From NCBI GenBank assembly GCA_002011615.1, contig MTOH01000006.1:89912-123727 (forward strand): a stretch of DNA of 33,816 nucleotides, in the 5' to 3' direction. The notes under the pieces were generated by a model. It was not told the origin of the DNA. It made no database searches and worked only from the letters and a program-made list of their open reading frames with translations. Each line of letters starts with the position of its first letter. The stretch's first letter is position 1. A program made the position numbers and the translations under genes. The DNA comes from Candidatus Hydrothermus pacificus. Its GTDB lineage: Bacteria > Hydrothermota > Hydrothermia > Hydrothermales > Hydrothermaceae. This document shows positions 1-33,816 of this stretch, piece after piece.

Positions 1-1227
1 TATTTTTCAGGTTCAAAATATGATAAGTTCAGAAAGGTTTTAATTACAAATATTCCTGACTGGAAGGAAATGTCAAGGCATGAATACTTACTTTCAGAAG
101 AAAACATAAAGCCCGATGATTATATAAAATACTTTGCTGATTCTCTTTTAAAGGGTGCAAAAACCGATTCTGAAAAGATTTACAAACTCTTTTACTTTGT
201 ATCCGATAAGATAAGATATTTAGGGCTTGTTGAGACCGATGTTGAGGGATATAAACCCCACAAGGCATCCTTAACCTTAAAACACAGGGAAGGAGTCTGC
301 AAGGATAAGGCAGGTCTTCTGGCATCCCTTTTAAGGGCAGCAGGATTTAAAGCCTACTATGCAATAACAGGCGCAGGAATAAAAATGGAGGATTTTCCTG
401 TTGATCAGGCAAATCATGCACTGGTTGCCCTTGAAAAAAAGCCCTTTGAGTACATATACATAGACCCAACAATAGGCTCGGGCGGGAAAGACCTTTTACC
501 CCCTTCAGAAGAGGGACAGGAAATACTTGTTGCACGAAAACAAGGCGATATTTTAAGGAAAATACCATTCTCAAAAACAGAAAGCAAAGGTGCTGAAGTG
601 CAGATTGAGGAAAATTTATCCGAAAGGAAAATAAAGGGGATAATAAAAATTAAAACAAAAAAGGGATTTGACCAGAGCTATAGGGGAAGGTTCAGGGACA
701 GGGAATACAGTGATTTAAAAAGAATATTTGAAAACTACCTTTCCTTCTTAAAAGAATTTGAAATTGATACAATCATTTACTCTGACCCTTATGATTATTC
801 AAAATACTTTGAATTTGAAATACATTTTAAAAGGGAAGGAGACTTTGTGGAAAAGGGCAAACACCTTCTTTTTAAACCCCTTATATGTGAAAAGGCTTTT
901 ATCCAGAACTTTATATGGGAACTCAATTTTATAGAAAAGGAAAGGAAATATCCCTTTATATTCAGATATCCCTTTAAGATTGAATTTAAAGAGAAGATAA
1001 ATTCAAAAAATATGGAAATAATTGCACTTCCTGAAAGTGATGAATTTAATGTAAAAAAACATAGAAAGAAAATTCTTGATTTTGAGCTTAAAAATGATAA
1101 AAACAATCTTATTTTATCGTTTCTGATAGGTTCTAAAAAGTTTGAAGGCAAAGATTATAAAAAACTTTATGAATTTAAAAAAAGGATTGAAAGGAGTTTC
1201 AAAAAATGGGTGGTTTTAAGAAGATAA
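1..1227 (+). CDS. transglutaminase-like (DUF3857-type) protein, 5'-truncated
   Basis: The reading frame is open from the first base of the window, so the N-terminus lies outside; 408 codons are visible. The visible part begins near the end of a probable DUF3857-type region and continues into a transglutaminase-like papain-fold domain. The catalytic triad is recognisable. The Cys is in a REGVCKDKA motif (residue 77 counted from the in-frame ATG at 70), the His is in QANHALV (116) and the Asp is in YIDPT (132). A beta-rich C-terminal tail of about 240 residues follows. Proteins of this family are usually periplasmic or surface proteins; whether they act as proteases or cross-linkers is not known. 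The gene overlaps the next one by 22 bases, and that neighbour looks like a diverged paralogue. Family assignment is firm; substrate is unknown. Confidence 0.85.
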   Translation, partial: YFSGSKYDKFRKVLITNIPDWKEMSRHEYLLSEENIKPDDYIKYFADSLLKGAKTDSEKIYKLFYFVSDKIRYLGLVETDVEGYKPHKASLTLKHREGVCKDKAGLLASLLRAAGFKAYYAITGAGIKMEDFPVDQANHALVALEKKPFEYIYIDPTIGSGGKDLLPPSEEGQEILVARKQGDILRKIPFSKTESKGAEVQIEENLSERKIKGIIKIKTKKGFDQSYRGRFRDREYSDLKRIFENYLSFLKEFEIDTIIYSDPYDYSKYFEFEIHFKREGDFVEKGKHLLFKPLICEKAFIQNFIWELNFIEKERKYPFIFRYPFKIEFKEKINSKNMEIIALPESDEFNVKKHRKKILDFELKNDKNNLILSFLIGSKKFEGKDYKKLYEFKKRIERSFKKWVVLRR

Positions 1228-2915
1228 TTTTTCTGGTTTTTCCCTGCATCCTGTTTTCGGCAAACCTTCGGATTTTAAAAAGTTTTGAAAAGATAAAAAT
1301 CACCGAGGATTCAATAATCAGGGAGACTGAAATAAAAATAAAGGTTCTAAATCAAAGGGGTGTGAGGGAAGCTGGAACAAGGGAAATAGAGTTTGATGAA
1401 AATTCTGAAAAGGTTAAGTTAATTTACGGAAGAACAGTAAACGAAAAGGATACAATAAATTTAAAGCAATACTCAATAAATGTATTTACAGACCCTGAAG
1501 CTCAGGATTATCCATTTCTTTCCAACAATAAAATAATGTCCCTTTCCTTTCTGGGAGTTAAAAGGAATTCTATAATTGAATATAAGTACAGAAAATCATC
1601 AGAATTTGAAGGTAAATACGATGAAATTTTTATTTTCAGGGAAGAATACCCTGTAAAAGAGAAGATAATAGAGGTTGAGTTTCCTGAAAAATTTAAAATC
1701 ACCTACAAAATTAATGGAAATGTGGAATTTAAAAAGCAAAAATTAAAAGGTAAAATAAAGTATACCTTTTCGACAAAGGATTTAAAGGAGATAAAGGATG
1801 ACCCCAGAAGACCTCCTGATTATAAAATTTCTCCCTTTGTATTCTTAACAAATTATAAATCATGGGAAGAGATTTTTAAAGAGTTTAAAAAAGAGTATTT
1901 TGAATCAAAAAGGTGCGAAAGGGGTTTTGAAAGTCCAATTAAGGTTTTAAGGAAAATCAAACTGGCTGACATCTCCTACGATTATACAGGATTCTATCCT
2001 GATTCCTGTGAAAGAGCATTGAGAGCAAAAATTGGAACAGCACCTGAAAGAGCCTATCTGATGATTAAGAGCATAAAAAAACCCGAATTAATCCTTGTCT
2101 TATCACCCCTTTTAAATCCTGATACCCTTTTACCCGGAAATTCATGGATAGAGGGAATTTTAATAAAAGATACGGATAAAATATATGACCCTGCATTCAG
2201 ATTTAGGAATCTGAACTGTTACCCCTTTTCAGAAAGAAAGGGAATTTTTATAAATAAGGAAAAGCTTTATTTTTCAAAAATACCTTCTTCCCAGAAAAAT
2301 TTGCTTGATATAAATCTTAATATAGACCTTGAAAAAAATCTTTTAGAGATAACCTGCAGGACTTACGGATACTTTGACAAACTTGCAAAGGAAGTGATTT
2401 TTTACTGGGAAAAGGAAAGAAGAGAAAGATTTTTAAGGGAAATCCTTTCTGAATTCGGGGAATTTGAAGATGAAAAGATAGAGTTTAAAAATCTTTCCTC
2501 TTTTGAAAAAAATCTTGAAATAAAGATATCTTCAAAAATAAAAAGTCCTGTAACAAAAAGCGGTAAATTTAAAATACTTGAAATTTCTTTCCCCCTCAAA
2601 TACCCCTTTTACATATCAAAGATAAACGAGGAAAGAGAAAATCCCTATTTGAGGGAAGAAAAATTTTATATAAGTATCAAAATTGATTTAAAAGCAGGGG
2701 GATTGATGGTAAAACCCTATAAAAAGGAAATCAAAAAAGATGTGGGTAAACTCACAAAGACTTTGTCCTATGGAGAAAAAAGGTCTGAAATTAAAGAAAA
2801 TTTATATCTTGAAATAACAAAAACAGGGCTCTGGAATAAAAATGATATAGAAGAATACAATCATCTAATTGAAAATTTTCTTTCAAAGGAAAACAGAGTT
2901 TTTCTTTTAAGGTAA
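1206..2915 (+). CDS. exported DUF3857/transglutaminase-like protein, degenerate active site
   Basis: This is a 569-residue protein with a signal peptide (about residues 1-19, ending near FSAN). An N-terminal DUF3857-like beta domain (about 30-220) is followed by a transglutaminase-like region (about 245-345) and a beta-rich C-terminal part. Aligned by eye with the upstream gene, the catalytic Cys motif GVCKDKA corresponds to GTAPERA here, so Cys is replaced by Ala279. The His position falls in PGNSWIEG (Ser313/Trp314). Only the Asp of IYDPA (Asp328) remains. It is therefore probably a non-catalytic binding or structural paralogue. The ATG at 1206 lies inside the upstream gene and has an AAGGAG site just before it. 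The M3 peptidase follows 23 bases downstream. Confidence 0.75.
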   Translation: MGGFKKIIFLVFPCILFSANLRILKSFEKIKITEDSIIRETEIKIKVLNQRGVREAGTREIEFDENSEKVKLIYGRTVNEKDTINLKQYSINVFTDPEAQDYPFLSNNKIMSLSFLGVKRNSIIEYKYRKSSEFEGKYDEIFIFREEYPVKEKIIEVEFPEKFKITYKINGNVEFKKQKLKGKIKYTFSTKDLKEIKDDPRRPPDYKISPFVFLTNYKSWEEIFKEFKKEYFESKRCERGFESPIKVLRKIKLADISYDYTGFYPDSCERALRAKIGTAPERAYLMIKSIKKPELILVLSPLLNPDTLLPGNSWIEGILIKDTDKIYDPAFRFRNLNCYPFSERKGIFINKEKLYFSKIPSSQKNLLDINLNIDLEKNLLEITCRTYGYFDKLAKEVIFYWEKERRERFLREILSEFGEFEDEKIEFKNLSSFEKNLEIKISSKIKSPVTKSGKFKILEISFPLKYPFYISKINEERENPYLREEKFYISIKIDLKAGGLMVKPYKKEIKKDVGKLTKTLSYGEKRSEIKENLYLEITKTGLWNKNDIEEYNHLIENFLSKENRVFLLR

Positions 2916-2938
2916 TTTTATAGAATCGGAGGACAAAA

Positions 2939-4561
2939 ATGGAAGAAAAATTAAAAGAATTACTTTTAAAAGAGGTAAAAACAAAACAAGAATTTGAAAA
3001 ATTTCTTAAAGAATATTTCGCCCTGCACGATGAAATTGAAACCACAGGAAGCAGGGCTCACATAAACTGGACAAGATGGACTAATAAAAAAGAATATGAA
3101 GAGGAGTATAAAAAATTCCTTTATGAAATAAAACCTCTTTATAAAAAGTACCTGCATAAAATTTTTGAGAAAATAAGGGAATCTGAATTTTTTAACAGTT
3201 TGAATTTTAAAAGGTTTGTTGAAACAAAAATATCCTTATTTAAAGAAGAAAACATAGAAATAGAGAAAAAGGAAGAAGAATTTAAAATGAAATACGGAAA
3301 ATTGAATTCTGAATTTGTTTTTGAATTTAAGGGCAAAAGACTGACCCTTTCTGAAATCGAGGCAAAACTTGAAAGTGAGAAAAGGGATATAAGGGAAAGT
3401 GCTTTTAAAAAAATATATGAAAATATTTACCAGAAAAAGGAGGATATAAATTCAATACTTGACAATCTGATAAATTTGCGAACTCAAAGGGCAATAAACC
3501 TGGGCTTTGAAAACTATAGAGATGTGAGATGGAAAGAACTTTTAAGATTCGACTATACACCAGAGGATACAGATAATTACAGAAAGAGTGTAAAAAAATA
3601 TATTTTACCCCTTTATGAAGAATTTCTTGAATACCTTAAACAAAAACTTGAAATAGATGAATTAAAACCCTGGGATGTATCAGCATCAATATTTAAAAGA
3701 GGAGAAATCAAACTTTTTAAAAACCAGAAAGAACTTATTGATTTTGGCAAAGAAATTGCAAACCTTATAGACCCTTATTTTGCAGAAACAATTGAAATTC
3801 TTGAAAAGAATGACAGACTCGATTTAATGGCGAGGGAGAATAAACAGCAGGGGGGTTATATGAGCCATACCGAAGATGTTAAACTTCCCTTTATATTTAT
3901 GAACGGCTCAGGAACAATTGACAACTTTATGACATTCATGCACGAATTGGGTCACTCTATAAATTACATGCTTTCAAGAGATATAGAAAATCCCTTTTTG
4001 AGGTTTCAGACATCCGAATATGCAGAAGTTGGTTCAATCACAATGGAATTATTCACCCTTGAGGAGTTGAAGAACAAACTGGATGAGGAAATTTATAAAG
4101 ACCTTTGTTCAAGGTATCTTTCCCGCATTTTGAAATTGCTCCTCCATATAGGAAAAATTGATGGATTTCAGCACTTTATATATCTCAATCCCGATGCAGA
4201 TTACACTGAAAGAGAAAATTACTTTATTGAACTTGATAAAAGCCTTTCAGCTTCAAATGTAAAATGGAACGGCTTTGGGCATCTTAGAAACGTTATATGG
4301 TATAAGCAAAGACATATATTTTCCTATCCCTTTTATTACATTGATTATGGAATAGCAACCATAGGTGCTTTAAATCTCTGGAAAATTTACAAAAAAGATA
4401 AAAACAAAGCACTCGAACTCTATAAGAAGGGGCTTTCAATCGGGGGAACAAAGACCCTTCCTGAAACTTTTGAAGAGACAGGACTTGAATTCAAATTTGA
4501 TGAACCTGCTATCTCTAAAATTTCAGAGTATTTAAAAGAATTTTTTAAAGAAACTATTTAG
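2939..4561 (+). CDS. M3 family oligoendopeptidase (thimet/PepF-like metallopeptidase)
   Basis: This 540-residue cytoplasmic-type protein has no signal peptide. It carries the zinc motif HELGH at residues 335-339, inside an MTFMHELGHSI context. A glutamate in SEYAEVGS (Glu363) is the probable third zinc ligand, as in M3 peptidases. The long helical N-terminal region and the tyrosine-rich C-terminal part (WYKQRHIFSYPFYYIDYGIA) match PepF/oligoendopeptidase architecture and size. The enzyme should cleave short peptides inside the cell. A GGAGG site lies just upstream of the ATG. The gene is last in the operon with the two transglutaminase-like genes, and its stop codon is two bases from the stop of the converging gene on the other strand. 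Confidence 0.9.
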   Translation: MEEKLKELLLKEVKTKQEFEKFLKEYFALHDEIETTGSRAHINWTRWTNKKEYEEEYKKFLYEIKPLYKKYLHKIFEKIRESEFFNSLNFKRFVETKISLFKEENIEIEKKEEEFKMKYGKLNSEFVFEFKGKRLTLSEIEAKLESEKRDIRESAFKKIYENIYQKKEDINSILDNLINLRTQRAINLGFENYRDVRWKELLRFDYTPEDTDNYRKSVKKYILPLYEEFLEYLKQKLEIDELKPWDVSASIFKRGEIKLFKNQKELIDFGKEIANLIDPYFAETIEILEKNDRLDLMARENKQQGGYMSHTEDVKLPFIFMNGSGTIDNFMTFMHELGHSINYMLSRDIENPFLRFQTSEYAEVGSITMELFTLEELKNKLDEEIYKDLCSRYLSRILKLLLHIGKIDGFQHFIYLNPDADYTERENYFIELDKSLSASNVKWNGFGHLRNVIWYKQRHIFSYPFYYIDYGIATIGALNLWKIYKKDKNKALELYKKGLSIGGTKTLPETFEETGLEFKFDEPAISKISEYLKEFFKETI

Positions 4562-4563
4562 AT

Positions 4564-6030
4564 TTAAAAATCCTTTCTTTCCCATCTTGTAAGTCTTCCT
4601 TTTTCATCAAGATAATAAACAACAAATTTCCGTGCCCTCTTTCTTTTTTCAAAATGCTCCTTTTTCTCTCTTTCACTCATTCCTGCAAATTTTTTTCTCC
4701 AGACTTCTAAAAAAGATGGTTTTCTTATAATAACAATACTTATAACTGGCTCTCCATTTTTCAAATAAGGAGGGAATTTTCCGTACTTAGAATGTATATT
4801 AACATAATAATCAGGAACCCCGTGGGTTTTGCTTCCCCTTATTACATCTTCCTTAAATTTTTTATTTTTCATGCATAGATCAAGCAACTTATAAAACTTT
4901 TCTGTCTTCAATTTTATGTTTTTATAAAAACTGTCATATCCAGATGTATCCACGAGGTCAATGGATATGTAAAATTTATCCTTTATCAAAGTGCCATGAA
5001 AACTGCTTATTATTTTACTTTCTTTTAAATCAAACCCGATAGAAGGTTTAGAAAAACTGTCAATCTTCCCGATTTTTTCAAATCTTTTAACTAAATTTAT
5101 AAAACTATCTGAATTACTTTTTATAAATTCAATTTTTTCCTTTAGAGGAATATAAATGCTATCATTATGAACTACTGTAAAATAGGAAATCGCAATCGGC
5201 TTTTTCTTTAGGTACTCAGTCCCTTTAAACTCCACATAATAGTTTACCCTTGAATATTCTGAAACATTCCATGTATTTATCTTTGAATTTGTATTAAATC
5301 TTAAAAGAAAAAAACTTTTTTTATCTTCCTTGAAAATTCTTTTTATCCTGTCAAATAAAAATAATTTCTCAAAGAAATTAAGAGAATCCTGCACTGTAAT
5401 TGAGATAGCAACATCACTTTTCCATTTAAATTTTTCATTTATTTCACTTGTTCCGCCGAATTCCGTGTTTTTAATATCAAAATAAAGAATTTCCCTCTTT
5501 ATTGACATAAAGTATTCTCCGTTCTTATAGATTTTAAACTCTTTATGTTTTAAAAACTTCTCTTCTTCTTTTAAATAAAAAAATATTGTATCACCTCTTC
5601 TTGTGTATCTGCGAGGAGAAGGAACACCATCCTCATATATCACCTCGGAGATTACCACCTCACCACCTTCTTCAGGAATTTTTAAATCTTCTTTACTCTC
5701 TGTCTGAATACAGTAAATTGTTGTATCACAGGTATTTATGTCAAAAATTTTAAGTGTCCATCCGTGAATTCTCCTGCAATCGGTTATATCATCTATAAAA
5801 ATTATTCTTTCATTCCATTTATCAATAAAAAAATTTTCAGAAGGTATATTTTCTTTTACCCATACATATCCTTTATTTTCCTCCCATCTTGCAAATCCCC
5901 TTTTTAAATCATTCCCGTAAGGAGGTGAAGATGGTTTTATAAAAACAATGTGACAATTTTTAAACTCAAAACTTCTTATCTCAGGAACATACAGTCTTAT
6001 GGTAAACAACAAAAAAATTACAACACTCAT
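4564..6030 (-). CDS. exported protein of unknown function (488 aa)
   Basis: I do not recognise this protein. The first 15 residues are hydrophobic (MSVVIFLLFTIRLYV), consistent with a signal peptide or membrane anchor. The rest looks beta-rich and Lys/Phe/Asp-rich. A region beginning GWTLKIFDINTCDT and a charged C-terminus with many Lys/Arg are the only distinctive parts. The reading frame stays open 14 codons further upstream, to an ATG at 6072. That extension would run over a TATAAT box at 6038-6043 that ends seven bases before the ATG at 6030, so I prefer 6030 as a leaderless start. The gene is monocistronic and converges with the M3 peptidase with two bases between the stop codons. No frameshift is visible. 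Confidence 0.7.
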   Translation of the reverse strand: MSVVIFLLFTIRLYVPEIRSFEFKNCHIVFIKPSSPPYGNDLKRGFARWEENKGYVWVKENIPSENFFIDKWNERIIFIDDITDCRRIHGWTLKIFDINTCDTTIYCIQTESKEDLKIPEEGGEVVISEVIYEDGVPSPRRYTRRGDTIFFYLKEEEKFLKHKEFKIYKNGEYFMSIKREILYFDIKNTEFGGTSEINEKFKWKSDVAISITVQDSLNFFEKLFLFDRIKRIFKEDKKSFFLLRFNTNSKINTWNVSEYSRVNYYVEFKGTEYLKKKPIAISYFTVVHNDSIYIPLKEKIEFIKSNSDSFINLVKRFEKIGKIDSFSKPSIGFDLKESKIISSFHGTLIKDKFYISIDLVDTSGYDSFYKNIKLKTEKFYKLLDLCMKNKKFKEDVIRGSKTHGVPDYYVNIHSKYGKFPPYLKNGEPVISIVIIRKPSFLEVWRKKFAGMSEREKKEHFEKRKRARKFVVYYLDEKGRLTRWERKDF

Positions 6031-6037
6031 TATTTTA

Positions 6038-6068
6038 ATTATACAGAGAGCATAAATACCAGTTGCAA
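6038..6068 (-). promoter_or_regulatory. promoter of the unknown exported gene; leaderless start at 6030
   Basis: On the minus strand a TATAAT box (6043-6038) ends seven bases before the ATG at 6030. A TTGCAA -35-like box lies 19 bases further upstream (6068-6063). There is no Shine-Dalgarno sequence. The expected transcription start falls at or next to the start codon. Confidence 0.6.
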
Positions 6069-6134
6069 TCATGCCAGTTATCCCATCAAAAACCTAAATG
6101 AAATAAAAAATAGATTTTTATGTGAAATTGCAGG

Positions 6135-6164
6135 TTGAAATTTTGTGTTTTTTAATCTTATAAT
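6135..6164 (+). promoter_or_regulatory. promoter of the C25 protease gene; leaderless start
   Basis: TTGAAA at 6135-6140 and TATAAT at 6159-6164 are separated by 18 bases. Only six bases (AGTTGC) separate TATAAT from the ATG at 6171, so transcription should begin at or next to the A of the start codon. Confidence 0.7.
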
Positions 6165-6170
6165 AGTTGC

Positions 6171-8309
6171 ATGAAAAGATTATTTTTTGTTTTAATATGT
6201 TTTGTTTTTTTAAAGGCAGATGTTTTAAGGTTTGAAATTCCCACTCCTGAATATAAGATTTCAGAAAACAGGTTAATTGTTGATAACTCTTCATTTATAA
6301 ATATTACAGGTGCTCCGAAAGTTCCCTGCAGGATATTAACCTTTGCCCTTCCACCCGGTGCGATTGTGGAAGGTGTTAAATTCTACGGAATTAGAGAAAA
6401 AGCAGGAAATGCAGAGATTGAACCTGTTCCGCCCTTTATCCCGATTTCAGGTGATAAAAAGACTATCCAAAGGAGTTTTGAAATTTATAGAAGAAACAGG
6501 GATATTTATTATTCACAGAATAAGGTTTATCCTCAGGAATTGGGAAGAGTAATTTCAAAAGGGGGGATAAGAAAATACACCACCTGTGACCTTGCCCTTT
6601 ATCACTTTGCCTTTAATCCACTGTCAAAGGAAATTTTCGTTTCACCGTGGATAACCGTTGAAATCCATTATAAAATGCCAGCACCTGAAAGTGAAAGGGC
6701 AAAGTTCTGGGAAAGATTAAAAGATGATACGAGTTTTGATAAAATTGCTGAGAGTGTAATTTATAACTGGGAAGAAGCAAAAAACTGGTATATAACCCAA
6801 AATCCCGAAAGAATAGCAGGGTATTGTATAATTTTGCCTGAAAGCCTTTCAAATTATGTTTCACAACTTGTAAATTACAGGTCAAATCAGGGATACAGTA
6901 TAAATATTATTACAAAGGAATATATAAATTCAAATTATCCCGGGGTTGATTTCCCCCAAAAGTTGAGAAATTATTTAAGGGAAAATTTATCTGTTCTGAA
7001 TTATGTTTTACTCATAGGTTTTTACCTTGACCTTCCATGGAGGAACATGGTTCCCTTTAACGATGACCCTGATAGCCCCTGGGATGACCCTGATATTTCA
7101 CCTATCCCATCTGATATGTATTATGCTGATTTGTCAGAGCCCGATAGCCTTTCATGGGATTTAGACGGTGATGGTTGTTTTGGCGAGGTCTATGACCAGT
7201 ACGGATATCCAAACGGTGACGATGCTCCTGATTATCACCCTGATATTCATCTGGCAAGGTTTCCCTATAGCACAGGTTATGTTATAGAGGATGTTATAAA
7301 TAAGATTATATCCTTTGATTCGAATTCCGATTATGACTACAAAACATCCCCTTTGCTGGCTGGTGGAATGATATATTTTGAAAACGAAAATTATTCGGGA
7401 AGACCCAGAATGGACGGTGCGGATATGATGGAACTCATGATGAACGAGGGAATATTTGAAAGGGAAAAATCTGTTTATCTCTATGAGAAGTCGGGTTTAC
7501 ACCCTTCTCCCTATCCCTGCACCGACTCCCTTACCCGTAATAATATGATTTATTACTGGCAAAGTAAAGGCATAATGCTTGAATACAATCACGGCTCACC
7601 CAATGCCTACTGGAGAAAGATATGGGCATGGGATGATGGAGACAGTGTTCCTGAATACAATGGAGAGGTTCAGTTTCCTCTCTGTCTTGAAACAAACGAT
7701 GTTATTTATCTTGATAATACATATCCTGCAACCTGTTTTTTGAGGTCCTGTTTGACAGGTAAACCAGAGGAATATGGACTTGGAGCATATCTTTTATACA
7801 GGGGTGCATCCTCGGCTTTCTGTGCAACCAGAATTTTATGGGCATCCCCTTTACAGGATGAGGGTCTGGGATATCACTTTTACAAAGTCCTTTTAAAAGA
7901 TTCCCTTTTGAGTTCTGGAATTACAGGTGATGCCTTTGATATTGCAAGGGAAAGATTTATGCAGATAAACAACTTCTGGCTGAATCTGTACCTTATAAAT
8001 AATTATGGTGACCCTGCAACAAGACACTTCGGAAGATTTATAGGAATTGATGAGAGAAATTATACGAGAAAACCCTTTTTAATTACCTTTAAAAATCCTG
8101 CCTTTAAAAATTTAAAGATTATTCTACCTTCAAATCAGAAGCTAAAAATTGAAATATACGATGAATGCGGGAGACTTTTAAAAAAGTTTAACACTGGATA
8201 TGCGGGTAAAGGAAATGAGTTTAACCTTTGTTTAAGTTCGGGTATTTATTTTATAAGGATAAAGGGAAAGAGGAATTACTTTTACCATAAGTTGGTGGTT
8301 TTAAAATAA
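6171..8309 (+). CDS. C25 (gingipain-like) secreted cysteine protease with C-terminal sorting-like domain
   Basis: This 712-residue protein starts with a signal peptide (about residues 1-16). An N-terminal beta-rich propeptide-like region (about 17-210) is followed by a caspase-like peptidase C25 domain (about 215-620). The catalytic His is in EYNHGSPNAYW (His474) and the likely nucleophile is Cys527 in FLRSCLTGKPEE, with Cys522 nearby. The NNYGDPATRHFG stretch (about 610-621) is the (L)GDP(A/T) motif that commonly closes C25 domains. An Asp-rich DLDGDG loop (330-335) may bind calcium. Residues from about 634 form a small beta-sandwich resembling type A C-terminal sorting domains of the type IX system, ending in KLVVLK. 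It should be exported and probably cell-surface or extracellular. It is monocistronic, and a repeat with hairpin potential follows its stop. Confidence 0.85.
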   Translation: MKRLFFVLICFVFLKADVLRFEIPTPEYKISENRLIVDNSSFINITGAPKVPCRILTFALPPGAIVEGVKFYGIREKAGNAEIEPVPPFIPISGDKKTIQRSFEIYRRNRDIYYSQNKVYPQELGRVISKGGIRKYTTCDLALYHFAFNPLSKEIFVSPWITVEIHYKMPAPESERAKFWERLKDDTSFDKIAESVIYNWEEAKNWYITQNPERIAGYCIILPESLSNYVSQLVNYRSNQGYSINIITKEYINSNYPGVDFPQKLRNYLRENLSVLNYVLLIGFYLDLPWRNMVPFNDDPDSPWDDPDISPIPSDMYYADLSEPDSLSWDLDGDGCFGEVYDQYGYPNGDDAPDYHPDIHLARFPYSTGYVIEDVINKIISFDSNSDYDYKTSPLLAGGMIYFENENYSGRPRMDGADMMELMMNEGIFEREKSVYLYEKSGLHPSPYPCTDSLTRNNMIYYWQSKGIMLEYNHGSPNAYWRKIWAWDDGDSVPEYNGEVQFPLCLETNDVIYLDNTYPATCFLRSCLTGKPEEYGLGAYLLYRGASSAFCATRILWASPLQDEGLGYHFYKVLLKDSLLSSGITGDAFDIARERFMQINNFWLNLYLINNYGDPATRHFGRFIGIDERNYTRKPFLITFKNPAFKNLKIILPSNQKLKIEIYDECGRLLKKFNTGYAGKGNEFNLCLSSGIYFIRIKGKRNYFYHKLVVLK

Positions 8310-8326
8310 TTTTATTCTGAATCCTG

Positions 8327-8385
8327 CCTGTAGGCTCATATAAAAATCTAACTCTGTTATTTCGGTTAGATTTTTGATGAGACAA
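8327..8385 (+). repeat. dispersed repeat, copy A, with 11-bp inverted arms (left edge of island)
   Basis: A 26-base segment at 8327-8352 beginning CCTGTAGGCT recurs at 13198-13223 with one mismatch. It ends in the arm AAAAATCTAAC (8342-8352). After a 12-base loop comes the complementary arm GTTAGATTTTT (8365-8375). The 19 bases at 8358-8376 recur exactly at 13277-13295. The 20 bases at 8366-8385 recur inverted at 31037-31056. The hairpin lies 18 bases after the C25 stop codon and could also act as a transcription terminator. The ATCTAAC/GTTAGAT pair fits the RYYYAAC...GTTRRRY rule of integron attC ends. Confidence 0.8.
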
Positions 8386-8394
8386 TTCGTGCTT

Positions 8395-8423
8395 TTGAGA
8401 GAATTATAATAAAACTTTATAAT
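8395..8423 (+). promoter_or_regulatory. putative promoter of the island operon
   Basis: TTGAGA (8395-8400) and TATAAT (8418-8423) are separated by 17 bases. A second TATAAT lies at 8431-8436. No other promoter as good is seen before 8670, so this may drive the whole island operon with a leader of about 240 bases, unlike the leaderless units elsewhere in the window. Confidence 0.5.
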
Positions 8424-8442
8424 AGAGCTTTATAATTAATTT

Positions 8443-8487
8443 ATGATAAAAGAAATGTTCAATTTAGGATCGGTTAACTGTGTTTAA
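8443..8487 (+). CDS. possible leaderless 14-residue ORF
   Basis: ATG at 8443 to TAA at 8485-8487 encodes MIKEMFNLGSVNCV. Its start has the same spacing from a TATAAT box (six bases) as the well-supported leaderless genes of this window, which is the only reason to list it. It may be a leader peptide, the beginning of a gene decayed by frameshifts, or chance. No function can be assigned. Confidence 0.25.
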   Translation: MIKEMFNLGSVNCV

Positions 8488-8669
8488 CATCGAGGCAAAA
8501 CGGACAATTCAAATAGCAAGATGGGTGGTTGAAATATCAGGCACTGGGATTAGTGCGCTACATTTATACTGGAAGATACAGGATAGAGGAATGGGACAGA
8601 AGAGTCTGGTCAATAACAGGTACTATCTGGGTCCTATCAATACCAAAAAATTAACAAAAAGGAGGTAAA

Positions 8670-9686
8670 ATGAAAGGACTCTTATTTGCATTTCTGCTAA
8701 TTGCTGCGGTGCCTTTGAAAGCCCAGAAGGTTATCTGGGAGAAGATATATAATAAGAATAGGGGCACAGTTTACTCGGTTACCGAAACCAATGATGGGTG
8801 TTTTGTAATCGGAGGAGAAATAAACTACCAGGATGGACACGGGAGAGATGTTTATCTGGCAAAGGTGGACAAAAATGGTAAAAAGCTATGGGAGAAACGA
8901 TTTGGCGGGGATTATGACGATAGATGTTATGCACTTTCCAAAACCAAAGATGGTGGTTTTATCCTTGCTGGAACAAAAACATCGTACACAATGGAGGCTT
9001 ATACTGGAAGTGTTCCTAGCGAACCTGATGTTTATCTCATAAGAACTGATGAGAACGGTAACAAGATATGGGAAAAGACATTCGGAGGTGAGGAAAAGGA
9101 TAAGGCGAATGCAATTATCCAGACCAAAGACAGCAATTTCATAATTGCCGGTGTAACAAAGTCTTTTGGGGCCGGTGAGGAAGACATCTATCTAATAAAA
9201 ATCAACAGGAATGGTAAGAAAATCTGGTCAAAAACCTTTGGAGGTAAAAAAGAGGATAAAGCGAATGCAATCCTGGAAACAGAGGATGGTGGATTAATAA
9301 TTGCCGGATTAACAAGAACATTCAGTAAAGGTGAAGGAGATGTATTTTTGATAAAAACAGATAAAAATGGTAAAAAAATCTGGCAAAAAACCTTTGGTGG
9401 AGAAGACGGTGATGAGGCTTATTCTATAATTGAAACAGAAGACGGTTTTATAACTGCGGGCTACACTTACTCCTATGGTAATAATGGAGATTTTTATCTC
9501 ATAAAAGTTGATAAAAAAGGAAATAAGGTATGGGAAAAAACAATAGGCACAAGGAATTATGAGATAGCTTATTCGATTTCCAGATGCTCAGATAATGGTC
9601 TCATTGTTGCTGGTCTCACCAACATTGTAACCGGTTTTAATGTTCCCTATGTGGCAAGAATCAAGGATGAATTAGGGAAAAAATAA
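8670..9686 (+). CDS. exported beta-propeller repeat protein
   Basis: This 338-residue protein has a signal peptide (about 1-18, ending PLKA before Gln19). The mature part consists of about six imperfect repeats of roughly 50 residues. Each carries an Asn-Gly-Lys-Lys-x-Trp-Glu-Lys-Thr-Phe-Gly-Gly strand and a Glu-Asp-Gly-Gly-(F/L)-Ile-x-Ala-Gly strand, a pattern typical of bacterial beta-propellers found on exported proteins. The last repeat stops at GKK, just where the next Trp strand would begin, so the closing blade is incomplete or is completed by the N-terminal IWEKIYN strand (velcro closure). A strong AAGGAGG site precedes the ATG. It is the first clear gene of the island operon. Likely periplasmic or surface binding protein; ligand unknown. 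Confidence 0.75.
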   Translation: MKGLLFAFLLIAAVPLKAQKVIWEKIYNKNRGTVYSVTETNDGCFVIGGEINYQDGHGRDVYLAKVDKNGKKLWEKRFGGDYDDRCYALSKTKDGGFILAGTKTSYTMEAYTGSVPSEPDVYLIRTDENGNKIWEKTFGGEEKDKANAIIQTKDSNFIIAGVTKSFGAGEEDIYLIKINRNGKKIWSKTFGGKKEDKANAILETEDGGLIIAGLTRTFSKGEGDVFLIKTDKNGKKIWQKTFGGEDGDEAYSIIETEDGFITAGYTYSYGNNGDFYLIKVDKKGNKVWEKTIGTRNYEIAYSISRCSDNGLIVAGLTNIVTGFNVPYVARIKDELGKK

Positions 9687-9726
9687 TGCATAACTTGAAG
9701 CAAACACTATAAACTAAGGAGGTTTT

Positions 9727-10353
9727 ATGTGTGCTTTTTTTCTTTTTCTTTTAATTTCCTTGCTCGCAAATCCTTGCGTGTTAACTGCGCAGGAGAGGCA
9801 GATTGTGGGCGAGTGGCATAGTGAACCAAACCCTGCAATTTATTATGGAGAAGTATATATATTTTCTCCTCGTGGGGAATTTGTCAAAGTAACGAGCGAT
9901 TTAGATAGAACTAATAGGATTCTTTTGAAATCTGGAACATGGCAAGCAAAAAAAGGGGGAATAGAATTGATATACAAACATCAAATTGTCCGAGTCGGAG
10001 GAAAACTTAAGACCGACCCAGAAACACGAACTTTTTTCCTTGAAGGAGGAAAGCAAGTCAGAGAGATAATTGATGATACAGATTTTGTTTCAGTTGAATA
10101 TATTGGTAAAAAACGCATTCTCATTGACGGGAAACGTTATTATTATATAAAAACACAAGGGGAAAAGGATTTTAAGTATTTGTTTGATTATGCAGAAAAA
10201 AATATTCTCAAGGATGCTGAGATTCTCTTTGTATTAGGAGCGGATGCGAATTTATCAAAAATGAATGGCTGGACCCTTCTTCACCAGGCGTGTAAAAGTA
10301 ACTCACTGGAGTTTGTAAAATTGCTTATGGAAAGGGGGCTAATCCAAATGTAG
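9727..10353 (+). CDS. exported ankyrin-repeat protein, N-terminal fragment (frameshifted)
   Basis: This 208-codon frame starts with a hydrophobic signal peptide (about residues 1-21, ending VLTA) after an AAGGAGG site. A domain of about 110 residues beginning IVGEWHSEP follows and looks like a lipocalin-like or similar beta domain. The first ankyrin repeat (GADANLS, GWTLLHQACKSNSLEFVKLLMERG) then starts. The frame ends abruptly at a TAG (10351-10353) just after the GGGGG tract at 10334-10338. Adding one G restores the ankyrin sequence as RGANPNVGAEDGRTPL and runs into the frame ending at 11201. The original gene was almost certainly one unit, 9727-11201, of about 490 residues. Whether the shift is a real mutation or an assembly error cannot be decided here. 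Confidence 0.75.
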   Translation: MCAFFLFLLISLLANPCVLTAQERQIVGEWHSEPNPAIYYGEVYIFSPRGEFVKVTSDLDRTNRILLKSGTWQAKKGGIELIYKHQIVRVGGKLKTDPETRTFFLEGGKQVREIIDDTDFVSVEYIGKKRILIDGKRYYYIKTQGEKDFKYLFDYAEKNILKDAEILFVLGADANLSKMNGWTLLHQACKSNSLEFVKLLMERGLIQM

Positions 10354-11201
10354 GTGCCGAGGATGGTAGAACTCCACTTTCTCTTGCTGTCGCAAACGGG
10401 AACACAGAAATTGTAGAATATCTTATTAAAAGGGGTGCCTTTGTTAATGTGCAAACCGAACCAGAAGATAGTTGCATTACTCCTCTTCACATTGCAATTA
10501 AAAATAATGATTTTGAAATGGTTAAATTACTGATGCAAAGCGGAGCCTCATGGAAGATGAAAACAGGAAGAGGGAAAACAGCACTCGACCTCGCTAAAGA
10601 AAGCGGTAATGCGAAGATTGAAGAATTAATCCTTGCATATTCGCAGAAACCTCCTTCTAAATTGCGTGTAGAGGACAATTATGTCCAGATAGTTGATACT
10701 AAAAAAATCAGAACAATTGGAAAACTTGCCTCATCAGATGCATTCCCTTTCGGTTTTTCCAGGATATACAAATTTTCGCCTGACTCTTCGTATATCGCTT
10801 TTGTTGAAAGGACAGAAAAAGGATATGACCTATTTCTTGTATCAAACACAGGAGAAAGAGGGCGCATCACCTGGGATGGAAAGATTGACTCAAGAACGAC
10901 AATAGCATGGGACAGTGAGGGAAAAGCGTTTCTTTTTAATGAAAATGGAAGAATAATATTCGTAAGCACCGAAGGTTACCGGAAAAAAATGTTAACAAAT
11001 CCTGAAGAAGGTTATGAAGATATCCTGCCCTCCTTTAAGAGAAAAGGTAAAGTAAAATTTTTCAGAGGTACAAGATTTGAATATTCTTTTTCTGGCTCTG
11101 AGTATGAGGTTGAAATCACCGGTGGTGGCTGTCGCAAAATTCCTGATGGAGAGGTTATACAACCAGAAAACTTAGGCGGCGAAGAAGAAGGTGTATATTA
11201 A
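10338..11201 (+). CDS. ankyrin/TolB-like beta-propeller protein, C-terminal fragment
   Basis: This is the downstream part of the frameshifted gene that begins at 9727. It opens in the middle of an ankyrin repeat (ANPNVGAEDGRTPLSLAV) and contains about three more repeats (TEIVEYLIKRGA, TPLHIAIKNNDFEMVKLL, TALDLAKESGNAKIEELI). A segment with PD40/TolB-like propeller strands follows (YKFSPDSSYIAFVE, DLFLVSNTGERGRITWDG). An internal GTG at 10449 could start a separate product but has no good ribosome site and would cut through the repeats. The fusion of ankyrin repeats to a TolB-like region on an exported protein is unusual. The next gene's ATG lies one base after the stop codon. Confidence 0.7.
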   Translation, partial: ANPNVGAEDGRTPLSLAVANGNTEIVEYLIKRGAFVNVQTEPEDSCITPLHIAIKNNDFEMVKLLMQSGASWKMKTGRGKTALDLAKESGNAKIEELILAYSQKPPSKLRVEDNYVQIVDTKKIRTIGKLASSDAFPFGFSRIYKFSPDSSYIAFVERTEKGYDLFLVSNTGERGRITWDGKIDSRTTIAWDSEGKAFLFNENGRIIFVSTEGYRKKMLTNPEEGYEDILPSFKRKGKVKFFRGTRFEYSFSGSEYEVEITGGGCRKIPDGEVIQPENLGGEEEGVY

Positions 11202-11202
11202 T

Positions 11203-12453
11203 ATGAAGATAATAAGTATACTATTTGCCTTGATTTTTTTGGTGGGGTGTGCAAAGGAATCAATGCCCACAAAAATCGTTATACTCAAAAACAGCATAAT
11301 TGCACTTGATGCAGAAAACAGGACTCTCTGGAAAATAACAGAGGGAGACAGCGCAATTGAATCCTTTGCGAAATCACTTAAGGTTTTAGATAATCTATCT
11401 TCAAAAACCATACTTATTGTGCCTCATTACACCAAAACCGTCGCACCAACACAAAATGCACCTTATGCCGGTTATTTTCAAAGTTTCCTCGATTTTCTTT
11501 ACTGTCTGGATATCAAGAAAGGCAAAGTTAAATGGAAGTATCAATTAGGAGGTTTGTATAAAATTGTGGGAGGGTCAAAAATTATTCCTGAAGATGTTAT
11601 AAAGATGATACCAGAGAAAGACAATTTTATTATTTTCACAACGATGCGAGTTCTGGAGATTTCAAAGAATGGGAAACTAATTTTCTGGAATAATTATTCT
11701 AAAGGGGAAAAAGATATAGAGAATCTCATCGGTGCTATTATGAGAGATGTCAAAAAACTTGATGAAGATAAGTTTTTGCTTCTCGGAACAGACTGTTTTG
11801 GTATATACAACAAAGACAGCAGAAAAATTGAACTTACAAAAGAAGAAAACAGGCACAACCTGGCTCCCGTGTATGCAAATGGCAAGATTTACTGGTTGAG
11901 AGAAACCGTAAATAAGATACTTACTTCGTATTTTTCCCTTTGCCAGTATTCAACTGATGGGAAATTAGTCAAAACGCTGAGAAATAACTTTCTTGAGAAT
12001 ATCTATGAGCAAAATTTTCTTGTAAAGAAAGACAGTCTTTATCTGCTTCTTAACTCTAACAAATTGCTCATTGTTGACCTCAATACTGATTCTCTGACTA
12101 ATGTCCTTACCTCTTCTTCCTTGCTTGATACACTCTTTTATTTCGGAGGCAAAATCTATTTCTGCGACTTCCGGGATAGTGAATTCTTTTTACTTCAGAA
12201 TAGTTCTATAGAGAAATGGTATGAATATGAATCTTTTGTTGATAGAAACAATGGTGCAATACATATTGTTAATCCTCGTATAGCATTGTATATCAATAGG
12301 GAAAGGAATGTTGTATTAGGTCTTGACGAGCATCTCAACATAATAATGGAAAAACAAGGGAAGTTTCTGGGAATCGATAGAGACTACTGGGCAATTCAAG
12401 GTGAAAATGGAATTATTATATACAGGGGATTAAAAAAAGGGTTAAACATCTGA
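11203..12453 (+). CDS. lipoprotein with PQQ-like (BamB-type) beta-propeller
   Basis: This 416-residue protein starts at the ATG at 11203; a GTG four codons upstream is less likely because it overlaps the previous stop. The signal peptide ends in a lipobox LVGC with the lipidated Cys at residue 16. Repeats such as IIALDAENRTLWKI and YCLDIKKGKVKWKYQLGG are typical of PQQ-like propeller blades, and weaker blades continue to the C-terminus. Lipidation puts it in the envelope, probably at the outer membrane. The fold resembles BamB, but fold similarity alone does not show a role in barrel assembly. It sits in a tight operon, one base after the ankyrin gene and overlapping the probable barrel gene by four bases. 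Confidence 0.75.
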   Translation: MKIISILFALIFLVGCAKESMPTKIVILKNSIIALDAENRTLWKITEGDSAIESFAKSLKVLDNLSSKTILIVPHYTKTVAPTQNAPYAGYFQSFLDFLYCLDIKKGKVKWKYQLGGLYKIVGGSKIIPEDVIKMIPEKDNFIIFTTMRVLEISKNGKLIFWNNYSKGEKDIENLIGAIMRDVKKLDEDKFLLLGTDCFGIYNKDSRKIELTKEENRHNLAPVYANGKIYWLRETVNKILTSYFSLCQYSTDGKLVKTLRNNFLENIYEQNFLVKKDSLYLLLNSNKLLIVDLNTDSLTNVLTSSSLLDTLFYFGGKIYFCDFRDSEFFLLQNSSIEKWYEYESFVDRNNGAIHIVNPRIALYINRERNVVLGLDEHLNIIMEKQGKFLGIDRDYWAIQGENGIIIYRGLKKGLNI

Positions 12454-13010
12454 ATTCTCTAATTATTTTATTGCTTTTTGCATTTTCAGTAGACCTCAAT
12501 GCCCAACACAAGGACAAATGGTTTCGTGTCAATTATCTGGGGTTCAAGATTGGTTATCACAAATGGAGTGTAAATTTTATTGAAGTGGCTTATGGAGACC
12601 TATCTAATGGACTTGGTATAGGGGGCACACTTTTTGAGATTAAAAATTCCAGTTACAACTTCTTGCCTGCTAAGTTATTTCTCGCTAAACCACTTGGGAA
12701 CACGACAGGGCCTTTGCCAAAGGGATTCGGCGGCCCTTTACTTTTTCCTTGGGGCTATCAATATCCCGGTGCAATTTATCTCCAGATGAAAATTTCTGTG
12801 CTGGGTATAAAACAATCTTCCTGGTGTTTATCCTCTGGAGTAGGTTTGGGATTTGAGAAATCAATTTACCAACAGGCCGGGTCAATAGGCATAGAATTTG
12901 GTTATACCATTGATTTTCTTCCTCTAAGGGATAAGGAGGATAAATACCTGTATGCTGTTTTTCAGTACAACTTCTCCAGCTGGGCAAGGGTGAAAAAAAT
13001 TTCAAGATGA
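12450..13010 (+). CDS. probable outer-membrane beta-barrel protein
   Basis: No named family is recognised. The mature part, after a signal peptide ending LNAQ, is about 165 residues. It is rich in Gly and aromatic residues in an alternating pattern (SSGVGLGFEKS, GSIGIEFGYTIDF, AVFQYNFSSWARV) and ends in a short aromatic/hydrophobic strand, as small barrels do. The start is uncertain. There is no ATG: TTG at 12471 would leave a very short signal peptide. CTG at 12450 overlaps the previous stop as CTGA, matching the NTGA overlaps elsewhere in the window, and gives MNSLIILLLFAFSVDLNAQ. ATT at 12429 would add a basic n-region. I place the start at 12450. Last gene of the island operon. Confidence 0.55.
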   Translation: MNSLIILLLFAFSVDLNAQHKDKWFRVNYLGFKIGYHKWSVNFIEVAYGDLSNGLGIGGTLFEIKNSSYNFLPAKLFLAKPLGNTTGPLPKGFGGPLLFPWGYQYPGAIYLQMKISVLGIKQSSWCLSSGVGLGFEKSIYQQAGSIGIEFGYTIDFLPLRDKEDKYLYAVFQYNFSSWARVKKISR

Positions 13011-13197
13011 TATCAAAAATATCAACACCTGAAATGAGCGGTTTTTATTTTATTCAGGAGGGGTTTATCAGTCTAAACTTTGTCTGGGGAAGCGGAATAT
13101 CTTCCATTTGTTGCATTGTGGTAAAAAAGTTTTGTTGTCCATCTGTAATTACGCAAAAATATGGAGGACAACAACAAAGGAAAAAGAGAGAAAACCC
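13011..13197. other. intergenic segment with no supported gene
   Basis: A 65-codon frame (13007-13204) overlaps the stop of the previous gene as ATGA but has low-complexity, cysteine-containing sequence with no recognisable domain and runs into the repeat. I do not call it a gene. The only structure is a 9-bp inverted repeat, TTGTTGTCC at 13132-13140 with GGACAACAA at 13166-13174 (25-base loop), without a following T run. Confidence 0.4.
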
Positions 13198-13303
13198 CCT
13201 GTAGGCTAATATAAAAATCTAACTTTTTTTAGAAAAGATAAAAAATACTGCACCGAGAGTAAGTGGGAGTCAAATCTATTTCGGTTAGATTTTTGGTAAG
13301 TCA
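13198..13303 (+). repeat. dispersed repeat, copy B (right edge of island)
   Basis: 13198-13223 matches copy A (8327-8352) with one mismatch, and 13277-13295 matches 8358-8376 exactly. The inverted arms AAAAATCTAAC (13213-13223) and GTTAGATTTTT (13284-13294) are the same, but 60 bases lie between them instead of 12. From ATCTAAC (13217) to GTTAGAT (13290) the element spans 74 bases, within the usual size range of integron attC sites. The A and B copies are direct repeats enclosing about 4.9 kb. Confidence 0.75.
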
Positions 13304-13313
13304 ACTTGGTTAC

Positions 13314-13343
13314 TTGAAAAAGGAAATGTCTGTATTTTATAAT
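13314..13343 (+). promoter_or_regulatory. promoter of tRNA-Asp
   Basis: TTGAAA (13314-13319) and TATAAT (13338-13343) are separated by 18 bases. The tRNA begins 19 bases after the TATAAT box. Confidence 0.75.
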
Positions 13344-13362
13344 ACAATACTTTTTTTCATAC

Positions 13363-13437
13363 GGGGGCGTAGTTCAGCCCGGTTAGAACGCTGGCCTGTC
13401 ACGCCAGAGGTCGCGAGTTCAAATCTCGTCGCCCCCG
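13363..13437 (+). tRNA. tRNA-Asp (anticodon GUC)
   Basis: A 75-base cloverleaf folds fully. The acceptor stem GGGGGCG (13363-13369) pairs with CGCCCCC (13430-13436), with discriminator G at 13437. The anticodon stem is CTGGC/GCCAG with GTC at 13398-13400, and the T-loop is GTTCAAATC. G73 together with GUC fits tRNA-Asp identity. The CCA end is not encoded. A run of seven T (13438-13444) follows directly and may help end transcription. The converging flavoprotein gene stops eight bases further on. The right-hand island repeat ends about 60 bases upstream. Confidence 0.97.
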
Positions 13438-13445
13438 TTTTTTTA

Positions 13446-14252
13446 TTACAAGAGTTCCTTTTTCCTTTTATAAATTTCGGGTAATAAGTTTTTGAATCTT
13501 GGAAGGGTTTTTAAAATCCATTCCTCAAAATGCTTTTTTAAATTCTCTTTTGTCCACCTGTGGTTGTTTAAATCCTTTTCATCAAAGTAAAACCCTTTTT
13601 CTTTTAAAGTGCAGGTTGTTAAACATACAGGGCACCTGTATTTATTTCCTTCAATATGTTCAAAGAAGGTGCTGTAATCAACAGGACAGTGTTTTGAAAT
13701 ACAGGACTTTAAGGGTTTGTCTTCAAAATTTAAAATTTTATTAAAAGCCCTTTTAACTCTTTCAATATTTTCATCGAGCAAGACCTCACCAGGACCTGCA
13801 CCGAATATTAAAAAACTTTCAACAATTTTAAATCCAAGGGAAAGTAAAAAAAGGTTCATAAAGGGAAGCTGAAATTGAAAGTAATTTATCGGAGATGCAA
13901 CCCCCATGCTTATTGCGGGTTTTACGGGTCTGTCTTTGATTAACTCATAAATACAGAGAAATCTGTCAAGAAGCATTTTTAGTTTTCCAGGGATTGTTAA
14001 AACATAGGTGGGTGCTATTAAAATTAAAGAATCGTGCTCTAAAATTTTATCCATGAGTTTGTAAAAATCGTCATCAATTCTGCACTTTTCCTTTTTGAAA
14101 ACACACGCCATACATCCGTTGCACTGCTTTATTTCAAAATCTCTGAGATAAAGGATTTCTGTATTTAAAGGAGAAATTTTTGATAGAAATTTCCCCAGTG
14201 TCTCGCAGTTTCCCTTTTTTCTTTCTGATGCGACCAGAATGCCTGCTTTCAT
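13446..14252 (-). CDS. iron-sulfur flavoprotein (NADPH-dependent FMN reductase fold)
   Basis: This 268-residue protein has a flavodoxin-like N-terminal domain. An FMN phosphate-binding loop is seen at ASERKKGNCETL (8-19), and APTYVLTIPGKLKMLLDR (80-97) is typical of NADPH-dependent FMN reductases. The motif C44-x2-C47-x2-C50-x6-C57 is the compact [4Fe-4S] signature of archaeal/anaerobic iron-sulfur flavoproteins (Isf type). The C-terminal part adds five more cysteines (184, 189, 207, 210, 214), which could bind a second metal. Isf proteins dimerise and pass electrons from ferredoxin to oxygen, peroxide or quinone-like acceptors; the partner here is not known. Its ATG overlaps the nitroreductase stop by four bases, so the two are translationally coupled. 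Confidence 0.85.
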   Translation of the reverse strand: MKAGILVASERKKGNCETLGKFLSKISPLNTEILYLRDFEIKQCNGCMACVFKKEKCRIDDDFYKLMDKILEHDSLILIAPTYVLTIPGKLKMLLDRFLCIYELIKDRPVKPAISMGVASPINYFQFQLPFMNLFLLSLGFKIVESFLIFGAGPGEVLLDENIERVKRAFNKILNFEDKPLKSCISKHCPVDYSTFFEHIEGNKYRCPVCLTTCTLKEKGFYFDEKDLNNHRWTKENLKKHFEEWILKTLPRFKNLLPEIYKRKKELL

Positions 14253-14812
14253 TTAAAGTCGTTGAAGTATAAAATTTCTTCGACTTTCCTCCTCTGTTTT
14301 GAGCCTTTTAATTTTTTCTCCTTTTCCTTTTCATCAGGATATCCGATTGCTATCAAAAGAACAATTTTGTATTTCTTGGGTATATTCAGGATTTTTCTTA
14401 TTTCCTTTTCATTGAAATAACCTATATAACATGTTCCGAGACCCAGTTCTGTTGCCTGCAGGACGAGATGTTCGCATGCAATACCTATATCAATTAAATA
14501 GTAGTCGGTTTTCATAACATAGGCACCTGCCTGTGCAATGAATTTTTCCCTGTCCGCAAGAACAAGAATTATACAGGGTGCTGTTGGCAGGAATTTGTTT
14601 ATTATTCCGTAAATTCCAGAAGTTGCAACCTTTGCAATCCTGTTTTTTAACTCGGGCTCGTCAATCACAACAAATCTCCAGGGTTGTGAGTTACATGCAG
14701 AGGGCGCGAGCCTCGCAGATTCAATGCACTTTAAAATTTTTTCCTTCTCAACGGGGACTTCTTTAAATTTCCTGCAACTGAACCTTTTTGAAACAAGTTC
14801 GTAAAAATTCAT
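14249..14812 (-). CDS. nitroreductase family FMN oxidoreductase
   Basis: This 187-residue protein carries the family's landmarks. These are the N-terminal RFSCRKFK (FMN phosphate contacts by Arg), APSACNSQPWRFVVI (about 36-50), and a C-terminal LGLGTCYIGYFNEKEI helix-loop. The length matches single-domain nitroreductases that dimerise and bind FMN at the interface. The physiological substrate cannot be read from sequence. It is first in a two-gene operon with the iron-sulfur flavoprotein. A TATAAT box ends six bases before its ATG and no ribosome site is present, so it should be translated from a leaderless message. Confidence 0.9.
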   Translation of the reverse strand: MNFYELVSKRFSCRKFKEVPVEKEKILKCIESARLAPSACNSQPWRFVVIDEPELKNRIAKVATSGIYGIINKFLPTAPCIILVLADREKFIAQAGAYVMKTDYYLIDIGIACEHLVLQATELGLGTCYIGYFNEKEIRKILNIPKKYKIVLLIAIGYPDEKEKEKKLKGSKQRRKVEEILYFNDFK

Positions 14813-14818
14813 ATTTTA

Positions 14819-14848
14819 ATTATAAATTTTGCATGGGCAGAAATTAAA
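14819..14848 (-). promoter_or_regulatory. promoter of the nitroreductase operon; leaderless start at 14812
   Basis: The minus-strand TATAAT (14824-14819) ends six bases before the ATG at 14812. The -35 region is poor (TTTAAT at 18 bases spacing, 14848-14843). Confidence 0.5.
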
Positions 14849-14855
14849 ATCTGAC

Positions 14856-14885
14856 TTGGAAAAAAGGTTTTTGAGATTATATAAT
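14856..14885 (+). promoter_or_regulatory. promoter of fdhD; near-leaderless start at 14895
   Basis: TTGGAA (14856-14861) and TATAAT (14880-14885) are separated by 18 bases. The ATG at 14895 follows after nine bases, and no Shine-Dalgarno sequence is present. It is divergent from the nitroreductase promoter, and the two share the same 80-base gap. Confidence 0.65.
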
Positions 14886-14894
14886 TTCCCCCTT

Positions 14895-15671
14895 ATGAAA
14901 AGATTTGAAGAAATAACCGTTAAAAAGGTAAGATTAAAAGGGGATGACATTCTTACTGAGGAAGGAAATGACAATGTGGTTGTGGAGAAAAAATTAAGTA
15001 TATTTCTAAATGACAAGGAATTGGTGAGTGTCCTGTGTATACCTGTAAACATAAAGGAGCTTGTTACAGGATTTCTCTATACAGAAAGAATAATAAAAGA
15101 TATTATTGACATTGAGAGTATAGAGATTGTATTTAAACCCCTTCTTACAGCCAGAGTTCTTACCTCAAATGGATTTTCTCCTTCCAAAAGAACAATAACC
15201 TCGGGTTGTGCAGGAGGTGTGACCTTTGAAAAGGAAATTGATTATGAGATTAATAATTCGGAAATGGAAATAGAGCCTGTAGAATTGAGGAATTTTTTCA
15301 AAGAATTTGAAAGAAAAGCAGAACTTTTTAAATTAACAGGTTGTGTTCACAGTGCTGCACTTTCAAACAGAAACTCAATAATATTTTTTTCAGAAGATGT
15401 TGGAAGACACAATGCGATTGATAAGGTTATAGGATATGCACTTTTGAATAAGATGGATTTAAATGATAAAATAGTTTTTACAAGTGGCAGGCTTTCCTCA
15501 GAGATGATTACAAAATGTGCTGTAGCCGGTGTTCCTGTAGTTGTGAGCAGATGTGCACCAACCATGAGGGCTCTTAAAATTGCTGAAAACACAGGCGTGA
15601 CAGTTATAGGATTTATGAGAGGACCGAGGTTTAATGTTTACACAAATTCTAAAAGAATAAAAATTCAATAA
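14895..15671 (+). CDS. fdhD: formate dehydrogenase accessory sulfurtransferase FdhD
   Basis: The 258-residue product matches the FdhD family along its length. FdhD moves sulfur from a cysteine desulfurase to the molybdenum/tungsten bis-MGD cofactor of formate dehydrogenase. Landmarks are ELVTGFLYTERII near residue 55-67, SEDVGRHNAIDKVIG, SGRLSSEM and VVSRCAPTMRALKIAENTGVT (in short: SRCAPT...AENTGVTVIGF). The sulfur-carrying cysteine region reads TSGCAGG (Cys105), with one Cys where the E. coli protein has a Cys-x2-Cys loop. The frame is open 22 codons upstream of 14895, but that extension would cover the -10 box, so ATG 14895 is chosen. No formate dehydrogenase gene lies in the window. Confidence 0.9.
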   Translation: MKRFEEITVKKVRLKGDDILTEEGNDNVVVEKKLSIFLNDKELVSVLCIPVNIKELVTGFLYTERIIKDIIDIESIEIVFKPLLTARVLTSNGFSPSKRTITSGCAGGVTFEKEIDYEINNSEMEIEPVELRNFFKEFERKAELFKLTGCVHSAALSNRNSIIFFSEDVGRHNAIDKVIGYALLNKMDLNDKIVFTSGRLSSEMITKCAVAGVPVVVSRCAPTMRALKIAENTGVTVIGFMRGPRFNVYTNSKRIKIQ

Positions 15672-15753
15672 TTTTTTCCAGAGTGTAAGGTAATAAAAAA
15701 AATCAACCGCAGCAAAGAAGATAATCTGATAAAAAAATGTAATTTATTGGAAC

Positions 15754-16098
15754 TGGAGGTGGGGGGAGTTGAACCCCCGTCCAGAGGGCTTTGGAATCCA
15801 GGCTCTACATGTTTAGCCTGTCCTCTTATGGATAAAGGAGGGACAGGCACCTTCCTTTATCCTTCCCTTTTTTCAGTTAGAGGAGGAGGGAGGAAAAAGG
15901 GGAACTCCCTTCACCTCTGTCCTTTATATGAGGCTCTTTCAGGGCGAAGGACACACACCCTGAAGAACCGCTGCTTATAGATTAAGCAGCATATGCATAT
16001 GTGTTGGCAGTTGTTTTTGTGAGGAGTTTTACGGGTCTCCTCTGCCCGACATGCTCCCGGAATCCTCAATTCCCTCTGTCGAGCCCAGTGCCACCCCC
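15754..16098 (-). ncRNA. ssrA: transfer-messenger RNA (tmRNA)
   Basis: On the minus strand the 345-base RNA begins GGGGGTGGCACTGGGCTCGAC and ends with the T-arm and acceptor strand of the tRNA-like domain (GGTTCAACTCC, then CACCTCC plus A at 15754). GGGGGTG pairs with CACCTCC allowing one G-U. CCA is not encoded. The tag reading frame is at 16008-15982: the resume codon is probably GCC, by alignment with the E. coli region before its GCA codon, and the tag reads ANTYAYAA followed by TAA. The order and total length match one-piece tmRNAs. It works with SmpB to release stalled ribosomes and mark the peptides for proteolysis. It converges with fdhD. Confidence 0.95.
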
Positions 16099-16118
16099 AT
16101 TTTCAAAGAAGCATATAT

Positions 16119-16147
16119 ATATTAAAGGATTTTTGTAAGAAAGTCAA
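16119..16147 (-). promoter_or_regulatory. promoter of the tmRNA gene
   Basis: On the minus strand TTGACT (16147-16142) and TAATAT (16124-16119) are separated by 17 bases. The predicted start is about 14 bases before the mature 5' end at 16098, leaving a short leader for RNase P to remove. Confidence 0.6.
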
Positions 16148-16162
16148 GACCCGGAGATGAGC

Positions 16163-16420
16163 CTATTTGTAGTATTCAGCGTTCTTCTTTATGAAGTCCT
16201 TCCATTCATCAGGAACAGCATCATCTGAATAGATTGCCTGAACAGGACATACAGATTCGCATGCTCCACAATCAATGCATGTGGATGGATCTATATAAAG
16301 CTGGTCAGCCTTTTCGTATTCGGGTTCATCCTTTCTTGGATGAATGCAATCAACAGGGCACACCTCCACACAGGCGGTGTCTTTAACACCGATACAGGGT
16401 TGACAGATTACATAAGCCAT
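16163..16420 (-). CDS. 7Fe/8Fe bacterial-type ferredoxin
   Basis: This 85-residue protein has nine cysteines. The second cluster motif is complete and canonical: C48-x2-C51-x2-C54-x3-C58-Pro. The first cluster reads C6-x2-C9-x7-C17-x3-C21-Pro, with C25 further on. The long C9-x7-C17 spacing is that of Thermus/Azotobacter-type 7Fe ferredoxins with one [3Fe-4S] and one [4Fe-4S] cluster. It should be a cytoplasmic low-potential electron carrier. A GGGAGG site precedes the ATG. It is the third gene of the perR-dodecin operon and ends 16 bases before the tmRNA -35 box. Confidence 0.93.
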   Translation of the reverse strand: MAYVICQPCIGVKDTACVEVCPVDCIHPRKDEPEYEKADQLYIDPSTCIDCGACESVCPVQAIYSDDAVPDEWKDFIKKNAEYYK

Positions 16421-16436
16421 TTTTCAACCTCCCTTT

Positions 16437-16646
16437 TTAACTCTCTCTCATAACTTTAAAAGCAACTTTTAATTTGGCCTGGTATTCAATCTCACCATCT
16501 TTTATTCCACCTCTCAATTCAACCACTTCAAACCAGCTCAAACCTTTCAGGGTTCTTTTAGCTTCCTCAATCGCATTTTTAATTGCATCTTCATACCCTG
16601 TTTTTGATATTCCGACAAGTTCAATAAGTTTATATGTTTTTTCCAT
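16437..16646 (-). CDS. dodecin (flavin-binding storage protein)
   Basis: The 69-residue product has the size and sequence of dodecins: TYKLIELVGISKTGYEDAI, then a helix, then WFEVVELRGGI and a YQAKLKVAFKV strand. Trp38 is the residue expected to stack on the bound isoalloxazine ring, and Gln56 is at the second flavin-contact position. Dodecins form hollow 12-mers that bind pairs of FMN or riboflavin and protect or buffer free flavin. The ATG shares one base with the stop codon of the upstream regulator gene (TGATG), so the two are translationally coupled. The ferredoxin gene follows 17 bases downstream. Confidence 0.9.
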   Translation of the reverse strand: MEKTYKLIELVGISKTGYEDAIKNAIEEAKRTLKGLSWFEVVELRGGIKDGEIEYQAKLKVAFKVMRES

Positions 16647-17074
16647 CAAACCCCCTTTGATTTACATTTTTTACAAAATCCATACACTATAACTGTGTAG
16701 TTTTTTATTTCAAAACCAGCTCTTTCTCTTTTTATTATATCTTTTAATGGATTCTCATTCATTACATCTCTGTCCTCTATTTTGCCACAGTTTTCGCAAT
16801 AAAAGTGGAAATGAGGTTTTACAAAAGGGTCAAAATGGCTTTTTCCGTCAGGAAGGGAGATTTTAAGCAGAAGTCCTTCTCTTTCAAGAAGGTCCAAAGT
16901 TTGATAGACTGTTGCAAGGGAAATTTCGGGAAGTTTTTTCTTAACTTTAAAATAAACATCTTCTGCACATGGATGGGTTCTATCATCAAGAATCGATTCA
17001 ATCACAAATCTTCTCTGCGGTGTAATCTTAACCCCTTTTTCTCTCAATATACTTATAGCATTATCTTTATTCAT
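16646..17074 (-). CDS. Fur-family regulator, PerR-like
   Basis: The 142-residue product has the winged-helix domain (ITPQRRFVIESILD...SLATVYQTLDLLEREGLL) and the C-terminal dimerisation domain of the Fur family. Two Cys-x2-Cys pairs (93/96 and 134/137) should hold the structural zinc. All five metal-sensing positions of Bacillus PerR are matched with a constant offset of three: His34, Asp82, His88, His90 and, diagnostic for PerR rather than Fur, Asp101 in CGKIED. A peroxide-sensing repressor is therefore the best guess. The start at 17074 is preferred because the 17-codon upstream extension would overlap the -35 and -10 boxes. It is first in an operon with dodecin and ferredoxin. Confidence 0.88.
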   Translation of the reverse strand: MNKDNAISILREKGVKITPQRRFVIESILDDRTHPCAEDVYFKVKKKLPEISLATVYQTLDLLEREGLLLKISLPDGKSHFDPFVKPHFHFYCENCGKIEDRDVMNENPLKDIIKRERAGFEIKNYTVIVYGFCKKCKSKGV

Positions 17075-17095
17075 AATTTTTTTTAAGAAAAGTTT

Positions 17096-17125
17096 ATTAT
17101 AATCTAAAAATGATAGAAAAGTCAA
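17096..17125 (-). promoter_or_regulatory. promoter of the perR-like operon
   Basis: On the minus strand TTGACT (17125-17120) and TATAAT (17101-17096) are separated by 18 bases. The ATG at 17074 is 21 bases after TATAAT, giving a short leader without a ribosome site. The -35 box lies one base from the -35 box of the divergent ftsX promoter. AT-rich sequence near the -10 resembles half of a PerR box (TTATAAT), too weakly to call an operator. Confidence 0.7.
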
Positions 17126-17126
17126 T

Positions 17127-17156
17127 TTGACATTATTTAGCCAATATATATATAAT
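17127..17156 (+). promoter_or_regulatory. promoter of the ftsX operon; near-leaderless start at 17167
   Basis: TTGACA (17127-17132) and TATAAT (17151-17156) are separated by 18 bases. The ATG follows after ten bases, so any untranslated leader is only a few bases long. Confidence 0.7.
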
Positions 17157-17166
17157 ATTAAGAGTT

Positions 17167-18033
17167 ATGAACCTGAATTTTGTTATAAAAGAGACAATTA
17201 AAGGACTTCGTGTTAATTATAGAATGGGATTTACAAGTATTCTTATCACTTCTTTTTCCCTTTTTGTGCTTTTTCTATTTTTTATTCTTACATTTAATGC
17301 CTTTGATGTTATAAGAAAAGCATCTAATAAGATAGAGATGGATATTTATTTAAAAAAAGATTTGCCACAGAATACAAGAGAAGTTTTTATAGAAATTTTA
17401 AAAAACTATGCAGGAGTTCAGGATGTAAAACTAATAGAAGGCAAAAAGGCGAAGCAAAAATTTATGAAAGAATTTCCTGAATATAGTGCATTGCTTTCTC
17501 TTTTTCAGGACGATATCTTCCCCGAGAGGGTGGTTCTTACTCTTAAACCAGTGCTTTTACCTTTGTCTTATAAAAGTTTGAAAAAAAACATAGAGTCTTT
17601 CGGTCTTGTGGATGAAGTGATTTTTGGAGAGGAATGGATTTTCCCTTTTTCCAAATTTCTTCTATTTTTATTCTTTATAGATATATTTTTGATTATACTC
17701 CTGATTTTTCTTCTGGGTATAGTTATGGTACAGACATTGCGTCTTACAATTTTAAGAAGAAAAGAAGTGGTAAACCTGCTTGAAATTATAGGAGCTTCAG
17801 AATCTACTATAAGAGGTCCTTTTGTATTTGAGGGCAGTTTTTATGGGATATGCGGTGGACTTATCTCCGGTATTTCTCTTTTCTTTCTGAACATGATTAT
17901 AAAGAAATTATTTAACATACATCTTTCCTATATGGACCTGGTTTTCTCAATCTCTTTATTATTCGGTTTACTTCTGGGTTTTATGTCTTCCCTTATAGCA
18001 GTATCACAGAGAGAGAGGCAGGAAGCATGGTAG
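17167..18033 (+). CDS. ftsX: cell-division ABC transporter permease FtsX
   Basis: The 288-residue protein has the FtsX layout. There is a short cytoplasmic N-terminus, TM1 (about 23-44), an extracytoplasmic domain (about 45-160) containing DIYLKKDLPQNTRE, and TM2 to TM4 (about 162-192, 221-245, 255-280). RRKEVVNLLEIIGASESTIRGPF between TM2 and TM3 is the conserved cytoplasmic loop that contacts FtsE. FtsEX transmits ATP-driven changes to periplasmic activators of cell-wall amidases. The immediate downstream gene is such an activator. No ftsE is present: the upstream neighbour is the divergent perR-like gene. The stop overlaps the next start by seven bases. Confidence 0.88.
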   Translation: MNLNFVIKETIKGLRVNYRMGFTSILITSFSLFVLFLFFILTFNAFDVIRKASNKIEMDIYLKKDLPQNTREVFIEILKNYAGVQDVKLIEGKKAKQKFMKEFPEYSALLSLFQDDIFPERVVLTLKPVLLPLSYKSLKKNIESFGLVDEVIFGEEWIFPFSKFLLFLFFIDIFLIILLIFLLGIVMVQTLRLTILRRKEVVNLLEIIGASESTIRGPFVFEGSFYGICGGLISGISLFFLNMIIKKLFNIHLSYMDLVFSISLLFGLLLGFMSSLIAVSQRERQEAW

Positions 18034-19154
18034 GTATTTTACTTATAATTTTTTTAAGTCAGGGTGGCAATTTAAAGGTTTACAGGGAAAGGCTTGACTC
18101 ACTGAGCAAGGAACTTCAAAAAGTCAGAAAAGAAAAGGCTCAAATTGAAAGAAAGAGATATGGTATAATGGAGATGCTTGAAAAGATAAATCAGGAAGAG
18201 GATATACTCAGAGAGGTGATTTCCAAGATAGAAAAACAGATATCCTTTATGGAGGAAGAAAAAGCAAAAAAGATTGAAATAATAGGCAAGATAAAAGAAT
18301 ATCTTGATGAATCAAAAGAGGATATCAAGAAAGGCATTATTTTTCTTTATAAAAGAGCCAATGTATCACCTTTAAATTTGATTTTATACGGTGGTTCACC
18401 TTATACTTTTTATTCAGGTATAAAAGCTTTAAGCACAAAATTAAAGGAAGAAAAGGTGGTTCTTAATAAAGGGATTGAATTGTTGCAGGAATTGGAAACC
18501 AGAGTGGAAAGTCTCAGGGTTAGAGAGGAAAATCTCGCATTGTTGAAAGAGAGTTTTGAAAAGAGAAAGGGGGAGCTTGTTTTGTTGAGGATTGAGAAAG
18601 AAAAATTTCTGGAAGAGAGAAAAAAAGATGAAAGAGAGCGTGAGAGGTTAATAGCGGAATTGAGAAAAAATATGAAGAGGTTGAATAGTATTATAAGGGA
18701 GCTGGAAAAAAGGACAAAGGGAAAACTATTTGCAAAAGGATTTCCCAAGAATGTGCCCAAAAGGAATTTTTCATGGCCATGCAATGGTAAAATTTACAAT
18801 TCTTTTGGGTCAATATGGCATCCTCTTTACAAGACAAGAATTAAAAATAATGGAGTTGATATACTTTCTGAATATGATGGTAAGGTGAAAGCAGCGGGAA
18901 GCGGAGTAATAGAATATGCAAATGATTTTCTCGGATATGGTAAGCTGATTATAATAGACCATGGAGATGGTTTTTTTACAATTTATGGCAATCTTAAAGA
19001 TACTTATGTGGTTCCAGGTAAAGCTGTTAGAGAAGGAGAAATAATAGGAGTTCTTGGCAAAGACCCCCTTGAGAATTTACCGCTTCTACATTTTGAAATA
19101 AGATACGGAGGTAAGGCATTAGACCCGTTATACTTTTTAAAAGAGGCCCTTTAA
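18027..19154 (+). CDS. EnvC-like murein hydrolase activator (coiled coil + degenerate LytM)
   Basis: The 375-residue protein has a short N-terminal hydrophobic segment, a long charged coiled coil (about 18-235) and a C-terminal LytM/M23 domain (about 248-375). In active M23 enzymes zinc is held by His-x3-Asp and His-x-His, with a catalytic His nearby. Here the first His is Asn274 (NNGVDI), the TIYGNL loop has Asn322 where a His is usual, and the pair reads Leu-Leu-His (LPLLHFEIR), keeping only His355. It is therefore a pseudo-peptidase, like E. coli EnvC, which activates amidases under FtsEX control. Direct coupling to ftsX (seven-base overlap) supports that role. Confidence 0.87.
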   Translation: MVGILLIIFLSQGGNLKVYRERLDSLSKELQKVRKEKAQIERKRYGIMEMLEKINQEEDILREVISKIEKQISFMEEEKAKKIEIIGKIKEYLDESKEDIKKGIIFLYKRANVSPLNLILYGGSPYTFYSGIKALSTKLKEEKVVLNKGIELLQELETRVESLRVREENLALLKESFEKRKGELVLLRIEKEKFLEERKKDERERERLIAELRKNMKRLNSIIRELEKRTKGKLFAKGFPKNVPKRNFSWPCNGKIYNSFGSIWHPLYKTRIKNNGVDILSEYDGKVKAAGSGVIEYANDFLGYGKLIIIDHGDGFFTIYGNLKDTYVVPGKAVREGEIIGVLGKDPLENLPLLHFEIRYGGKALDPLYFLKEAL

Positions 19155-19155
19155 A

Positions 19156-19812
19156 ATGAAGAATTACTATGAAATTCTGGGTATTAAAATAAATGCAAAA
19201 AGAGAAGAGATAAGAAAGGCTTATCTTGACCTGTGTAAAAAGTTTCATCCTGATAGATTCCGAAAACTGGGAAAAGAAGAATATGAAAAAGCATTAAAAC
19301 AGTTTACCCTTATAAACGAGGCATTTAATATTCTTTATGACCCTGCCAAGAAAGAGGAATATGATAAAAAGCTTGAAGAGGGTAAAGTGTACAGTGTCTA
19401 TGAAACAAGCTTCAAGGCGCAGGCGGTTTCAGTGTTTAAAATGGGCAAACAGGAAATTGACAGAGGTGATTTTGCGAGAGCAATTCAGTATTTGAAGACA
19501 GCTGTAAAATTGAATCCAGAGGAATATCTTTTTAAAAGTTATCTTGCCTTTGCATATCTAAAAGATGGGAGAGATAAAAGTGAGATAAAGAATCTTCTTA
19601 TGAAAATTTATACTTCAAAAAATATTGTAAAAAACTGGGAAGCTCTGTATATTTCGTCCCGAGTGTTTTATGAAATGAGTGACCTTGAAAAGGCAATGGA
19701 ACTTATAGGGCTTGCAAGGAAGTTAAATCCGTCGAGTTTCAGAGTGAAAAAGCTGTATGAAGAGATAAATAGCAAATCCAAAAAGGGTATTTTTAAATTT
19801 TTTAAATTTTGA
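19156..19812 (+). CDS. J-domain (DnaJ-like) protein with TPR region
   Basis: The 218-residue protein begins with a J-domain (about residues 2-72): YYEILGIKINAKREEIRKAY, then the HPD motif at 31-33 in FHPDRFRK, then INEAFNILYDPAKKEEYD. The rest (about 85-210) is helical with TPR-like pairs (DFARAIQYLKTAVKLNPEEYL; DLEKAMELIGLARKLNPSSF). It lacks the Gly/Phe and zinc domains of true DnaJ, so it is a specialised cofactor that would recruit an Hsp70 to a particular client. The ATG is one base after the EnvC-like stop codon. Its stop overlaps the next start as TTGA. Confidence 0.88.
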   Translation: MKNYYEILGIKINAKREEIRKAYLDLCKKFHPDRFRKLGKEEYEKALKQFTLINEAFNILYDPAKKEEYDKKLEEGKVYSVYETSFKAQAVSVFKMGKQEIDRGDFARAIQYLKTAVKLNPEEYLFKSYLAFAYLKDGRDKSEIKNLLMKIYTSKNIVKNWEALYISSRVFYEMSDLEKAMELIGLARKLNPSSFRVKKLYEEINSKSKKGIFKFFKF

Positions 19813-21833
19813 ATATCCTTGTCATTCTTTTTTGCGTTCTTCATCCCTATTTTAAACAGGATTTAAATCTTGTAGATTCTGTATATTTTTACAAAGATAA
19901 GATAAATTTAATTTTAAAAACTCGGAAAACATCTGATTTCCCGTTGGAAAACAGAGACTCTCTGCTAATTTTTAAAAATATAATGTTCAGGGAAATAAAA
20001 GAAAATAAAAGACAAAAAAAATATTATAATTATGTTATAAAAAGAGATAGGTTTATGTACCTTATATATCTTTTCAAAAAGGGAGATTATGAAAAAATAT
20101 ATAACATATTAAATGCAGAAAATACAAGGGGACCTGAAGAATATATAATTTATATGTTAGCCTGTCTGAAATTAAAAAAGAGTCCCGAATTTCTATTAAG
20201 CGGAAAATTTGCGAGTTCCGAATATTATCCTTATATTCTTTATTTGAATTCTCTTTTTCTTTTTATAAAAAACGAATATAAAGCAGTGTTTGAAAATTTA
20301 ACTGATTTGAATTATGAACCTTTGAATGAAGATATTGATTTTTTAAAAGCCCTCGTATTTTTCAACAGGTTTAAAAATCCTGAAGAGATGGAAAAATACA
20401 TTGACACATATAAAGAGAACTTCTATACTGATACTCTTTGTTTTCTTACAGGAAGTTATTATTACAGTATAAAAAAATATAGAAATGCGGAAAATTATAT
20501 AAGGAAATTAGCAGAGAAAGAAGGGAAGTTCTATAAATTTTCTCTCGAGATGCTCATAGAGATAGAATCCCTTATTGGTGAAAGGACTATTAAACTTCTT
20601 GAGGTTTATAAAGAGAAATTCAAAGAAGGAGAGAGATTCAGAGAACTTGTGAGAAGGTCCATACTAAATCTTTATTCAAGAAGAAAATTTGAGCAGGTCA
20701 TTGAAATTTACAATAACTGGGGAGAGATTATCAAGTCAAAAATTTTTGCAGCATACATAGGTGCTCTTTTGAGGGTAGAGAAAGAAAGGAAAGCTTTCAG
20801 GGTTATATCAATGGAAGAAGACAGATTTCTTAAAGGAATTGGATATTTTAAAGTGGCTGAAAATTATGAAATAAAAGGGAGTTACTGGAATGCTATAAAA
20901 TTTTATAACAGGGCATTGAAGTATCTTGAGCAGAAAAGTGAATTTTCTCAAAGTATTTTCCTGAAAAAGCTTTTGCTTGAGGTAAAGGTCGGCAGGATAC
21001 CAAACTTAAAAATTGCATATAAAATCTTTTTAAAAAAATTCCCGGGAACAGAGAAAAAATTACAGATACTAAAAGAAATGGTCAGTTATCTTTTGAAAGA
21101 GAGAAAATTTGGAGAAGCTTTAGTATACCAGAAACAGGTTTTTGAAATAGAAAACAAAAGAGAGAATTTTGAAAAACTGGCTAATATTGCTTACAATATA
21201 AAGAATAAAAGTATTGTTGATTCTCTTTATTTAAATGCAGGGGATGAGTTTAAGGACATAGCGGGATTTTATAAGGGGCTTTTGCTCTATAAAGTAGAAA
21301 AAGACCCGTTTTCCGCCCTTGAAGTTTTTAAAGAAATCCCTGAAACAGAAAGCAAATCAGAATATGTGGAAGGTGCAAAGTATTATGTCGGTGAGATTTA
21401 TAAATCCCTTGGTAAGATTCAGGAATCAGAAAATATTTTAATAGACCTTATTCAGAGTGAAGATACAATTTCTTTTAAATCAATTCTTTTGTTAGCAGAT
21501 ATTTTTAAAGAAAAGGGTAATCTTAATGAGATGGAGGAGCTTCTTGTGAAAATCTCCTTAAGATGGGAAGATGAAAAAAGAGGGCACATTCTTTTCAGGC
21601 TTGCTGAAGTCAAAGAAATAAAAAGAGAAATTGAAGATGCCAAAAACCTTTATCTACTTTCAGCTGATTTCCTTTTCCCCTCTCTTGATTCCCTTTCTCT
21701 TGCTCTGTATAGAGCTGCCAACCTTACAGATCTGAGAGAAGAAAAGAAAGCTCTTTTGGAGAGAGCAAAGAGCATGGCAAGAACCCCTCTTCTTAAAAAA
21801 GAGATAGAAAAAAGTTTAATTGACTTAGAATAA
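19809..21833 (+). CDS. large TPR-repeat protein
   Basis: The 674-residue protein has a short hydrophobic N-terminus (MNILVILFCVLHPYF), perhaps a signal peptide, and otherwise consists of helical repeats. Recognisable TPR-like units include GSYWNAIKFYNRALKYLEQ, KFGEALVYQKQVFEIENKRE and KSEYVEGAKYYVGEIYKSLGKIQESENIL, the last resembling the BamD/YbgF style of TPR. The start codon is TTG overlapping the previous stop (TTGA). It ends 24 bases before ribBA, and the ribBA promoter's -35 box lies inside its last codons. Role unknown; its place behind ftsX, the EnvC-like gene and the J-domain gene suggests envelope or division work, which is only an inference. Confidence 0.75.
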   Translation: MNILVILFCVLHPYFKQDLNLVDSVYFYKDKINLILKTRKTSDFPLENRDSLLIFKNIMFREIKENKRQKKYYNYVIKRDRFMYLIYLFKKGDYEKIYNILNAENTRGPEEYIIYMLACLKLKKSPEFLLSGKFASSEYYPYILYLNSLFLFIKNEYKAVFENLTDLNYEPLNEDIDFLKALVFFNRFKNPEEMEKYIDTYKENFYTDTLCFLTGSYYYSIKKYRNAENYIRKLAEKEGKFYKFSLEMLIEIESLIGERTIKLLEVYKEKFKEGERFRELVRRSILNLYSRRKFEQVIEIYNNWGEIIKSKIFAAYIGALLRVEKERKAFRVISMEEDRFLKGIGYFKVAENYEIKGSYWNAIKFYNRALKYLEQKSEFSQSIFLKKLLLEVKVGRIPNLKIAYKIFLKKFPGTEKKLQILKEMVSYLLKERKFGEALVYQKQVFEIENKRENFEKLANIAYNIKNKSIVDSLYLNAGDEFKDIAGFYKGLLLYKVEKDPFSALEVFKEIPETESKSEYVEGAKYYVGEIYKSLGKIQESENILIDLIQSEDTISFKSILLLADIFKEKGNLNEMEELLVKISLRWEDEKRGHILFRLAEVKEIKREIEDAKNLYLLSADFLFPSLDSLSLALYRAANLTDLREEKKALLERAKSMARTPLLKKEIEKSLIDLE

Positions 21834-21849
21834 AGAGGGGTTTTATAAT
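21820..21849 (+). promoter_or_regulatory. promoter of the ribBA operon; leaderless start at 21858
   Basis: TTGACT (21820-21825) and TATAAT (21844-21849) are separated by 18 bases. The ATG at 21858 is eight bases later. The -35 lies inside the 3' end of the upstream TPR gene. The message has no room for an FMN riboswitch. Confidence 0.7.
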
Positions 21850-21857
21850 TAACTTCT

Positions 21858-23093
21858 ATGAAAAGAAAAGATTTTAATTTTGCTGAAGTTGAAGAAGCTC
21901 TCGAAGATGTTAGAAATGGAAAGATAGTTATTGTTGTGGACGATGAGGAGAGAGAAAATGAAGGTGATATGATAATTGCAGCTGAGAAGGTTACCCCTGA
22001 GATAATCAATTTCATGGCAACCCACGCAAAAGGACTTATCTGTCTTTCTCTTACAAAAAAAAGATGTGAAGAGCTTAATATCCCTGATTTTTCTGCTCTT
22101 ACTTCTAACACTTCCAAAATGGGGACTCCTTTTTGTGCACCAATTGATGCCAAAAATGGTGTTACTACGGGTTCGTCTGCTTATGACAGGGCTCACACAG
22201 TAAAAGTTGCAATTTCCTCTGATACAAAGCCTGATGACCTTGCAATTCCGGGTCATGTTTATACTTTAAGGTCTCATGAGGCAGGAGTTTTGAGAAGAGC
22301 AGGGCATACAGAGGCTGCAGTGGACCTTGCAAGGCTTGCAGGTCTTTATCCCGCAGGGGTTTTATGCGAAATAATGGATGAGGATGGTCAGATGGCGAGA
22401 TTGCCCAAACTTTTTGAGATAGCGGAAAAATTTGGTTTAAAAATAATTACAATTAAAGACCTTATAAAATACAGGATTAAAAGAGAGAGGCTTGTACAGA
22501 GAGTTGTTGAGACCTATATCCCCACACCCTATGGTGATTTTAAATTGATTGTTTACGAAGATATAGTGGATAAAGAAGCTCATCTTGCCATTATAAAGGG
22601 AAATGTAGAAGGGAAAAAAGATGTTCTTGTTAGAGTTCATTCTCAGTGCCTGACAGGCGATATATTCCATTCACTCAGATGTGATTGTGGTGACCAGCTT
22701 AAATTAGCCCTTGAAAAAATAAATGAAGAAGGTGCAGGAGTGCTTGTATATATGAGGCAGGAAGGAAGAGGAATAGGCCTTTTAAATAAGTTAAAAGCAT
22801 ACGCACTCCAAGATAAAGGTTATGACACTGTTGAAGCAAATAAAATTCTTGGATTTCCGCCTGATTTAAGAGATTATGGAATAGGTGCGCAGATTCTTGT
22901 CGACCTTGGTTTGAGCTCGATAAGGCTTATGACAAATAACCCATCAAAAATTGTTGGACTTGAAGGTTATGGACTTACAATAACCGACAGGATACCTTTG
23001 AACACAAGGCCAAGAAGGGAAAATTTAAGTTATTTAAAGGCTAAAAGAGATAAACTTGGACATATAATTGATAATTTAAAGGAGATAAAATGA
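21858..23093 (+). CDS. ribBA: bifunctional DHBP synthase / GTP cyclohydrolase II
   Basis: The 411-residue fusion catalyses both entry steps of riboflavin synthesis. Residues 1-205 form 3,4-dihydroxy-2-butanone-4-phosphate synthase, with the acidic DDEERENEGD loop (28-37) and RAGHTEAAVDL (147-157). Residues from about 210 form GTP cyclohydrolase II, with zinc cysteines 264, 275 and 277 in HSQCLTGD...LRCDCGDQ and the RQEGRGIGL motif (300-308). The usual Glu of the HSEC motif is Gln here (HSQC), a minor change. Its ATG overlaps nothing upstream and is leaderless. Its stop overlaps the ribH start (ATGA). ribD and ribE are not in the window. Confidence 0.96.
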   Translation: MKRKDFNFAEVEEALEDVRNGKIVIVVDDEERENEGDMIIAAEKVTPEIINFMATHAKGLICLSLTKKRCEELNIPDFSALTSNTSKMGTPFCAPIDAKNGVTTGSSAYDRAHTVKVAISSDTKPDDLAIPGHVYTLRSHEAGVLRRAGHTEAAVDLARLAGLYPAGVLCEIMDEDGQMARLPKLFEIAEKFGLKIITIKDLIKYRIKRERLVQRVVETYIPTPYGDFKLIVYEDIVDKEAHLAIIKGNVEGKKDVLVRVHSQCLTGDIFHSLRCDCGDQLKLALEKINEEGAGVLVYMRQEGRGIGLLNKLKAYALQDKGYDTVEANKILGFPPDLRDYGIGAQILVDLGLSSIRLMTNNPSKIVGLEGYGLTITDRIPLNTRPRRENLSYLKAKRDKLGHIIDNLKEIK

Positions 23094-23551
23094 AAGAGTA
23101 TAAGGGTGTTTTAAAGGCCGATAAATACAGGATAGGGATTGTGGTATCAAGATTTAACGACTTCATAACAAAAAGACTTTTGGATGGTGCCATTGATGCC
23201 CTGAAAAGATACGGCACAAAGGAAAATAACATAGATGTCTACTGGGTCCCTGGTTCCTTTGAAATCCCCTTTGTTTTAAATAAGATTGTTGAAAAAGATT
23301 ATGATGGTTTTCTGGCTCTGGGATGTGTTGTAAAAGGAGATACTCCTCATTTTGATTACATAGCGACAGAGGCTGTGAAGGGAATTCAAAGAATTATGGA
23401 TAGATATAAAAAACCCATAGGTCTTGGAATTCTGACAGTTGAGGATATGGACCAGGCAATAGAACGAGCAGGTGGAAAGATGGGGAATAAGGGAGAAGAA
23501 GCTGCTGAAACTCTGGTGGAACTGCTTACTCTTCAAAACAGTATAGGTTGA
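23090..23551 (+). CDS. ribH: 6,7-dimethyl-8-ribityllumazine synthase
   Basis: The 153-residue protein matches RibH along its length: SRFNDFITKRLLDGA (20-34), VPGSFEIPFV (53-62) and ALGCVVKGDTPHFDYIATEAVKG (76-98), where His87 is the expected proton-transfer residue, and LTVEDMDQAIERAGG. It condenses the ribBA product DHBP with the pyrimidine intermediate to make lumazine, and normally forms 60-mers or pentamers. The gene is translationally coupled to ribBA by a four-base overlap, and its own stop forms TTGA with the pyrC start. Confidence 0.96.
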   Translation: MKEYKGVLKADKYRIGIVVSRFNDFITKRLLDGAIDALKRYGTKENNIDVYWVPGSFEIPFVLNKIVEKDYDGFLALGCVVKGDTPHFDYIATEAVKGIQRIMDRYKKPIGLGILTVEDMDQAIERAGGKMGNKGEEAAETLVELLTLQNSIG

Positions 23552-24858
23552 AGCCGATTCTAATAAAAAATGCAAATCTCGTAGACCCTTTAGAAGGGAT
23601 AAAGGAAAAATTTGATGTTTTAATTGAAGGTGAATATATAAAAAAGGTTGCAAAGAAGATAAGAGTTGACAGAGCAGAGATAATAGACGCAAAAGATAAA
23701 TACCTTTTCCCTGGATTTATTGACCTGCATACCCATCTGAGAGAACCAGGGTATGAGGACAGAGAGGATATTTACACAGGTTCCATGGCAGGGGTTCATG
23801 GAGGATTTGTTGCTCTGTGCTGTATGCCGAATACTGACCCACCCCTTGATAACGCTGGTTTGATAAAATATGTTAAGGATAAAGCAAAGTATCATGGAAT
23901 ACTTGATGTATATCCCATCGGGACAATAACCAGGGGAAGGAAAGGTGAGACTCTCAGCGAAATAGGTGATATGGTATCAGCGGGTGCTGTTGCAGTTTCT
24001 GATGATGGAAACTGGGGTACTGATTCTCTTTTAATGAGGAGTGCTCTTGAATACTCGGTTGCCTTCGACATTCCTGTAATTTCTCATTGTGAAGATGAGT
24101 TTCTGGTTAAAAGTGGTTCTGCCCATGAAAGTGCTGAGACAATTGCAAGAGGTATTCCGGGAAGACCGAGAGAAGCAGAAATTATAGCCATTTTTAGAGA
24201 CATGACTCTTGCCCGTAAAACAGGTGGAAGACTCCATATCGCCCATGTTTCAACAAAAGAAGGTATTGAACTGATAGAAAAGGCAAAGGATGAAGGTTTG
24301 AATGTCACATGCGAGGTTACGCCTCACCACATATCCCTTACCCAGGAAGCTGTTTTTGAATATAACCCGGATGCAAAGGTGAATCCACCTTTAAGAGAAG
24401 AAAAAGATAGAATAAGATTAATAAAAGCAATTAAAAAGGGAGTTGTTGATTTTCTCGCAACCGACCATGCACCCCATTTAAAGGTTGACAAAGAAAAAGA
24501 ACTTGAGCTTGCCCCTGCTGGTATATCCTCTCTTGAAACGGCATTCTCAATTTATTATGAAATTCTTGTTCTGGAAAATAATTTGCCTCTTGAAAAACTC
24601 GCCTTTTTGCTCTCCTATAACCCCGCGAAATTTTTAAAGATTGATAAAACAGGTAAAATAGAAGAGGGATACTATGCTTCTTTAACCCTTATAGATTTAA
24701 ATAAAAAATGGAAATGTGATCCAAATAAATTTTATTCAAAGGGTAAAAATACACCCTTTAATGGAAAAGAAATGACTGGTAAGGTTATTTATACATTTGT
24801 AAAAGGTAAAATGTTTTGTTTTGAACTGGATGAAAAAAGGAGAAGTTATGAAGGATAA
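23548..24858 (+). CDS. pyrC: dihydroorotase
   Basis: The 436-residue protein is a class I (PyrC type III) dihydroorotase of the amidohydrolase superfamily, catalysing cyclisation of carbamoyl-aspartate in pyrimidine synthesis. Metal ligands are visible: His61-x-His63 in DLHTHLREPG, Asp152/153 in SDDGNWG, His180 in ISHCED, His233 in IAHVST and Asp306 in ATDHAPH. The CCMPNTDPP loop (91-99) is also typical. The start is TTG, overlapping the ribH stop as TTGA. The following TldE-like gene starts inside its 3' end. No aspartate carbamoyltransferase is nearby. Confidence 0.95.
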   Translation: MKPILIKNANLVDPLEGIKEKFDVLIEGEYIKKVAKKIRVDRAEIIDAKDKYLFPGFIDLHTHLREPGYEDREDIYTGSMAGVHGGFVALCCMPNTDPPLDNAGLIKYVKDKAKYHGILDVYPIGTITRGRKGETLSEIGDMVSAGAVAVSDDGNWGTDSLLMRSALEYSVAFDIPVISHCEDEFLVKSGSAHESAETIARGIPGRPREAEIIAIFRDMTLARKTGGRLHIAHVSTKEGIELIEKAKDEGLNVTCEVTPHHISLTQEAVFEYNPDAKVNPPLREEKDRIRLIKAIKKGVVDFLATDHAPHLKVDKEKELELAPAGISSLETAFSIYYEILVLENNLPLEKLAFLLSYNPAKFLKIDKTGKIEEGYYASLTLIDLNKKWKCDPNKFYSKGKNTPFNGKEMTGKVIYTFVKGKMFCFELDEKRRSYEG

Positions 24859-26194
24859 AATTGAAAAGGCGGTAAACTATTTACTCAAAAATTTTGAAGG
24901 AGATGAAATAAATATAACGGTTTTAATGGAGAATAACAACCTCACAAGATTTTATGAGTCCAGAATTCATCAGAACATGTCTATAAAAGGGGTTGAATTT
25001 GTGCTTTCCCTTGCAATTGGCAAAAAGATTGGGACATACTCCTTTACAAAATTTGATGAACAGAACCTGAAAAATAGCTTGAAGAAATTAAAGGAAATAA
25101 CCTTACATTCAAAAGAAATAGAAGAATTTGATGGTTTTACGCCTCCTTCTGAAATAAAGGATACTGATGCTTTAAATGAGGAGACCTACAATTTCTCTGA
25201 AATGCAAAGAGCCGGGTTTGTGGAAAAAATTGTTCAAAATCTGGGTGATGCCAAGGGTTATGGAATAGTGAGCACCGGTGGAAGTGAGATTTTTATATTT
25301 AATTCAAAAGGAGTTTCTTTACATAAGAAACAGAGCGATGCTCATATCACTATAACCGCATGGAAGGGTGAACATTCTGGCTGGGCCGAGGGGCATTCAA
25401 GAAGAATAGGAGATTTGAGTCCTGAAAAACTTTCAGAAAGAGCAAGAAAGAAAGTTGAGTTTGATTCAGAAAAGATAGAGTTAAAACCAGGAGAGTATCC
25501 TGCTATTCTTGAGTTTCCCGCTGTTGGTGATGTTATAAGCTTTATGGGCTGGATAGGTTTCAGTGCCAGAACATATCATGAAAAAAGAAATTTTCTTGTT
25601 GGAAGGCTTGGTAAAAAAATATTTTCAGATAAGTTCAGCCTTATAGACGACCCTTTTAATCCAATGAATTTCAATTTCCCATTTGATTTTGAAGGAAGTC
25701 CGAAAAGCAAAATAGAACTTGTTAATAAGGGTGTCCCTGTAAATCTTGTTTATGATAGAAGGACAGCCAAAAAAGAAAACAGAGAAACAACAGGACATTG
25801 TGTTGGTATTCCTCCTTCAACATTCCCTTATCCCACTAATATGGAGATGGAAAGAGGTGAGAAAACCCTTGAAAAAATTATTCAGGATACCGATTATGGC
25901 GTATATATAACGAGATTCCATTATACAAATATTGTTCATCCAATAGATTTTGTTTTAACAGGAATGACAAGGGATGGAACATTTTTAATAGAAAACGGTA
26001 AAATAACGAAACCTGTTAAAAATTTGAGGTTTACTGATAGTTTTATAAGGGTTTTCTCTGAAATAGAGGATATAAGTGAAGAAAGAGAAATTATAGGTGG
26101 TGGAAACAGTTATGGTTTCAGATTTCCTGCGGGAATTCTGGCTCCTGCTGTAAAGGTTAAATCAATAAAGTTTTCAAGTGGAACAATTTTTTAA
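24848..26194 (+). CDS. TldD/PmbA family protein, TldE (PmbA)-like
   Basis: The 448-residue product, counted from the ATG at 24848 that has an AAGGAG site, belongs to the TldD/PmbA metalloprotease family. TldD subunits carry a His-Glu-x3-His zinc motif in the central region. Here the equivalent part (VGDVISFMGWIGFSARTYHEKRNFLVGRLGKKIF) in short stretches such as SARTYHEKRNF and LVGRLGKK resembles the zinc-free partner PmbA/TldE. Later motifs (GVPVNLVYDRRTAKKE, GTFLIENGKITKPVKNLRFTDSF) are family landmarks. TldE normally works as a heterodimer with TldD to degrade unfolded peptides. No TldD partner is in the window. The gene overlaps pyrC by 11 bases. Confidence 0.85.
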   Translation: MKDKIEKAVNYLLKNFEGDEINITVLMENNNLTRFYESRIHQNMSIKGVEFVLSLAIGKKIGTYSFTKFDEQNLKNSLKKLKEITLHSKEIEEFDGFTPPSEIKDTDALNEETYNFSEMQRAGFVEKIVQNLGDAKGYGIVSTGGSEIFIFNSKGVSLHKKQSDAHITITAWKGEHSGWAEGHSRRIGDLSPEKLSERARKKVEFDSEKIELKPGEYPAILEFPAVGDVISFMGWIGFSARTYHEKRNFLVGRLGKKIFSDKFSLIDDPFNPMNFNFPFDFEGSPKSKIELVNKGVPVNLVYDRRTAKKENRETTGHCVGIPPSTFPYPTNMEMERGEKTLEKIIQDTDYGVYITRFHYTNIVHPIDFVLTGMTRDGTFLIENGKITKPVKNLRFTDSFIRVFSEIEDISEEREIIGGGNSYGFRFPAGILAPAVKVKSIKFSSGTIF

Positions 26195-26209
26195 AGGAGG
26201 TTTTAAAAA

Positions 26210-27211
26210 ATGGATAAAATTTTAAAAACAGGCTTTTTTATCATCCTGATTGCATGCGCGGGAACAAATCCCTATATCAGACAGGCTAAAATATACCACT
26301 CTCAGAGAAATTTCCAGGTTCTTAAAAGTATGTGTGAGGAATGGGTCCAGGATGAACCTGCTAATCCGTATGCATATCTCTGGCTCGGAAGAGCTTATGC
26401 ATTCATGAATAAATTTATTGAATCGGCAAATACCTTTAAAAAAGGACTTTCTCTTGCCCAGGATAAATCCAGGTACCTTAAAGAGTTTGATGAAATCCCA
26501 ACAACCTATTATAATGCAGGAGTTCTGTATGTCAATAAGGATTCAATTGATAACGCAATTGAATATTTCAATCTCTCTTATTCCCTTGATTCAACAAGAG
26601 TAGAAGCACTGCTCTACATTTCAAGTCTTTATCAGAAAAAAAATGATACTGAAAATGCCAGAAAATATATAAATATGGCTTATAGTAAAAATCCCGAGAA
26701 CCCTGATGTTCTTTATTTTTATGCTCTTTTTATAAAAGACGAAAAGCCAGATGAAGCGGAGAAGGTTTTAAAAAAGCTTGTTGGTATTGAAAAAGATAAA
26801 CCAAGAGGTTATTCCCTTCTTGGTGAAATTTACATTTTGAAAAAAGAATATAAAGAAGCAATCTCTCTTCTTAAAAAAGCTTATGAACTTGATACAACAA
26901 ATCTTGACAATTTTTATAACTATTCCTTTGCTCTTTTGCAGGCAGGTAAGACAAAAGATGCAATAGCAAATCTTGAAACTTTAAAAAAGAAAAGAGGCGA
27001 TGACCCTAATATTTACTTCCTTCTTGGAAGTGCCTACGAGGAAATAGGGGATTTAAAGAATGCTTTGAGCAATTACGATGCTGCTATTGCTCTTGAACCT
27101 GAAAAGATTGACTTTTTAAAAGCAAAAGCTGCTGTCCTTGTAAAAATGGGAAGGCAGAGTGAAGCCTATAAAATCCTTTTAAAGGTTAAAGAACTGGAGA
27201 AGAAAAAATGA
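26210..27211 (+). CDS. TPR-repeat lipoprotein
   Basis: The 333-residue protein has a lipoprotein signal peptide with lipobox LIAC (Cys16). About eight tetratricopeptide repeats follow, several with classical spacing (NPYAYLWLGRAYAFMNKFIES; RGYSLLGEIYILKKEYKEAISLLKKAYELD; PNIYFLLGSAYEEIGDLKNAL). It should be an envelope-anchored scaffold for protein-protein contacts. The AAAGGAGG site before its ATG is one of the strongest in the window. Its stop overlaps argF as ATGA, so it is firmly inside a biosynthetic operon although it has no obvious metabolic role. Confidence 0.88.
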   Translation: MDKILKTGFFIILIACAGTNPYIRQAKIYHSQRNFQVLKSMCEEWVQDEPANPYAYLWLGRAYAFMNKFIESANTFKKGLSLAQDKSRYLKEFDEIPTTYYNAGVLYVNKDSIDNAIEYFNLSYSLDSTRVEALLYISSLYQKKNDTENARKYINMAYSKNPENPDVLYFYALFIKDEKPDEAEKVLKKLVGIEKDKPRGYSLLGEIYILKKEYKEAISLLKKAYELDTTNLDNFYNYSFALLQAGKTKDAIANLETLKKKRGDDPNIYFLLGSAYEEIGDLKNALSNYDAAIALEPEKIDFLKAKAAVLVKMGRQSEAYKILLKVKELEKKK

Positions 27212-28116
27212 AAAGAGATTTTTTATCAATTCTTGATTTAGATAAAGAGGAGTTGTTTTATATTCTTGATATAGCAAAGAGACTAAAAAAAAACGAATCT
27301 TTTGAATCGGTTTTAAAAAACAGATTTTTTGCCCTTGTATTTGAAAAACCATCTTTAAGGACAAGAGTAAGTTTTGAGGCCGGTATCAGGAGGCTCGGAG
27401 GCAACTGTCTGTACCTTGCTCCTGGTGACATAAAAATGGGAGCCAGAGAGTCTGTAAAGGACATCGCAAAGAATCTTGAAAGATGGACTGATGGAATAAT
27501 TGCGAGAGTTTTTTCCCATAAATCCCTTGAAATCCTGGCAGAGAATTCAAAAGTTCCTGTGATAAACGCCCTTTCTGATCTGGAACATCCCTGTCAGATT
27601 CTTGCAGACCTGCAAACAGTTTATGAATATTCTCAGAGTTATGAAGGACCTCTTGCTTTTGTGGGGGATGGAAACAATGTGTGTCATTCCTTAATTCTGG
27701 CCTTTGCATTGACAGGAGGGAAAATAAGAGCTGCAACTCCGAAAGGATATGAGCTTTTAAAGGAGGTTGTAGATAGAGCTTTTGAAATAGCCAGAAAAAC
27801 AGGTGCTGATATAAAAATAACCAATGACCCCTATGAAGCGGTAAAAGATGCAAAATTTATATATACAGATGTATGGGCATCAATGGGTCAGGAGAATGAG
27901 ACAGAGGAAAGAAAGAAAATTTTCAAAGATTATCAGGTGAATATGGATTTGATTAGAAAAGCTCCGGAAGGTGTTTATTTTATGCACTGCCTTCCCGCAC
28001 ACAGAGGAGAAGAAGTTACTGATGATGTCCTGGATTCAGATTTTTCCATAATTTATGACCAGGCCGAGAACAGAATGTGGGCACAGATGGGTCTTCTTTA
28101 TCTTTTGTATAGGTGA
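27208..28116 (+). CDS. argF: ornithine carbamoyltransferase
   Basis: The 302-residue protein carries the carbamoyl-phosphate motif SLRTR (49-53, in EKPSLRTRVSFE), HPCQ (127-130), the ornithine-loop DVWASMG (221-227) and HCLPAHRGEEV (260-270). The SMG and HCLP motifs together point to ornithine rather than N-acetylornithine or aspartate as acceptor. It makes citrulline in arginine synthesis (or runs backward in the deiminase route; no arcA or arcC is near). Its ATG overlaps the lipoprotein stop. A hairpin precedes the next gene. Confidence 0.95.
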   Translation: MKRDFLSILDLDKEELFYILDIAKRLKKNESFESVLKNRFFALVFEKPSLRTRVSFEAGIRRLGGNCLYLAPGDIKMGARESVKDIAKNLERWTDGIIARVFSHKSLEILAENSKVPVINALSDLEHPCQILADLQTVYEYSQSYEGPLAFVGDGNNVCHSLILAFALTGGKIRAATPKGYELLKEVVDRAFEIARKTGADIKITNDPYEAVKDAKFIYTDVWASMGQENETEERKKIFKDYQVNMDLIRKAPEGVYFMHCLPAHRGEEVTDDVLDSDFSIIYDQAENRMWAQMGLLYLLYR

Positions 28117-28150
28117 AAGGATGCAGGATGTGTATTTAAAAAATCAATAA

Positions 28151-28166
28151 TCCCCTTTTCAGGGGA
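28151..28166 (+). other. small hairpin before the aldehyde dehydrogenase ribosome site
   Basis: TCCCCT and AGGGGA pair as a six-base stem around a TTTC loop, directly upstream of the AAAGGAGG site of the next gene. There is no T run after it, so it is not a terminator. It may stabilise or separate the downstream part of the message. Confidence 0.35.
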
Positions 28167-28182
28167 GAAAGGAGGATTGAGA

Positions 28183-29679
28183 ATGAAAGAATATAAAAAT
28201 TATATAAACGGGAAATGGGTTTCTTCAAAATCAGGGAAGACCTTTGAAAACAGAAGCCCTGCAAACTGGGATGATGTGATTGGCACTTTTCCTCTTTCAA
28301 CCAGGGAAGAGGTAGATTCTGCTGTAAAGGCTGCAAGGAAAGCATTTAAACACTGGTCAGGGGTTCCTGCTCCAAAAAGGGGCGAGATTTTGAGAAGGGC
28401 AGCAGAGATACTTGTTGAAAGAAAGGAAGAGGTCGCAAGACTTCTGGCAAGAGAGAATGGAAAGATTATGAAAGAGGCAAGAGGAGATACTCAGGAAGGA
28501 ATTGACACCGCCTTTTATGCGTTTGGTGAAGGCAGAAGGCTTTTCTCATTTACAACACCGTCAGAGCTTAATGATAAATTCTGTTTGACATTCAGAAGAC
28601 CTGTTGGGGTTTTTGGAATAATAACTCCCTGGAATTTCCCCATAGCTCTTCCTGCATGGAAAATTTTTCCTGCTCTTTTAGCAGGTAACACCATGGTTTT
28701 CAAGCCTCCTTCAGATGCACCTGGGTGTGCCTATGAACTTGTTAAAATACTTGAGGAAGCAGGGGTTCCTGAGGGAGTTATAAACCTTATTTTTGGCTCG
28801 GGTAGTGAAGTTGGTGAAGCGAGCCTTACACACCCTGATATTGACGGAATTGCTTTTACCGGTTCTTCAGAGGTTGGTGCAAGGATAGCAGAGGTTGCAG
28901 GTAAAACACTTAAAAAGATTTCCCTTGAACTGGGTGGTAAAAACGCACAGATTGTTATGGATGATGCAAATTTAGAGCTTGCCCTTGAGGGTGCTTTATG
29001 GGGAGCCTATGCAACTGCAGGACAGAGGTGCACTGCAACCTCAAGAATAATTGTTCATGAAAAGGTCTATGACAGATTTCTTGAGATGTTTATTGAAAAG
29101 GCAAAGAACTTAAAGGTAGGTAACCCTCTTGATGAGAGCATTGAAATGGGTCCTGTTATAAATGAGGCTCAGTTAAATAAGATACACGAATATGTTGAAA
29201 TAGGTAAAAATGAAGGAGCAAAGTTGATTCTTGGTGGAGAGAGATTAAAAGGAGATGCATGGGATAAGGGATGGTTCTATAAACCTACAGTTTTTGTAGA
29301 TGTTGACCCGAACATGAGGATTGCCCAGGAAGAAATTTTTGGACCTGTTGTTGCATTTCTCAAGATTAAGAACCTGGAACAGGCAATAGAGGTTTTAAAT
29401 AACACTCAATACGGACTCTCTTCTTCCATTTATACTCAGGATGTTAACAATGCGATGAGAGCAATTGAAAAAATTGAGGCTGGTATAACCTATATAAATG
29501 GACCCACCATAGGTGCAGAATGTCATCTTCCTTTTGGTGGTGTTAAAAACACAGGCAATGGTCATAGAGAAGGCGGATGGACGGTTTATGAAATATTCAC
29601 AGAGATAAAAACAGTTTATATAGATTATTCAGGCAAACTTCAAAAAGCCCAGATAGATACATGGGAAACAGGTGAATAA
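28183..29679 (+). CDS. NAD(P)+-dependent aldehyde dehydrogenase
   Basis: The 498-residue enzyme has all aldehyde dehydrogenase landmarks: TPWNFP with Asn151, FKPPSDAP, FTGSSEVG, SLELGGK with the general base Glu249, and the nucleophile Cys283 in AGQRCTATSR. EEIFGPVV and GAECHLPFGGVKNTGNGHREGG follow near the C-terminus. The last motif resembles that of semialdehyde dehydrogenases. The next gene is an omega-type aminotransferase, so a pathway that deaminates an omega-amino acid (GABA, 5-aminovalerate, ornithine or lysine derived) and oxidises the resulting semialdehyde is likely. The ATG at 28183 has an AAAGGAGG site seven bases away; the upstream in-frame TTG (28177) is too close to it. Confidence 0.92.
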   Translation: MKEYKNYINGKWVSSKSGKTFENRSPANWDDVIGTFPLSTREEVDSAVKAARKAFKHWSGVPAPKRGEILRRAAEILVERKEEVARLLARENGKIMKEARGDTQEGIDTAFYAFGEGRRLFSFTTPSELNDKFCLTFRRPVGVFGIITPWNFPIALPAWKIFPALLAGNTMVFKPPSDAPGCAYELVKILEEAGVPEGVINLIFGSGSEVGEASLTHPDIDGIAFTGSSEVGARIAEVAGKTLKKISLELGGKNAQIVMDDANLELALEGALWGAYATAGQRCTATSRIIVHEKVYDRFLEMFIEKAKNLKVGNPLDESIEMGPVINEAQLNKIHEYVEIGKNEGAKLILGGERLKGDAWDKGWFYKPTVFVDVDPNMRIAQEEIFGPVVAFLKIKNLEQAIEVLNNTQYGLSSSIYTQDVNNAMRAIEKIEAGITYINGPTIGAECHLPFGGVKNTGNGHREGGWTVYEIFTEIKTVYIDYSGKLQKAQIDTWETGE

Positions 29680-29690
29680 CGGAGGAAGAT

Positions 29691-31010
29691 ATGGGAAAAC
29701 CGTTGATAAAGATTACACCACCCGGCCCAAAGGCAAAAGAATATTTAAAGAAAGACTCAAAATACATTTCACCTTCTTACACAAGAGTTTATCCTCTTGT
29801 TGCTGAAAAGGGCAAAGGATGCTGGATATGGGATGTGGATGGTAATAAATATCTTGATATGAACGCAGGTGTTGCTGTATGTTCCACGGGGCACGCCCAT
29901 CCTGATGTTTTAAAAACTGTAAGGGAACAAACCGAAAAATTAATCCATTATTCAGGAACAGACTTTTATTATCCACCTGAAATTGACCTTGCCGAGAAAC
30001 TTGCAGAGATTACACCCGGAGGAAAAAATAGAAAGGTTTTCTTTTCAAACTCAGGTGCAGAGGCAATTGAGTGTGCATTAAAACTTGTCAGGTATCACAC
30101 AAATAGGCACTACTGCATTGCATTTTACGGCTCATTTCATGGAAGAACAATGGGAGCATTATCTTTAACAGCATCAAAACAGATTCAGAGAAAGGGCTTT
30201 TATTCTCTTGTTCCAGGCGTTTATCATGTTTATTATCCTTATTGTTACAGATGTCCCTTTAACCTTTCATATCCTGATTGTGATTTTTACTGCATTGATA
30301 TAATTGAGGATACCCTTTTCAGAAAAGTTCTGCCACCCGAGGAAGTCTCAGCAATTTTTCTTGAGCCCATTCAGGGTGAAGGAGGTTATATAGTTCCACC
30401 ACAGGGTTATTTTGAAAAATTAAAAAAACTCGCAGATAAATACGATATTTTACTTGTGGACGATGAAATCCAGGCTGGCATGGGAAGAACAGGTAAATTC
30501 TTTGCAATTGAACACTGGGATATAATTCCTGATATTGTAACGGTTGCAAAGGGTATTGCGACAGGTTTTCCACTGGGTGCCTGTATATCAAAGTCAGGTA
30601 TAATGGACTGGAAACCCGGCTCTCATGCCTCAACCTTTGGTGGAAACCCTGTTGCGTGTTCTGCCGCCTTAAAGACAATTGAGCTCCTGGAAAATGGTCT
30701 GATTGAAAATGCAAGGAGAATGGGAGAATATTTTCTTAAACTTCTAAAAGAAATTGAACAAAAATACGATATAATAGGGGATATCAGAGGTAAAGGTCTT
30801 ATGATAGGAGTGGAGATTGTTGAGGACAAAAATTCAAAAAAGAAAAATAAAAAGAAAAGAAATGAGATAGTCCAGAGGTGTTTTGAAAAAGGACTTTTAA
30901 TTCTCGGTGCAGGAGAGAATATAATAAGATTTTGCCCGCCACTTATAATCTCAAAACAGGAAATTGAGACAGGAGTTGAGATTTTTGAAGAAGTTGTAAG
31001 AGGTTATTGA
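29691..31010 (+). CDS. class III PLP-dependent aminotransferase (acetylornithine/4-aminobutyrate type)
   Basis: The 439-residue enzyme has the class III fold: NAGVAVCSTGHAHP, FSNSGAEAIECALK (120-125 binds PLP phosphate), DDEIQAGMGRTG (Asp258 pairs with the pyridine N) and TVAKGIATGFPLGA with the PLP lysine 287. A Cys-rich insert (Cys185, 188, 197, 201) is typical of the hyperthermophile-type subgroup, which includes ornithine and GABA aminotransferases and broad-specificity amino-acid racemases, so the substrate is open. Placement after argF and an aldehyde dehydrogenase favours omega-amino acid deamination. A GGAGGA site precedes the ATG. The strand ends here; a repeat copy follows. Confidence 0.88.
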   Translation: MGKPLIKITPPGPKAKEYLKKDSKYISPSYTRVYPLVAEKGKGCWIWDVDGNKYLDMNAGVAVCSTGHAHPDVLKTVREQTEKLIHYSGTDFYYPPEIDLAEKLAEITPGGKNRKVFFSNSGAEAIECALKLVRYHTNRHYCIAFYGSFHGRTMGALSLTASKQIQRKGFYSLVPGVYHVYYPYCYRCPFNLSYPDCDFYCIDIIEDTLFRKVLPPEEVSAIFLEPIQGEGGYIVPPQGYFEKLKKLADKYDILLVDDEIQAGMGRTGKFFAIEHWDIIPDIVTVAKGIATGFPLGACISKSGIMDWKPGSHASTFGGNPVACSAALKTIELLENGLIENARRMGEYFLKLLKEIEQKYDIIGDIRGKGLMIGVEIVEDKNSKKKNKKKRNEIVQRCFEKGLLILGAGENIIRFCPPLIISKQEIETGVEIFEEVVRGY

Positions 31011-31268
31011 CTCAGAATGTAGAATGACCAGGTGATTTGTCTCATCAAAAATCTAATCTGAAATAGACAGGGCATTTAAAGGCAGAATATAAAATATTGC
31101 GGATGTTTTAAATTCAAATTTGTTTTTAACATAATCCTGCCAAAGCAATGACCTTTAACAGGCGATTTTTTCAGGTTCTGTTTCCTTAAACCAAGATTTA
31201 ACCTTAAGTCCCCTGATAAAAGGTATGGTAGTTTGAAAATTACGATAAATTAAAAAGAATCATAAATT
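31011..31268. other. intergenic region between converging operons
   Basis: Apart from repeat copy C (31036-31070) this 258-base gap shows nothing coding. No clear hairpin-plus-T terminator was found for either of the operons that end here. Confidence 0.5.
31036..31070 (-). repeat. dispersed repeat, copy C, inverted and partial
   Basis: The reverse complement shares 20 identical bases (31056-31037) with 8366-8385 of copy A. The preceding TATTTC is also shared, with two bases reading AG where copies A and B have G. Only the right arm is present; the left arm with CCTGTAGGCT is missing. Like the other copies it lies just behind the 3' end of a gene. Confidence 0.7.
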
Positions 31269-31979
31269 TCACTTCAAAAACCTGAAAAAGAAAAGTTTTA
31301 TAACGAGAAAGAATGCCTCAAATATTATCCTTTTTGACATCTTTGACACACCAACCCTTCTTTCAATAAAGATTATAGGGTATTCTGTTATTTTATAACC
31401 CCTCTTTTTTGCATAAAAGGTTGTTTCTATCTGGAATCCATAACCTTCAGCATTTATTTTTTCCCAGGGCAGGTTTTCAAGAACTTCTTTTTTCCATGCC
31501 TTGAAACCACCTGTCAAATCCCTTACAGGAATTCCTGTCATAATTCTTGCGTATACATTTGCAAAATATGAGATTAAAAGTCTTTTTATTGGCCAGTTTA
31601 CAACACTGACACCATCTGTATATCTTGAACCTATTATAACATCATATCCTTCTTTTATTTTTTTGATAAATTCAGGCAAAACTTCGGGGTCATGGGAAAA
31701 ATCTGCATCCATTTGAATTATTATGTCGTAATTCCTTTCCACACCCCATTTAAAACCTGTTTTATAAGCTCTTCCGAGCCCTTCTTTTTTATCCTTTAGA
31801 ATAAGGTTTACTTTTTTGTCTTTTTCCATTAATTTTTTCACTATTTCAGCTGTTCCATCAGGTGAATTATCATCAACTATCAGGATATTGGCTGAGGGGA
31901 CATTTTTAAAAATTTGTTTTATTATATCCTGAATATTGTCCTTCTCATTGTAGGTGGGAATGACAACAAGGACTTTCAT
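31269..31979 (-). CDS. GT2 family glycosyltransferase, polyprenol-phosphate mannosyltransferase-like
   Basis: The 236-residue protein matches the DPM1/Ppm1 group of GT-A glycosyltransferases: VVIPTYNEKDNI (5-16), VDDNSPDGTAEIV (35-47) and the DAD metal motif (91-93) in IQMDADFSHDP. The DLTGGFKAW acceptor-side motif and YPIIFIERRVGVSKM near the C-terminus are also present. It has no transmembrane tail beyond a hydrophobic end (about 218-236). It should transfer a sugar from a nucleotide donor to a polyprenyl phosphate for glycan or glycoprotein assembly. Its ATG overlaps the stop of the secreted protease-like gene (ATGA), which suggests co-expression with a surface protein. Confidence 0.9.
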   Translation of the reverse strand: MKVLVVIPTYNEKDNIQDIIKQIFKNVPSANILIVDDNSPDGTAEIVKKLMEKDKKVNLILKDKKEGLGRAYKTGFKWGVERNYDIIIQMDADFSHDPEVLPEFIKKIKEGYDVIIGSRYTDGVSVVNWPIKRLLISYFANVYARIMTGIPVRDLTGGFKAWKKEVLENLPWEKINAEGYGFQIETTFYAKKRGYKITEYPIIFIERRVGVSKMSKRIIFEAFFLVIKLFFFRFLK

Positions 31980-33816
31980 TTTACAACAGAAAACTTAAAA
32001 TACCCCTTTTTGCCCGGAAATTCCCATCTTAAAATATATACACCAGAGCCGATTCTGCTCAAGTCCATATCAAATTCATTGTATTCACCACCCGTTACAT
32101 AGAATCTATCAGTCTTCAATTTTATTCCTGAAAATGTCCAGATTTCTGTTTTTAAATATCCTGAGTTTTGCATGAATACCCTTAAAGTTGCGCTACTGCT
32201 CTTTACAATTGATGGATATATGTATACCTTTTGTTTCTCCTGTCTTGAACTAGGAGTCAGATGAGATCTTATCCAGGATGTGTTTTGATTATCATACCCG
32301 GTTTTCGCGAAAATTGCAGAATCCACCATTGTATTAAATACATGCAATTCTCCTGTTGTGCTGAAAATGGCAATTTCATATCTATTATCATTGTCAGCAT
32401 CTGTTAATATTGCGCTTCCTGCCCCATTATTTGCAAAATGTAAGGGGAAATAGGGGTTTTGTGTCATGTCATTATAGATATGGGAAAGTTTTAAAGAGTC
32501 TGAATAGGAAATTGAGACTTTATTATTAAGAATAAATGTCAGAGGAACCATATAGGGTGAAAGAAGCGTGTCCCTTTTAATTATAAAGGGAAATTCATTC
32601 ACATAGCTTCCGTTGTGATTTAAAAGGATTAAACTATCATCTTTTATAAAAGATATTTCAAAAAATCCATCCTTATCAAAGTCACATGCTGAAAGGGATG
32701 TAAATCTTCCTGTTCCAACATTTTTTTGCCCTTCAACTTCACCATTTGTGTTTATAACATAAAACCTGCCATCCCCTCTTAAGAGAGCAATCTCGTATTC
32801 ATTATCAGAGTCAAAATCGCCTGTTAAAGGCAAGGAGTATGTATTCAAAAGGGTTGGTTGTAGGGCGGGAAACCCCTGCTTTTCGCTCAAATTTGTATCT
32901 ATAACATGAAGAACACCGTTCTGGTTCAAAATAACAAGATAATTTTCATTATTTTCCTGAAATACACTTATACCTGCAGGTGCATTTCCTGAAAAGAAAG
33001 TCCTGTATTCAAGGGTCATAGGATTCAAGATATAGGTATTTCCATCTTCACCTGAAAAGATTATTTCATAATTTCCATCAGAGTCAAAGTCATAAATTAA
33101 AGGAGGAGAAGTAATTTTTGCAAAGGACAGAGGGAATCCTGGAAATTGCTGTGGATTTGGAGATGTTAAAGAATATACCCTGAGGTATCTATCGGTTGCC
33201 AGAACAATTTCATAAGTTCCATCGTTATCAAAATCATAAAAGGCAGGAGGGAACTTTGCCTCTTCCTGAGCAAAGTCAATATAGGGAACAGAGCCATAAT
33301 CTGTTCCATCCTTGTTTAAAACATATATTTTTCCACCGCTTAGGGTATCTCCGTAGAAATCAAAGGTAAAACTCCCTGCTAATACAAATTCACCTTCTCC
33401 ATCAGAATTTATATCAAGAAAATTCGTAAATGTTTGTTTAAAATTATACCCCGCATGATTAAAAAATGTATCAGGGACAACCGGGAAGGGTGCAAGATAA
33501 ATACTTCTCCTGTATCTGAATGTCATGAACTTGCCTGTGTCTGATGAAATCTCAGAAATTTCTATAAATGATTTTCCTTGATTCCAGCTCTCAGAAGATG
33601 GATTTGTAAAAGGACCGAATTTATCATTGGCACCTGAATAAAATGGGTCATGGGGTGAACCAAACCATGTGTAGGGATATTCTGTCCATTTATCTAGGTC
33701 CTGAATACCATCAGCCTCTTCTAAATCAACTCCTTTATGAATGTCGTTTGAGTTTACTTCCCAGAAATAGTTATAGACAATGTTTTCATCTATGTGCCAT
33801 ACCAGAAGACCTCCAT
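31976..33816 (-). CDS. M6-type secreted protein with FG-GAP repeats and sorting-like C-terminus, 5'-truncated
   Basis: The frame is open to the window edge; 612 residues are visible. The first part reads GGLLVWHIDE, then HKGVDLEEADGIQDLD, which is the C-terminal signature of M6 (immune inhibitor A-type) metalloproteases. The HExxH zinc motif would lie outside the window. From about residue 110 onward there are six or more FG-GAP/VCBS-like repeats with Asp-rich calcium loops (FDNDGTYEI, FDSDGNYEI, FDSDNEYEI, FDKDGFFEI), forming a beta-propeller. The last about 80 residues (KVYIYPSIVKSSS ... GSGVYILRW ... FKFSVVK) resemble a type A C-terminal sorting domain, as in the C25 protease. It is upstream of, and overlaps, the GT2 gene. 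Confidence 0.82.
   Translation of the reverse strand, partial: GGLLVWHIDENIVYNYFWEVNSNDIHKGVDLEEADGIQDLDKWTEYPYTWFGSPHDPFYSGANDKFGPFTNPSSESWNQGKSFIEISEISSDTGKFMTFRYRRSIYLAPFPVVPDTFFNHAGYNFKQTFTNFLDINSDGEGEFVLAGSFTFDFYGDTLSGGKIYVLNKDGTDYGSVPYIDFAQEEAKFPPAFYDFDNDGTYEIVLATDRYLRVYSLTSPNPQQFPGFPLSFAKITSPPLIYDFDSDGNYEIIFSGEDGNTYILNPMTLEYRTFFSGNAPAGISVFQENNENYLVILNQNGVLHVIDTNLSEKQGFPALQPTLLNTYSLPLTGDFDSDNEYEIALLRGDGRFYVINTNGEVEGQKNVGTGRFTSLSACDFDKDGFFEISFIKDDSLILLNHNGSYVNEFPFIIKRDTLLSPYMVPLTFILNNKVSISYSDSLKLSHIYNDMTQNPYFPLHFANNGAGSAILTDADNDNRYEIAIFSTTGELHVFNTMVDSAIFAKTGYDNQNTSWIRSHLTPSSRQEKQKVYIYPSIVKSSSATLRVFMQNSGYLKTEIWTFSGIKLKTDRFYVTGGEYNEFDMDLSRIGSGVYILRWEFPGKKGYFKFSVVK

Follow-up and report, generated by a model that had tools for sequence, protein, structure and literature searches.

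Many first genes of transcription units in Candidatus Hydrothermus pacificus are abutted by an ordinary sigma-70-type promoter and very probably give rise to leaderless mRNAs. The promoter geometry, the peak in the spacing between the -10 box and the start codon, the link to gene position, the lack of a strong Shine-Dalgarno (SD) site, the preference for ATG and the spread of the arrangement over relatives are directly visible in the DNA. From these features we infer the position of the 5' ends and translation from a bare AUG.

The proposed process can be described as follows. The promoters of this genome are of the ordinary sigma-70 type and consist of TTGA, a spacer of mostly 18 bases and TATAAT; their -10 box ends 5-10 bases before the ATG, most often 6, in many of the first genes. 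In bacteria, transcription usually initiates about 7 bases past the -10 box, so that here it should begin at or near the ATG; the predicted start is the A of the ATG or a base within about four of it, which would produce a leaderless mRNA. The ribosome would then initiate on the 5'-terminal AUG without SD pairing. Other first genes lie about 20-50 bases past the same kind of promoter and possess an AGGAGG-type leader. Operon-internal genes rely on SD sites, on overlaps or on no recognisable signal.

Promoters in the window

The window, a stretch of 33,816 nucleotides, contains six first genes for which a TATAAT box close to the ATG had been claimed (Table 1). All six distances are exact: 6 bases (gene 6171), 7 (6030, minus strand), 6 (14812, minus strand), 9 (14895), 10 (17167) and 8 (21858). 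A strong SD site was not found upstream of any of the six starts. Four of them carry a TTG-type hexamer exactly 18 bases upstream of TATAAT (TTGAAA, TTGGAA, TTGACA and TTGACT), and perR (TTGACT) and tRNA-Asp (TTGAAA) have their -35 hexamers at the same spacer, as the first-pass annotation had stated. The two starts without a good -35 carry TGCAAC (6030) and TTTAAT (14812) at this position. A co-directional open reading frame ends only 24 bases upstream of the RibBA start at 21858. Spacings of 9-10 bases would leave 3-4 untranslated bases.

Table 1. Promoters, SD site and leaderless-like genes of the window.
Feature	Position	Strand	Family or remark
TTGAAA-18-TATAAT promoter of C25 peptidase gene; TATAAT 6159-6164, 6 bases to ATG 6171	6135..6164	+	
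Leaderless-like gene: C25-family peptidase with Por secretion tail	6171..8309	+	Pfam PF01364, PF08126, PF18962
TATAAT, 7 bases to ATG 6030; no TTG hexamer at spacer 18	6038..6043	-	
Leaderless-like gene, family unassigned	4564..6030	-	ATG 6072 also opens the frame; no Pfam match at 1e-3
Strong SD (AGGAGG) of gene 8670	8660..8665	+	
TTGAAA-18-TATAAT promoter of tRNA-Asp (13362-13438)	13314..13343	+	
Weak -35 TTTAAT-18-TATAAT (14819-14824), 6 bases to ATG 14812	14819..14848	-	
Leaderless-like gene: nitroreductase family	14249..14812	-	PF00881
TTGGAA-18-TATAAT (14880-14885), 9 bases to ATG 14895	14856..14885	+	divergent partner is 14812 (-)
Leaderless-like gene: FdhD/NarQ family	14895..15671	+	PF02634; start 14895 picked by coding potential
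TTGACT-18-TATAAT promoter of FUR-family (perR) gene; 21 bases to ATG 17074, short leader	17096..17125	-	PF01475
TTGACA-18-TATAAT (17151-17156), 10 bases to ATG 17167	17127..17156	+	
Leaderless-like gene: FtsX	17167..18033	+	PF02687, PF18075; best NCBIfam match TIGR00439, under cut-off
TTGACT-18-TATAAT (21844-21849), 8 bases to ATG 21858	21820..21849	+	
Leaderless-like gene: RibBA (DHBP synthase/GTP cyclohydrolase II)	21858..23093	+	PF00926, PF00925; NF006803 above cut-off

The predicted leader of perR is about 15 bases long and has no strong SD, which means that being first does not oblige a gene to be leaderless or SD-led. Gene 8670 had been listed among the operon-internal genes with AGGAGG sites. 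Its strong SD is present, but, as a correction to the listed position, the gene is preceded by a gap of 360 bases containing three plus-strand TATAATs. The window has 65 TATAATs versus 37.5 expected, a count reached by none of 100 shuffles; 13 are non-coding (4.85 per kb) versus 52 coding (1.67 per kb).

Gene position and start mode

The same features were counted in a sample of 433,816 bases with 381 genes, whose starts were called from coding potential and the type of start codon alone, leaving upstream signals unused. A -10 box was defined as at least five of the six bases of TATAAT with TAnnnT kept, ending 5-10 bases before the start; genes possessing it are called leaderless-like. First genes were recognised by gene direction and gaps, and 25 of the 381 genes, situated at stretch ends, were left out of the position classes. 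The box precedes 29 of 64 divergent genes versus 6 of 188 tightly packed ones (gap <15 bases; Fisher p 9e-15). The distances from exact TATAAT to the starts of divergent genes have the anticipated peak near 6-10 bases, with its summit at 6 (12 genes). An AT-rich genome could place TATAAT near many ATGs by chance, and there are 862 TATAATs in the sample, the intergenic DNA of which is AT-rich. However, a window slid over the region 15-109 bases upstream of the divergent genes gave a mean of 5.2 and a maximum of 10 of 64, compared to the 29 observed, which makes chance a negligible explanation.

These counts turn the genome-wide rule that had been proposed for first genes into a bias: besides the 29 leaderless-like divergent genes, 12 are strongly SD-led and 23 are neither, six of the latter having a weak SD-like site. 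Likewise, the suggestion that operon position determines which of two start modes is used survives as an enrichment at divergent genes but not as a strict split, for the leaderless-like class also takes in 8 of the 37 genes that follow gaps of 15-49 bases. Among the 39 co-directional genes after gaps of at least 100 bases, 6 are leaderless-like and 13 SD-led.

A TTG at a spacer of 17-19 accompanies 23 of the 37 exact ATG-proximal TATAATs (14 are without it) versus 38 of 641 coding TATAATs (p 3e-17). This enrichment argues that the ATG-proximal TATAATs are promoters. They might instead be AT-rich ribosome-binding sites of a non-SD kind. Some of the relatives in which RibBA was traced are named Eisenbacteria, Calditrichota and Zixibacteria, which we take to be broadly affiliated with the FCB group; AT-rich non-canonical sites are reported for that group in PMC9581028. 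Such a site would require neither a promoter nor a particular gene position. The element, however, comes with the TTG hexamer, clusters at divergent genes and also stands before tRNA-Asp, which is not translated, so that a ribosome site is a very improbable reading.

Consistent with promoters that lead into leaderless mRNAs, a strong SD occurs in none of the 56 leaderless-like genes versus 114 of the 325 others, an exclusion that is partly forced by geometry. The 3' end of the 16S rRNA retains GGATCACCTCCTTTC, and many strong promoters lead to leaders of about 20-50 bases with an SD. In this genome, 15 first genes combine a promoter with an SD-like site, and in all 15 the -10 box is at least 20 bases away.

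Reliability of the start calls

If starts were miscalled, the genes would be leadered and their true starts would be codons farther downstream. The choice of starts by coding potential is rough, with at least two obvious errors among the divergent genes (L117 7652 and L123 34). Moving starts to the next ATG still left 17 of 64 divergent genes leaderless-like, the original start being kept where no such ATG was near. Against this explanation, the coding-potential, longest-ATG and longest-any schemes gave 29, 25 and 26 of 64, respectively, and the called starts have no strong SD upstream. In addition, seven leaderless-like genes (PurD, RsmD, SAM-HAT, C26 peptidase, XerC/D-like integrase, SurE and HisRS families) have Pfam matches whose start lies at residue 1-8, backing the called starts, and alignments of RibBA and FtsX with same-order orthologues begin at residue 1-6. 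It is very unlikely that miscalled starts account for the pattern.

Orthologues were sampled at 30 loci each for FtsX and RibBA. For FtsX, four loci gave no tblastn match and many alignments were too partial for start placement, and the loci used comprise only five (own genome and same order) plus three with an apparent overlap. RibBA occurs in leaderless-like, SD-leadered and apparently operon-internal forms across related families, weaker -10 matches (e.g. L193, L210, L211) being excluded from the count.

Whole genome, relatives and outgroups

Among 318 promoter matches in the whole genome, an ATG follows at 5-10 bases 94 times and at 15-20 bases 26 times; the reversed-pattern control placed an ATG at 5-10 bases only twice. 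In 41 genomes pooled, including 40 relatives of which 39 are from the same order or class, there are 920 ATGs at 5-10 versus 364 at 15-20 bases, and the nearer interval is richer in 37 of the 41. In four genomes (G007, G010, G020 and G039) the 15-20 interval is the richer in ATGs, and two families have no real excess (f3, 33 vs 40; f8, 25 vs 24). In 19 genomes of other groups, hand-picked from 80 loci and none from a phylum known for leaderless genes, there is no excess at 5-10 bases (163 vs 152; higher in 9 of 19). Both the whole-genome count and these flat outgroups argue further against chance. Where relatives are AT-rich, -10 matches often arise by chance, e.g. at 7 of 58 tight genes in G001. 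A -10 box and a strong SD occur together at one gene in G001 and one in G004.

The preference is for ATG: GTG and TTG, searched jointly, have no excess (426 at 5-10 vs 599 at 15-20), and among 40 leaderless-like genes of the sample GTG is the start codon in two and TTG in one.

Comparison with known leaderless systems

Zheng et al. 2011 (PMC3160421) found TA-led (leaderless) genes in 207 of 953 bacterial genomes, of named phyla, and stated that operon-proximal genes alone can be leaderless and that distal genes are usually SD-led. The present case is very probably leaderless transcription of the kind described there, and its operon-proximal principle has already been published in that work. 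As in TA-led genes, a Pribnow-like signal stands about 10 bases before the start of operon-proximal genes, orthologues swap the two signals, and the TAtAAT form is that of low-GC genomes; a clear -35 at spacer 18 is the difference. The signs of a TA-led system found here are a -10 signal near the start above background, a -35, no SD and an operon-proximal bias.

GeneMarkS-2 predictions, quoted in PMC9581028, place leaderless transcription in 21.6% of bacterial species, at up to 40% of the transcripts of a genome. Leaderless and SD-led genes coexist in one genome there, as predicted here. In Deinococcus-Thermus (PMC12340547), the -10 motif adjoins open reading frames, the mRNA is leaderless, and some published starts were corrected; the -10 motif suffices there without a -35, whereas here the exact cases divide into those with and those without TTG. 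In mycobacteria (PMC4633059), a transcript beginning at the start codon, predicted here, has been demonstrated; leaderless mRNAs there take both ATG and GTG, whereas here GTG and TTG taken jointly have no excess.

The word 'leaderless' was absent among the literature matches listed for WOR-3, Stahlbacteria, Hydrothermota or Zixibacteria. The results extend predicted leaderless starts to this lineage and to relatives of the same order or class, and quantify the tie between the position of a gene and its mode of starting. Gene-finding programs that are geared to SD sites may set starts wrongly in genomes of this kind.

Expression level

Leaderless-like genes (40) were compared with SD-led genes (36), all divergent or following gaps of at least 50 bases, and 20 of each were submitted to Pfam; 4 of 20 leaderless-like and 2 of 20 SD-led genes had no family. 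The SD-led set includes abundant-looking proteins (S13, cold-shock protein, V/A-type ATP synthase, NADH dehydrogenase chain 3, peroxiredoxin, GcvH and FTHFS), and the leaderless-like set includes many modest enzymes (AAA protein, SurE, glycerol-3-phosphate acyltransferase, HisRS, PurD and integrase-type recombinase). The short names PlsY, RsmD, PurD, XerC/D and NuoA are presumptive, being taken from family matches. Between the two sets, the ribosomal-protein codon score (p 0.89) and N-terminal hydrophobicity (p 0.51) are alike, and the coding score per codon differs weakly (p 0.047, uncorrected). Expression level as the divider of the two sets is unproven.

Compact divergent pairs

Seven of the 32 divergent pairs in the sample are leaderless-like on both sides. 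Their start codons are 41, 56, 56, 57, 63, 82 and 299 bases apart, and the median distance is 57 bases versus 179 in the other 25 pairs. In four of the seven, the two -10 boxes are 31-34 bases apart. A tentative proposal, which we consider somewhat less probable than its converse, is that leaderless starts enable divergent genes to make joint use of a single patch the size of an RNA polymerase, where overlapping promoters would be mutually exclusive and AUG would be the main leaderless start. A stretch of about 60 bases would then hold both start codons, both promoters and any regulator.

Spacing of -10 boxes and start codons

The genome that contains the window (G000) comprises 2.06 Mb in 19 contigs and is 95% complete. 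Twenty stretches of 20 kb and the window were sampled from it (433,816 bases, about one fifth of the genome; 381 genes called), with starts picked from coding potential and start-codon type alone; upstream signals were never used. An exact TATAAT lies 4-12 bases before the start in 24 of 64 divergent genes, and in 3/39, 3/28, 5/37 and 3/188 genes that follow a co-directional neighbor at gaps of at least 100, 50-99, 15-49 and less than 15 bases, respectively. The peak of TATAAT-to-start distances that was looked for is present in the divergent genes, at a spacing of 6 bases (n = 12). When one mismatch is allowed and the spacing is 5-10 bases, an arrangement called leaderless-like here, the counts are 29/64 for divergent genes against 6/188 for gaps below 15, and 6/39, 5/28 and 8/37 for the remaining gap classes in descending order. 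Moving the 5-10-base interval upstream as a control gave a mean of 5.2 and a maximum of 10 of the 64 divergent genes. Alternative start policies gave 25/64 (longest ATG frame) and 26/64 (longest frame), and starts moved to the next downstream ATG, with the original retained if no ATG was near, still gave 17/64.

A TTG at a spacer of 17-19 bases accompanies 23 of 37 exact ATG-proximal TATAATs (18 of the 23 at spacer 18) compared with 38 of 641 intragenic ones in the sample. TTGAC-N19-TATAAT occurs 52 times in the whole genome, its reversed form 0 times. Of the sampled TATAATs, 104 have TTG at 17-19; downstream of these, ATG is most frequent at 6-10 bases, whereas GTG and TTG codons show no peak there. 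ATG is the start codon in 37/40 leaderless-like genes.

A bias in start mode

The first-pass annotation proposed leaderless starts as a rule for the first genes of transcription units. The bias holds (29/64 divergent genes), but the rule does not: 12 of the 64 are led by a strong Shine-Dalgarno (SD) site, 23 fit neither mode (six with a weak SD-like site), and perR represents a third type, with a predicted leader of about 15 bases and without SD. A promoter is recognizable in 60/103 first genes (divergent or gap at least 100); the -10 box lies 5-9 bases from the start in 23 of these and 0-74, mostly 10-54, in the other 37. All 15 promoter-bearing first genes that also have an SD-like site have the box at least 20 bases off; one SD-like site falls inside the 5-9 group in a relative, G004. 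Thirty strong promoters inspected singly include both leaderless-like starts (e.g. L022, L023, L030) and AGGAGG leaders (e.g. L004, L011, L020). Gene position thus biases the start mode without deciding it.

With its normal anti-SD 3' end, the 16S rRNA allows SD initiation, which is in use. Where a -10 box ends 6 bases ahead of ATG, the usual +1 falls on the A of this codon. The transcript would then open with AUG, as predicted from promoter geometry rather than mapped 5' ends, and would be translated via the leaderless route.

Leaderless genes are already known as a kind in bacteria. They were reported in 207/953 bacterial genomes in a 2011 survey, where they made up about 20% of the genes of Actinobacteria and 40% of those of Deinococcus-Thermus (PMC3160421), and GeneMarkS-2 predicts them in 21.6% of bacterial species (cited in PMC9581028). 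Among the literature matches listed, no report for the lineage of G000 was found, a weak negative. Added here are a further group of genomes, the ATG preference and compact divergent pairs.

Relatives and other groups

Matches to TTGA, 19-21 bases and TATAAT, followed by ATG at 5-10 or 15-20, were counted in G000 and 40 relatives of 12 families. The 3522 promoter matches have 920 ATGs at 5-10 versus 364 at 15-20 (G000: 94 versus 26 among 318). The nearer position leads in 37/41 genomes and trails in G007, G010, G020 and G039; families f3 (33 versus 40) and f8 (25 versus 24) have no real excess. If ATG is replaced by GTG/TTG, none is seen across the 41 genomes (426 versus 599). Nineteen author-selected genomes of other groups, including Eisenbacteria, Calditrichota, Zixibacteria, Bacteroidota, Firmicutes and Syntrophales and no phylum noted for leaderless genes to serve as positive control, gave 163 versus 152, the nearer position being higher in 9/19; these counts are limited by the strict TTGA/TATAAT consensus, which fits GC-rich genomes less well. 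Near -10 boxes in divergent genes versus tight operons number 13/24 versus 7/58 in G001 (AT-rich, GC 0.308, with high background), 10/22 versus 2/60 in G004 and 5/18 versus 0/25 in G008.

RibBA is leaderless-like in 5/30 loci: TATAAT at 8 in G000, TATATT at 8 behind TTGACA in G020 and G013, TATAAT at 6 in G014, and a box at 8 in G009. In the four same-order genomes and the f11 and f6 loci, the start has an SD-like GGAG, GGAGG or GAGG ahead of it and TATAAT lies farther upstream; in f4 and f10 the gene, judged by eye, apparently directly follows another. FtsX is leaderless-like in G000 and also, with TAAAAT at 7 but no clear -35, in the four same-order genomes; in G029, G037 and G023 its ATG apparently overlaps the preceding gene (by eye). 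The start mode of one gene therefore varies between families, as Zheng et al. (PMC3160421) describe for other phyla.

Compact divergent pairs and the window

Seven divergent pairs in the sample are leaderless-like on both sides. The start codons of six are 41-82 bases apart, a distance at which the two promoters crowd or overlap; the seventh has a 299-base gap. The -10 boxes are 31-34 bases apart in 4/7. The gaps differ from those of the 25 other divergent pairs (p 0.006).

Leaderless-like starts in the window and divergent pairs leaderless-like on both sides
Feature	Position	Strand	Basis
C25 peptidase with Por tail	6171	+	family search
Gene of no identified family	6030	-	family search
Nitroreductase	14812	-	family search
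FdhD	14895	+	family search
FtsX	17167	+	family search
RibBA	21858	+	family search
Pair	L117:18053-18093	divergent	
Pair	L120:3063-3118	divergent	
Pair	L125:9968-10023	divergent	
Pair	L122:594-650	divergent	
Pair	L112:9556-9618	divergent	
Pair	window 14813-14894	divergent	

The TATAAT boxes and distances of the six window genes were all recovered, together with the -35 elements described earlier. The frame at 6030 is also open from 6072, and RibBA starts 24 bases past the end of a co-directional ORF. Gene 8670, formerly taken as operon-internal, is SD-led and follows a 360-base gap (8310-8669) that holds no called gene and has three plus-strand TATAATs clustered in about 30 bases. The C25 peptidase (6171-8309), with its Por secretion C-terminal tail, would be consistent with a type IX-like secretion system.

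By eye, two intergenic regions (8320-8390 and 13190-13300) share a similar stretch, CTGTAGGCT, ATATAAAAATCTAAC, TTTCGGTTAGATTTTTG, one copy of which precedes tRNA-Asp; this stretch may be a small repeat or an RNA element. GATTTTTGATGAGACAACTCGTG, resembling it, precedes the gene at 15528 of L120. ORFs 9727-10353 and 10449-11201 look by eye like pieces of one ankyrin-repeat-like gene. A short ORF in another stretch (L131:7796-8164) matches PALP-type and Cys/Met-metabolism PLP families, and is possibly a gene fragment or call error.

Follow-up and report, generated by a model that had tools for sequence, protein, structure and literature searches.

A putative promoter-directed family of insertion sequences in the WOR-3 phylum, with miniature copies beside a four-gene cassette and a tRNA-Asp gene

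In this analysis, we describe a family of insertion sequences (IS) of the WOR-3 phylum with a transposase of the retroviral-integrase (rve) type. This family has probably evolved promoter hunting independently, using the sigma70-RNA polymerase at the -35 box as its landing mark, inserting 5 bp upstream in one orientation, leaving the promoter intact and seeding miniature copies before mRNA and tRNA genes. The window, that is, the whole analysed stretch of 33,816 nt from Candidatus Hydrothermus pacificus, contains repeat copies designated A, B and C. These are very probably miniature remnants of such IS placed by promoter-directed insertion, with A and B inserted independently of each other.

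Repeat copies in the window and in the genome

The copies identified in the window and the promoters next to A and B are as follows:

6074..6134, minus strand: copy C, a full short copy in the opposite direction to A and B
8327..8389, plus strand: copy A, a 63-nt short miniature element with left end CCTGTAGG... and right tip ...CAATTCG at 8389
8390..8394, plus strand: 5-nt gap TGCTT between the right tip of copy A and the -35 box; in intact relatives, the 5-bp target duplication occupies this place
8395..8423, plus strand: promoter upstream of the cassette, TTGAGA (8395-8400), 17-nt spacer, TATAAT (8418-8423)
13198..13308, plus strand: copy B, the long 111-nt form, with right tip ...CAACTTG at 13308
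13309..13313, plus strand: 5-nt gap GTTAC between the tip of copy B and the -35 box
13314..13343, plus strand: tRNA-Asp promoter, TTGAAA (13314-13319), 18-nt spacer, TATAAT (13338-13343)
13362..13438, plus strand: tRNA-Asp (GTC)
31034..31062, minus strand: right-end fragment of the same family, an exception without a promoter at the canonical offset

As described in the earlier note, copies A and B share, in the same orientation, a 26-nt block with one mismatch (CCTGTAGGCT[C/A]ATATAAAAATCTAAC) and an exact 19-nt block (TATTTCGGTTAGATTTTTG), and they enclose a four-gene cassette. The cassette has five ORFs, since the ankyrin gene is split. Copy A folds into a long hairpin. In copy B, about 45 additional bases separate the two blocks; these bases are also present in the copies at C2:167615 and C4:170157. 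Copy C is located 5 nt upstream of TTGCAA (6063-6068)-N19-TATAAT (6038-6043), the promoter of a minus-strand gene. The promoter of this gene is located downstream of the mechanically called start (6072); the true start is likely the ATG at 6028-6030, about 10 nt past the TATAAT, which would make the gene near-leaderless. A riboswitch or other structured RNA was considered and rejected, since the element precedes the promoter and the Rfam matches in the window were tRNA and tmRNA only.

This WOR-3-type genome contains about 28 dispersed copies of the element, A and B among them. A blastn search of copy A against its own assembly (2.06 Mb, 19 contigs) returned 26 matches, and the sequence occurs at no fewer than 20 genomic places at E < 1e-4, far beyond chance. 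A 33-nt model of the right end, built without any flanking sequence, identified 27 copies in the same assembly and detected copies in 20 of the 40 genomes of the class. The element consensus (CCTGCAGGCTCATATAAAAATCTAACTTT..TTATTTCGGTTAGATTTTTGATGAGACAACTCG) forms a hairpin with imperfect terminal inverted repeats. The copies fall into three size classes, of about 63 nt, about 108 nt (copy B plus two more) and about 500 nt. The longest, at C2:311510-312018, contains a decayed coding remnant (TKVVKERYMRASKKEKGEIL), and transposase remnants were found inside some of the longer copies of the genome. The miniature copies are 63–111 nt long and non-coding, with the ends CTCAT..AAAAATCTAAC and GTTAGATTTTT.ATGAG. 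Overall, the copies in this genome look like miniature or fossil derivatives of an IS.

Correia elements, which are bacterial MITEs, are likewise short, hairpin-forming, internally deleted and dispersed near genes. In the MITE-like comparison, inverted terminal repeats common to the autonomous IS were found, and the left flanks of the miniature copies in this genome do not repeat the right 5-nt gap.

Two additional features were observed in elements of other genomes. In G014, the elements L038, L046-L049 and L054 carry a second, inner tip motif (TTTCGTGTAGATTTTTnnATGAGCCAACG) near the right end, resembling the extra transposase-binding sites of Tn7 and ISAjo2 ends. In G012, miniature copies on C128, C184 and C334 (L045, L044 and L072) contain nested hairpins, for instance ACCCCGAG...GGGGT repeats, apparently another small repeat family.

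Fixed orientation and offset relative to sigma70-type promoters

When all copies were aligned at the right tip, a common arrangement was observed, consisting of the tip, 5 variable bases, a TTGACA-like box, 17 or 18 bases and a TATAAT-like box. The offset count was limited to copies with distinct flanks (n = 71, ten genomes), and promoters were scored when both boxes matched at 4 or more of 6 positions, with a spacer of 16–19. A -35 box at an offset of exactly 5, with the -10 box present, was found in 54 of the 71 copies; the other offsets gave a mean of 0.98 matches. The five gap bases are unbiased in composition. Since the right-end model held no flanking sequence, the search itself could not have produced the promoter signal. 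About 17 of the 71 copies fail the strict criterion, and at least 8 of these keep a good -10 box next to a -35 box that is weaker or shifted by 1 nt. As a chance control, 15 look-alikes on viral contigs, showing the tip pattern followed by TTGA, were without a good -10 box (maximum 4/6). The single true element among the viral contigs does carry one. At the sequence level, these data show an element with a fixed orientation and a fixed offset relative to sigma70-type promoters. Bacterial MITE families such as Correia are not known to keep a fixed, base-exact promoter distance, unlike the copies presented here.

The true element (L199, 2051-2075) lies on a viral contig from IMG/VR and is followed by a promoter at the usual 5-nt offset. 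This may be a promoter of the phage or part of a host-derived stretch.

The units downstream of the copies include nine different tRNA genes, the others being mostly coding ORFs, whose start lies at a median of 61 nt from the tip. Across the phylum, many downstream genes begin 40–45 nt past the element tip.

The shape of the offset distribution bears on whether insertion could have been random, with only those copies just upstream of promoters surviving or being retained for aiding expression. IS ends often affect neighbouring transcription, and copies at other intergenic sites might vanish through drift or selection. However, survival alone predicts a spread of positions, whereas the observed peak is one base wide (54 copies at offset 5, 1 at offset 4 and 2 at offset 6) and also holds for the recent, near-identical copies of G022. 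We consider random insertion with such selective survival extremely improbable.

Insertion sites, transposase and related systems

Promoter-directed insertion was examined by comparing filled and empty sites. In the case of G026:C236, the filled site reads ...TGATGAGTCAATTCG|CGTATTTGACCGATGGCTCAAACCAATCTTATAATGAAAACATG, and the empty site in G017 and G008, which belong to the same genus, reads ...CGCATTTGACCGAGCCTGCAAGCCAATCTTATAATGAAAACATG. The promoter is the same, the element is absent and homology resumes at the 5-nt gap. The same empty-site pattern was observed for the G022 copies on C20, on C3 and at C1:129859 in comparison with G025, G028 and G034; for the G022 copy at C1:98, the alignment was too poor for use. 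Additionally, recent copies in G022 are 97–100% identical over about 100–127 nt and end at the same base, with unrelated promoters downstream.

A full-length IS of 1467 bp was identified at G029:C231:128-1594. GAGGT is present on both sides, and the promoter-side GAGGT is followed directly by TTGACT-N17-TAAAAT. Perfect 5-bp duplications were also found at L177 (CCGAC) and L165 (CAGAC), and the duplications at L157, L158 and L161 match at 4 of 5 positions. The intact IS with duplications come from several families of the phylum. Candidate IS ends were ranked partly by duplication, and the tip was fixed independently through the promoter offset. Together, the duplications of the intact IS and this independently fixed tip identify the 5-nt gap before the -35 box as the duplicated target. 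Only intact relatives have such a duplication; none was found at the miniature copies of the H. pacificus genome or at the two-ended elements examined first. At the level of sequence comparison, these sites show promoters that pre-date the insertion, an element that is mobile and a 5-bp duplication in its intact relatives.

These observations also bear on whether the repeat could instead be an immobile, conserved regulatory site upstream of promoters, such as an operator or UP-like element. The fixed position before the -35 box agrees with a regulatory site, as do the A+T-rich right half and the right-half-only copies that still lie beside promoters. However, it is contradicted by the empty orthologous promoters within a genus. 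Furthermore, unrelated promoters bear near-identical copies, transposase remnants occur inside copies, an intact IS has the same kind of ends together with a 5-bp duplication, and the fragment at 31034-31062 has no promoter. A regulatory site of this kind is therefore very improbable.

The transposase of the IS family is a DDE protein of the rve type, 410–426 aa long, with conserved D193, D254 and E290 in a D-60-D-35-E (DD35E) spacing. The transposase start (MPNKELDLMTRKKISRQLAKRYRKASKKEKSQILNEFC) adjoins the right end in elements from another family of the class, and G012:C276 contains a 410-aa open frame for the transposase. The Pfam rve model matched 10 of the 11 members, and no Mutator model matched. 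For the AlphaFold transposase core (mean pLDDT 80), the best PDB matches are retroviral integrases. An intact transposase was looked for in the H. pacificus genome, and none was found.

In the proposed mechanism, the DDE transposase would insert the element in one fixed orientation, leaving exactly 5 bp between its right (transposase-start) end and the sigma70 -35 hexamer downstream and creating a 5-bp target duplication. We infer that the transposase recognises the promoter through the RNA polymerase-sigma complex, since the regularity extends from the -35 box to the spacer and the -10 box. Direct reading of TTGA alone would have no need of a -10 box. The miniature copies would have been moved in trans by an IS that is now dead in this genome.

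In the literature found, promoter-targeting bacterial transposons belong to Mutator-type families only. The TnGBS, ISLre2 and ISKra4 elements encode Mutator-type transposases and insert 15–17 bp upstream of the sigmaA -35 box with the right end beside the promoter, and contact with the RNA polymerase initiation complex has been proposed (Guerillot 2014, PMC3942029). The family described here differs from this group (p-MULT) in its rve core without a Mutator-family match, in an offset peak at 5 bp rather than 15–17 bp, and in the predominance of 60–110-nt miniature copies in the H. pacificus genome.

The ISAjo2 group of the IS1202 family inserts at a distance of exactly 5 bp from a XerC site, in a single orientation, and has a 5-bp duplication (Harmer 2023, PMC10132070). 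The present family resembles it in being an IS of about 1.4–1.5 kb with a large integrase-type DDE transposase, in its single orientation and in its exact distance of 5 bp to a site bound by protein. The 5-bp duplication of the intact relatives also agrees with the 3–5 bp of the IS1202 family (ISAjo2 subgroup). In contrast, the target here is a sigma70 promoter (-35/-10) and not a dif/Xer-like site, and the glutamine that defines the IS1202 family, seven residues past the catalytic E, is replaced by an invariant V297 (E290 +7). Membership in IS1202 was rejected on these two grounds. IS481 gave the best match among curated profiles for 10 of the 11 members and shares an rve catalytic core with the family, but the protein is larger, with extra N- and C-terminal regions. 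Membership in IS481 was also rejected, since the tested member (member 1) scored 48.6 bits against an NCBIfam cut-off of 224.

Relatives annotated as 'ISNCY family transposase' were found on rhizobial plasmids, with about 41% amino acid identity and near-identical tips (CGCATTGCCTCGCCAAAAATG). Promoter targeting was seen in none of seven Rhizobium copies. In the Rhizobium plasmids (L133-L139), the related IS is found repeatedly within one sequence context (GACGATCAGGATGAGAC / GTCTCACCTTGTTTGTC), suggesting that the wider family includes other site-specific hunters. Because the Rhizobium copies use this different recurring target, promoter targeting appears to belong to a branch in the WOR-3 phylum and not to be universal in the wider family.

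Among open-licence papers, no prior description of this promoter-targeting rve-type family was found, and rve-type promoter hunters acting at 5 bp and leaving miniature derivatives appear to represent a new, convergent variant. If true, a second, unrelated transposase superfamily with base-exact spacing would have converged on a safe-haven strategy, in parallel with Ty3, which targets Pol III genes, and ISAjo2, which targets dif. The family offers a testable system for contacts between transposase and RNA polymerase, and its insertions naturally mark sigma70 promoters, which may help to map these in uncultured bacteria.

The cassette between copies A and B

The genes enclosed by copies A and B, all of them codon-atypical, are as follows:

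8670..9686, plus strand: cassette gene 1, predicted exported beta-propeller (DUF5122/PQQ-like)
9727..11201, plus strand: cassette gene 2, ankyrin-repeat protein in two frames (9727-10353 and 10314/10449-11201)
11191..12453, plus strand: cassette gene 3, 420-aa protein with a lipoprotein-like start
12471..13010, plus strand: cassette gene 4, 179-aa protein without a Pfam match

The earlier note read this region as a gene block inserted or exchanged between repeats and proposed a comparison of codon use in 8670-13010 with the flanks. The comparison favours a foreign block: all five ORFs rank within the 14 most atypical in a sample of 219, and the flanking genes are normal. Thus, the cassette may have been acquired from elsewhere, and a recent acquisition of the block is plausible. 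The earlier reading is partly supported, but the role given to the repeats is not. More than 20 copies lie at other intergenic sites without gene blocks, a distribution that the note itself had named as speaking against repeats as island carriers.

The bracketing of the cassette is best read as two independent promoter-directed insertions, which is also the simplest reading. Copy A would have inserted before the cassette-side promoter and copy B before the tRNA-Asp promoter. The two copies flank the cassette because each sits before a different promoter, and they share an orientation because the cassette and tRNA-Asp units are transcribed in the same direction. The closest copy to A is C2:299278 (31/33) and the closest to B is C2:311511 (31/33), compared with 27/33 between A and B; the two copies belong to different subfamilies. 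Counted against independent insertions is that the atypical codon use covers the whole cassette between the two copies as a block, which they leave unexplained.

This coincidence of the A-B interval with the atypical block would be accounted for if A, B and the genes between them had been mobilised in trans as a composite unit, coming to rest 5 bp in front of the tRNA-Asp promoter, or if the block had been exchanged by recombination between copies. The canonical placement of the B tip before tRNA-Asp also agrees with a composite unit, as does the absence of the 420-aa protein from the four genomes of the same order. The relatives of this protein are only 21–25% identical and confined to one genus of the class. 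However, A and B differ in length and subfamily and are not the near-identical flanking copies of a composite unit, no duplication joins the left flank of A with the right flank of B, and the majority of copies are solitary. Moreover, none of the ORFs in the 4 kb between a further pair of like orientation (C2:163619/167693) is among the 30 most atypical. Close pairs are over-represented only mildly: 5 neighbouring pairs no more than 5 kb apart were observed where 1.8 would be expected (28 copies, 2.06 Mb; P about 0.03). In the comparison of the locus with relatives, as proposed in the earlier note, gene order around tRNA-Asp was found not to be kept in G001-G004, G011 and L036. On balance, mobilisation or exchange of the block by the repeats is unlikely, and independent insertion of A and B is preferred. 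As a practical lesson, such repeats should not count as island borders.

Within the cassette, the split of the ankyrin gene is a frameshift, since its two ORFs hold adjoining ankyrin repeats, and represents either a pseudogene or an assembly error. The break (10300-10460) is located near a run of G.
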